DNA of 36,763 nt. Origin: a virus. The stretch spans positions 1 to 36,763 of IMG/VR virus record IMGVR_UViG_3300046660_000410; one strand, given 5' to 3'. Shown here in pieces: positions 1-36,763 of this stretch. The notes beneath the pieces were generated by a model. It ran no database searches. It saw nothing but the letters and a program-made list of their open reading frames with translations, and had not been told where the DNA came from. The position numbers and the translations under genes were made by a program. Every line of letters starts with the position of its first letter. Position 1 is the stretch's first letter.

Positions 1-126
1 GGTGAATCGCTTGTATGTAACGTGCACATCCGTGCCATACAGGTTAAATTAAATGATAGTGCTAAGTATGTAGAACTGTCTGTAGAGTGCTTGCGGACGC
101 GGGTTCGATTCCCGCCGTCTCCACCA
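1..126 (+). ncRNA. ssrA: tmRNA (ssrA), 3' portion
   Basis: This is the 3' part of transfer-messenger RNA, which rescues stalled ribosomes. The segment from about 58 (AGTGCTAAGTATGTAGAACT) to 126 follows the conserved tmRNA 3' domain: a pseudoknot-side strand, the T-arm GGGTTCGATTCCC at 101-113, and the acceptor strand ending CTCCACCA at 119-126. The tag-coding region and the 5' end lie outside the window. The last 28 bases are also the phage attachment core. Integration therefore leaves the RNA sequence intact but replaces everything downstream, including the native terminator, which is now at 36509-36543. Confidence 0.9.
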
Positions 127-127
127 C
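99..127 (+). other. attL core, 29-bp repeat in the tmRNA 3' end
   Basis: A 29-bp sequence starting GCGGGTTCGATTCCCG and ending TCTCCACCAC is repeated exactly at 36446-36474. It covers the T-arm and acceptor strand of the tmRNA, a classic target for tyrosine recombinases. The flanks differ at once on both sides: C versus G upstream, A versus C downstream. Confidence 0.92.
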
Positions 128-141
128 AATATTCTTATTAT

Positions 142-411
142 TCAAGTAGTTAGCACTGGAAGGTTGTCATTGATCGGGGTATTTTGGGGCTGTTTTGGCA
201 CCGAAATGCCAGCATAATGACAACCTGCTTCTGCCAGGGCCAATACTCGCCCTACCCCAATCCACGCGGCCGCACTGCCATAGCGCTCAGCAATAAGCTC
301 GGCCTCCTGCCAAGCGCTTGACTTGGATGAGTGGACGCTCCCCTTGACGAAGTTCTCTTCTCCATCTACCACCACCCCTACCTTGGGAATCCAATTTACG
401 ACATCACACAT
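142..411 (-). CDS. Hypothetical protein, 89 aa, at the attL edge
   Basis: I do not recognise the family. The protein is small and soluble-looking, with a short helical stretch (WQEAELIAERYGSAAAWIG) near the middle and a C-terminus rich in Pro, Gln and Asn. I chose the ATG at 411 because a GAGG Shine-Dalgarno lies 8 nt upstream of it. An ATG at 417 would leave only 2 nt. The gene points towards the tmRNA and ends only 15 bp from attL, so read-through from ssrA would be antisense to it. It diverges from the plus-strand cargo gene at 476. It is probably a cargo gene rather than part of the phage core. Confidence 0.55.
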   Translation of the reverse strand: MCDVVNWIPKVGVVVDGEENFVKGSVHSSKSSAWQEAELIAERYGSAAAWIGVGRVLALAEAGCHYAGISVPKQPQNTPINDNLPVLTT

Positions 412-475
412 CTTCATAGCCTCTATGCAATAATGTTACTTGAAGTTAATTTTATTTTGCTCTAGGTTTTTGATT

Positions 476-1723
476 TTGAGTGCGAAGAAATCTCCCGGTT
501 TTGCCAGCCACGAAGATGCTGTGTACCTCCACAGCTGGATAGAACATCTGTGTATTCCACCCATCCGGTCTGGCATTGAAAAGATTCATGAACTGGCGGC
601 AGCGCATCACGCGTCACGCAAGAGCAGTATGTCAATGCGCAACTTCCTCCCGCTACTACGCGAGTACATAGATGGCCCAGTTAAAGACTGGCTTCTTGCT
701 CACGGCGAAGAACCATTCACCTATTCAGAAGTGTTAGCCAACGAAGGAACGTATGGGACTAAGCGCGTCGAATCACTTCGGCTCGTTCGCGCCGCCGAAG
801 AAGACTGGAGCATCTCGCTGCAGCATCCTTCGTTAGCCCATACTGCGTCCGCATTAGTGACTTTGGGCTACTTCTGTTGCGCCCATAAAGGCGACAGCGA
901 AGAAGTCGTGTCAATAATCACCAGCCGCGGCGATAACGGAAAAATATCTACGGAAGTACGAGTTGTTCGCACTAAGCGCCGGGGTCGATCAACTTCAAGG
1001 TCGAAGAAAAAATTACCACCGTCAGTTGAAGCGCTAGATCTTCCAAACAACCGGCACTGCCGCGTTTGCAGTTGCCTAACCGAGCAGGCCGAAGAGCTGC
1101 AGCGAGTATTCAACGCACCGCAAGAAGGGGTCTGGAGCGAAAAAGTTCAAGCGCTCATCCGTGACGAACATACTCGATATCACACGCCTGGCTACAGCGA
1201 CGAATATTGCGAAGCACACTCTCCCGAGCGCAACCCAGCCAATTACAAGAAGGCTTTGAAACGTAGGGATCTGTACCTTTGGGCCCGTAGACTCTTGATC
1301 GACGTCAGATATGAGCAAGGCCTATCGCCAGCGAACATCCACATCATCCGCGCAGCTGCCTTCCTGATAGTTGATCAGTGCCCAGGTAAGAAACTAATCA
1401 GAAGCATGCCGAGCATTGTTCAAGGTTATTTAGAAGCCGAAACACTTTCTCGTGGACTGCCAGGTGAGGCAAGCAAGCTCTATATTGAGATCGCCGCGTC
1501 GTTCAGTCATGCCAATCATCCCTCTCGGGACTTCATCCATGGCTTGGGCACGGCGCGCGCTGGTAAGCTATTTGATGCAGCCCGGGCCTGCAATGCGATT
1601 ACAGACAGGGAGCTAGGGCTGATGTCTTCCGGATTTATATATGATCCGATGCGCACTTTACTGATGCTCGGCGGATATGTGATTGGCACTTTTGACGACG
1701 AGGATGTAATGGGCGAAATGTAA
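476..1723 (+). CDS. Hypothetical protein with a Cys/His cluster, about 415 aa
   Basis: No named family is recognised. The middle of the protein has a probable zinc-binding cluster: HCRVCSC around residue 193 and YCEAH around residue 243, the latter followed by a basic stretch (ANYKKALKRRDLYLWARRLL). The C-terminal third is predicted mostly helical. The start is uncertain. TTG at 476 has a TAGG 9 nt upstream. A TTG at 440 and a GTG at 521 are in the same frame. The gene is the first plus-strand cargo gene after attL and looks less GC-rich than the phage core, which suggests recent acquisition. A DNA- or RNA-binding role is possible but only inferred from the Cys/His cluster. Confidence 0.65.
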   Translation: MSAKKSPGFASHEDAVYLHSWIEHLCIPPIRSGIEKIHELAAAHHASRKSSMSMRNFLPLLREYIDGPVKDWLLAHGEEPFTYSEVLANEGTYGTKRVESLRLVRAAEEDWSISLQHPSLAHTASALVTLGYFCCAHKGDSEEVVSIITSRGDNGKISTEVRVVRTKRRGRSTSRSKKKLPPSVEALDLPNNRHCRVCSCLTEQAEELQRVFNAPQEGVWSEKVQALIRDEHTRYHTPGYSDEYCEAHSPERNPANYKKALKRRDLYLWARRLLIDVRYEQGLSPANIHIIRAAAFLIVDQCPGKKLIRSMPSIVQGYLEAETLSRGLPGEASKLYIEIAASFSHANHPSRDFIHGLGTARAGKLFDAARACNAITDRELGLMSSGFIYDPMRTLLMLGGYVIGTFDDEDVMGEM

Positions 1724-1802
1724 TTTCGACCTTTTGCGAAGTGCCAGATGACGCTATGCTGCTGATTAAGTTAAGTCAATATCGAAACCAATTTGGAGAA
1801 CC

Positions 1803-2273
1803 ATGAGCAATTTCACCTATAACCGCGGCGTTTGGCACGACGGAACCCCACTTGCTGAATGGGGCGATAATGAAACCCAGGAAGAATATTTCGAACGACT
1901 GGGCTATCAATACTATCCTCGGGCCGCTTCGTTCGGACATCCCGACGGCGCCAATGTCGAGATTTTTGAGTCCAAGGACCACAAGACTTTTATAGCCACA
2001 GTGTGCCCAAACGGCAACTGGGCGGATCAGGTCTTCCTCCCGGACTTCCCGAGCTTCATGATGTTTTCGAGAGATTACGGCACATTGTTCTCTGCAGATT
2101 CGGCGAACGAACTCTTGCGCGAGATCTCCAAGCTGCAAGAGAAAACGTTCCAAGCTCAGCACGGCCACTCGGCGCATGCTATTTGCCAAACTTGCGATCC
2201 TGAAGGATGGGAAGCGCAAAGAGAATGGCGCGCTAAGAATAGGCAAACTAAGGTCGCCAGCTCGGCCGACTGA
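1803..2273 (+). CDS. Hypothetical protein, 156 aa
   Basis: The family is not recognised. The start at 1803 is supported by a GGAG Shine-Dalgarno 4-5 nt upstream. The protein is acidic and rich in aromatic residues in the first 100 residues. A short helical segment follows (residues about 98-118), then a His/Cys-containing tail (HGHSAHAICQTCDPEG). It lies 79 bp after the Cys/His protein and 147 bp before the FRG-domain gene on the same strand. The three may be one cargo unit, although the gaps leave room for separate promoters. No membrane segment or signal peptide is visible. Confidence 0.65.
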   Translation: MSNFTYNRGVWHDGTPLAEWGDNETQEEYFERLGYQYYPRAASFGHPDGANVEIFESKDHKTFIATVCPNGNWADQVFLPDFPSFMMFSRDYGTLFSADSANELLREISKLQEKTFQAQHGHSAHAICQTCDPEGWEAQREWRAKNRQTKVASSAD

Positions 2274-2420
2274 ACCTCTCTAATCAAACAGTTGGCTGAT
2301 TAGTGTCGCGGGCCTTGTCAGCATTACCCTTTCGATGCCGGCGCCGCATTTCGGCCCGCTCGGTCTTCCATCGTCACAAATTTCCCTCAACTTCAAGATC
2401 GTAATGCTCATTACTCGAAA

Positions 2421-3587
2421 ATGAAAAAACCAAATCAACTCTTCGGCAACATCAAGATTGGGGGCACTAATGTGCATGTGATGGCCTGTCGAGATATCGA
2501 TAATCAAAACGAAATTATGTTTCATTTGTGGGAGCAGTCCGCCGAATCCGCGAGAGCCCTACGCTGCGTACTCGTGCCAAATGGTGACGGCATGCTCCAC
2601 GGCTCAGTAGTCAACTTTTACCGGGCCGACGACAGTGGTGCTCTGAGGCTTCCAAATCTTACAGAAGAAGAAAAAGCAGAGCTACGCTCGTTAAGAATTG
2701 TCGTGAAGCTCGACAATGACAAGTGCGAAGGACACTGGTCTAGCAGTAATGAAAGCGGAAACATCTCGCTAACCAAGTTTCCTGGCGGAGGTAGAGTTCA
2801 AGCCACACCACTAGAATCTTGGTCCGATTTTAAGGCTTGGGCAATGCGTGCAAGGACTGAGCACAATATTGAATTGTTCAGAGGTCACGGCGACAGTTCA
2901 TTCCCGCTTTGCACTACATTCCATCGAACAGGGCGTCAAATTTTAACGAAGTACTGCGACTTTACATTGCCAGAGTTTCGGTCGCATGTAGAGGCAGCGC
3001 TCGGAGTGCGCCTTAACGAAGACAGACGTGACTTTGGCACGCTGCTTGCACTGGCACAACACCACGGTCTGCCCACTCCTATGCTCGATTTTACAAAGTC
3101 GCCATATATCGCAGCGTTTTTCGCTTTCTCAGATGCGATAGAGCAGGACCGTCCCGACGCAACCCATGTCCGAGTGTTTGGCATTACAGAATCGGCATTG
3201 GCGTCTTCGACACCCAACATTGTCAGCCTTACGGCCGGCACTCCAATCATTCAACGGCTGTCCGTGTCGCCAATCAATAATCCACGTCTGTACGCCCAAC
3301 AAGGTCAATTCCTCGTCACTAACCTTACAGACGTGGAACTTTTCATCACTGAGAATGAACAGACAAACGAGATGCGCACATTGTACGCAGTTGATGTTCC
3401 CATTTCCGAAGCCGTCACCGCGCTGGAAGATTTGAAGTACATGGGTTTGACCGCAGCGACGATGTTTCCAGGCCTAGACGGGGCCTGTAGGATGATGCGG
3501 CACGATATGCTATTCAAAGCTAAACGCGTCGAATCCGCAGAGCTTGGGGAACAGTCTCAGCAGCTCAAATTGTCGTCGCCAAACTGA
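2421..3587 (+). CDS. FRG-domain protein, 388 aa
   Basis: The protein carries an FRG domain from about residue 135 to 265. Visible signatures are IELFRGHGDSSFPL near residue 152 and ALAQHHGLPTPMLDFTKSP near residue 212, followed by YIAAFFAF. These are the hallmark segments of FRG proteins. The N-terminal 120 residues are a separate region that I do not recognise. The biochemical activity of FRG domains is not settled. Genes with them recur on mobile elements and near defence genes, which is general knowledge of the family. There is no clear Shine-Dalgarno before the ATG. The gene is the last of the left cargo block and is convergent with the lysis genes, with a palindrome copy (3604-3619) in the gap. 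Confidence 0.8.
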   Translation: MKKPNQLFGNIKIGGTNVHVMACRDIDNQNEIMFHLWEQSAESARALRCVLVPNGDGMLHGSVVNFYRADDSGALRLPNLTEEEKAELRSLRIVVKLDNDKCEGHWSSSNESGNISLTKFPGGGRVQATPLESWSDFKAWAMRARTEHNIELFRGHGDSSFPLCTTFHRTGRQILTKYCDFTLPEFRSHVEAALGVRLNEDRRDFGTLLALAQHHGLPTPMLDFTKSPYIAAFFAFSDAIEQDRPDATHVRVFGITESALASSTPNIVSLTAGTPIIQRLSVSPINNPRLYAQQGQFLVTNLTDVELFITENEQTNEMRTLYAVDVPISEAVTALEDLKYMGLTAATMFPGLDGACRMMRHDMLFKAKRVESAELGEQSQQLKLSSPN

Positions 3588-3603
3588 TTGTGCAACCTAC
3601 AAA

Positions 3604-3619
3604 GCGCAGACGTCTGCAC
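3604..3619. repeat. Dispersed 16-bp palindrome, copy 1 (one mismatch)
   Basis: GCGCAGACGTCTGCAC differs from the full palindrome GTGCAGACGTCTGCAC at its second base only. The copy lies in the gap between the convergent FRG and endolysin genes and touches the endolysin stop codon by one base. Confidence 0.85.
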
Positions 3620-4152
3620 TAAGGCTGGAGATACATTGCACGCTCAGCCCTTCGGCGCGTCGTCAGGCCAGGCATGGCTGCCCCGCCCGCTTTATTCCAA
3701 AGCAGGAACTTGTCAGCCGCAACCCGGTACTCCCGCCTCGCGGTGCTGCGGCAAACAGAACTGAGTCCGAATGCCCTTACACCGATGTTGTACGTCAGCG
3801 AGGTACACGCCGCCTGGCGCGGCGGCGCTTCGAGCAGAAGCTGGGGGCATGCCCGCAGCACCGCCACCAGCACGCCACCGACGCGTCGCTCCAGTTGGGC
3901 TTCGGCCTGATCGAGCGTCCACCACATGCCCTCGGTGACACCGTCCGTCTCGCCATAGCCAATCGTCCATGGCGCCCCATCCAGTTCACGCATGGCAGGC
4001 GGGATTTCCGCCTTGCCCTGCATGTACGCAGTCAGGATGCGCGCTTTGCGCATCACGACCGCGAGCGGCGATGCTGGGTCAGGATAGGCGCGAAGCGACA
4101 GGCCCTCGCTGGGCCTGATCAGTCCGCACGCCAGGTCGAGTGCCGCGCTCAC
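3619..4152 (-). CDS. Phage endolysin, GH24 (T4-type) lysozyme, 177 aa
   Basis: This muramidase cleaves peptidoglycan for host lysis. The GH24 signature is present: SEGLSLRAYPDP with the expected catalytic Glu at residue 16 and Asp at 25, then WTIGYGETDG with Thr at 63. An unusual spacer of about 35 residues separates the Asp from the TIGYG strand, longer than in T4 lysozyme. There is no N-terminal signal or signal-anchor segment, so release should need the holin. It starts with GTG at 4152 and overlaps the holin stop by 4 bp (GTGA). This implies translational coupling. The length fits the family. Confidence 0.9.
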   Translation of the reverse strand: MSAALDLACGLIRPSEGLSLRAYPDPASPLAVVMRKARILTAYMQGKAEIPPAMRELDGAPWTIGYGETDGVTEGMWWTLDQAEAQLERRVGGVLVAVLRACPQLLLEAPPRQAACTSLTYNIGVRAFGLSSVCRSTARREYRVAADKFLLWNKAGGAAMPGLTTRRRAERAMYLQP

Positions 4153-4622
4153 GACTTCTTATCCAGCACGCGGCCGACGAACCAGAACGACAGAATGCCC
4201 GTCAGCAGCGCGCGGTCTTCCTGGTCATACACCTGCAGCACGGCCTGCCACACGCTGCCGCCGGCATTCAGCGCCACGGCAAACAATGCCACCTTGGCCA
4301 GGCCATAGAGGATGAGCATGTAATAGGTCGTCACCGGCCGCACTAGGATGTTCAGGGCATCGACCCACCAGACCCCGGTCAGCTGTGATTGACCCACCAA
4401 CGCGCCCTTTTGCGCATCGAGCAGCGCCAAGGTTTGCGCCGCATCGGTTGTCAGCTGGATCTCGTCTTTGCGCGCCGTAGCGCGAGACTGTTCCAGCTGC
4501 AGCTGGCGGTCCAGCATGGCCAGCTCATGTGCGTTGTCGGTGTGCTTATTCAGCAGGCCCAGCAGCTCGGGCAACAGGCGCATGAGGCCGCCGCCCAGCA
4601 TCGTCAAGAGGGAGATAATCAT
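4149..4622 (-). CDS. Holin, 157 aa
   Basis: The protein makes the lethal membrane lesion that lets the endolysin reach the wall. A hydrophobic N-terminal segment (residues about 1-24) is followed by a charged helical region (about 28-75) and two C-terminal hydrophobic segments (about 95-120 and 135-152). This matches the three-segment holins with a long charged loop found in many proteobacterial prophages. The assignment rests on topology and position. The gene overlaps the upstream small membrane protein and the downstream endolysin by ATGA/GTGA junctions, so the three form one coupled unit. Confidence 0.8.
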   Translation of the reverse strand: MIISLLTMLGGGLMRLLPELLGLLNKHTDNAHELAMLDRQLQLEQSRATARKDEIQLTTDAAQTLALLDAQKGALVGQSQLTGVWWVDALNILVRPVTTYYMLILYGLAKVALFAVALNAGGSVWQAVLQVYDQEDRALLTGILSFWFVGRVLDKKS

Positions 4623-4801
4623 TTGAATCCTTTCGTAGAACCGTATGCCGCCACCAGCACCAGGGCGGCGATGATGGCCTTCCAGACAACCGCCCAGACC
4701 CCACGGCCGATATCGCCGTAAAACCGCTCGGTCATGCGCTGTTCCATTTCGTCGACGATAGCTCGCACATCATCGTCACTCAGTTTGCGTTCTTCTGGCA
4801 T
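4619..4801 (-). CDS. Small single-membrane-span lysis-cassette protein, 60 aa
   Basis: The protein has a charged N-terminal half with an acidic/basic helix (LSDDDVRAIVDEMEQRMTER) and one hydrophobic segment (about residues 36-54). Small proteins of this kind accompany holins in many prophages and may act as antiholin or holin accessory. That role is inferred from position only. A Shine-Dalgarno GAAAGG lies 5 nt before the ATG, and it is directly preceded by a terminator-like hairpin (4812-4841). The gene overlaps the holin by ATGA. Confidence 0.7.
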   Translation of the reverse strand: MPEERKLSDDDVRAIVDEMEQRMTERFYGDIGRGVWAVVWKAIIAALVLVAAYGSTKGFK

Positions 4802-4811
4802 TGCGCCCTTT

Positions 4812-4841
4812 CAGAAAAAGAAAAGCCGCCCTATGGCGGCT
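4812..4841 (-). terminator. Terminator-like hairpin just upstream of the lysis genes
   Basis: On the minus strand, AGCCGCC-ATAG-GGCGGCT is followed by TTTCTTTTTC. It sits between the stop of the 114-aa gene (4847) and the Shine-Dalgarno of the 60-aa gene. It could attenuate read-through or protect mRNA ends. It belongs to a family of similar intergenic modules in the late operon. Confidence 0.7.
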
Positions 4842-4846
4842 GGTTG

Positions 4847-5191
4847 CTAAATACCTGCCGAGCGCTGGCAGTGGTTCCGATCAAGCCATTCGAGGAACTT
4901 GCATAAGAGACAGCCCCAGCGCCGTCCTGCAGCCCGCGCTCTGTCCGCGCGGCTGCTGACGGTCTCATCGGGATTTCCATTCAGGGCAGCGTTGCCCAGC
5001 TGGTCGTGAGCGACGGCCATCACCCACGCCTTGTCGGGGTCTTTCCCAATCAGGTAGAACATGCGCCAGGCCGCGAGCAGCGAGGCAGCCAGGCAGATCG
5101 GATAAATCGCCAGCAGCCGTATCCTGGTCACCAGGGCGAGCCGCAACTGGCGCAGCGCAGTCGCGCTGGCCAGCTCGAACTCCCCGACCAT
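4847..5191 (-). CDS. Phage membrane-anchored hypothetical protein, 114 aa
   Basis: One probable membrane segment spans residues about 27-47 (AIYPICLAASLLAAWRMFY). A conserved-looking segment follows (AHDQLGNAALNGNPDETVSS), then a Cys-containing C-terminus (RRWGCLLCKFLEWLDRNHC). Proteins with this NPDETVSSR-to-HC arrangement recur between tail-fibre and lysis genes of proteobacterial prophages, as I recall, without an assigned function. Its start overlaps the preceding gene's stop (TGATG). A lysis or superinfection-exclusion role is possible but not shown by the sequence. Confidence 0.75.
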   Translation of the reverse strand: MVGEFELASATALRQLRLALVTRIRLLAIYPICLAASLLAAWRMFYLIGKDPDKAWVMAVAHDQLGNAALNGNPDETVSSRADRARAAGRRWGCLLCKFLEWLDRNHCQRSAGI

Positions 5192-5604
5192 CAGATCGGC
5201 CAGAGCGCCGTCTGGGCTTGGCCAGCCAGGATCAGCGCTTCTTCCAGTTCTGCCACCGAGACAGATACCGGAGTGTTATCGGCCAGTATCCACATCGTGT
5301 CGGCCTGCCCCGCTGCATCCAACGCGGTGATCGCCCTGGTCATCCGCCCCTGGCTCACCTCGTCGCCATCGAAGATACGCCCACTGGCGGTCGTGACCTT
5401 GATCGCCCGCACGCGTTCTTCACGCTCGCGCTTCAACTCTTCGCGGGACTTCGGCGCCGGCGCCGGCGGCTTGAACTCATCGCCGTCTTGTTCATCACCG
5501 ATCATTGCCGTATCCGACCGGATGGCGCCAATCGAAGCCGCAAACCCTGCGTCGCAGTGAATCGCGTTGACCACCACGCCACCATCAACGATTACATATC
5601 GCAT
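5191..5604 (-). CDS. DUF4376-type tail-fibre-associated protein, 137 aa
   Basis: The C-terminal half has the DUF4376 pattern: RVRAIKVTTASGRIFDGDEV, then a repeat of helices ending WILADNTPVSVSVAELEEAL. This domain is common in proteins encoded just after phage tail fibres, either as fibre assembly factors or as small structural parts. A proline-rich linker (KPPAPAPKS) separates a small N-terminal strand-rich region (MRYVIVDGGVVVNAI). I chose the ATG at 5604 because it overlaps the fibre stop as TGATG. A longer frame upstream is antisense noise inside the fibre gene. Confidence 0.8.
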   Translation of the reverse strand: MRYVIVDGGVVVNAIHCDAGFAASIGAIRSDTAMIGDEQDGDEFKPPAPAPKSREELKREREERVRAIKVTTASGRIFDGDEVSQGRMTRAITALDAAGQADTMWILADNTPVSVSVAELEEALILAGQAQTALWPI

Positions 5605-7880
5605 CAAACAATCCCCCAAATTTGCAGCGCGCCGTCGCCGCCTTTTTTCCCAAAGCCCCCGCAACCACCGCCCGGCTGTTGCCCGTCCATGGCGTACGCC
5701 GCTCCACGAATACGCAGCAACGCTGTCGCACCAGCCGGCGTGTTACCGGTCGTGGAGGTGTAAGTCAGCGAAAAGGTCAATGCCGCATTTCCCGCCCCAG
5801 CGGAAACCCGCGCCGCCCAGTTCGTCATCTGCATGCCGTTACCGGTGTTGTAGTTGTAATACCCGTTCGGCAGCACTTCGGCGAACGTCGCGCCGGCCAG
5901 AGAGAAGGTCGGCACGCCACTTGGCGACCCGGAATACCCGTTGATGCAGGTCGCCGCAAGGAGCAAGTCATCAACGGCAACATCGATGGCACCAGTCGCA
6001 ACGGAGTAGGACGTACCAGCAGTGTTATCAGCACCGCCAACCACGCTTACGGTTGGCGTCGAGCCATTCGCGGCTTTGACCAGGTACGATGCGACGACAG
6101 ATTCCGAGAATCCCGTACCCGTGACGCTCACCGCCGCGTCAGAACCCGCCATTACGCGCGTGAACACGGTGACGCGACGAACGCCCGAGTTTGCGCCGAA
6201 CGTTCCGACACCGCCGCTATACGAGCCAGCAAAGGTCCATCCTGCAGGAGTGGCGGGCGTCGCATCTGTTGAATGCGAAGTGTAGGTAACGATGATGCCA
6301 AGGTCGCCAGCCAGCGCGCCAGCTGCGGCTAGGTTGACGGTTACACCGGCCGTCAGATTAGGCGTTGGCGTGCCCTGGATCTGCATAACGGCAAAGCCGC
6401 CCCGACCGCCTTGCCCACCGTTGGTCGACGTCCCGCCGGCGGGATTGTCGCCGATGCCAGTCGACGTGGACCCGCCAGCTCCGCCGTTAACACTGAAGCC
6501 TCCAATGTTATAGCCACTGCCGCTATCGCCGCCGCCAGCGCCACCATCCACCGATTTGCCCGCGCCTCGAACGCTGACCCCTGCCGGGAAGCCGCCGCCG
6601 ATCGAGTTGTCTACGAACGCCGTCCCGTCTGTGAACTGGGCCGGAGCGCCGACAGTACCAGCACCGCCAGCACTCAATGCTCCGCCGCCCCCTCCAGGCG
6701 CCCCCGAGTTAGCGCCACCGCCACCGTACGCTGTCGCCGTATGGAAAACTGTACTTCCGCCCACCACTCCAGGCGGACCACCGGCTCCAATCAGCACCGA
6801 AACAGCCGCAGGCAGCGCTGAGGCCTTGAAGCTAAGAGGGATACGCACGCCGCCGCCGCCGCATCGCGCTCCTACAGAATTGTGAGCTAAGCTCCCCGCC
6901 TCACGGCCACCACCAGCGCCCCATGCGAAACCGGAAAATGCCCGGTAGCCGGGCGGTTTGATGAACGTGCCCGACGATAGGAATTCCTTGAAGAAGGGGT
7001 TCACCACATAGCTGTTCAGCGCTGCGCCATCGCACTGGATCAGGCGCAGCTCGCCCGGATACACCACGAACGACGACAGCCCGTCGATGGTTTCAGCACC
7101 GGCCGGATCGAGCGTCACATCCCCATTGCCGCCATTGCGATACCACACAAACCAGCCGTTGCCCAGATTGACGGCGCTGTCGAAGGTCTGCGTGAACGTG
7201 CCGGAAGTCACTTCGACCACGGCCTGCTGGTCAGAAAACACCAGCTGGGTATTCGCCGTCCGCGCGATGCGCTTCACCGCGGCGCTGGCGATGCCTGGAT
7301 CACCCTTCAGGCCACGCACGCCGGCAATGCTGATATTCCAGTTCGCTCCATTGCCTGCGCCGCCAACATCAGTGACCGCAATGGTCAGCGCCACGCCGGC
7401 ATACGCCTTCACCGTACCCGCCATGTATCGTGCCGGGTTGTCCGCGTCGACGGCGATGATCGGCGCATTGATCGCAAATTGCTTGCCGGCTGCCACAGCG
7501 AAGACTTTGTCGCCCGCTCCAATGGTGAGATTGGACGGGCTGCTGGTGATGACTTGCGTGCCCGCCGCAGCGGCCGCGCTGATGGCCGCGCTGCCTGCGC
7601 TCGCTGCTGCTGCATCAGCGCTCGCCGCTGCAGCGGTGGCCTTGGTGACGGCGATATTGGCCTGTGCGCCGGATGCCGTCGCGCTGTTCGCTGCAGCCAC
7701 CGCGTTACCGTAGGCATCGATAGCGTTGTTGTAGACGTTCGTGGCGAGCGCCGCGAACTGTGGAACCGCGTCGATCACCCAGGACACGAAATCGTCCACG
7801 CGGTCCTTGAAAGTGGCCCGGTCACCGCGCTGAGGCTTGACTGGACCGGGGGTCATTGCAGGAGGTTGTACTTGAGCCAT
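5604..7880 (-). CDS. Glycine-rich tail fibre / adhesin, 758 aa
   Basis: This is probably the host-recognition fibre. The N-terminus (PQRGDRATFKDRVDDFVSWV) and an Ala/Ser-rich helical repeat (residues about 60-110) resemble the virion-attachment and coiled-coil part of phage fibres. A middle region (about 290-480) has repeated glycine blocks (GAGGG, GGGGV, GGAGG), like polyglycine-loop adhesins of the T4 gp38 type. The C-terminal part (about 490-740) looks like a strand-rich binding domain. The protein ends in another glycine cluster (GGGCGGFGKKGGDG). The start is ATG 7880, overlapping the upstream stop as TAATG. The open frame continues upstream to 8273, but that part is a shadow of the next gene. 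Confidence 0.8.
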   Translation of the reverse strand: MAQVQPPAMTPGPVKPQRGDRATFKDRVDDFVSWVIDAVPQFAALATNVYNNAIDAYGNAVAAANSATASGAQANIAVTKATAAAASADAAAASAGSAAISAAAAAGTQVITSSPSNLTIGAGDKVFAVAAGKQFAINAPIIAVDADNPARYMAGTVKAYAGVALTIAVTDVGGAGNGANWNISIAGVRGLKGDPGIASAAVKRIARTANTQLVFSDQQAVVEVTSGTFTQTFDSAVNLGNGWFVWYRNGGNGDVTLDPAGAETIDGLSSFVVYPGELRLIQCDGAALNSYVVNPFFKEFLSSGTFIKPPGYRAFSGFAWGAGGGREAGSLAHNSVGARCGGGGVRIPLSFKASALPAAVSVLIGAGGPPGVVGGSTVFHTATAYGGGGANSGAPGGGGGALSAGGAGTVGAPAQFTDGTAFVDNSIGGGFPAGVSVRGAGKSVDGGAGGGDSGSGYNIGGFSVNGGAGGSTSTGIGDNPAGGTSTNGGQGGRGGFAVMQIQGTPTPNLTAGVTVNLAAAGALAGDLGIIVTYTSHSTDATPATPAGWTFAGSYSGGVGTFGANSGVRRVTVFTRVMAGSDAAVSVTGTGFSESVVASYLVKAANGSTPTVSVVGGADNTAGTSYSVATGAIDVAVDDLLLAATCINGYSGSPSGVPTFSLAGATFAEVLPNGYYNYNTGNGMQMTNWAARVSAGAGNAALTFSLTYTSTTGNTPAGATALLRIRGAAYAMDGQQPGGGCGGFGKKGGDGALQIWGIV

Positions 7881-8803
7881 TAAATCAGTCCTTGCATGGT
7901 AAAGCGAAGCGTGCAGCGATCGCTGCCGTTGTAGGTGATGGTCCCGCTGCCCAGGCCGAAGCCGCGCAGGCCCGCGTATTCCGGATTTGCGCTGGCACTC
8001 CAGACGCAAGGAACCGCCTGCAGGCGCTGAATCGCCGCGAGCACGGTGCGTGCTTCCGATCGTTCCAGCACCGCTGTGACCTCCATATCGGTTACGTTCG
8101 GCCGCTTTTGGATCTCGGTATTGCCGAAGGAGTCGGTATCGATGTAGCTGTAGGTGCGCGGCGACACTTGCGCATCGGCGAGCGTCTGGCCGAGGGGAAT
8201 CATTTCCCCAAACGCCAGCAGCCCGCACTTCACTGGCCCGGTGACCTTGGTCAATCGGACCGTAACTTCGCACTTGTAGTACGGATCAACACCGTTCACG
8301 AGCAGCTCAGTCATCGGAATGAAGCCGCCCCAGAAGTACTCGTCGTAGTCCCCTGGTCGGGATGCCTCCAGCTCTTGGGTCATCTCGAAGATCACCGTGC
8401 CGCCGGTCTTATCCTTGACGGAGATGGATACCGCGTCGGCATCCATTCCGGCCAGGTAGAGATCCCTGCAGGGGCCAGGTCGCAGCACTACTTCCAGAGG
8501 CGAACTGGCCACCGTCTGTGTGTTGACCTGGTTGTCGAACATCAGCCAGCGATTGCTCGACTTCTTGTCCACCCACCAGGCGGGCGCGCCGGCTTGGTTC
8601 TCAAGCAGGGCCGGATCGTGATTCAGGTTGCCGTCCTTGCCCGAGGCGTAGACGTGGTTCGTAGTGGGACTTCGGCAAAGCTCCCCCGCCGCGTAGGTCT
8701 TGGTCTGATCCCACAGCAGCACCGTCTCGGGGACGGTGCTGCTGACGAGCATGTCGCTGGTGATATTGACCGGCTCCAACACGCTTAATACTGCTGTCGT
8801 CAT
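7880..8803 (-). CDS. Phage tail protein, 307 aa
   Basis: A virion tail or tail-tip component by position, directly after the tape measure. Near the N-terminus it has LLWDQTKTYAAGELCRSPTT, a WDxTKTYxxGD-like segment seen in carbohydrate-binding or fibre-associated modules. A strand-rich body follows, with an N-terminal APAWWVDKKSSNRW stretch. It has a strong Shine-Dalgarno AAAGGAG before ATG 8803, 11 bp after the tape measure stop. The exact structural role (distal tail or hub-like) cannot be told from sequence alone. It is one of only two sizeable proteins between tape measure and lysis genes. Confidence 0.7.
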   Translation of the reverse strand: MTTAVLSVLEPVNITSDMLVSSTVPETVLLWDQTKTYAAGELCRSPTTNHVYASGKDGNLNHDPALLENQAGAPAWWVDKKSSNRWLMFDNQVNTQTVASSPLEVVLRPGPCRDLYLAGMDADAVSISVKDKTGGTVIFEMTQELEASRPGDYDEYFWGGFIPMTELLVNGVDPYYKCEVTVRLTKVTGPVKCGLLAFGEMIPLGQTLADAQVSPRTYSYIDTDSFGNTEIQKRPNVTDMEVTAVLERSEARTVLAAIQRLQAVPCVWSASANPEYAGLRGFGLGSGTITYNGSDRCTLRFTMQGLI

Positions 8804-8814
8804 GTTCTCCTTTC

Positions 8815-11800
8815 TCAGCCTGCGAGCTGTACCAGCAATGGCCGCGCGCCGTTCGTCACCATCAGCGGCCCGCCGTTTGTGGAGATCCGCTGCAGCAGCT
8901 CCGCCGTCTTGCCGGTGCCGCCCTCAACGTTCTCCATTACCTTCTGCAGCCGCTCGATCAGCCGGCCCAGCGCCGCGAGTTGCGCTGCCACTTCACCGTT
9001 GTCGGATCGCAGCAGCGCCTGCGTTTGCTGGGCGTTGAAGATGCGAGAAGGCCCGGTGACTTCCAGCTCGGGACCGTTCTCCCCCACTAGCCGCAGGCCG
9101 CCCAGGTGATCGCCACCTGTTGCGAATCCCGGCACGCCATGCGCCCTCAGCCAGTCAGCCCAGGAACCGCTACCTTTGGCATCAAGCTCGGGCTGCGCGC
9201 CCTTGATGAAATCCGCGATTTCCGCGTTGTCGACACTGGCGCCGAATGCATTGGTCCAGAACTCCAGACCCGCCGCGTCCGGATCGCGCCCCAGCACCGT
9301 CTTGTACAGATCGGTAACGGTGAAGTTCGTCTGCCCCGGATTGCTCTGGCTGGCACCGCCCTTCACGGCCGCTAGCGCCGCCGCGAATCCAGCCATCGCC
9401 GCATTGAGCGACTGCACGCCCTGATTGATGCCCAGCAGCTGGTCCAGTTGCGATTTCGCGCTATTGGCAATCTGATCCAGCCGCTCCAGTTGCTTCTTGT
9501 AGGCCTGCTCCAGGCTCGTCTTCTGCTCCTGCAGCGAGTCGAGCATTTGCTGCTGGACCGACACCTGGCCGTCCGTCAGGTCGGCCAGGGCAGCGATATC
9601 GCCGGCCGTCTTGTAGTAGTCACGCTGGTATTCATCGAACGACGAGAACTGTTTGCTCGCGTCGCGCGACAACACCGCCAGGACATCCTTGAACTTGTCA
9701 GCATCCGGCAGGCCACCACCGGCGCGGGCTTTCGCCAGCGCTGCTTGCAGCTCGGCCTGCGCGGCCAACCGATCGGCACGTTCAGCACCCGGTGCTTGCA
9801 TTCCGCTGAGCGCGCCTCGCAGCGACTGCGACAGCGACTGCAACTTGCCCAACGCACCTGACGCGGAGTCAATCTGAGCCTGTAGCGCTGCCGCTTGCTG
9901 CTCGTGCGTCGCCGTGGCCGCGTCCTTCTCGGCGCTAACTGACTGCTGCAGCTGATCGAGCGCCGCGTTCACGCCTGTCTTCAGCGCATCCGTTACGCCG
10001 TCGATCTTGCTTTGCGCCTCGGCCAACGCATCGGCCGCGGAGCTCGCCGACTCTTTCGTTTCGGCCAGGTAGTCAGCCACGGTTTTGAACGTCGGCGCCA
10101 GCGCGAGCAAGGCCGCGTAGGTCTTGGTCCCGGCGTCCGTCGCCAACGCACCGGATTGCGCCAGCTGGAGCACAGCAGCCTTGTAGTCCGCTGCCGTCGT
10201 CAGGCCGGCATACCCCAGCTCCTCCAGGCGCTTATTCAGCTCCCTTTGGACCGGCTCGATTTGTTCAGCCTTGCTCAGGAAGTTCTGCGCGAAGAACTGG
10301 CTCTGGCTGGCCAGTGCATCAGCACCGCCGGCCAAGTCGATCAGACGCTTGCGCGCTTCCTCGCTGGCCAGGCCAACCGCACCGAACGCCGTGCTGGTCG
10401 ATACACCCAGCGCCTCGATCACCGCGTTCGTGGTCCGGAACTCCAATGCAACGCGACTGAGCGCCGCGCTGGTGGACTCGGTCGAGCCCTTCAGCTGCGC
10501 CAGCTCCTGCAGCGACACCGTGGCGCCAAAGATCGCTGCGCCGCTATCCCCGAGCGCCTTGCGGAAGTCGAGGATGGCCGCTGCCTCGCTGGCCAGCTCC
10601 GGAGACGAGCCCTTGAAGTTCTCCAGTAAACTGGAGAGCCCCGGTGCAATGCCTTCGAAGATGACGTTCAGGCGCTGCTTGAAGACCTCGTCCAGCTGAC
10701 CGGTCGCGTTAGGGTTCGCGCCTTCCTCGCCCGTGTGCGCGATGAACGAGTTGCTGCTGACCGCGGTGGTCACGGACGCCTTTTCGGTATCGGTCAGGAA
10801 GCCGGCCAGGGCATTGTCCACCTGTGTAACGGTGTTGATGAACCCTTGCACGGCATCCTGCTGGCTGCTCATCCAGAAGGAGCGCGACACCCCAAACGTG
10901 CCGAAGGCGCCAGTGCCATGCCCATCGATATACGACTGGTCCCACTTGCCCTCGTTGCCGCGCTCATTGATGCTGATATTGCCGGCTTGGTTATTGCTGG
11001 CAAAGGTCAGATGCGTGTCCTTTTCCGGACCGTCACCGAAAATGCCGCTCATACCGATCAGGGCCGCCGCACCCATCGCCGCCCAGCCCCAACCAGGAAT
11101 TGCCGCAATGGCGGTGCTGATGCTCGACCCCAGGCTCAGGCCGCTGGCGACGGCGCCTGCACCAGCAGAGTCGGCAGCTGCAGCCGCCTCATACGCAGCG
11201 ATCGCCTCCCCTGCGGCGGCGCCCTGCGACAGTCCGGTGCCAATCGCGGAGATATAGCCCGATCCGACCAGGTTGCCGATGCCGGTGACCGTGCCACCCA
11301 CGCCGGCAAAGGTGTTGTACAAGTTCCCCAGGCCAGATGCGGTCTGCAACGCGCTGACCGGCGCGCTGCCGCCGCCAACCGAGCCGGTGACAACGCCCTG
11401 GATGGTTGGCCGCAGCACCGTCGTCTTGAACATGTTGACGCCGGTGTCGAGCAGGTTCCTCAGGAAGCCCTTGCCGCTCTCGAAGCCACGCATGAGCGCG
11501 TCGGTGAGCGAGCTCTCGATCTGGTCAGCCGTGCGCTTCCACGCCTGCTCTGTCTGCTTGGCGGCCTCAACGCCCGCCTCTTTCATCGCGCCTTCGCGCT
11601 TGGCCGACGCCAGATCCCGCAGCAACTTGGCCTGCTCGCGGTAAGTCGCGGACAGAACGCCGGTCAGGTCGACCGTCTCGGCCAGAGTCGCATTCTGTTC
11701 CAGCGTCGCGGCCTGGTCTTCCAGCCGCGCGGCAGCCAGGTCAGTCACGCCCTGAGCGTTGAGGCCGATCTGCTCGTTGTAGTCCTTCTGCGTGGTCAGT

Positions 11801-13716
11801 TGCTGCTTGAGCGCATCGCGTTTGCCTTGCTCCTGATCGATCAGGTTGGCGTAGGCATCGGCAGCAGCGCGCGTGCGCTTGACTTCCAGCCCGAACAGTT
11901 CGTCTTCCAGCTCGATCTGCCGACTCGCAGCCTGGGCATCAACCTGGGCGATCTGGCCACGCAGCGCCGCCTGATCCTTCAGACTGTTCTGCTTGGTCGC
12001 CGTCAGGGCTAGTTCCTGCTGCAGCGCTTCCTTCTTCTTGGCCAGCGCCGCCAGTTCGATTTGGGCGTTGGCCTCAATGTAGTCTTTGTCGTTCACCAGG
12101 CCGGCGGAGTGAGCCGTGTTGAGCATTGCCTGGGACCGCTTCTGCACCTCCTCCTCGATGGTGCTGCGCCGCTTCAGCGCCTCGATCTGCGAATCGACGC
12201 CATCGTTGAAGATGTCGGAGTATTTCTTGCGGATCTCGCCAATGCGCGCCTCGATGTCCGCCTGCGACTTGCCGGCAGCAGCGCCCGTCACCCGTGCCTT
12301 GGTGATCTCGGTTTCCAGCTGCTCCTGGCGCGACTGGTACTTCTCTCCCTCCTTCAGCCAGTCGATGCGGGCCGCCTCCAGCTTATTGGCAGCGGCCTTC
12401 TCATCGTTGGCTTTGTTCTGGTTCGCGATCTGCGCCTTGAGCGCCGCTTCCTCTTCGCGCAATCCAACCAGGTTGCGCTTCGCATCGGGCGCATCGATGA
12501 AGCTGTACAGCTTGCGCTGCGTGGTCTTGATCCGCTCCTGCACGCCATCCAGCTTTTGCTGCAGCGTGTCCTCGCGGCCGATGTTGAGCATCGCGTCCCA
12601 CGCCTTTTTCGCCACGTCCGTGGTGCTGGCCCACGCACGCTCAATGGTGCCCAGGTTGGACGTAATCGCCTTGCTGCGCTGACCCATCGCTTCGGCGTAG
12701 GTCTTCTGCGCCAGGTCGGCAGCTTCATCCTTGCGGCCCTGCTCTTCGAGCGCCTTGATCTGTTCATAGACGGCGGCCGTCAGGAAGTGGTACTGCTCGT
12801 TCAGGCGTTCAGTTGCCTGCAGCGGAGACTTGCCCAGTTCGGCAAAATCCTTTGCCGTGTCCTGCACGCTAACGCCGATGGCCTTGTTTGCCCGTAGAGC
12901 AACGTCGGCGAAGCGCTCCAGGTTCGCTGCCGCGACCTGCCCCGTGCTGGCCAGCGCGGCGATTGCCTCGGCCGCCTGGCCTTGCGTGCCCACCGACTGG
13001 CTGATGTTGCGCGCCATATCGGCCAGCTGGCCCGCCGTCGTGCCCGCAGCATTGCCGGTCAGGATTAACGCGCGGTTGTAGGCATCGGCCTCTTTGCTGC
13101 CCTGGTTGTAAGCCACCGCCAGTACGCCGGCAGTCGCCGCCGCGATCGTCAGCGGATTCACCAGGCCGACGATGTAGCCGCCCAGCGCGCGTGCGGCGGC
13201 GCCCGTGCTGCCGAAGGAATCGCGCAGCTGGCCGCCCTGTTGCAGGAAGACCGTCAGCGGCGCCTGCCCTGCCTGCAGCGAGGTGACGATGTCCGTCACC
13301 TGCGCCGGCACCTGGCGCAGGGCAGCTGCCGTCTGTCCAGCCGACACACCTACACTGCGTTGCCCCTGGTTCACGGCTTCCAGCTGATCCAGGTATGGCC
13401 GCAGCGCGTCGGCGTTTACGCCGCGCTGATTGGCTAGCGCCTCGAAATACTGGCGCGATCCACGCGAGCCCGCTTCCATTGCGGCGGTCGTGCGCTGGAT
13501 GGAGCCGATCAGGCTACGCGTCGCCGCGTCGACGCGGCCGGCGGCTTGGCCACTGCCGCTGCCCAGGTTATCGAGCGCGGCCGAACCCTGCTGCCCCAGC
13601 GTCTGCAGTGATCGGCCAGTACGGGCAACGGCGCCTTCCGCGCGCTGCAGGCCGGTCTCGACGCCGCTGGAATCGACCGACAGCTCAATGCTGGCGGCGC
13701 CCACCGAATTGGTCAT
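8815..13716 (-). CDS. Tail tape measure protein with C-terminal DUF4214 domain, 1633 aa
   Basis: This protein sets tail length and probably forms part of the DNA ejection path. The N-terminal third has the prophage tail-length (TMP_2, lambda gpH-like) pattern: LRQVPAQVTDIVTSLQAGQA and TVFLQQGGQLRDSFG, then a hydrophobic stretch. Long coiled-coil regions follow. Hydrophobic, Ala/Gly-rich segments lie around residues 770-890. Near residues 1465-1515 is a DUF4214-like segment (TDLYKTVLGRDPDAAGLEFW). The C-terminus has the usual VGENGPELEVTGPSRIF motif. I chose ATG 13716 with GAGG 5 nt upstream rather than the overlapping GTG two codons earlier. Confidence 0.93.
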   Translation of the reverse strand: MTNSVGAASIELSVDSSGVETGLQRAEGAVARTGRSLQTLGQQGSAALDNLGSGSGQAAGRVDAATRSLIGSIQRTTAAMEAGSRGSRQYFEALANQRGVNADALRPYLDQLEAVNQGQRSVGVSAGQTAAALRQVPAQVTDIVTSLQAGQAPLTVFLQQGGQLRDSFGSTGAAARALGGYIVGLVNPLTIAAATAGVLAVAYNQGSKEADAYNRALILTGNAAGTTAGQLADMARNISQSVGTQGQAAEAIAALASTGQVAAANLERFADVALRANKAIGVSVQDTAKDFAELGKSPLQATERLNEQYHFLTAAVYEQIKALEEQGRKDEAADLAQKTYAEAMGQRSKAITSNLGTIERAWASTTDVAKKAWDAMLNIGREDTLQQKLDGVQERIKTTQRKLYSFIDAPDAKRNLVGLREEEAALKAQIANQNKANDEKAAANKLEAARIDWLKEGEKYQSRQEQLETEITKARVTGAAAGKSQADIEARIGEIRKKYSDIFNDGVDSQIEALKRRSTIEEEVQKRSQAMLNTAHSAGLVNDKDYIEANAQIELAALAKKKEALQQELALTATKQNSLKDQAALRGQIAQVDAQAASRQIELEDELFGLEVKRTRAAADAYANLIDQEQGKRDALKQQLTTQKDYNEQIGLNAQGVTDLAAARLEDQAATLEQNATLAETVDLTGVLSATYREQAKLLRDLASAKREGAMKEAGVEAAKQTEQAWKRTADQIESSLTDALMRGFESGKGFLRNLLDTGVNMFKTTVLRPTIQGVVTGSVGGGSAPVSALQTASGLGNLYNTFAGVGGTVTGIGNLVGSGYISAIGTGLSQGAAAGEAIAAYEAAAAADSAGAGAVASGLSLGSSISTAIAAIPGWGWAAMGAAALIGMSGIFGDGPEKDTHLTFASNNQAGNISINERGNEGKWDQSYIDGHGTGAFGTFGVSRSFWMSSQQDAVQGFINTVTQVDNALAGFLTDTEKASVTTAVSSNSFIAHTGEEGANPNATGQLDEVFKQRLNVIFEGIAPGLSSLLENFKGSSPELASEAAAILDFRKALGDSGAAIFGATVSLQELAQLKGSTESTSAALSRVALEFRTTNAVIEALGVSTSTAFGAVGLASEEARKRLIDLAGGADALASQSQFFAQNFLSKAEQIEPVQRELNKRLEELGYAGLTTAADYKAAVLQLAQSGALATDAGTKTYAALLALAPTFKTVADYLAETKESASSAADALAEAQSKIDGVTDALKTGVNAALDQLQQSVSAEKDAATATHEQQAAALQAQIDSASGALGKLQSLSQSLRGALSGMQAPGAERADRLAAQAELQAALAKARAGGGLPDADKFKDVLAVLSRDASKQFSSFDEYQRDYYKTAGDIAALADLTDGQVSVQQQMLDSLQEQKTSLEQAYKKQLERLDQIANSAKSQLDQLLGINQGVQSLNAAMAGFAAALAAVKGGASQSNPGQTNFTVTDLYKTVLGRDPDAAGLEFWTNAFGASVDNAEIADFIKGAQPELDAKGSGSWADWLRAHGVPGFATGGDHLGGLRLVGENGPELEVTGPSRIFNAQQTQALLRSDNGEVAAQLAALGRLIERLQKVMENVEGGTGKTAELLQRISTNGGPLMVTNGARPLLVQLAG

Positions 13717-13724
13717 AGACACCT

Positions 13725-13750
13725 CATAAAAACGCCGCCTCGGGGGCGGC
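13725..13750 (-). terminator. Hairpin plus T-tract before the tape measure gene
   Basis: On the minus strand, GCCGCC-CCCGA-GGCGGC is followed by GTTTTTATG and then the tape measure Shine-Dalgarno GAGG. It lies between the stop of the DUF1799 gene and the tape measure start. Same architecture as the hairpins at 4812, 15249 and 18814. Confidence 0.65.
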
Positions 13751-14040
13751 TATTCTTTCTCACGCATGGCTTCCAGCGCCGCGAACTCCATCAACCGGAG
13801 GTCTGCCTCCATATGGTCGTATTCGCTGTCCGAGAGCCTCATGCGGTCCATCTTGCGCATGGCGACGCCGTAGTCGAGCCCAAGAGGGCCGCCCATCCCG
13901 ACGCGCCATTGCGTCTGCATGTAGAGGAAAAGGTGATAGACCTGGGCGTTCTCCTCAAACACGACCAGCGTCTTCGCGACGTCGTCCTCGGTCAGGCCCC
14001 ACGACTCCAGCTCTTCGCGTGAAGGCGGCTTCTCGTACAT
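13750..14040 (-). CDS. DUF1799 tail assembly chaperone partner (T-like), 96 aa
   Basis: The segment MQTQWRVGMGGPLGLDYGVA is the DUF1799 signature, found in the second chaperone frame between tail tube and tape measure genes. In lambda terms it is the gpT part, made mainly as a gpG-T fusion by -1 frameshifting. Here the frame is open upstream of the ATG back to the slippery heptamer at 14061-14067. The natural product is therefore probably a 246-aa fusion rather than this stand-alone protein. No convincing Shine-Dalgarno precedes ATG 14040, which supports expression by frameshift. Confidence 0.85.
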   Translation of the reverse strand: MYEKPPSREELESWGLTEDDVAKTLVVFEENAQVYHLFLYMQTQWRVGMGGPLGLDYGVAMRKMDRMRLSDSEYDHMEADLRLMEFAALEAMREKE

Positions 14041-14057
14041 GGCCGAGGCGACGTCCC

Positions 14058-14489
14058 TTAGTTTTTTGCGCGCACCTCGGCAACGGCCTGCGCGTAGACT
14101 CGCGCAATGCGCTGCAGCGAGCCGGGGAACTTGTCCTCCAGCTGCAGCAGGCTTTCCTTGTTGAATTCGTCCTGCAGCTCCCAGCCGTCCGCGATCAGCA
14201 GCACCTGATCGGCCAGCATCTCGTCATGGCGACGGTAGTTTTCGGAGGTGGAGATGCGGGCCGGCGCCGCGTCCGGATTAGCAGCGCGCTCGGCCTGCTC
14301 TTTTTCGATCTCGGCCTTGATGGCCGCTTCGATTTCGGCGGTGCGCTTGTCGGCCATTTCCGCGAACTGCGAGCGGGTGCGGTAGATGAAGCGGACCGAC
14401 AGCTTATCGGTCGAGCCATCGATCAGAATGATTTCAACTGGCTTGGTGAAGTGCTTTGGATTGCCGCCCAGGGTGATTTTGGTTGCCAT
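14058..14489 (-). CDS. Tail assembly chaperone (G-like), 143 aa
   Basis: Cytoplasmic chaperone that coats the tape measure during tail assembly. The N-terminus (ITLGGNPKHFTKPVEIILID) fits the phage tail assembly chaperone family found after tail tube genes. A charged helical region (about residues 40-75) is followed by a conserved-looking WELQDEFNKESLLQLEDKFPG. The last codons are GCA AAA AAC TAA, so the slippery A-AAA-AAC ends exactly at the stop codon. A -1 shift continues into the DUF1799 frame. The gene sits 93 bp after the tail tube gene, with two hairpins in the gap. Confidence 0.85.
   Translation of the reverse strand: MATKITLGGNPKHFTKPVEIILIDGSTDKLSVRFIYRTRSQFAEMADKRTAEIEAAIKAEIEKEQAERAANPDAAPARISTSENYRRHDEMLADQVLLIADGWELQDEFNKESLLQLEDKFPGSLQRIARVYAQAVAEVRAKN
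14061..14067 (-). promoter_or_regulatory. -1 ribosomal frameshift site, A AAA AAC
   Basis: On the minus strand the heptamer A AAA AAC is in the correct X XXY YYZ phase and is followed at once by the zero-frame UAA stop. The -1 frame then reads CTA AGG GAC GTC GCC TCG GCC ATG into the DUF1799 gene without a stop. This matches the conserved G/GT frameshift of long-tailed phages. I did not assess a downstream stimulatory structure. Confidence 0.88.
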
Positions 14490-14510
14490 GGTTGTATTAC
14501 TTTCGTATCA

Positions 14511-14567
14511 GGGAAAAAGACCCGGCAGGAGCGACCTGCCAAGCATGAAAGCCCGCCGGAAGCGGGC
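14511..14567 (-). terminator. Two tandem hairpins between tail tube and chaperone genes
   Basis: On the minus strand GCCCGC-TTCCG-GCGGGC (14551-14567) is followed by TTTC. Further on, GGCAGG-TCGCT-CCTGCC (14524-14540) is followed by GGGTCTTTTTCCC. The second resembles a rho-independent terminator. They could lower read-through from the very strongly expressed tail tube gene into the chaperone gene. Confidence 0.65.
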
Positions 14568-14582
14568 AGGAGGCAAAGCGGG

Positions 14583-15230
14583 TTAGTTCGCGTAGCGAAC
14601 CGGGCGGGACTGCAGGCTGAACGACGACTTCACGGACATCACTTGGCCCTTGGTCAGCGACGGCGTCTCGTCCAGTGAGAAGATGCCGTTGTAGAGCAGC
14701 GAGGAGCCGTTCGGCAGCGCGACAACCAGCGCACGCGGTGCACGCTTGTCAGCCGCATCCTTCAGGGCGATGTAACCCGGCAGAGTCGGATCGTCCGCGA
14801 TCGTGATCGCCAAGGACTGCGCGCTGGCCTTGGTCGGCAGCTGGGTTTCGAAGTCGTTCTCCAGGAACTCGTACTTCGTGAACTGCATCTCGCCGCCCGA
14901 GCTGTTGGTGTCCAGGATCTGCTGGATCTGCTGGCGGGAAGTGATCTTGCGAACACTGCCGGCGCCGCCGCCTGGCACGAAGCGCTGATTATCGGAAGTA
15001 TCGATACCTTCCAAGGTGAAGCCGCCAGCAGATTGCGCCGAGACACGCACGATCCGGCCATTGATCTTCGACCAGCCCGAAGTGACTTCGACCAGGTCGC
15101 CGTTGGCCAGATTGTTGCCAGGTGCCGTGCAAACGGCCTGGGCGGCATTGGAGATAGCGGTGACCGCGATCGCGGCGCCATACTGGGTTGCGAGGGACAG
15201 CGTTGCGCCGTCCGGCAAAGAAACTGCCAT
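14583..15230 (-). CDS. Phage tail tube (major tail) protein, 215 aa
   Basis: The protein forms the tail tube. The pattern fits the siphophage tail tube family of lambda gpV/Phage_tail_3 type: a strand-rich N-terminus (VSLPDGATLSLATQYGAA) and the segment ITSRQQIQQILDTNSSGGEM. These are followed by QLPTKASAQSLAITIADDP and a C-terminal FSLQSRPVRYAN. Size and position between the tail terminator and chaperone genes agree. A Shine-Dalgarno AAGGA lies before ATG 15230, and a strong hairpin with eight T residues lies just upstream. Confidence 0.9.
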   Translation of the reverse strand: MAVSLPDGATLSLATQYGAAIAVTAISNAAQAVCTAPGNNLANGDLVEVTSGWSKINGRIVRVSAQSAGGFTLEGIDTSDNQRFVPGGGAGSVRKITSRQQIQQILDTNSSGGEMQFTKYEFLENDFETQLPTKASAQSLAITIADDPTLPGYIALKDAADKRAPRALVVALPNGSSLLYNGIFSLDETPSLTKGQVMSVKSSFSLQSRPVRYAN

Positions 15231-15248
15231 GGGTATTTCCTTTCGGGC

Positions 15249-15275
15249 AAAAAAAAGGCCGCTGGATTAGCGGCC
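15249..15275 (-). terminator. Strong terminator-like hairpin before the tail tube gene
   Basis: On the minus strand GGCCGCT-AATCC-AGCGGCC is followed by eight T residues, then the Shine-Dalgarno and start of the tail tube gene. By form it is a good rho-independent terminator, yet it lies inside the late operon. Passing it would need an antitermination-modified polymerase or partial read-through, unless a promoter lies nearby. Confidence 0.75.
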
Positions 15276-15328
15276 GGGTTGCGCCCATGTCGGGCAATTG
15301 GGAATGTCAGCGTTGCGCTGACGATGAA

Positions 15329-15685
15329 TCAGGAGTCACACCAGACGTTGAAGTCCTGCCTGGCACAACGAAGGCCCGTTTCCGGGTCGAAGTCAGTTGT
15401 CGGTGCCCCCAGGGCCGACGCCTGAAGTCCAGCCGATGCCCGCAAGGCGGCACTGGCGGCGAACAGCACGGCTTTTGCCTCAATACGGGTCTTCGCCCAG
15501 ACAGCAAGCTGCACCCGTGCGTTCTGCAAGGCAGGCATCGAGCCGTCGAGGAAACCAAGGGCTTGGCCACCGACGTCCTGATACGTGATGTATGGCGCCG
15601 CAGCACCGGCAAGCGCCACATCCGGATAGACGCGGCCAGCGACCAGGTCCTTCAGCGCCGTGTTAATCAGAGACTCTTCGCTCAT
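15329..15685 (-). CDS. Tail terminator/completion protein, DUF3168, 118 aa
   Basis: DUF3168 proteins cap the tail tube at the head-proximal end and are related to lambda gpU. The pattern is visible: an N-terminal helix (SLINTALKDLVAGRVYPDVA), PYITYQDVGG, then NARVQLAVWAKTRIEAKAV and a C-terminal CARQDFNVW. Its start overlaps the upstream HK97 gp10-like gene by ATGA. Length fits the family. About 100 bp, containing the hairpin at 15249-15275, separate it from the tail tube gene. Confidence 0.85.
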   Translation of the reverse strand: MSEESLINTALKDLVAGRVYPDVALAGAAAPYITYQDVGGQALGFLDGSMPALQNARVQLAVWAKTRIEAKAVLFAASAALRASAGLQASALGAPTTDFDPETGLRCARQDFNVWCDS

Positions 15686-16143
15686 GCAGCACCTCGTAAT
15701 TCAAGCAACGCCTGCCCCATGCGCGCCTTACCAGCGGCAATCGCCAGCGGCATTGTTGCCAACGATGGCCGCAGGAACGGATGGGCCGGCGCCCGCGCTG
15801 TGCCGAACTCCACCATATGGCCGTATGGCGCTTTGCGGTGATTCCAGCTGATGCGATAGAGCTGCCGTGTCGGCCCCGATTCCTCGGGCGAGTAGGCACG
15901 GTAGATCGCACGCTGCAGGCTCCCAGGCGAGAACAAGTAGCGCACACCGGTCCGCTTCGAATCGCGGCCGTAGAAGAAGTGTGCCGCCTCCGAGATCGGC
16001 GCACGCGTGCGGGCGTCGTCATAGACCACTTTCGCCATCGCGGCGACACCCTCCAGCGCGACATGGCCGCGCACGCCTTCACCAAACTCTTTCAGCTGCT
16101 TGGCCAGACCTTCGAGCTGCGAGAGGTTGATGCGAAACGTCAT
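15682..16143 (-). CDS. HK97 gp10-like head-tail / tail completion protein, 153 aa
   Basis: The protein joins tail to head connector. Motifs of the HK97 gp10 family are present: an N-terminal helix (LSQLEGLAKQLKEFGEGVRG), VVYDDARTRAPI, and the characteristic YGHMVEFGTARAPAHPFLRP near the C-terminus. I chose ATG 16143 because it overlaps the preceding stop as ATGA. An upstream in-frame codon would start inside the previous gene. The protein is flanked by the head-tail adaptor and DUF3168 genes, the standard order. Confidence 0.88.
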   Translation of the reverse strand: MTFRINLSQLEGLAKQLKEFGEGVRGHVALEGVAAMAKVVYDDARTRAPISEAAHFFYGRDSKRTGVRYLFSPGSLQRAIYRAYSPEESGPTRQLYRISWNHRKAPYGHMVEFGTARAPAHPFLRPSLATMPLAIAAGKARMGQALLELRGAA

Positions 16144-16472
16144 GCTCTCCTCCGCGAGCACATCAGATGCAAAGTGCCGTCACTGCGCCGCAGCGGCGCC
16201 ACGATCTGGTACTCGTCGGCGCCATGAAGCACGCGCATGCCGGCATCGATGCCTTCACGCCCCCGGATGACGATCCGTGTCTGCACCTGGCTCTGTTCGG
16301 CGCCGGCGGACAAGAATTCACGTCCGCTGATGTCACGCACTTCGGCCCAGAGCTTGCCGTCGCCAGTTGCAACGACGTTGACCCAGTCCAGCACAGGCTG
16401 GCCGGCGGCGTCCTGCGTATCCACCTGGCGCTGCAGCAGAACGCGCTTGTTGAGGCGATAGGCGAGACTCAT
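16140..16472 (-). CDS. Phage head-tail adaptor (head closure) protein, 110 aa
   Basis: Head closure protein that seals the connector after packaging. It fits the phage head-tail joining family (SPP1 gp16/lambda gpFII-like): NKRVLLQRQVDTQDAAGQPV, then LWAEVRDISGREFLSAGAEQ, and VLHGADEYQIVAPLRR at the C-terminus. The start at ATG 16472 overlaps the preceding stop by ATGA. Length and gene order are typical. Confidence 0.88.
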   Translation of the reverse strand: MSLAYRLNKRVLLQRQVDTQDAAGQPVLDWVNVVATGDGKLWAEVRDISGREFLSAGAEQSQVQTRIVIRGREGIDAGMRVLHGADEYQIVAPLRRSDGTLHLMCSRRRA

Positions 16473-17032
16473 TGGTAGCTCCTGCAACCGTCGAGCAGTC
16501 GGTCGATGAAAGCTGATTGCGGCGTCGCCTTTTCGGCCATGGTCACCGGGTCGAACTGGTCGACCAGCTTGGCCAGGATGTACAACTTCACAGCGTCTGG
16601 CGTAGCGGCCGGTGTATCGCCGTACCCACTGTCCACCGTGATGACAACCGCGTCCATGCTGCCGTCAGTGTCAGGCCATGGCCCAGCCACACCACGGGCC
16701 AGTACGAGCCTGCTCTCGTAACGTGTACGGACGATGCGAGTCGTCGCCGGGTCCAGCTCGCGAGCGATGCCCTGCTGGTCGTAGTACTCGATCTTCGTCA
16801 CCGCGATCGCCGGATGCGGTAATTCGATGGCGGTATCGAAGCGAGGCAGAATGACCTGCAACGTTTGCTGCATTACGCATTGCCCGATTTCGTGCTCCAG
16901 TTCCGCCGTGATGCCTGCGATCCAATTGGAAATCTGGCTGTCGCACTCGTCGCCATCGATCCGCAAGTTCTGCTTGGCGTCAGCCAGGTCTACCGGAAGG
17001 CAAACCGGGGAACCAATGCGCACGTAGCTCAT
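16469..17032 (-). CDS. Head-tail connector protein, gp6-like, 187 aa
   Basis: Adaptor ring below the portal, of the HK97 gp6/SPP1 gp15 family. Visible features are the N-terminal LPVDLADAKQNLRIDGDECD, a helical stretch (ISNWIAGITAELEHEIGQCV), and a strand-rich middle (ELPHPAIAVTKIEYYDQQG). The helical C-terminus is PDAVKLYILAKLVDQFDP. The start ATG 17032 overlaps the upstream gene's stop by ATGA. It sits in the usual place, after capsid-associated genes and before the head closure gene. Confidence 0.88.
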   Translation of the reverse strand: MSYVRIGSPVCLPVDLADAKQNLRIDGDECDSQISNWIAGITAELEHEIGQCVMQQTLQVILPRFDTAIELPHPAIAVTKIEYYDQQGIARELDPATTRIVRTRYESRLVLARGVAGPWPDTDGSMDAVVITVDSGYGDTPAATPDAVKLYILAKLVDQFDPVTMAEKATPQSAFIDRLLDGCRSYQ

Positions 17033-17409
17033 TGCGGCTCGGCAGAGACCGGTGCAGCGGCGGCGTCAGATGCTGTGGCGACGGCAGCCTGGTCGCCACC
17101 ATCGACCGTCGCATCCACAGGGCCTGCTTCAGCTTCGCCATCCCCAACGTTGCTGGCGGGGTTGCTTTTGCGGCCCTGCGATTTTGGTTTGACGACGACA
17201 ACGACATCAGGTTTGATAACAATTTCATCCTCCACGACGGTGACCGTGTTGGCGACACTATCGGCCGGGTGAATGTACTCCGCGGCGCCGCAGTCTTTGA
17301 CCAGGTGTTCGGCAAAGTCCTCCGAAGTGCTCAACCTTGCGCCTTCAGGCAGAGTGCCGTAAGCGTGGGTCACAGTGGTTTTCAGGATCAGTACTTGCAC
17401 AAGGCTCAT
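17029..17409 (-). CDS. Capsid-linked hypothetical protein with Ala-rich tail, 126 aa
   Basis: The N-terminal 55 residues (VQVLILKTTVTHAYGTLPEG onward) look like a small folded domain found in proteins encoded next to HK97-type capsid genes. The rest is low-complexity, rich in Ala, Val, Asp and Thr, and probably extended. A decoration or connector role is possible but inferred from position. A GGAG Shine-Dalgarno sits 5 nt before ATG 17409. A perfect copy of the 16-bp palindrome (17421-17436) lies directly upstream of that Shine-Dalgarno, in the 5' untranslated region. Confidence 0.7.
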   Translation of the reverse strand: MSLVQVLILKTTVTHAYGTLPEGARLSTSEDFAEHLVKDCGAAEYIHPADSVANTVTVVEDEIVIKPDVVVVVKPKSQGRKSNPASNVGDGEAEAGPVDATVDGGDQAAVATASDAAAAPVSAEPQ

Positions 17410-17420
17410 TTCAGTCTCCA

Positions 17421-17436
17421 GTGCAGACGTCTGCAC
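17421..17436. repeat. Dispersed 16-bp palindrome, copy 2 (perfect)
   Basis: GTGCAGACGTCTGCAC, exact. It lies between the capsid gene and the next late gene, 11 bp upstream of that gene's ATG, beside the capsid-gene hairpin. Confidence 0.92.
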
Positions 17437-17441
17437 AAAAT

Positions 17442-17460
17442 GGGCCGGTTGAACCGGCCC
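17442..17460 (-). terminator. Hairpin downstream of the capsid gene
   Basis: On the minus strand GGGCCGG-TTCAA-CCGGCCC is followed by ATTTTG. It lies 8 bp after the capsid stop codon. The stem is strong but the T-tract is short, so mRNA 3'-end protection or partial termination is as likely as full termination. Confidence 0.6.
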
Positions 17461-17468
17461 GTGATTGA

Positions 17469-18800
17469 TTAGGCAGGCACCAGGTCGCCGTAGCGGCAGC
17501 CGGCCGGTTTGTCGACGGTCTGCGCCACGCGGCGGGAAGCGCGGATGGTCACCAGGCCGTTCACGAAGTTGTCACCGTCCGAGTCAGACAGGTCCAGGGT
17601 GATGCCTTCGCGATACCAGAGGGTTACCGCCTGGCGCAGTGCGCCGACCCAGACCTTGCCCGCTGGCATAGCGGTGCTGGCCACGACCGGCAGGCCGAAC
17701 AGCATCGGCACGACGTTGGCGCCAGGCTCGCCCAGCAGGTAGCGTCCGGTGTTGTCCTTGGCCAAGCGCAGGGTCCACCAGTCGGCGGTGTTCAGGATGA
17801 TCACTTCCGCCGGGATATCCGCCGTCGCGCAGTCGCCGATCATCTTGCCGATAATATCGAAGCGATTGTTCGCCAGGCCTGCCGCCGCCAGCGAAGCCGC
17901 CGTGTAGCCGTGCGCCACGTAGTTGCCGGCAGCCGTCAGGCCGGAAATGTTCGGCGATGCGCCGTTACCCGCGATCAGCTGGTTCTCAACTTTCAGATCG
18001 ACGCCGTACACCATGCGGCGGTTGATATAGGCCGCCAGCGCGGCGTTGTCCATGGCCAGCTGGCGCGAAATCTTGATCCAGTGCGCCACCGTGGACACCG
18101 GCATGGAGCCCGGCGTAAAGGTGATGCTGGTCTGTGGGATCACGGTGCCTTCGGTCGTTTCCGCTGCCCCGTTGGTGAACACGTTCTCGCGGACCCATTC
18201 AACCGAGCCCGAGCTGGTCGCGATGCGCGTCATCAGGGCTTCCAGCGTGAATTCGCGGAAGGCGCCTTCGATGATGTTCGGGCGACGCTCGGAGAACGTG
18301 TTGCCGACCGCGTTGGTGACCGTGTTCTTCACGTCCATATGGACTTTGATGCGGCCGTCCTGCTTCACGAACTCCTGGTAATTCGCGTGCTTGGTCACCA
18401 GCAGGCCAACGGTTTCCTCGGCGGCCGGGTTGTCTTGCTGCGCAGTTCCCTTTTGCTCCAGCTGCAGCAGGCGGTCGGCCAGCGCACGCTGTTCGGTGCC
18501 CAGGTTATCCAGCGCCGTCTTGGTGTCCTTGCTCACCTGGCCGAGATTCTTGATTTCCTCGGTCGCCTTGTCGGACATCTTGGTAATCTTCGATTCGACG
18601 CTGTCCAGCGCTTTCATAATGCCGGCGGCGTCGATCTCGCCGGACATGAGCAGTGCAGCGGACATGCCCAGGCCAGCGCCGGAGTCACCAGCGAACAGGG
18701 ATTGGACATCGACGCCGCAGGCTTGCGCGACGCCAGCGACTGCGGCCAGGCCCAGCAGGAGCACGGCGCGCAGGGGAATACCGAATACAGTACGTTTCAT
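17469..18800 (-). CDS. HK97-fold major capsid protein, 443 aa, with signal-like N-terminus
   Basis: Main shell protein. The order is typical of HK97 family members: a helical delta/scaffolding region (about residues 52-115), then the shell domain with VRENVFTNGAAETTEGTVIP, STVAHWIKISRQLAMDNAAL and EVIILNTADWW. The C-terminus has RASRRVAQTVDKPAGCRYGD. The odd part is the first 35 residues (MKRTVFGIPLRAVLLLGLAA and on to VAQAC). They read like a bacterial signal peptide and are not usual for a capsid protein. This start has a good Shine-Dalgarno (GAAAGG, 5 nt). A downstream ATG (18665) has none, so the extension seems real. The protease is expected to remove the N-terminal region. Confidence 0.93.
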   Translation of the reverse strand: MKRTVFGIPLRAVLLLGLAAVAGVAQACGVDVQSLFAGDSGAGLGMSAALLMSGEIDAAGIMKALDSVESKITKMSDKATEEIKNLGQVSKDTKTALDNLGTEQRALADRLLQLEQKGTAQQDNPAAEETVGLLVTKHANYQEFVKQDGRIKVHMDVKNTVTNAVGNTFSERRPNIIEGAFREFTLEALMTRIATSSGSVEWVRENVFTNGAAETTEGTVIPQTSITFTPGSMPVSTVAHWIKISRQLAMDNAALAAYINRRMVYGVDLKVENQLIAGNGASPNISGLTAAGNYVAHGYTAASLAAAGLANNRFDIIGKMIGDCATADIPAEVIILNTADWWTLRLAKDNTGRYLLGEPGANVVPMLFGLPVVASTAMPAGKVWVGALRQAVTLWYREGITLDLSDSDGDNFVNGLVTIRASRRVAQTVDKPAGCRYGDLVPA

Positions 18801-18813
18801 ATTTGCCTTTCAG

Positions 18814-18842
18814 GTAAAAAGAAGGCCGCCTCGCGGGCGGCC
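18814..18842 (-). terminator. Terminator-like hairpin before the capsid gene
   Basis: On the minus strand GGCCGCC-CGCGA-GGCGGCC is followed by TTCTTTTTAC and then the capsid Shine-Dalgarno GAAAGG. Same module as at 4812-4841, with a nearly identical stem core and the shared CTGAAAGG sequence after it. Confidence 0.7.
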
Positions 18843-18865
18843 AATGGGGGTGGTTTGGGGTGAAG

Positions 18866-19543
18866 TTATTCGGCCATGCGTGCCAAGCGCGCCATGACCT
18901 CTCCGGCAGTTTTCGCATCCAGTCCGTCAGCAAGAGCATCCCGCCCGCTGAAAATCTGTTTTGCGCGGGAGGCAACCGCCACCGCCCCCTTCTTGCTCAG
19001 CCCTGCATCCCGCAGGAGCCGTTCAAATTCACGTTCCGTCGTGCATTCGGCCACCGCCTGGTCAAACGCCTCGCTCTTGACCGAATCGAGGTCAATACGG
19101 GCATCGCTATCGGCAGGGAATACCACCGGGGAGATTTCGACCAGGTTGGTCCATTTGCGGATGATGCGGCCAGTCTCGGTGTCCTCGTAGTCACCCTTTT
19201 TGACCCAGCCTCCGATGGACAGACCATCCAGCGTTCCGTGTGTCATGGCGGCGCGCACGTCCGACGAGAGACTCAGGTTCGGAGTGAGCTCGCCTTCCAC
19301 CCACAGGCCGTGGTCGTCTTCCTTCAACTGGGTCCACTTCCCGATGGGAATCGAGTTCCAGTTGTGATTGAAGAACATCTTCGGCTGCATGGCCCGCAGC
19401 GTGGCGGCGAATGCGCCCTTGAGGATAGTGTCGCCGTAACTGTCCACGCCGTTAAATACGGATGCGTACCCTTTGAACGTGCCGGCGGCGCCGTCCATCT
19501 TCAGGTCGACCTGGTCGAGTTTCAGGAGTTTCTTGATCAGCAT
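18866..19543 (-). CDS. HK97-type prohead protease (S78), 225 aa
   Basis: Serine protease that trims the capsid delta domain during head maturation. Family features are FKGYASVFNGVDSYGDTILK (residues 23-42), the FNHNW motif with candidate catalytic His60, DGLSIGGW with nucleophile Ser109, and NLVEISPVVFPADSDAR with Glu136. The last 70 residues form a helical tail. ATG 19543 lies 7 bp after the portal stop. An in-frame TTG at 19561 is inside the portal gene and less likely. Confidence 0.92.
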   Translation of the reverse strand: MLIKKLLKLDQVDLKMDGAAGTFKGYASVFNGVDSYGDTILKGAFAATLRAMQPKMFFNHNWNSIPIGKWTQLKEDDHGLWVEGELTPNLSLSSDVRAAMTHGTLDGLSIGGWVKKGDYEDTETGRIIRKWTNLVEISPVVFPADSDARIDLDSVKSEAFDQAVAECTTEREFERLLRDAGLSKKGAVAVASRAKQIFSGRDALADGLDAKTAGEVMARLARMAE

Positions 19544-19550
19544 GTTTTTC

Positions 19551-20786
19551 TCACTGTGCAATGTTGTCGCCGCTACCGCCCTTGGCTGGAGTCACCTTGC
19601 CAAGTAGCGACAGCGGCACGAGGTTGGATTGCGCCGTCAGTACGTCCGACTCGGGACGCCACGACAGCCCTTCCAGCTGCCGCACCTCGGCGCGGGTCTG
19701 CAGGCCGTTCTGTACGTACTTGGCGTAGATGTCCGCGCGGTCCTTCGGAGTGGCTCGCAGCAGAGCATCCATGGAGTGCTCCACCACCAAGCTTGCGCGC
19801 TGGCGCGGCGTAAGCACGCAGCGGCGGATCGCCTGGGCGATATTCACGACCATCGGCATGATCGTGAACACGCACCAGCCCTCGCGGATCTGCTCGATGC
19901 CCGTGCCCCAGGCCGTCACGTTTGCGTGGTGCACCAGCACCGGCGGCACATCGAACCACCGGCAGATTTCTTCCACTTCAAAGCGCCGCGTTTCCAGCAG
20001 CTGCTGCTCGGCAGGGGTCAGCGACGCCGGCTGGTATTTCATGTTCGCTTCGAGCAGGTGCAGACGAGACGTCGCGCCTTCGGCCATGTCGGCGAAGTTG
20101 CGCTTAACCGCCTCGCGCTGCTCCTTGTTCAGGATCTTGTCGATCATGAGGATGCCGGTCGGCTTGCCGCCGGCGCCGAACATCTTGCTCGCGTCGAGCT
20201 GGGCCTTCGCTGCGCCATCCAGCGTTGGCGCCATGAACTCCAGCTTCGAGAGGCCTACGGTGCCGTTGCCCAGGTTCTTGAGGTGCAGCACGTTCTCGGC
20301 CGCCAGCACTGCGATGCTGTTGCCGATCGAGTATTTGTAGACCATGGAACCGTCATCCAGAACCACGTGTTCGACCTGGTCGCTCGGCATCGGCCAGAGC
20401 GCGACCGCCTCGCCATTGGCGTCGCGTTCGATACGCGCGTAGGCGTTACCGCGCAAGTCGTGCCACATGATCAGCGCCCGCCAGAATTCGAAAGGCGTCA
20501 TGCGGGGGTTCGGCTGGTCGTGCAGGATGGCGTAGAGCCTGTCCGTCCGCGCCAGCGTCTTTTCACCGTTGACTTGCTTGTAGACGAAGATCGGCAGGCT
20601 GGCCAGCGTCGTCGCGCGGCGGTCGACGCAGGCCCAGACGGTACTGATCTGCAGCGCTCCATCGACGCCGACCTGCCGTGTGCCGTCATTCAGCGAATTG
20701 CCGGGTAGGCCATCCTGCACGCCGGTCTTCTCGGCAGTGGCGCCACCACGGCCAAGATACGACCGGAGAGAGGAGAAAAATTTCAT
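19551..20786 (-). CDS. Phage portal protein, HK97 type, 411 aa
   Basis: Forms the dodecameric ring at the packaging vertex. Recognisable segments are LQISTVWACVDRRATTLASL, the LLHDQPNPRMTPFEFWRAL-type region (ILHDQPNPRMTPFEFW), HDLRGNAYARIERDANGEAV, and FDVPPVLVHHANVTAWGTGI near residue 270. The length fits. The start ATG 20786 overlaps the terminase stop by ATGA. The C-terminus is glycine-rich (KGGSGDN). Confidence 0.93.
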   Translation of the reverse strand: MKFFSSLRSYLGRGGATAEKTGVQDGLPGNSLNDGTRQVGVDGALQISTVWACVDRRATTLASLPIFVYKQVNGEKTLARTDRLYAILHDQPNPRMTPFEFWRALIMWHDLRGNAYARIERDANGEAVALWPMPSDQVEHVVLDDGSMVYKYSIGNSIAVLAAENVLHLKNLGNGTVGLSKLEFMAPTLDGAAKAQLDASKMFGAGGKPTGILMIDKILNKEQREAVKRNFADMAEGATSRLHLLEANMKYQPASLTPAEQQLLETRRFEVEEICRWFDVPPVLVHHANVTAWGTGIEQIREGWCVFTIMPMVVNIAQAIRRCVLTPRQRASLVVEHSMDALLRATPKDRADIYAKYVQNGLQTRAEVRQLEGLSWRPESDVLTAQSNLVPLSLLGKVTPAKGGSGDNIAQ

Positions 20787-22636
20787 GTGCTTATCGGTCT
20801 TTCGAGGTAATCATCCAGTTGGCCTTCCTGCTCGTTTGCAGCGGTCGCGCGGCTCAATGCCATGACAGTCGCGACGATGCCGTCGATGCGCCCGTGGGCG
20901 TTCGACTTCTTTTTGTCAGGACGGAAGTTGCCGTTCGTATCGAACAGCAGGGCCACGTTTGCCGCGCAATAGCGCAGTACGGGATTGCCGCCATGCTGCA
21001 GGCGCTTGCCATACACCAGCTCCTCCAGCATCTTGCTGCCGGGGTACATGCCGCCCGTGTTCTGCGGCACCTCCACCAGCGGCACGTTCTGCGCGAGCAG
21101 CTCGTTGGCCAGCTGCAGCGCATTCCAGCGGTCAAAGCCGATCTCCACGACATCAAAGTCGCGCATCGCCTGCAAGACCTGTTCGCGGACCGGACCGTAG
21201 TCGGTGACATTGCCTTCGGTCGCTGTCAGCCAACCTGCCTTGACCCACTTTTCATACGGCGCCGCGTCATCTTCGGACTGGGCGGTGATTTTCTCGCTCG
21301 GGCACCAGAACCAGACCAGGACATACCACTCGCCGTCCGGCTCGTCCGGTGGAAACACCAGGGAGAACGCGGTGAGGTCGCGCGTCGAAGCCAGGTCCAG
21401 CCCGCCGTAACAGCGCCGCCCCTTTAGCACGTCGGGATCAAACTTCCGCTTGCCGTGGTCCCACACGGCCAGGTCGAACCAGCCATCGGCGCTGTTGCAC
21501 CAGATGTTCAGGTCCTTCGTGAAGAAGTTGACGCGGGCGCCAGGCATAGCCGCAGCCTTGCGCGCCTGCGCCCGCATGTACTCCCACTTCTTCGACAGGC
21601 CGATGCCGGGGTTTGCCTTCGGCCAGTTGCGCTCATCGAACGGATCGTCGTCCTTGTCCAGCGTGTAGATGTAGCCGAAGTAGCTGTCGTCCTTGCGCCG
21701 CCCTTCAAGCACCGATATCAGGTAGTCGCGCTGCTCCGTGCAAATGCCGTCGAGGATGAAGCCGGCCGTGGTAATCGCGGACAGCAGCGGTTGCTCCCGC
21801 GCGCCCAGTGCCGACTCCATCACATCCCACACATCGCGGTGCTTCTGCGCATGCAGCTCATCGAAGAGGATCGCAGACGGATTCAAGCCGTCCAGGTTCT
21901 CCGCGTTCGCCGGCAGCGGCAAGAACACCGAGTTGTCGTCCAGCTCGATCTTCTCCTGGTTCATGCCACCGAAGATCTTGAACGACCGCGCCACGCCTGG
22001 CGAGCGCTTCGCCCAGCGCTTGATGTTGTCAAACGCGGGCTTGAATACGGTCATCGCCTGGTTACGCGTGGTCGCGACCGCGTACACCTCGGCGCCGGCC
22101 TCGCCGTCCATACAGAACAGGTACGCGCCCTGCGGTCCCTTCCAGGTGCTCTTGCCGTTCTTCCGAGCGACTTCTTCATAGGCTCGACTGAACCGCCTTC
22201 TGCCGTCGCTCGCGCGGCGCCAGCCATACAGCACCGCCGTCCAGAAGCGCTGCCACGGGTCCAGCAGGATCGGCTTGCCCGCCAGTGGCCCCTTGATATG
22301 CACGAAGAAGCGCTGGATGTAATCGATGACGTGGCGGCCGTGCTCGGGCGAGAAATACAGGCCGCGATAGGCACCGTCTACCAGATCCTGGTAGTGCCGC
22401 TGCACCGCGAGGTACACGTAACGGCCCACAGTGACCTCGCCACGCAGTACTGGCAGTCCGTACTCGATGTCCCAGTCATGTAAGACAGAGGGGATCAGTG
22501 ACTGGAGCTTTTTTGCGGAAAGTTTCGTCCGTGACTTACGAGGTTTGCGAACAAGTCGTCCTGCTGCCCCTGCGGCCCCGTGTCTTTGCGCACGCGCGCC
22601 AGGGACGGGATTGTCAAACACGCTTTCGGCAGCCAT
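20783..22636 (-). CDS. terL: Terminase large subunit, 617 aa
   Basis: ATPase and nuclease motor that packages DNA. The ATPase part has a Walker A-like VARKNGKSTWKG around residue 158, NAENLDGLNPSAILFDELHA with Walker B acids near residue 260, and SAITTAGFILDG as coupling motif. The nuclease part has GGLDLASTRDLTAFSLVF with the first metal-binding Asp near residue 410. It has EIGFDRWNALQLANELL and a C-terminal NAHGRIDGIVATVMALSRA. The only plausible ATG (22636) makes the gene overlap terS by 142 bp. A GGAG lies 8 nt upstream of it. Confidence 0.94.
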   Translation of the reverse strand: MAAESVFDNPVPGARAQRHGAAGAAGRLVRKPRKSRTKLSAKKLQSLIPSVLHDWDIEYGLPVLRGEVTVGRYVYLAVQRHYQDLVDGAYRGLYFSPEHGRHVIDYIQRFFVHIKGPLAGKPILLDPWQRFWTAVLYGWRRASDGRRRFSRAYEEVARKNGKSTWKGPQGAYLFCMDGEAGAEVYAVATTRNQAMTVFKPAFDNIKRWAKRSPGVARSFKIFGGMNQEKIELDDNSVFLPLPANAENLDGLNPSAILFDELHAQKHRDVWDVMESALGAREQPLLSAITTAGFILDGICTEQRDYLISVLEGRRKDDSYFGYIYTLDKDDDPFDERNWPKANPGIGLSKKWEYMRAQARKAAAMPGARVNFFTKDLNIWCNSADGWFDLAVWDHGKRKFDPDVLKGRRCYGGLDLASTRDLTAFSLVFPPDEPDGEWYVLVWFWCPSEKITAQSEDDAAPYEKWVKAGWLTATEGNVTDYGPVREQVLQAMRDFDVVEIGFDRWNALQLANELLAQNVPLVEVPQNTGGMYPGSKMLEELVYGKRLQHGGNPVLRYCAANVALLFDTNGNFRPDKKKSNAHGRIDGIVATVMALSRATAANEQEGQLDDYLERPIST

Positions 22637-22977
22637 TGGCCCAGCTCCATTTTCAAACGCTTCTCATCGTCGGCCCAAGGTGTGGGCGTCGACCAGCCGG
22701 TCTTCGACGTCTGCGAGCGGCCTTTCTCTTCGCACTCTTCGCGCGCCTTCATCCAGTCGATGAAGGTCCGCACAATCACGGCGATCGGCATGCCCGCAGT
22801 CATGTGCTCGATAGCTGCAGCGCGGAGCGACTCGCAGATGTATTCGTACACCGCACGTTCTTCGTCGCTCAGCAAGATTGCCGGCGGCGGTTCCGGTGAA
22901 GTCACCGGTCCCGAGCTTGTGACGGCTGCGCCACCGACCACCGGCGGCGCCGTGCCGAACTGATTTTTGAAGTCCAT
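22495..22977 (-). CDS. terS: Terminase small subunit, P27-like, 160 aa
   Basis: DNA-recognition subunit of the packaging motor. After a Pro/Gly-rich N-terminus of about 35 residues comes a helical core (LSDEERAVYEYICESLRAAA) with WMKAREECEEKG, and a C-terminal ELGQWLPKACLTIPSLARVR typical of P27-family small terminases. It overlaps terL by 142 bp in another frame. The start ATG 22977 is close to the presumed cos region at 23049-23079. Confidence 0.85.
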   Translation of the reverse strand: MDFKNQFGTAPPVVGGAAVTSSGPVTSPEPPPAILLSDEERAVYEYICESLRAAAIEHMTAGMPIAVIVRTFIDWMKAREECEEKGRSQTSKTGWSTPTPWADDEKRLKMELGQWLPKACLTIPSLARVRKDTGPQGQQDDLFANLVSHGRNFPQKSSSH

Positions 22978-23048
22978 GGTCGTTATCCAGCCGCGGAACT
23001 GCGGCAGTAGTTGAAGGAAGCGGGGATGCCCGGCTTCACAAGGTCAAA

Positions 23049-23079
23049 CCCCGGGGGGGTAGTTTTCGCTCCGCGAAAA
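23049..23079. other. Candidate cos (packaging) site region
   Basis: The 156-bp gap between HNH and terS contains a GC block, CCCCGGGGGGG (23049-23059), followed by a perfect small inverted repeat TTTTCG-CTCCG-CGAAAA (23063-23079). GC-rich cohesive ends next to small inverted repeats, between an HNH gene and terS, are typical of HK97-like cos phages. The exact cut cannot be read from sequence. An open frame crossing this gap on the minus strand has no Shine-Dalgarno and seems spurious. Confidence 0.4.
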
Positions 23080-23133
23080 AATCCAGGGAACCGTCCGGTT
23101 TCCGCCGGCACCCGCCCCGACTTTCGACCCGCC

Positions 23134-23493
23134 CTACCCCTGCCGGGCACGACGGCGCCCGCGCTGCTGCTCGGCTTGGCTCTTTTCGTCGTGGCACGCG
23201 TCGCACAGGCCCTGCTCGTTCGTTTCATCGTCCAGGCCGCCTTCGGCGAGCGGAATGATGTGATCACGCTGAGTGGCTGGAGTAGCGCGCCCCTGGCGCC
23301 GGCACTCAGCGCATAGCGGATCGCGGGAGAACAGCGCCGCGCGCATTGCCTGCAGTCTGCGGCCGGTGATGCGCCTTGTTGGGGTCACCTTCTTCCAAGC
23401 CGCCTTTGGATGGGCAGCGCAGCGTCCGCTACCATCCCGCACCAGCACGCTGCATGTGGGATGGCTGCAAGGCCGTGGTGCTGCTGATGGCAT
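23134..23493 (-). CDS. HNH endonuclease, packaging-associated, 119 aa
   Basis: HNH nucleases encoded beside terminase assist cos cleavage in HK97-like phages. The protein has an N-terminal Cys/His cluster (CSHPTC, CAAH) and the HNH core in residues about 55-110: DPLCAECRRQG, then RDHIIPLAEGGLDDETNEQG and LCDACHDEKS. These provide the zinc-binding CxxC pairs, the catalytic His of DHI and the Asn. A very strong Shine-Dalgarno (AAGGAGAGG) precedes ATG 23493. A perfect copy of the 16-bp palindrome lies just upstream of it. Confidence 0.92.
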   Translation of the reverse strand: MPSAAPRPCSHPTCSVLVRDGSGRCAAHPKAAWKKVTPTRRITGRRLQAMRAALFSRDPLCAECRRQGRATPATQRDHIIPLAEGGLDDETNEQGLCDACHDEKSQAEQQRGRRRARQG

Positions 23494-23514
23494 GCGCGAC
23501 CTCTCCTTCGATTT

Positions 23515-23530
23515 GTGCAGACGTCTGCAC
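23515..23530. repeat. Dispersed 16-bp palindrome, copy 3 (perfect)
   Basis: GTGCAGACGTCTGCAC, exact, 21 bp upstream of the HNH start codon and near the head of the late operon. The following 23531-23671 stretch shows no gene I can support. Confidence 0.92.
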
Positions 23531-23671
23531 AGTTTTGATAGATGCCGGCGCCCGCGACAAGCAGGAACCGCTCGAAAGCGGCCGGAGCCTCTTGCCCTTA
23601 AACACGTCGACGGCTGCGCCCGTTATTCATACCGCCACTGGGAGCGCGCTGGCGGCTGTCGCAGCAGGCAA

Positions 23672-23866
23672 CTAACGAATCGGTGCGCCTTCGGAATTCG
23701 AGCACTGATGGAGGTTGAACGGGACATTCGGCAACTTGCCGTAGATTTGTCCTGCTACCCGACCGCTCTGATATATTGCGAGAAGTTGCTCAGCCGACAA
23801 GCTGTTGACGACTGCATCCTCACGGATCGAACGCAGCACACTTTCAATATCTACATTCACGTTCAT
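23672..23866 (-). CDS. Small hypothetical protein, 64 aa
   Basis: No family recognised. The first 45 residues look like a compact helical protein (VDIESVLRSIREDAVVNSLS then AEQLLAIYQSGRVAGQIYG). I chose ATG 23866 because GGAG lies 6 nt upstream. The open frame continues to 23905 without a better start. The gene points into the late operon and diverges from the gene at 23879 with only 12 bp between start codons. A palindrome (GGAGATCTCC) gives both a Shine-Dalgarno. Probably a real small early-to-late boundary gene. Confidence 0.6.
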   Translation of the reverse strand: MNVNVDIESVLRSIREDAVVNSLSAEQLLAIYQSGRVAGQIYGKLPNVPFNLHQCSNSEGAPIR

Positions 23867-23876
23867 GGAGATCTCC
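23867..23876. promoter_or_regulatory. Palindromic Shine-Dalgarno GGAGATCTCC shared by divergent genes
   Basis: A perfect 10-bp palindrome supplies GGAG to the minus gene (6 nt spacing) and to the plus gene (8 nt spacing). There is no room for promoters between the two starts, so each promoter must lie inside or beyond the opposite gene and the 5' ends of the mRNAs must be complementary. Confidence 0.6.
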
Positions 23877-23878
23877 AG

Positions 23879-24106
23879 ATGCAAAGAAAAGTCGTTACGA
23901 AACAATTCACAGTACGGAGCGAGTCAGGAAAGACTGCTGAATTACTGGAGTACACGAGACAAACGCTATACAAACCGCTTAGCGAACCCGAGCAATGGCT
24001 GAATGGATCACGCTCTTACGAATCCAGAACCGGTGATCCATTCAACCCGATGCCGGACGGTTCGTTCCAACACGTGGTGACGGAAGAGATATTCCGCTCC
24101 GTCTGA
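23879..24106 (+). CDS. Small hypothetical protein, 75 aa, on the opposite strand to the late operon
   Basis: The protein is basic and strand-rich, with ELLEYTRQTLYKPLSEPEQW and a C-terminal DPFNPMPDGSFQHVVTEEIF. This tail resembles short, uncharacterised bacterial proteins ending in a G-x-P-x-N-x-x-x-D-G-x-F pattern. I recall the pattern but cannot name the family. The start ATG 23879 has GGAG 8 nt upstream. Although the frame is open far upstream, that part is antisense to the HNH and 64-aa genes. Being on the plus strand, it may be expressed from the lysogen as a moron gene. Confidence 0.6.
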   Translation: MQRKVVTKQFTVRSESGKTAELLEYTRQTLYKPLSEPEQWLNGSRSYESRTGDPFNPMPDGSFQHVVTEEIFRSV

Positions 24107-24130
24107 CGCCAGGGCCGGAACTGAGGCAGC

Positions 24131-24161
24131 AATAGAAAAGGCCCGCGCAATGACGGGCCTT
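24131..24161 (-). terminator. Rho-independent terminator between Q-like gene and late genes
   Basis: On the minus strand AAGGCCCG-TCATTGCG-CGGGCCTT is followed by TTCTATT. It sits 124 bp after the Q-like gene and ahead of HNH and terminase, the position of lambda tR'. It would stop leftward transcription until late antitermination. Read the other way it also follows the plus-strand 75-aa gene, with a weaker T-tract. Confidence 0.75.
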
Positions 24162-24174
24162 CGTTACTTGTTGT

Positions 24175-24225
24175 CCTTTAGCCGAGCACGCGCCTCCGCC
24201 AAGGAGACGCCGATTCGGCTAAAGG
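24175..24225. repeat. Long two-part inverted repeat (possible structured RNA or regulator site)
   Basis: Outer arms CCTTTAGCCGA and TCGGCTAAAGG pair perfectly over 11 bp. Inside, GCGCCTCC and GGAGACGC pair with one G-T wobble around a GCCAA loop. No T-tract follows on either strand, so it is not a simple terminator. A short minus-strand frame without an ATG crosses it. It lies in the stretch where a late promoter or antitermination site would be expected. Confidence 0.55.
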
Positions 24226-24284
24226 CACGGTCAAGCCGGCAAACAAGTTGTAGGGCGAATAGTAGCCGCGATCAAAAACAGTAA

Positions 24285-24833
24285 TCAAGGATTATTTTCG
24301 ATTGCGCTGGAGTACACCATCGCCGCGCCACCGACTTTTGCCAGGACCGCCTGCAGATCCCGCTCCGCTTTGGCGATGACCAGTGGCACGTGCCGGCCAC
24401 GCACGCCGTTGAGGAAGTCCCGAATCTTGCATGCCGGCCAGCGCTGGATATACAAGCACTTCAGCGCCTGGCGGGCGTTGTAGTCGCCCAGCGTACGCCA
24501 CGCCGCCTCTACCAACCATCCATCCAGTTCATCCACGGAGACCAGCGGGCTGAGCGGCTTAATCTTCTCGTCCCTGATGTCGCCGTCCGGCGGCGCCTCC
24601 GACGTGCGCAGCTTCACGTACAGCTTGGCCCAGCCCGCACAGTAGGACGCCGAAGAGTCCACCGCGCCGCCGGCACCGCGCACCACCTTGCGCCAGTTCT
24701 CCATGCGGCCCAGGAACTCCTGCCGCTGCGGCGACTCCCTGCGCACTGCCTGCCCAGGCGAACGCTGGACCACCTTCGATTGCGCCTCAACCTCTGCAAA
24801 GACCACTCCGCCCACTTCAATCTCAACGCCCAT
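24285..24833 (-). CDS. Putative late-gene regulator (Q-like antiterminator), 182 aa
   Basis: The C-terminal half (LDGWLVEAAWRTLGDYNARQ, then ALKCLYIQRWPACKIRDFLN) looks like a helix-turn-helix of the kind in phage Q/antitermination-type proteins. The AWRTL and ALKCLY blocks are typical. The N-terminal third is not recognised. Position is the main support: last gene of the early leftward operon, 124 bp before a strong terminator and then the late genes. AAAGG precedes ATG 24833. An alternative is a sigma-like or other DNA-binding late activator. Confidence 0.6.
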   Translation of the reverse strand: MGVEIEVGGVVFAEVEAQSKVVQRSPGQAVRRESPQRQEFLGRMENWRKVVRGAGGAVDSSASYCAGWAKLYVKLRTSEAPPDGDIRDEKIKPLSPLVSVDELDGWLVEAAWRTLGDYNARQALKCLYIQRWPACKIRDFLNGVRGRHVPLVIAKAERDLQAVLAKVGGAAMVYSSAIENNP

Positions 24834-24928
24834 TCGCTACCTTTCTTTCGTATGCCCGTTTTCTACACTGAACCGCTTGATAATTCCGCTTCTTATAACC
24901 CGGATCAGGCTTTTCAGGCTTCGCTTCA

Positions 24929-25151
24929 AACCCTGCTTCGCTGCAACCCGCACCAATACTCACTTAGAGCATGGTATGCATGGTTGCAGGGTTGTTTTGA
25001 ATGTGACGTACAAAAAAAATGAACGCAATCCATCCAAACAAAATCCCGCACACGTGGGCGCAACCCTGCTAACCCTGCAACCCTGCTACAACCTAGAATC
25101 CATGCGGGTTTGCGCGGAGCAGGGTTTGATTCATACCCAGCTCAACCCTGC
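24929..25151. repeat. Iteron-like cluster AACCCTGC next to the replication gene
   Basis: The gap of about 320 bp between the Q-like and primase genes has AACCCTGC at 24929, 25062, 25071, 25079 and 25144, and the inverse GCAGGGTT at 24986 and 25119. Three direct copies are in tandem at 25062-25087. Repeats of this density beside a replication gene suggest a phage origin or a replication-control site. I see no gene in this stretch. Confidence 0.5.
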
Positions 25152-25153
25152 AC

Positions 25154-27898
25154 TCAACCCAGCTCACCTTCGCCACGCACATCCGCCAACTTCCTGAATT
25201 TGTCGATCGCCTCCTCCAACTGCTCCTTGGTCGGACGGTCGATCTCATAGACCATGCGGCTCTTTGGCTGCTTATTGCCCACCGCTACCTTGCGCTTCAC
25301 CTTGTGTTCCCTGCTGGCGATAAAGCCCGAGAACTTGGTCAGCGACAGCTGCTTCTCTCCACTCTTGTCACACCACCGGCGATAGATCTTGTAGAGGTCT
25401 TCAGTCAGACAGGAGCAGTACGGGGCATCAAGATAGCCATCCTTCCAGGCGCGATGAAAGGACATCCAGCCGTTCAGGCCGAACTCGATCACGCGCTCCT
25501 TCGCCAGCGTCATAGGAGGCTTCGTATGTTCGTTGAAGCCATCGAGCGGAAAGTTCAGCAGGAAGTGATAAAAGGCTTCAATACCGCCAGCTTCAATGGA
25601 ATCCTTGACCTTGCGATAAAACTCCTCCGACTGCTTGGTCCGTGCCTCAATCACCATGAAGCGGCGGTCCTCCAGCTCGATTGGAATCGGCTGCGGCTCA
25701 TTGGAGAGAAAGGCTGCGTTCATGTGGTTGCGCTCGGCGCGCTCCGGCAGGTTCTTCTGGTTGATGCTCATATGCTTGCCGGTGACCATGTACTTCAGCG
25801 TGCCGTTATGGCTGTACTTGTCGTCACGCGACAGCACCTCCTCGAACAGCACGAACAACTTGCGCGAGCGCCAAGCCGTGAAAGTCGAGTCCAACTGGTG
25901 CTGACTAGCCACGGTGCCGTAGTCACCATAGATCGGCGCAATCACATCCTGGAAGAAGAGGCTTTTGCCGGTGCCCTGCTTTTCGCCAAACATCAGCAAG
26001 GCCGTTTGCATCTTGGCGCCAGGATGCTGCAGCGGATAGGCCAGCCAGCGCAAGATCCAGGCCACGCACTCATCCACGTTGTCTTCGGCTCCGCACAGCG
26101 ACTCAAGGAGCCCGAGGATTGGCAGGACCAGTTGTTCGTTCGCCTTCGGCACCAACGGCCAGCCGAGGAAGATGTTCACGTGCGTGACCGGGTCGGCTTG
26201 CTGCGTCGGATCGAACACCAGGTTCTTGGCCTCGATGGTCTTGCGCATGGCGTGCTCTTGCCACTTACTCGTGAGCTCCGCCGTGTAATCTGCGCGCACC
26301 GCGCCCAGGCTCATGACCTGCTGGCCGATGCCATCCCACACCGTTTCAGTGCCGCGCAGAAGAGTCAGCTGCTCCAGCATCTCAGCCAACTTACCGCCCC
26401 CCGCCCCCCCCTCAATCGATTTGCCGCCGACCAGGGCGGGTAGGCTCTCGCGCATGATCGTGCGCCGGCCTTCGGACTTCTCCCAGCTGGCCGCCATTTC
26501 CTTGCCCACCCAGGCCGTGAAAGCCGATTTCTTCAGGCGCTGCTTGCGCAGACCGTCCCACACATCCGTGGTTGGATAGATCAGAGAGAAATGCGCCAAC
26601 AGCACTTCCAGCGTAGGAACGCGCAAGCTGGGGGCCTCGCCATCAACAGCAGCCGATGGTAGATCCGCCGCCACTACCTGACGCGGCTCCACTGGCGCTA
26701 CCAGCGCAGCATCGACTTCCACAGAGGATGCGGGAGACGACTGATCGGCGTAGGGCCGGTTCGCGATGGCGGCCATCACCTGCTCGCGCGCAGCGTCCAG
26801 CGACTCCTCCACATGCAGGTCGTTGAAATCGGTCCACTTGTTCTCGCCGCGGTTGACGAATGCAGGCCACACGACACGTGCGTTGCCGACTTCACGCGCC
26901 GCAGCGCGGGCGCTGGAGATACCGGCATTCTCGAACTTCCAGATCTGGAATCGACGGCCGGAGCGCACATCCGCCTCAATGTAATCGGTGCCAGTGAAAT
27001 CCTTACGCCAAGTCGCGCGCACCGTAACCGCATCGCCCTTGGCGTTCTGCAACACATGGTCCGCGCCATCAATTGGTGGCGCCGCCACATCAAATTCTTC
27101 GAAAAGATCACGCTCGTAACGGTGGACAAGCTGCCAGTCGTCGTCAGCGAAGATGATAAGCTCTGCTGCAGGGAAGTCTGTACGCAGCTGGCGCGCCATC
27201 GCGAGAATGTTCCCAGCCATGAAGGTCAGCATAACCGGCAGCGCTTCGTCGCAAGCCATGCGTACCGAGCGCCCACTGGCATACCCTTCAGCCAAGCCGA
27301 TCTGGCATGTGTCGGCGCTGATCGTACCGAGGAGGTAGCCGGCGCCGATCATGTCAGCGCCGGCATTAAAGCGCTTCTCGCCTGTCGGATTGATCTTCTG
27401 CACGCATACCAGGTCACCACCGCCACGCGAGTAGCGGCGCGCCGGCACCAGCAGCGTGCCACTCTCTTCAACGCGCACGCCTTCTGCGGTGATCTTCTTG
27501 CGCACCAGGTAGGGAACTTCTGCAGTGGCGTCCACGGCCTTGGCTTGACGCCACTGGCGACGAGCCCGGCCAGCGGCCAGCTCCGCAACGTGCTTGCGGC
27601 GCTGCTCATCGTCTCGTTCTTTCTGCTCTTGGCGGCGTTTGAGTTCCGCCAGCTCTTCGTCAGTGATACCGGACCAGTCTACGTCAACCTTTACGGTCCC
27701 CGGATCACGCCCCTGCCAACGACCAAACGAACCGGCCACTACCATGCGCCCGTCCTTCAGTACGATCTCCGACAGCTTGTACCACGACTTCTTACCCTTG
27801 CCGAATTTCTTGAACTTGCCGCTGGTGTCCAGCGGTATCGACGGCAATGCCGGCAACACCGCAGACATCTGCGCCAGTACATCAGTGACCGTTGCCAT
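25154..27898 (-). CDS. Toprim primase / DUF5906-type helicase replication protein, 914 aa
   Basis: Likely primes and unwinds phage DNA. The N-terminal part has a Toprim-type fold (residues about 195-255): IGLAEGYASGRSVRMACDEA, then TFMAGNILAMARQL and LIIFADDDW with the metal-binding acids. The C-terminal half is an SF3-like/DUF5906 helicase: Walker A FGEKQGTGKSLFF near residue 640, KLFVLFEEVLSRDDK as Walker B, and AAFLSNEPQPIPIELEDRRF as sensor region. A charged linker with a repeat of basic residues lies at about 85-125. It starts at ATG 27898, directly after the TAA of the upstream gene. It is the largest early gene and lies next to the iteron-like cluster. Confidence 0.88.
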   Translation of the reverse strand: MATVTDVLAQMSAVLPALPSIPLDTSGKFKKFGKGKKSWYKLSEIVLKDGRMVVAGSFGRWQGRDPGTVKVDVDWSGITDEELAELKRRQEQKERDDEQRRKHVAELAAGRARRQWRQAKAVDATAEVPYLVRKKITAEGVRVEESGTLLVPARRYSRGGGDLVCVQKINPTGEKRFNAGADMIGAGYLLGTISADTCQIGLAEGYASGRSVRMACDEALPVMLTFMAGNILAMARQLRTDFPAAELIIFADDDWQLVHRYERDLFEEFDVAAPPIDGADHVLQNAKGDAVTVRATWRKDFTGTDYIEADVRSGRRFQIWKFENAGISSARAAAREVGNARVVWPAFVNRGENKWTDFNDLHVEESLDAAREQVMAAIANRPYADQSSPASSVEVDAALVAPVEPRQVVAADLPSAAVDGEAPSLRVPTLEVLLAHFSLIYPTTDVWDGLRKQRLKKSAFTAWVGKEMAASWEKSEGRRTIMRESLPALVGGKSIEGGAGGGKLAEMLEQLTLLRGTETVWDGIGQQVMSLGAVRADYTAELTSKWQEHAMRKTIEAKNLVFDPTQQADPVTHVNIFLGWPLVPKANEQLVLPILGLLESLCGAEDNVDECVAWILRWLAYPLQHPGAKMQTALLMFGEKQGTGKSLFFQDVIAPIYGDYGTVASQHQLDSTFTAWRSRKLFVLFEEVLSRDDKYSHNGTLKYMVTGKHMSINQKNLPERAERNHMNAAFLSNEPQPIPIELEDRRFMVIEARTKQSEEFYRKVKDSIEAGGIEAFYHFLLNFPLDGFNEHTKPPMTLAKERVIEFGLNGWMSFHRAWKDGYLDAPYCSCLTEDLYKIYRRWCDKSGEKQLSLTKFSGFIASREHKVKRKVAVGNKQPKSRMVYEIDRPTKEQLEEAIDKFRKLADVRGEGELG

Positions 27899-28318
27899 TT
27901 ACTTGCTTTCCGGCCGCACCGAGGATTTATAAGGGACCTGTACGCCGCCCATCATTGACGGAATATCCCGGTAGTCCATAGCGCCTGGGCGCAGTACCAT
28001 CGCACTACGGCTGCGGAGCGGGCGATTCACGATGGCCGTGCGCGGCGCAGCCAGTTCACCGATATATTTCACTTCTGCCGGTTCAGGGCCTTCCGCGAAG
28101 CGCAGGCCATCCTTTGTGATCTCGATACCATTTCGGACAATGCGCGCCAGACCGGCGCCGCACAGCGCGTTGACAACCTCCTGCTCGAACTGGATGCGCC
28201 CACGAGTCCACCCCACACGCGCCATCAAAGTAACAGGGCGAACAGTGGTTCGTGCCGCAAACAGCGCGATCAAGGTATTAGCGGGAAAAGTCCCGCGACG
28301 AGGCAGGTTTTTAGCCAT
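27899..28318 (-). CDS. Hypothetical early protein, probable winged-helix, 139 aa
   Basis: The family is not recognised. The N-terminal 80 residues (NTLIALFAARTTVRPVTLMA, then RVGWTRGRIQFEQEVVNALC and GLARIVRNGIEITKDGL) have the helix-helix-strand rhythm of a winged-helix domain. They may bind DNA or act as a replication accessory. The last 45 residues are Arg/Pro-rich. I chose ATG 28318 because it overlaps the CII-like stop by 8 bp. The upstream extension is basic and antisense-like. It is directly followed by the primase gene (TAAATG). Confidence 0.65.
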   Translation of the reverse strand: MAKNLPRRGTFPANTLIALFAARTTVRPVTLMARVGWTRGRIQFEQEVVNALCGAGLARIVRNGIEITKDGLRFAEGPEPAEVKYIGELAAPRTAIVNRPLRSRSAMVLRPGAMDYRDIPSMMGGVQVPYKSSVRPESK

Positions 28319-28787
28319 TGACCACCTCCAGACGCGCATGTGCCGGGGCAGGTGTTGGGCAATACTCCAGAACTTGCAGCGCATTGATCTGGCAGAGCGT
28401 CGCATGCATTCGGTTCACGATGTCCTGTAGATCGGCGCTCTCCCGCTTGTCGATCTTACCGTCCTTCTTCGCTGCGAGATATGCGGCGGACAGTTCACCC
28501 AGCTCGATGTTCAGCTCAATGAGCTTATCGTGGATTTCCTCATCCGAAAGGTCTCCGACCTTCGGCAGCTCGTAGAAGATACCGCCGCTGGCATGAGCTA
28601 CAGCTTGGGCAAAATGTGTCGTTCCGGCGTATCGTTGGATCAAGAGGGCCGTATCAACGCGCATGCCAGATCCCTTGACTTCGTACACTCGCGCTTCCAG
28701 CGCAGACTTCGTCATGCCCAGGGTCCCAGCGGTACCGGCCCAGCCATGAACTTTGATCATTTCTTGGTATGCAGCCAATAACTCCAC
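28311..28787 (-). CDS. CII-like / YmfL-type phage regulator, 158 aa
   Basis: Transcription regulator of the early operon in the lambda CII position. The segment GTLGMTKSALEARVYEVKGS is a helix-turn-helix like that of YmfL and Phage_CP76 (CII-type) proteins. The following TTHFAQAVAHASGGIFYELP and EIHDKLIELNIELGELSAAY match the same family. The start is chosen as GTG 28787, with AAGGA 7 nt upstream. An earlier TTG (28823) and later ATG (28760) are possible. Cro precedes it and the putative winged-helix gene overlaps its end. Confidence 0.75.
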   Translation of the reverse strand: MELLAAYQEMIKVHGWAGTAGTLGMTKSALEARVYEVKGSGMRVDTALLIQRYAGTTHFAQAVAHASGGIFYELPKVGDLSDEEIHDKLIELNIELGELSAAYLAAKKDGKIDKRESADLQDIVNRMHATLCQINALQVLEYCPTPAPAHARLEVVNG

Positions 28788-28876
28788 AGTATCTTCCTTC
28801 ACTTCTTGGGTTTCAGATAACAAAACTATCGATTACCATTGCCTATGCTCGTAAAACAAAGGCGGCTCAAAAGGTC

Positions 28877-29131
28877 TTAATTAGGGGTGTCAGAAGGCGG
28901 CGGATTGCTGCCTGGTTGACGCAGGTATTCCCAGAAGCCCGACTTGTCCGGGCGCAGGTCTTGGCACGTGACGGCAACATCAGTCGCCTTCTCGATCTGT
29001 GCGCAGCGTTCGAGCGGAATTAGTCGCTTGCCCTTGCGCCATTCACTGATGGCCTGAGGGGAAACGTCCAAAATCCGCGCGAGGTTCGCCGCTCCGACGA
29101 TGTCGCAAGCTTTTTGAAATGGAGTATTCAT
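28877..29131 (-). CDS. cro: Cro-like repressor, YdaS-type, 84 aa
   Basis: First gene of the leftward early operon, divergent from cI. It has one helix-turn-helix of the YdaS/Cro kind (residues about 5-50: ACDIVGAANLARILDVSPQA, ISEWRKGKRLIPLERCAQIE). It should lower early transcription and favour lytic growth by binding the CI operators. There is no Shine-Dalgarno before ATG 29131. The predicted transcription start is only a few bases upstream, so the mRNA may be leaderless. Length is normal. Confidence 0.85.
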   Translation of the reverse strand: MNTPFQKACDIVGAANLARILDVSPQAISEWRKGKRLIPLERCAQIEKATDVAVTCQDLRPDKSGFWEYLRQPGSNPPPSDTPN

Positions 29132-29139
29132 GGCGACCC

Positions 29140-29168
29140 ATGGTAAGGCATTGCCTTACTTTGGTCAA
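29140..29168 (-). promoter_or_regulatory. Early promoter for cro (PR-like)
   Basis: On the minus strand TTGACC (29163-29168) and TACCAT (29140-29145) are separated by 17 bp. The spacer holds a CI operator that overlaps the -10. The predicted start of transcription falls at about 29132-29134, next to the cro ATG. Confidence 0.75.
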
Positions 29169-29215
29169 GTATTGATTGATGCGATCATTGCATCAGAAAA
29201 TCAAGCAATGCTTGA
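29143..29215. promoter_or_regulatory. CI/Cro operator cluster between cro and cI, with cI promoter
   Basis: Three related 15-17 bp palindromes: GTAAGGCATTGCCTTAC (29143-29159, perfect), TCAAGTATTGATTGA (29165-29179, imperfect), and TCAAGCAATGCTTGA (29201-29215, perfect). The third overlaps the probable cI -10 (TGATAAT, 29213-29219), which suggests autoregulation. A wider inverted repeat TGATGC-N7-GCATCA (29177-29195) lies between them. Confidence 0.8.
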
Positions 29216-29239
29216 TAATTCAACTCACGGTTTAAACCA

Positions 29240-29956
29240 ATGACGGCACTGCCAATACCCCCACTCTCAGCCAAGATTCGCCAAGCCATCGACGAGAGCG
29301 GCCGGACCAAAGCGGACATTGCGCGGGAGCTTGGCGTGACCAAGCAGTCCATCACTGGTTGGATTGAGTCCGGGCGTATTAGCAAGCCAAACCTGCTGAA
29401 ACTGGCAGAGCTCCTAGAAATCAATATCAATTGGTTTATGGACAATACCATGGGGCAAGATGCCCTGAAACATGGTAAATTGCAGCTTGTGAAGACTTCC
29501 CCGCCGGCGTTCACCAGCAATGTCTCGCCGACAGCAATAGGTAAAAGAGCAATACCCGTGATTTCTGCAATTCAAGCTGGCGCGCTCAAGGAAATAGCGC
29601 AACCTTACGAGGCAGGCGATGGCTATGCCACTGTTTATGCCGATGATGACTACTCGAAGTGGGCGTTCGCTTTGGAGATAGAGGGCGAATCGATGATGCC
29701 TGAGTTCCGGCCGGGCGACATCGTGATCATTGAGCCCGAGTGGCAGCCACGACCAGGTGAATACGTGGCCGCGAAAAATGGCAGCGAAGAGGCTACGTTC
29801 AAGAAATACCGTCCACGCGGGACGAATGCAACAGGCGACATGATCTTTGAACTCGCCCCGCTGAATGAAGACTATCCTACCTTACGAAGCGACATAACGC
29901 CTTTGACCATCATCGGAGTTATGGCCGAACACCGCCGCAAGGCTCGACGCCGCTAG
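29240..29956 (+). CDS. cI: CI repressor with S24 (LexA-type) self-cleavage domain, 238 aa
   Basis: Maintains lysogeny. The N-terminal helix-turn-helix is at residues about 10-65 (ADIARELGVTKQSITGWIES). The C-terminal S24 domain has the Ala113-Gly114 cleavage site (IQAGAL), nucleophile Ser151 in EGESMMPEF, and Lys188 in EATFKKY. The repressor is therefore expected to be inactivated by RecA on DNA damage. ATG 29240 has no good Shine-Dalgarno and only a short leader from the likely -10 at 29213. A strong terminator follows at 29978. Confidence 0.93.
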   Translation: MTALPIPPLSAKIRQAIDESGRTKADIARELGVTKQSITGWIESGRISKPNLLKLAELLEININWFMDNTMGQDALKHGKLQLVKTSPPAFTSNVSPTAIGKRAIPVISAIQAGALKEIAQPYEAGDGYATVYADDDYSKWAFALEIEGESMMPEFRPGDIVIIEPEWQPRPGEYVAAKNGSEEATFKKYRPRGTNATGDMIFELAPLNEDYPTLRSDITPLTIIGVMAEHRRKARRR

Positions 29957-29977
29957 AATTCAACCTCCCGTGTAGAG

Positions 29978-30001
29978 AACCCGCTGATGCGGGTTTTTTT
30001 T
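29978..30001 (+). terminator. Terminator after cI
   Basis: AACCCGC-TGAT-GCGGGTT followed by six further T residues, 21 bp after the cI stop codon. It isolates cI from the rightward operon. Confidence 0.9.
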
Positions 30002-30022
30002 CGTCTACTGCTTTACTGCACG

Positions 30023-30064
30023 GTAAATCTTTGCTTGACCATGAGTAAAGCATTGCCTTATCAT
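30023..30064 (+). promoter_or_regulatory. CI-controlled promoter of the rightward operon (PL-like)
   Basis: TTGACC (30035-30040) and TATCAT (30059-30064) are 18 bp apart. Operator GTAAAGCATTGCCTTAT (30045-30061) lies in the spacer and differs from the perfect cro-side operator at two positions. A degenerate second site (30023-30039) overlaps the -35, centre to centre 22 bp away. Confidence 0.75.
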
Positions 30065-30093
30065 CGCCTAACTTACTTCAAGGGAGGCAAACC

Positions 30094-30294
30094 ATGCAGT
30101 CAAGCAGTGCAGTCGGCGCCAGCTCTAAAAATCAAGACCACACGGTGCGAGTAGTGCAGAAAACCGAGGACCCCTATCAGGGCCTCAAAGGACATGCTTA
30201 CATCGCGGCCCGCAATCTTTCACCGCATGTAACGAGGCGTGTTCAGACGTCTGCACAGCAGGTGCCAAGCGCTCCCCGCGAGGTGAGTAAATGA
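30094..30294 (+). CDS. Small hypothetical protein, first gene of the rightward operon, 66 aa
   Basis: The family is not recognised. The protein is hydrophilic and Ser/Gln-rich, with no membrane segment and a central region (TVRVVQKTEDPYQGLKGHAY). The start is firm: AGGGAGG lies 6 nt before ATG 30094, about 30 bp after the -10 of the CI-controlled promoter. It overlaps the next gene by ATGA. A one-mismatch copy of the 16-bp palindrome lies in its 3' part. As the first gene after the promoter it may be a small early host-takeover factor, but nothing in the sequence proves this. Confidence 0.65.
   Translation: MQSSSAVGASSKNQDHTVRVVQKTEDPYQGLKGHAYIAARNLSPHVTRRVQTSAQQVPSAPREVSK
30241..30256. repeat. 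Dispersed 16-bp palindrome, copy 4 (one mismatch)
   Basis: GTTCAGACGTCTGCAC differs from the full palindrome only at base 3. It lies inside the 66-aa gene, about 35 bp upstream of the next start codon. Confidence 0.85.
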
Positions 30295-30806
30295 GCGCTG
30301 CATCGATGCCCCTGACCTTTGCCAGCGGCACACCAGGCGATCAGGCAGCTGCACTCGTTGCCAGTCTGGCTAAGCTGCAGATCGCTGCCGCCAACGTCGT
30401 GGAACTCGCCGAGCAGGCGGGCTTCGCCGGCATGCGCGGCGACACTGTTGACGATCTCCGCACCGCCCTGGCCATTCACGGCCACGTGGTCCACCAGTTC
30501 AACGTGACGGTGCGCACCAGCTGCAGCACCTCCACCTTCTGCACATGCGCCACTTCCTCCATGGCAGCGGCACAAGCGGCCGCTGAGTGCCAGGGCGATA
30601 CGCCTTGTGGCATCACCGTTACGCCAGTCGAGCCGGACCGCCAGGCGCTCGCCGCCACGGCCCGCGCCATGGGCGTGAAAGGCCGCCTGGACGACGCGCT
30701 AAAAGACCCGACCCTTCGCGTGGCCATCAATTCCTTTGCGCGCAAGCAGCTGCGCCGCAGCCACACCACCGATTTCAAATCCCTCGCGGCGAACGACCGC
30801 GATTAA
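30291..30806 (+). CDS. Hypothetical protein with Cys-rich middle, 171 aa
   Basis: No family recognised. An Ala-rich helical N-terminal part (residues about 15-70) is followed by a Cys/Ser/Thr-rich stretch (TSCSTSTFCTCATSS) and another Cys pair. A basic C-terminus ends SFARKQLRRSHTTDFKSLAA. It is coupled to the previous gene by ATGA, with GAGGTGAG as Shine-Dalgarno, and is 12 bp upstream of the ParB-like gene. The operon setting suggests a partner of that protein or an independent early function. Confidence 0.65.
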   Translation: MSAASMPLTFASGTPGDQAAALVASLAKLQIAAANVVELAEQAGFAGMRGDTVDDLRTALAIHGHVVHQFNVTVRTSCSTSTFCTCATSSMAAAQAAAECQGDTPCGITVTPVEPDRQALAATARAMGVKGRLDDALKDPTLRVAINSFARKQLRRSHTTDFKSLAANDRD

Positions 30807-30818
30807 CCAGGAATCCTT

Positions 30819-32879
30819 ATGGCAACTGAACTTACCCTCATCCCGGCCCCACAACTGGCTCCGAATGGCCTGCCAGCCGTGCTCAACGAATTGAAAATGG
30901 AAGACGGCAGCAGCTTCGGCCACTTCAACGTGACGCACCTGGTCAACTCCCCAGGCAACCGCAAGCGCTTCAGCGAAGACGGATTGCTACAGCTTGCCGC
31001 ATCGATCCGCGAAAAGGGCGTCGCGCAGCCGATACTGATCCGACCACTTCCAGCAGCCGCAGACGGTACGCCACGCTGGGAGGTTGTCGCAGGTGAGCGC
31101 CGCTGGCGCTCTTCGGTCATGGCGCCAATCAACCATATCCCTGCCACTTGCCGCTCCATGACCGACCAGGAGGCCGACGAACTGCAGATCCTTGAGAACT
31201 TGCAGCGCGAAGATCCGCATCCACTGGAGGAAGCTGAGGGCTATGAGCGGATGATGTTCAAACATGGCTACTCCGCCGACCAGCTGGCCGAGCGCGTCAA
31301 GAAGAGCCGGGCCTACATCTACGCCCGCCTGAAGCTGTGCGCGCTCTCGCTCGGCGTCCGGGAATCCTTCCTGGACAATGCAATCTCCGCGTCCACTGCT
31401 CTGCTCATCGCGCGTATTCCAGTGCCCGAGCTGCAGCTGAAAGCTTTAGCAGAGATCCTGAAACCCGACTGGCGCGGCGAAACCATGTCCTATCGCGCCG
31501 CTGCGGCTCACATCGAACAACGTTACACCCTCGATCTGGAGGATGCCCCTTTTGACCTAAAGGATGCAAAGCTGCTCGCAACAGCAGGGAACTGCATCAA
31601 GTGCCCAAAGCGCACCGGCAATCAGCCAGAAATTTACAAGGATGCAAAAAGTGCAGACGTCTGCACTGATCCTGACTGCTTCGCTGAGAAGAAGGCCGCG
31701 CACTACCAGCGCATCATCGTCACCGCGAACAAGAAGGGCATTCCAGTGCTGGAAGGCGATGAAGCCGTGGATGCATCACCGAACAACTGGAGCCGCGATG
31801 TGGAATTCGTGAGCGAAGACCATCATTTGAGCGCATTTGACCGAGTGGCACAGGCAACAGGAATGGCCGGATCGATCAAAAAGCACCTGGCGGCCGCCGC
31901 CATGCCCGCGCCGGCTAAATACCTTAAAGATGACGATGGCAGCGTTGACGCACTCTATCGACGCGAGGACATTCAGGCCGCACTGGAAAAAGTTGGGGCT
32001 TGCGAAACTGTGGAAGTGCACACCGCCCGCCTGTCCACGAAGGGCGACGAAAACCCACACGACAAAGCCCAGAAGGCCGCGCTGAAGGATCGGCAAGAGC
32101 GCGAGGAAAAAGAACGTCGTGCTCAATCCATTACGCTCGAGCGCGTAACTCGCTATCGCAAGCTGCGGGCACACATCAGCGCCTTAGGTGGCATGGACAC
32201 TCCCATGCTGCGCGAGCTTGCCAAAGCGATGGTCAGCGACTATCCCCTGCCAGACGACCTGATCGGCGACCTGTACGACTTCGAACGCGACGACGATGCG
32301 GTCTGCGCGTTCATCGACCAGGCTGACTATCCAGCGATCCAGCTGCTGATGATGGACCTTATTGTGGGTGAAAGCCTGAGCGTGGGCGTCTGGGACCTTG
32401 ATGATGAGCCGACAGCTGCCTACTGGGCTGTGCACACCATGGCAGATGCTGTGGGTATCGAAGTCACGCCGGCCGATCTGGCGGTTGCCGGCATCGATGT
32501 CGCCGATCTGGAGGACGCCGTGGATGTCCGCGATGCCATTGCCGAGAACATCGAGCACTTGGGCGCCGTGGCCGCGCACATCATCGACAAAGCGCCGCAC
32601 CACCTGGCGAACGTGGAGGTCGCCGCGAACAGCCTGGGCTATTTCTACAGCACTGCCGGCTGGCAAAAACAGGCTGAACAGACATCCACGGTAGATAGCA
32701 CGGATTCCGCTACGCCGCGCAAAACGCTCACGGTCAGCCGCAAGCCAGCAGCCAAGGAGGATGCCACCGAGAACAGTAGCGGGCCGACTATCTCCGTCAA
32801 GAAGACGCGACTGACGCCGGCGGCCGCTTGGCCGTTCCCGACCCAACAACGCACCACCGCGCATGAATCGAATTCTTGA
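30819..32879 (+). CDS. Large ParB/KorB-like DNA-binding protein, 686 aa
   Basis: The N-terminal half is a ParB/Srx-type domain with helix-turn-helix. It has GLLQLAASIREKGVAQPILI (residues 55-74), EVVAGERRWR (88-97, the CTP-binding GERR segment of ParB), ENLQREDPHPLEEAEGY (126-142, the classical ParB box), and SADQLAERVKKSRAYIYARL (152-171, HTH). Next comes a possible zinc site with Cys259, Cys262, Cys282 and Cys287. The C-terminal half (about 350-686) is acidic, helical and not recognised. Length is about twice that of chromosomal ParB. No ParA gene is seen. A perfect 16-bp palindrome copy lies within its own reading frame. Confidence 0.85.
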   Translation: MATELTLIPAPQLAPNGLPAVLNELKMEDGSSFGHFNVTHLVNSPGNRKRFSEDGLLQLAASIREKGVAQPILIRPLPAAADGTPRWEVVAGERRWRSSVMAPINHIPATCRSMTDQEADELQILENLQREDPHPLEEAEGYERMMFKHGYSADQLAERVKKSRAYIYARLKLCALSLGVRESFLDNAISASTALLIARIPVPELQLKALAEILKPDWRGETMSYRAAAAHIEQRYTLDLEDAPFDLKDAKLLATAGNCIKCPKRTGNQPEIYKDAKSADVCTDPDCFAEKKAAHYQRIIVTANKKGIPVLEGDEAVDASPNNWSRDVEFVSEDHHLSAFDRVAQATGMAGSIKKHLAAAAMPAPAKYLKDDDGSVDALYRREDIQAALEKVGACETVEVHTARLSTKGDENPHDKAQKAALKDRQEREEKERRAQSITLERVTRYRKLRAHISALGGMDTPMLRELAKAMVSDYPLPDDLIGDLYDFERDDDAVCAFIDQADYPAIQLLMMDLIVGESLSVGVWDLDDEPTAAYWAVHTMADAVGIEVTPADLAVAGIDVADLEDAVDVRDAIAENIEHLGAVAAHIIDKAPHHLANVEVAANSLGYFYSTAGWQKQAEQTSTVDSTDSATPRKTLTVSRKPAAKEDATENSSGPTISVKKTRLTPAAAWPFPTQQRTTAHESNS
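31651..31666. repeat. Dispersed 16-bp palindrome, copy 5 (perfect), inside the parB-like gene
   Basis: GTGCAGACGTCTGCAC, exact, in the part of the gene coding for the Cys-rich segment (SADVCT). parS sites inside parB-type genes are known in other systems. Confidence 0.92.
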
Positions 32880-32943
32880 CCTATCGATGCTCGCGCTCTT
32901 CACCACCGCCAGCTTCGCGCTGGTGATGGTGGTAACCGGATAG
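32863..32943 (+). CDS. Possible 26-aa single-membrane-span peptide
   Basis: A short frame starts at ATG 32863, overlapping the end of the parB-like gene by 17 bp. It encodes a peptide that is almost wholly hydrophobic after residue 8 (MLALFTTASFALVMVVTG). There is no convincing Shine-Dalgarno, so it depends on coupling if it is real. It is the only coding candidate in the 89-bp gap before the gene at 32969. Confidence 0.3.
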   Translation: MNRILDLSMLALFTTASFALVMVVTG

Positions 32944-32968
32944 ACGCAACTCACTCAGCCACCGAATT

Positions 32969-33400
32969 ATGAACGCCTTCAACAATCACACCAATGTGCA
33001 CGTGAATCGCCCAACCACGCACTCGATCCTTAGCAGCCTGGTCGGCGAACTGGCTGCGGCGGAGGAAATCCTGGACACCGTGCGCCCCTTCCTGAACCTG
33101 TCGCAGCTGCTGCACATCAAGATCGATCTGCAGGCGCGCGGCGTGGTCGAACAGCACACGCTGCGCGCGCCGGAGCGCCAGGCCGTCCTAGCCCTGGCCA
33201 GAAGCTACCAGCCTGCCCATGCGTCCCTGCACTCAGCAAGCCAAGACTTGGTGCAGCGCCTGCGTACAGTCGCCGGCCAGAGCATCGTCAAGCCGCCGGC
33301 ACTGGATCTGGAAGCTGCAAACCACATAGAACAGCTGGAGCAGCGCATCGCAGAGTTGCTGGCCGCCCTGGCTCCCTTCCTGCGCGCGGAGCCGACATGA
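32969..33400 (+). CDS. Hypothetical helical protein, 143 aa
   Basis: No family recognised. It is predicted almost entirely helical, with SLVGELAAAEEILDTVRPFL near the N-terminus and a C-terminal coiled-coil-like ANHIEQLEQRIAELLAALAP. There is no Shine-Dalgarno before ATG 32969, so the start is less certain. It overlaps the excisionase gene by ATGA. It lies late in the CI-controlled rightward operon, directly before xis and int. Confidence 0.65.
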   Translation: MNAFNNHTNVHVNRPTTHSILSSLVGELAAAEEILDTVRPFLNLSQLLHIKIDLQARGVVEQHTLRAPERQAVLALARSYQPAHASLHSASQDLVQRLRTVAGQSIVKPPALDLEAANHIEQLEQRIAELLAALAPFLRAEPT

Positions 33401-33675
33401 TCAGATACCTCACCATTCCAAAATTTGCGGCCGAGTCCGGATATACCGAGGATGCCATTCGCACGAAGATCAGGGATGGGATCTGGCCGAAGGGGAAGGT
33501 CTGGATAAAGGCGCCAGACAACAGAATTCTGATTGACACACAAGGATACGAATCATGGGTCGAGACGGGCGTGGCGTTAAAGCCGCATCGCAAACCAGTA
33601 TTGAAATCACCTTCATGTATAACGGCACTCGTTGCCGCGAGCGAATCGCGCTCAAGCCCACCTCCGCTAATCTGA
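33397..33675 (+). CDS. xis: Excisionase (Xis), 92 aa
   Basis: Directionality factor for prophage excision. The first 55 residues match the short winged-helix excisionase pattern: YLTIPKFAAESGYTEDAIRT, KIRDGIWPKGKVWIKAPDNR, ILIDTQGYESWV. The last 40 residues (Ser/Pro-rich) are read from DNA that also codes for the integrase N-terminus. The core domain ends near the integrase start, so the tail may be dispensable. The gene is coupled by ATGA to the upstream gene and overlaps int by 121 bp. Confidence 0.88.
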   Translation: MIRYLTIPKFAAESGYTEDAIRTKIRDGIWPKGKVWIKAPDNRILIDTQGYESWVETGVALKPHRKPVLKSPSCITALVAASESRSSPPPLI

Positions 33676-34724
33676 AGCGAGCCGAGCAGCACCGCGCCGC
33701 CGTGCTGCATGCCATTTCTACAGGCTCGTTCGACTATGCGAAGACGTTTCCAAATTCACTGAAGGCGCGCCAGTTCGCGGCGCAACCTGGTGATGTAGAT
33801 ACGTTCGACACATACCTTGAGTCCTGGCTCGAAGGCAAGCGCAAGCACTTGAAGTCCAGCACGTTCAATGGCTATCGCAAGGTTGTTTATGGGCGCCTGA
33901 TCCCGTGGTTCGGGAAGCTCACTCTCTCCGAGTTCGCCCGCAAACACATGAAGGACAAGCTGAACGAAATCACTGCCACGAACAAGACGTTTGCCAACAT
34001 CCAGAGCGTTATGCGCAAGGCCCTGGACGATGCCATTGATGACGAACTGATTGAAAATAACCCGCTGGCCAACTGGTGCTATGCAATCGTTGAACAGCCG
34101 CGCGAAACTGACGACATTGACCCGTTCACCAAGGAGGAGCAAGCCGCGATCCTGGCTCAGCTAAAGGACCAGGGCGCCAACCTCATCAAGTTCGCGTTTT
34201 GGACGGGGCTGCGGACATCAGAACTGGTAGCCCTCAATTGGGGCGATATCGACTTCGTCCGTGGCGTCATCAAAGTCACCAGGGCCATGACCCAGTCGTC
34301 CAAAGTTGCGGAAACGACCAAGACCACTGCTGGCCGCAGGGAAGTCAAGTTGCTCGGTCCCGCGCTTGAGGCAATTCAAGATCAGAAGCAGTTCACCTGG
34401 TTGGCCGGCGATGAGGTATTCCAGAATCCGCAGACATCAAAGCGATGGGCGGGCGATCAACCCATCCGCAAAACCCTGTGGACTTGGGCACTGAAGCGTG
34501 CCGGCGTGCGCTATCGCAAGCCATACCAGACTCGTCACACTTTTGCGAGCATGATGCTCTCGGCCGGCGAGCATCCGATGTGGGTCGCGCAGCAGATGGG
34601 CCACGCAGACTGGACTATGATTGCTCGCGTTTACGGGCGCTGGATGCCAGATGCAGACCCTAACGCAGGCACGCGAGCAGAGAATATGTTCGTGCAGAAC
34701 GCACAACAAAGAGCGACGAAGTGA
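33555..34724 (+). CDS. int: Tyrosine recombinase integrase, 389 aa
   Basis: Catalyses integration into the tmRNA 3' end. It has an N-terminal arm-binding domain of DUF3596 type (residues about 12-50: SIEITFMYNGTRCRERIALK), a core-binding domain (about 85-175), and the catalytic domain. The catalytic domain has Arg220 in GLRTSEL, Lys256 in TKTTAGRR, PYQTRHTF with Arg327 (a Tyr stands where the first His of HxxR often is, usual in this subfamily), His350 in MGHADW, and Tyr360 in ARVYGRW. AAGGA lies 8 nt before ATG 33555. About 1.7 kb of cargo separates the gene from attR, unlike the close int-att spacing of most phages. Confidence 0.95.
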   Translation: MGRDGRGVKAASQTSIEITFMYNGTRCRERIALKPTSANLKRAEQHRAAVLHAISTGSFDYAKTFPNSLKARQFAAQPGDVDTFDTYLESWLEGKRKHLKSSTFNGYRKVVYGRLIPWFGKLTLSEFARKHMKDKLNEITATNKTFANIQSVMRKALDDAIDDELIENNPLANWCYAIVEQPRETDDIDPFTKEEQAAILAQLKDQGANLIKFAFWTGLRTSELVALNWGDIDFVRGVIKVTRAMTQSSKVAETTKTTAGRREVKLLGPALEAIQDQKQFTWLAGDEVFQNPQTSKRWAGDQPIRKTLWTWALKRAGVRYRKPYQTRHTFASMMLSAGEHPMWVAQQMGHADWTMIARVYGRWMPDADPNAGTRAENMFVQNAQQRATK

Positions 34725-34753
34725 TTCCGTACTCACCTCAGATCCGAGCAGCT

Positions 34754-35725
34754 CTAATTGGAAGTCTCAACCGCGTGTTTGAGGCGGTTTAGTGTATATA
34801 CGTATCTAGGCTGCCGGTTGCGCTCTTTGATCTCTCGCCGCTTAAGTTCTACAAGCCACGGCTTTGAAGAGATCAAAGTTACGTCAATCGGCTCTTCGTC
34901 GAGCTCCAGCTGTCCGCTCAACTGTTTCAACACTGGGGCACCGACGGGGCCCTTTATAACGACCTGTTGGCCGTTTTCATCCAAATAGAGGTCGAACCTT
35001 CGCGAATCAGGAAGCATGAACAGTCGACCGGTGCGCTCAATGACTGTCTCCGAAATCTCAAGTTCCTTTACACGACTACGGGCCAACGCAACTGCGTCAC
35101 GATCCAACAGGAAATCACGCGCACCTTGCACTACTCGCAACGTCGCGCCGTGCTCGTCCAACCTTTGAAAGAACTGCTTCATCGTGACGAGTATCCGCTC
35201 GTCAAGTTGAGCGGCCGCCTCATCAAAAATCTCTTCATCGTTCGCACCAATGCGCGAAAGGATGTCAGAGACCTCGTCCACGACGTCCTTGAGTGGTGTG
35301 CCCACAATCTCAACGGTATCACCAGCCTCCGAGAGGACGAAGCCAAATGACCCTCGTACGACGTCGGTGACCAGCATTTGCGAATGATCGTTTAACGGTA
35401 CTGGACCAGTCTTCTTGAGTGGACCAATCTCTTTTCCTGTGAACCGTTTCGAGATCAGAGTCTGGATGTCATCAAGAGCTTTACCTGCAAAATCCGCATT
35501 GATTCCGCGCGATCCTTGGACCGGTCCACCTCCAAAGAAAATCCCAAGCTCAGCATGATTGTCGATGACGGCTCCGATCTTGGCGATCTCTCGTTCGATG
35601 TTATTTTTCCGAGACCTGTACTGCAGGAACCCGATTGGGTCCTCTTCACGCGAGCGAGACTCTAGCATGGCTTCCACGGCGGAGAGGTCAGCCTTCAGCA
35701 CGTCTAGCTGTAGTTTCTTAAGCAT
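34754..35725 (-). CDS. Uncharacterised partner protein of the nucleotidyltransferase-like gene, 323 aa
   Basis: The function is not known to me. The N-terminus is a long charged helix (LQLDVLKADLSAVEAMLESR and RKNNIEREIAKIGAVIDN, residues about 4-55). A conserved-looking core follows: LGIFFGGGPVQGSRGINADF (about 59-78), FAGKALDDIQTLISKRF, and VVRGSFGFVLSE (about 118-130). The C-terminal half looks strand-rich, with LFMLPDSRRFDLYLDENGQQ and PWLVELKRREIKERNRQPRY. I chose ATG 35725, which overlaps the upstream stop by 8 bp and implies coupling. A longer frame to 35785 lies inside the upstream gene. The pair is convergent with int. Its separate operon and lower apparent GC than the phage core mark it as cargo. 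Confidence 0.75.
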   Translation of the reverse strand: MLKKLQLDVLKADLSAVEAMLESRSREEDPIGFLQYRSRKNNIEREIAKIGAVIDNHAELGIFFGGGPVQGSRGINADFAGKALDDIQTLISKRFTGKEIGPLKKTGPVPLNDHSQMLVTDVVRGSFGFVLSEAGDTVEIVGTPLKDVVDEVSDILSRIGANDEEIFDEAAAQLDERILVTMKQFFQRLDEHGATLRVVQGARDFLLDRDAVALARSRVKELEISETVIERTGRLFMLPDSRRFDLYLDENGQQVVIKGPVGAPVLKQLSGQLELDEEPIDVTLISSKPWLVELKRREIKERNRQPRYVYTLNRLKHAVETSN

Positions 35726-36314
35726 GATTCGCCTCCTCGGCGCTAAAAACCAATTGCGCGAGATACTCGCGGGCCTCGTCATCATTCGAATTCATCGGAA
35801 CCTGAATCATTCCTTTCCAGAGCGATGTCGCCCGCTGATGCGAGAAGAGGCCGAACCAATACCGAGTATCATCAATAAGCAGATCTGGCCTCTTCAACAT
35901 GTCGATGAAGAACGCTTCACATCCAAATTGTGCTTTCGCCTGATCAGGATCAAATAGCCCGCCAAACTTCGCTACCCATGCGTCAAATTCCGCATCAGTG
36001 GCATACTTCCCCATATCTGGCGCAGGCGCAAAAGTTACCAAGTCAATGTCGCCTGGCGGCCGTCCACGAGTAACTTCGACATTTTCAACGAAGCTACCAT
36101 CGATCCATTGAAATCCAGACGCTACACCAGCAGAACGCAGAGCTTTTCTATAGTCTAGCAGGCCAACCACAAGCGCGGCGCGAGGACCAGAAGTGGCGAA
36201 ACGCCTAACGAACGCCAAGATGTCCGTCTTGTAGGGCGACATGGTCGCACGCTGGCCAGGGTCATCGCCAGTGAACGGTGGAAGAACCAACGAAGCGTTG
36301 AACGCAGGAATCAT
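35718..36314 (-). CDS. Nucleotidyltransferase-like protein (DUF6932-type), 198 aa
   Basis: The N-terminus IPAFNASLVLPPFTGDDPGQ and the segment FQWIDGSFVENVEVTRGRPP followed by GDIDLVTF match the DUF6932 type as I know it. They resemble a minimal nucleotidyltransferase site: a GS motif and, after a short insert, a D-x-D pair (DID). The C-terminal half contains FFIDMLKRPDLLIDDTRYWF and LFSHQRATSLWKGMI. I chose ATG 36314; a longer frame to 36362 begins with TTG and lacks the family's usual N-terminus. The gene is the first of a two-gene operon next to attR. A nucleotide-transfer or toxin/antitoxin-like role is inference only. Confidence 0.75.
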   Translation of the reverse strand: MIPAFNASLVLPPFTGDDPGQRATMSPYKTDILAFVRRFATSGPRAALVVGLLDYRKALRSAGVASGFQWIDGSFVENVEVTRGRPPGDIDLVTFAPAPDMGKYATDAEFDAWVAKFGGLFDPDQAKAQFGCEAFFIDMLKRPDLLIDDTRYWFGLFSHQRATSLWKGMIQVPMNSNDDEAREYLAQLVFSAEEANHA

Positions 36315-36445
36315 TGCCGTATCCGGAAACCTAATCTTGCCAGTATGACACAAATGTGCCAAACAGCAAAAAATACCAAGCGATGCGTCAATGACAGCCT
36401 TTCGCCAGCCCTCCGCTTGAATTCCGCATGATCTCTACATATGCG

Positions 36446-36474
36446 GCGGGTTCGATTCCCGCCGTCTCCACCAC
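36446..36474 (+). other. attR core, 29-bp repeat
   Basis: Exact copy of 99-127. It contains the tmRNA T-arm and acceptor end but no upstream RNA sequence, so it is a remnant and not a functional RNA gene. The 36363-36445 gap to its left holds the nucleotidyltransferase promoter region. I see no other feature there. Confidence 0.92.
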
Positions 36475-36508
36475 CGAATTAGATTTTCGTAGTTGAGTTA
36501 GATCCGAA

Positions 36509-36543
36509 AAACCGCGTTCCCCCTGGGGAAGCGCGGTTTTTTT
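36509..36543 (+). terminator. Displaced native terminator of ssrA
   Basis: AAACCGCG-TTCCC / GGGAA-G-CGCGGTTT forms a long hairpin followed by a run of T residues. It sits 35 bp after the attachment core and so would normally end ssrA transcription. In the lysogen it is about 36 kb from the gene. Confidence 0.88.
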
Positions 36544-36568
36544 GTCCTCTAACGGTTGAGATAGTCCA

Positions 36569-36763
36569 TTAACGTCCTGCCCGAAAGGGGGGCAACATAG
36601 GCGGCAGGACGTGTATCGGATTTTCAGCCGCTCCCATGCTGCTGACTGATCTCACAACGCGTCTTGCATATGGCGCCCATTGCTGCTCGCGCAGCCAGTG
36701 GCGCACTGTCTTGCGGTCCAGTTGCAGCAGACGGGCAATCGCCGAAATCGACTGCCCTTGCGC
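36569..36763 (-). pseudogene. C-terminal part of a transposase-like protein, cut by the window edge
   Basis: The minus-strand frame ends at 36569 and runs off the window. It encodes a helix-turn-helix (SISAIARLLQLDRKTVRHWL) followed by REQQWAPYARR, as in ISL3/IS21-type transposases. It then loses family resemblance and stops about 30 residues later. Transposases of this kind normally continue well beyond this helix-turn-helix, so a truncated or frameshifted remnant is likely. It is host DNA outside the prophage. Confidence 0.55.
36572..36612. repeat. 10-bp inverted repeat at the end of the transposase remnant
   Basis: ACGTCCTGCC (36572-36581) and GGCAGGACGT (36603-36612) pair perfectly around 21 bases. 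They may be the end of a degraded insertion sequence or a REP-like hairpin. Confidence 0.5.

Follow-up and report, generated by a model that had tools for sequence, protein, structure and literature searches.

The ParA motor is the usual partner of ParB. In the chromosomal ParB-parS systems (Spo0J/ParB, parS TGTTNCACGTGAAACA), a protein with the ParB CTPase fold and an HTH_ParB domain is paired with a 16-bp palindrome that has a central ACGT. A parS site can also lie within the parB gene, and the spo0J gene of B. subtilis contains one. All of these features are shared by the window, which is the entire 36,763-nucleotide stretch of viral DNA analysed here (IMG/VR record IMGVR_UViG_3300046660_000410). 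The outer bases of the phage site differ from those of chromosomal parS (GTGCA compared with TGTTN), and the phage recognition helix (KKSRAYIYARLKL) differs at the aligned DNA-contact positions. Unlike the chromosomal proteins, the phage ParB has a zinc finger and an extra C-terminal part of approximately 400 residues, there is no ParA, and the sites are dispersed along the phage.

Phage N15 likewise has a ParB, SopB, with several dispersed palindromes, the IR sites, which contain a superficially similar GTGCGACC..GGTCGCAC repeat (PMC7205306). N15 exists as a linear plasmid prophage, has SopA and needs partition, whereas the window phage integrates, has no ParA-type ATPase and carries a parB gene that is apparently repressed by CI. 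KorB of plasmid RK2 is likewise a ParB-fold CTPase with multiple dispersed operators, and its role is gene control (PMC11790492). The KorB operator is different from the phage palindrome, no KorA is known here, the sites are often intragenic, and the sequence similarity to KorB is weaker (E 5e-9 in a PDB search).

Noc is likewise an orphan ParB without ParA, and its sites (NBS) are scattered along the chromosome. The window ParB scores 128.5 bits against the Noc model TIGR04285, under the cut-off of 315, and the site is different. The PRTRC ParB model (TIGR03734) matches residues 46-297 of the window ParB, past the ParB core, but the score of 128.3 bits is under the cut-off of 278.6, and PRTRC occurs on plasmids rather than in the early operon of a temperate phage. 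A 2025 survey of ParB-fold proteins, in the part of its text considered here, reports many orphan ParBs on mobile elements with largely unknown targets and roles and contains no description of such sites (PMC12704722). A full-text literature search for the palindrome found no paper, and the VarioGold paper notes a ParB domain without mention of repeats, palindromes or parS.

Palindromes, ParB and early region of the window

The window contains five copies of the palindrome, three of them exact and two differing at one base (Table 1), and the original prediction was correct in the position and mismatch call of each. It had also described a 12-bp core (GCAGACGTCTGC) as intact in all five. This core is present in four copies; the copy at 30241 begins it with T, and the sequence shared by all five is the 11-mer CAGACGTCTGC. 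The general form of the palindrome is GTGCANACGTNTGCAC, where N is mostly G or C, and the base composition of the window is 60% G+C. In dinucleotide-preserving shuffles of the window, matches with three or fewer mismatches have a mean of 0.23 and a maximum of 2, and five are never found. All five palindromes are genuine, and their number is far higher than expected by chance.

Table 1. Coordinates of the palindromes, the parB gene and associated features in the window.
Feature	Position	Strand	Description
Host tmRNA 3' part (integration site)	1..126	+	att repeat again near 36440-36475
ParB-site copy 1	3604..3619	.	GCGCAGACGTCTGCAC, 1 mismatch; intergenic, between convergent FRG-domain and endolysin genes
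ParB-site copy 2	17421..17436	.	exact; terminator-like hairpin of capsid gene on one side, ribosome-binding site of next gene on the other
ParB-site copy 3	23515..23530	.	exact; leader of HNH-endonuclease gene, just upstream of start; head of packaging/late operon
CI/Cro-type operator, first copy	29143..29159	.	GTAAGGCATTGCCTTAC, between cro and cI
CI-type repressor	29240..29956	+	HTH and S24 peptidase
CI/Cro-type operator, second copy	30045..30061	.	between/overlapping -35 TTGACC (30035) and -10 TATCAT of early-left promoter-like site
ParB-site copy 4	30241..30256	.	GTTCAGACGTCTGCAC, 1 mismatch; inside short early-left ORF, 570 bp upstream of parB
Orphan ParB, 686 aa	30819..32879	+	ParB_N (CTPase fold) residues 46-129; HTH_ParB residues 131-219; long C-terminal part
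HTH recognition helix region codons	31299..31337	+	KKSRAYIYARLKL, residues 161-173
ParB-site copy 5	31651..31666	.	exact; within parB, zinc-finger codons S-A-D-V-C-T
Tyrosine integrase	33555..34724	+	prophage chromosomal

The window protein contains a ParB_N domain (PF02195, E 8e-20) and an HTH_ParB domain (PF17762, E 5e-14). The nucleotide-binding boxes are conserved across the phage ParBs, with GERR in 38 of 39 and EN..R (ENLQR) in 39 of 39, and four cysteines (259, 262, 282 and 287) are invariant. In Foldseek searches the model of the window ParB matches ParB and Noc structures, several of which are nucleotide-bound. The fold of the DNA-binding domain (AlphaFold model, mean pLDDT 84.5) resembles those in the ParB-parS and Noc-NBS complexes (6s6h and 6y93), and the best TM-score for this domain among the matches is to 6y93 (Noc). 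With the ParB_N fold, its nucleotide boxes and the HTH_ParB domain, the window protein is of the ParB/Spo0J type.

The window is a prophage integrated at the tmRNA. Its gene content includes a tyrosine integrase, CI, Cro, CII, a primase and an HK97-like head module. The early-left promoter-like site with the second operator copy leads into the parB operon. Because a CI-type operator stands before this operon, parB should, by lambda logic, be silent in the lysogen and expressed soon after induction or infection. A CI operator shared in this way within the phage is clear in 4 of 21 phages and weak in one more, a low number that is partly explained by the mechanical calling of start codons. The shared operators in these few relatives are comparable, but of differing sequence.

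Association between the site and ParB in phages and bacterial genomes

ParB_N is encoded in 47 of 50 site-bearing viral records. Among 43 records chosen by terminase alone, 21 contain both the site and ParB, 3 contain ParB only, 5 contain the site only and 14 contain neither (Fisher P=9e-5). Four of the five site-only records are short (28-31 kb), and a few records are shared between the site-bearing and the terminase-chosen sets. The palindrome and the parB-like gene thus co-occur among relatives, which is the check that had been proposed for them. The general form of the site, with one mismatch or fewer, is present in 45 of 50 records, most of which were chosen by ParB. When the proteins of 39 site-bearing genomes are clustered, ParB is the sole family in 39 of 39, partly by selection because these genomes were retained on the finding of ParB. 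The patchiness of the other families, which is not a product of that selection, is seen in the tape-measure (35), capsid (24) and terminase (20) proteins.

ParB-bearing relatives without the motif exist (G131, G133, G135, G142 and others), and the motif occurs without a detected long ParB in a few genomes. The motif is absent from a Myxococcus plasmid that encodes a distant long ParB. Of the three site-bearing viral records without ParB_N, G022 stops directly after the gene that precedes parB, which explains its missing ParB. In G026, another of the three, the upstream gene is present and a NACHT-like gene and an integrase are at the place of parB, which has apparently been lost. Record G004 carries the palindrome, has no recognisable homologue and was treated as a probable chance match or an unrelated phage.

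Among the matches listed, more than 120 IMG/VR stretches contain the exact 16-mer, whereas a control palindrome of equal base composition gives 2. Copies with two or fewer mismatches number 2-8 per phage of approximately 37 kb in the window, in 40 further phage records and in the named phages Aval and VarioGold, compared with approximately 0.04 for permuted palindromes. Because the ParB N-domains span 32 to 97% identity across phages, those that share the palindrome and ParB are, by this measure, not a single recent lineage.

Whole genomes of 28 bacteria also contain the exact 16-mer, at 1-12 copies per 2.4-8.7 Mb. Most of these bacteria are betaproteobacteria (Duganella, Massilia, Janthinobacterium, Herbaspirillum, Noviherbaspirillum, Variovorax and others). 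These genomes were scanned by site; a scan of genome contigs with the window ParB as a single-protein query gave no match. In 21 of the 28, the distance between a site and a long phage-type ParB is no more than approximately 40 kb, and in most genomes the palindrome is gathered in one prophage block of approximately 35 kb together with the long phage ParB. An equal density in the host chromosome had been named as evidence against ParB sites. Instead, the palindrome is nearly absent outside the prophage blocks of these 28 genomes.

Site and protein also vary together. All six phages with a Phe191 ParB carry mainly C, not G, at position 6 of the site (C6 variant GTGCACACGTGTGCAC), compared with 0 of 56 others, although the six form one clade (70-93% identical) and the change is possibly a single event. 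Residue 191 of the window ParB aligns directly beside residue 201 of Caulobacter ParB, in which the recognition helix contacts bases and residue 201 is among the positions that set specificity for the core bases (PMC7383237). F191/C6 is a single but well-placed covariation.

The site lies within parB in 30 of 39 genomes, mostly at the zinc-finger codons S-A-D-V-C-T between the invariant cysteines. With loci found by the ParB protein alone, the codons GCA GAC GTC TGC are used exactly in 21 of 37 ADVC-coding genes, where 0.047 is expected for each (P=8e-19, a value inflated by the kinship of the sequences). Because synonymous codons hold the exact site, the DNA appears to be under selection beyond the peptide alone.

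The palindrome is thereby indicated in silico, by co-occurrence and covariation, as the cognate site of the window ParB, and the phage's own ParB very probably binds it. This agrees with the core of the original prediction, that the palindromes are sites of the phage ParB-like protein, for which co-occurrence, near absence from the host and covariation between the site and the DNA-binding domain all argue. The centromere part of that prediction is not retained.

Placement of the sites and candidate roles of ParB

Four site anchors recur relative to parB. These are in or just upstream of parB, at approximately 7 kb (head of the packaging operon), at approximately 13.5 kb (capsid) and at approximately 29-31 kb (lysis). 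The sites are spaced more evenly than random positions, which shared ancestry could account for in part. By a rough gene-calling script, 39% of sites are intergenic, compared with a background of 12%, and some sites look linked to promoters or leaders, which would also suit local regulation. The largest gap between window sites is 13.8 kb, and in the circularised prophage every point is within approximately 7 kb of a site. ParB is reported to spread approximately 15 kb from parS (PMC9242446).

A centromere for partition, acting through a host ParA or in an extrachromosomal stage, is very unlikely. It would suit the ParB fold and the parS-like sites, and one relative (Comamonas) is recorded as a circular 'plasmid', but this record contains integrase, portal and terminase and is a complete phage. 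ParA (AAA_31, PF13614) is found in 0 of 48 phages and in 14 of 14 control genomes. The ParA-binding motif [LFI]G[KR]G[LFI] is found in 0 of 39 ParBs, and in 1 of 70 when a second set is searched at full length. The sites are dispersed rather than clustered at a par locus or origin, and the prophage has an integrase and a tmRNA att site. A partition role was rejected because ParA is absent, and 'centromere-like' does not describe these sites. The analogy drawn with N15 is sound for the dispersal of multiple sites, but silencing in the lysogen is less likely because parB should be off there behind the CI-type operator. A ParB-independent explanation, in which the palindrome is the operator of a different transcription factor of the phage or the host, is extremely unlikely. 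The palindromic form and the leader positions alone would suit it, but no other protein family is common to all of the site-bearing phages compared, the site covaries with a ParB residue, and the sites in host genomes occur mostly inside prophage blocks that encode a long ParB.

Two further explanations keep ParB as the binding protein. A global regulator like KorB, held at or near promoters and leaders and repressing or timing late and other operons without a genome-wide coat, is possible but doubtful. It is consistent with the intergenic enrichment, with the placement of two window sites, one in the leader of the HNH/packaging operon and one in that of the gene following capsid, and with KorB itself, a CTPase clamp of the ParB fold whose dispersed operators serve in silencing (PMC11790492). 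Many sites, however, are intragenic or far from expected late promoters (after capsid and at the lysis end), and the spacing is more even than random. Anti-silencing like that of VirB, in which ParB clamps would slide on phage DNA that has just entered or been induced and would remove H-NS-type silencers of the host, is unlikely. VirB is a ParB relative without ParA whose CTP switch is reported to counter H-NS (PMC10770331), and the expected early expression and whole-genome coverage fit, but the G+C content of the window argues against it.

The palindromes are best read as parS-type loading sites of an orphan ParB-CTPase clamp without partition, with a probability of approximately 0.8, a figure that excludes the final purpose. 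Inactivation of CI, or the first stage of infection, would lead to production of ParB from the early-left operon, and the HTH domain of ParB would bind the palindromes. The bound protein would then close as a CTP-gated clamp and slide outward, and such CTP-dependent loading and spreading of the predicted clamp is likely. Because no point of the window is more than approximately 7 kb from a site, clamps from all sites could cover the whole chromosome of approximately 36 kb. The resulting nucleoprotein would most likely act on the whole of the lytic chromosome by shielding or compaction, by displacing host silencing proteins, and/or by timing late transcription in the manner of KorB. ParB is somewhat more likely than not to act chiefly early in lytic growth, and coating of the whole genome is evenly balanced with promoter-by-promoter control. 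Late timing (KorB-like), silencer displacement (VirB-like), compaction and protection are candidate benefits of ParB among which the sequence does not decide.

Rather than segregating DNA, the ParB clamp probably forms a coat on the virus genome or controls it. Tentatively, widespread integrating temperate phages may use a zinc-finger orphan ParB clamp and evenly dispersed sites to form a genome-wide coat in the lytic phase, a 'phage nucleoid'. An orphan phage ParB clade is here paired with a specific 16-bp site in many diverse phages, together with a natural specificity variant. This pairing makes the function of phage ParB directly testable by binding, ChIP and knockout, and the site and protein pairs could add orthogonal ParB-parS labels.

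Operator copies, end genes and the ParB tail

The CI/Cro-type operator GTAAGGCATTGCCTTAC is present in two copies, one of which lies at the putative PR side of the CI-type repressor gene cI and the other inside the putative PL promoter. At the ends of the prophage, one gene encodes an FRG-domain protein that matches the PADLOC candidate PDC-S15, and the product of a second matches PDC-M63A. The two cargo-like genes may be anti-phage defence genes. The C-terminal tail of the long ParB is predicted to be disordered and contains a P-A-x-A-W-P-F-P motif that is conserved among relatives. This motif is possibly a partner-binding peptide.

Features of the prophage, in window coordinates
Feature	Position	Details
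CI/Cro-type operator, 17 bp, two copies	29143-29159 and 30045-30061	cI between the copies
Cargo-like genes, one per prophage end	2421-3587 and 35718-36362	FRG-domain/PDC-S15 match and PDC-M63A match
ParB C-terminal tail	32782-32879	Predicted disorder

Palindromes in phages and bacterial contigs

In the related viral record G026 (L190:11586-14621), the sites and the gene upstream of parB are retained, and the place of parB is taken by a NACHT-like ATPase gene and an integrase. This is an apparent natural loss of parB. In the phage record G160 (L578/L579), the sites are mostly GTGCAAACGTTTGCAC, with A at position 6, and no ParB was found. These sites possibly form a third specificity class.

The palindrome also occurs in several copies on two bacterial contigs. 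The 183-kb Phycisphaerae contig JAJDDX010000500 (L271/L289; genome of 7.6 Mb) contains 12 copies, all exact, and has no match to ParB_N. It may represent a large phage whose binding protein has diverged or is unrelated. The Acidobacteria fen_186 contig PMZR01000139 (L311) contains an unusual cluster of five exact palindromes inside about 10 kb, and no long ParB was found for it.

A long ParB on a plasmid

The Myxococcus stipitatus plasmid pYRE (L601, NZ_CP102771.1) encodes a canonical ParA-ParB pair and, separately, a relative of the long ParB without a ParA of its own. This co-occurrence suggests that the long form of ParB has a distinct job.
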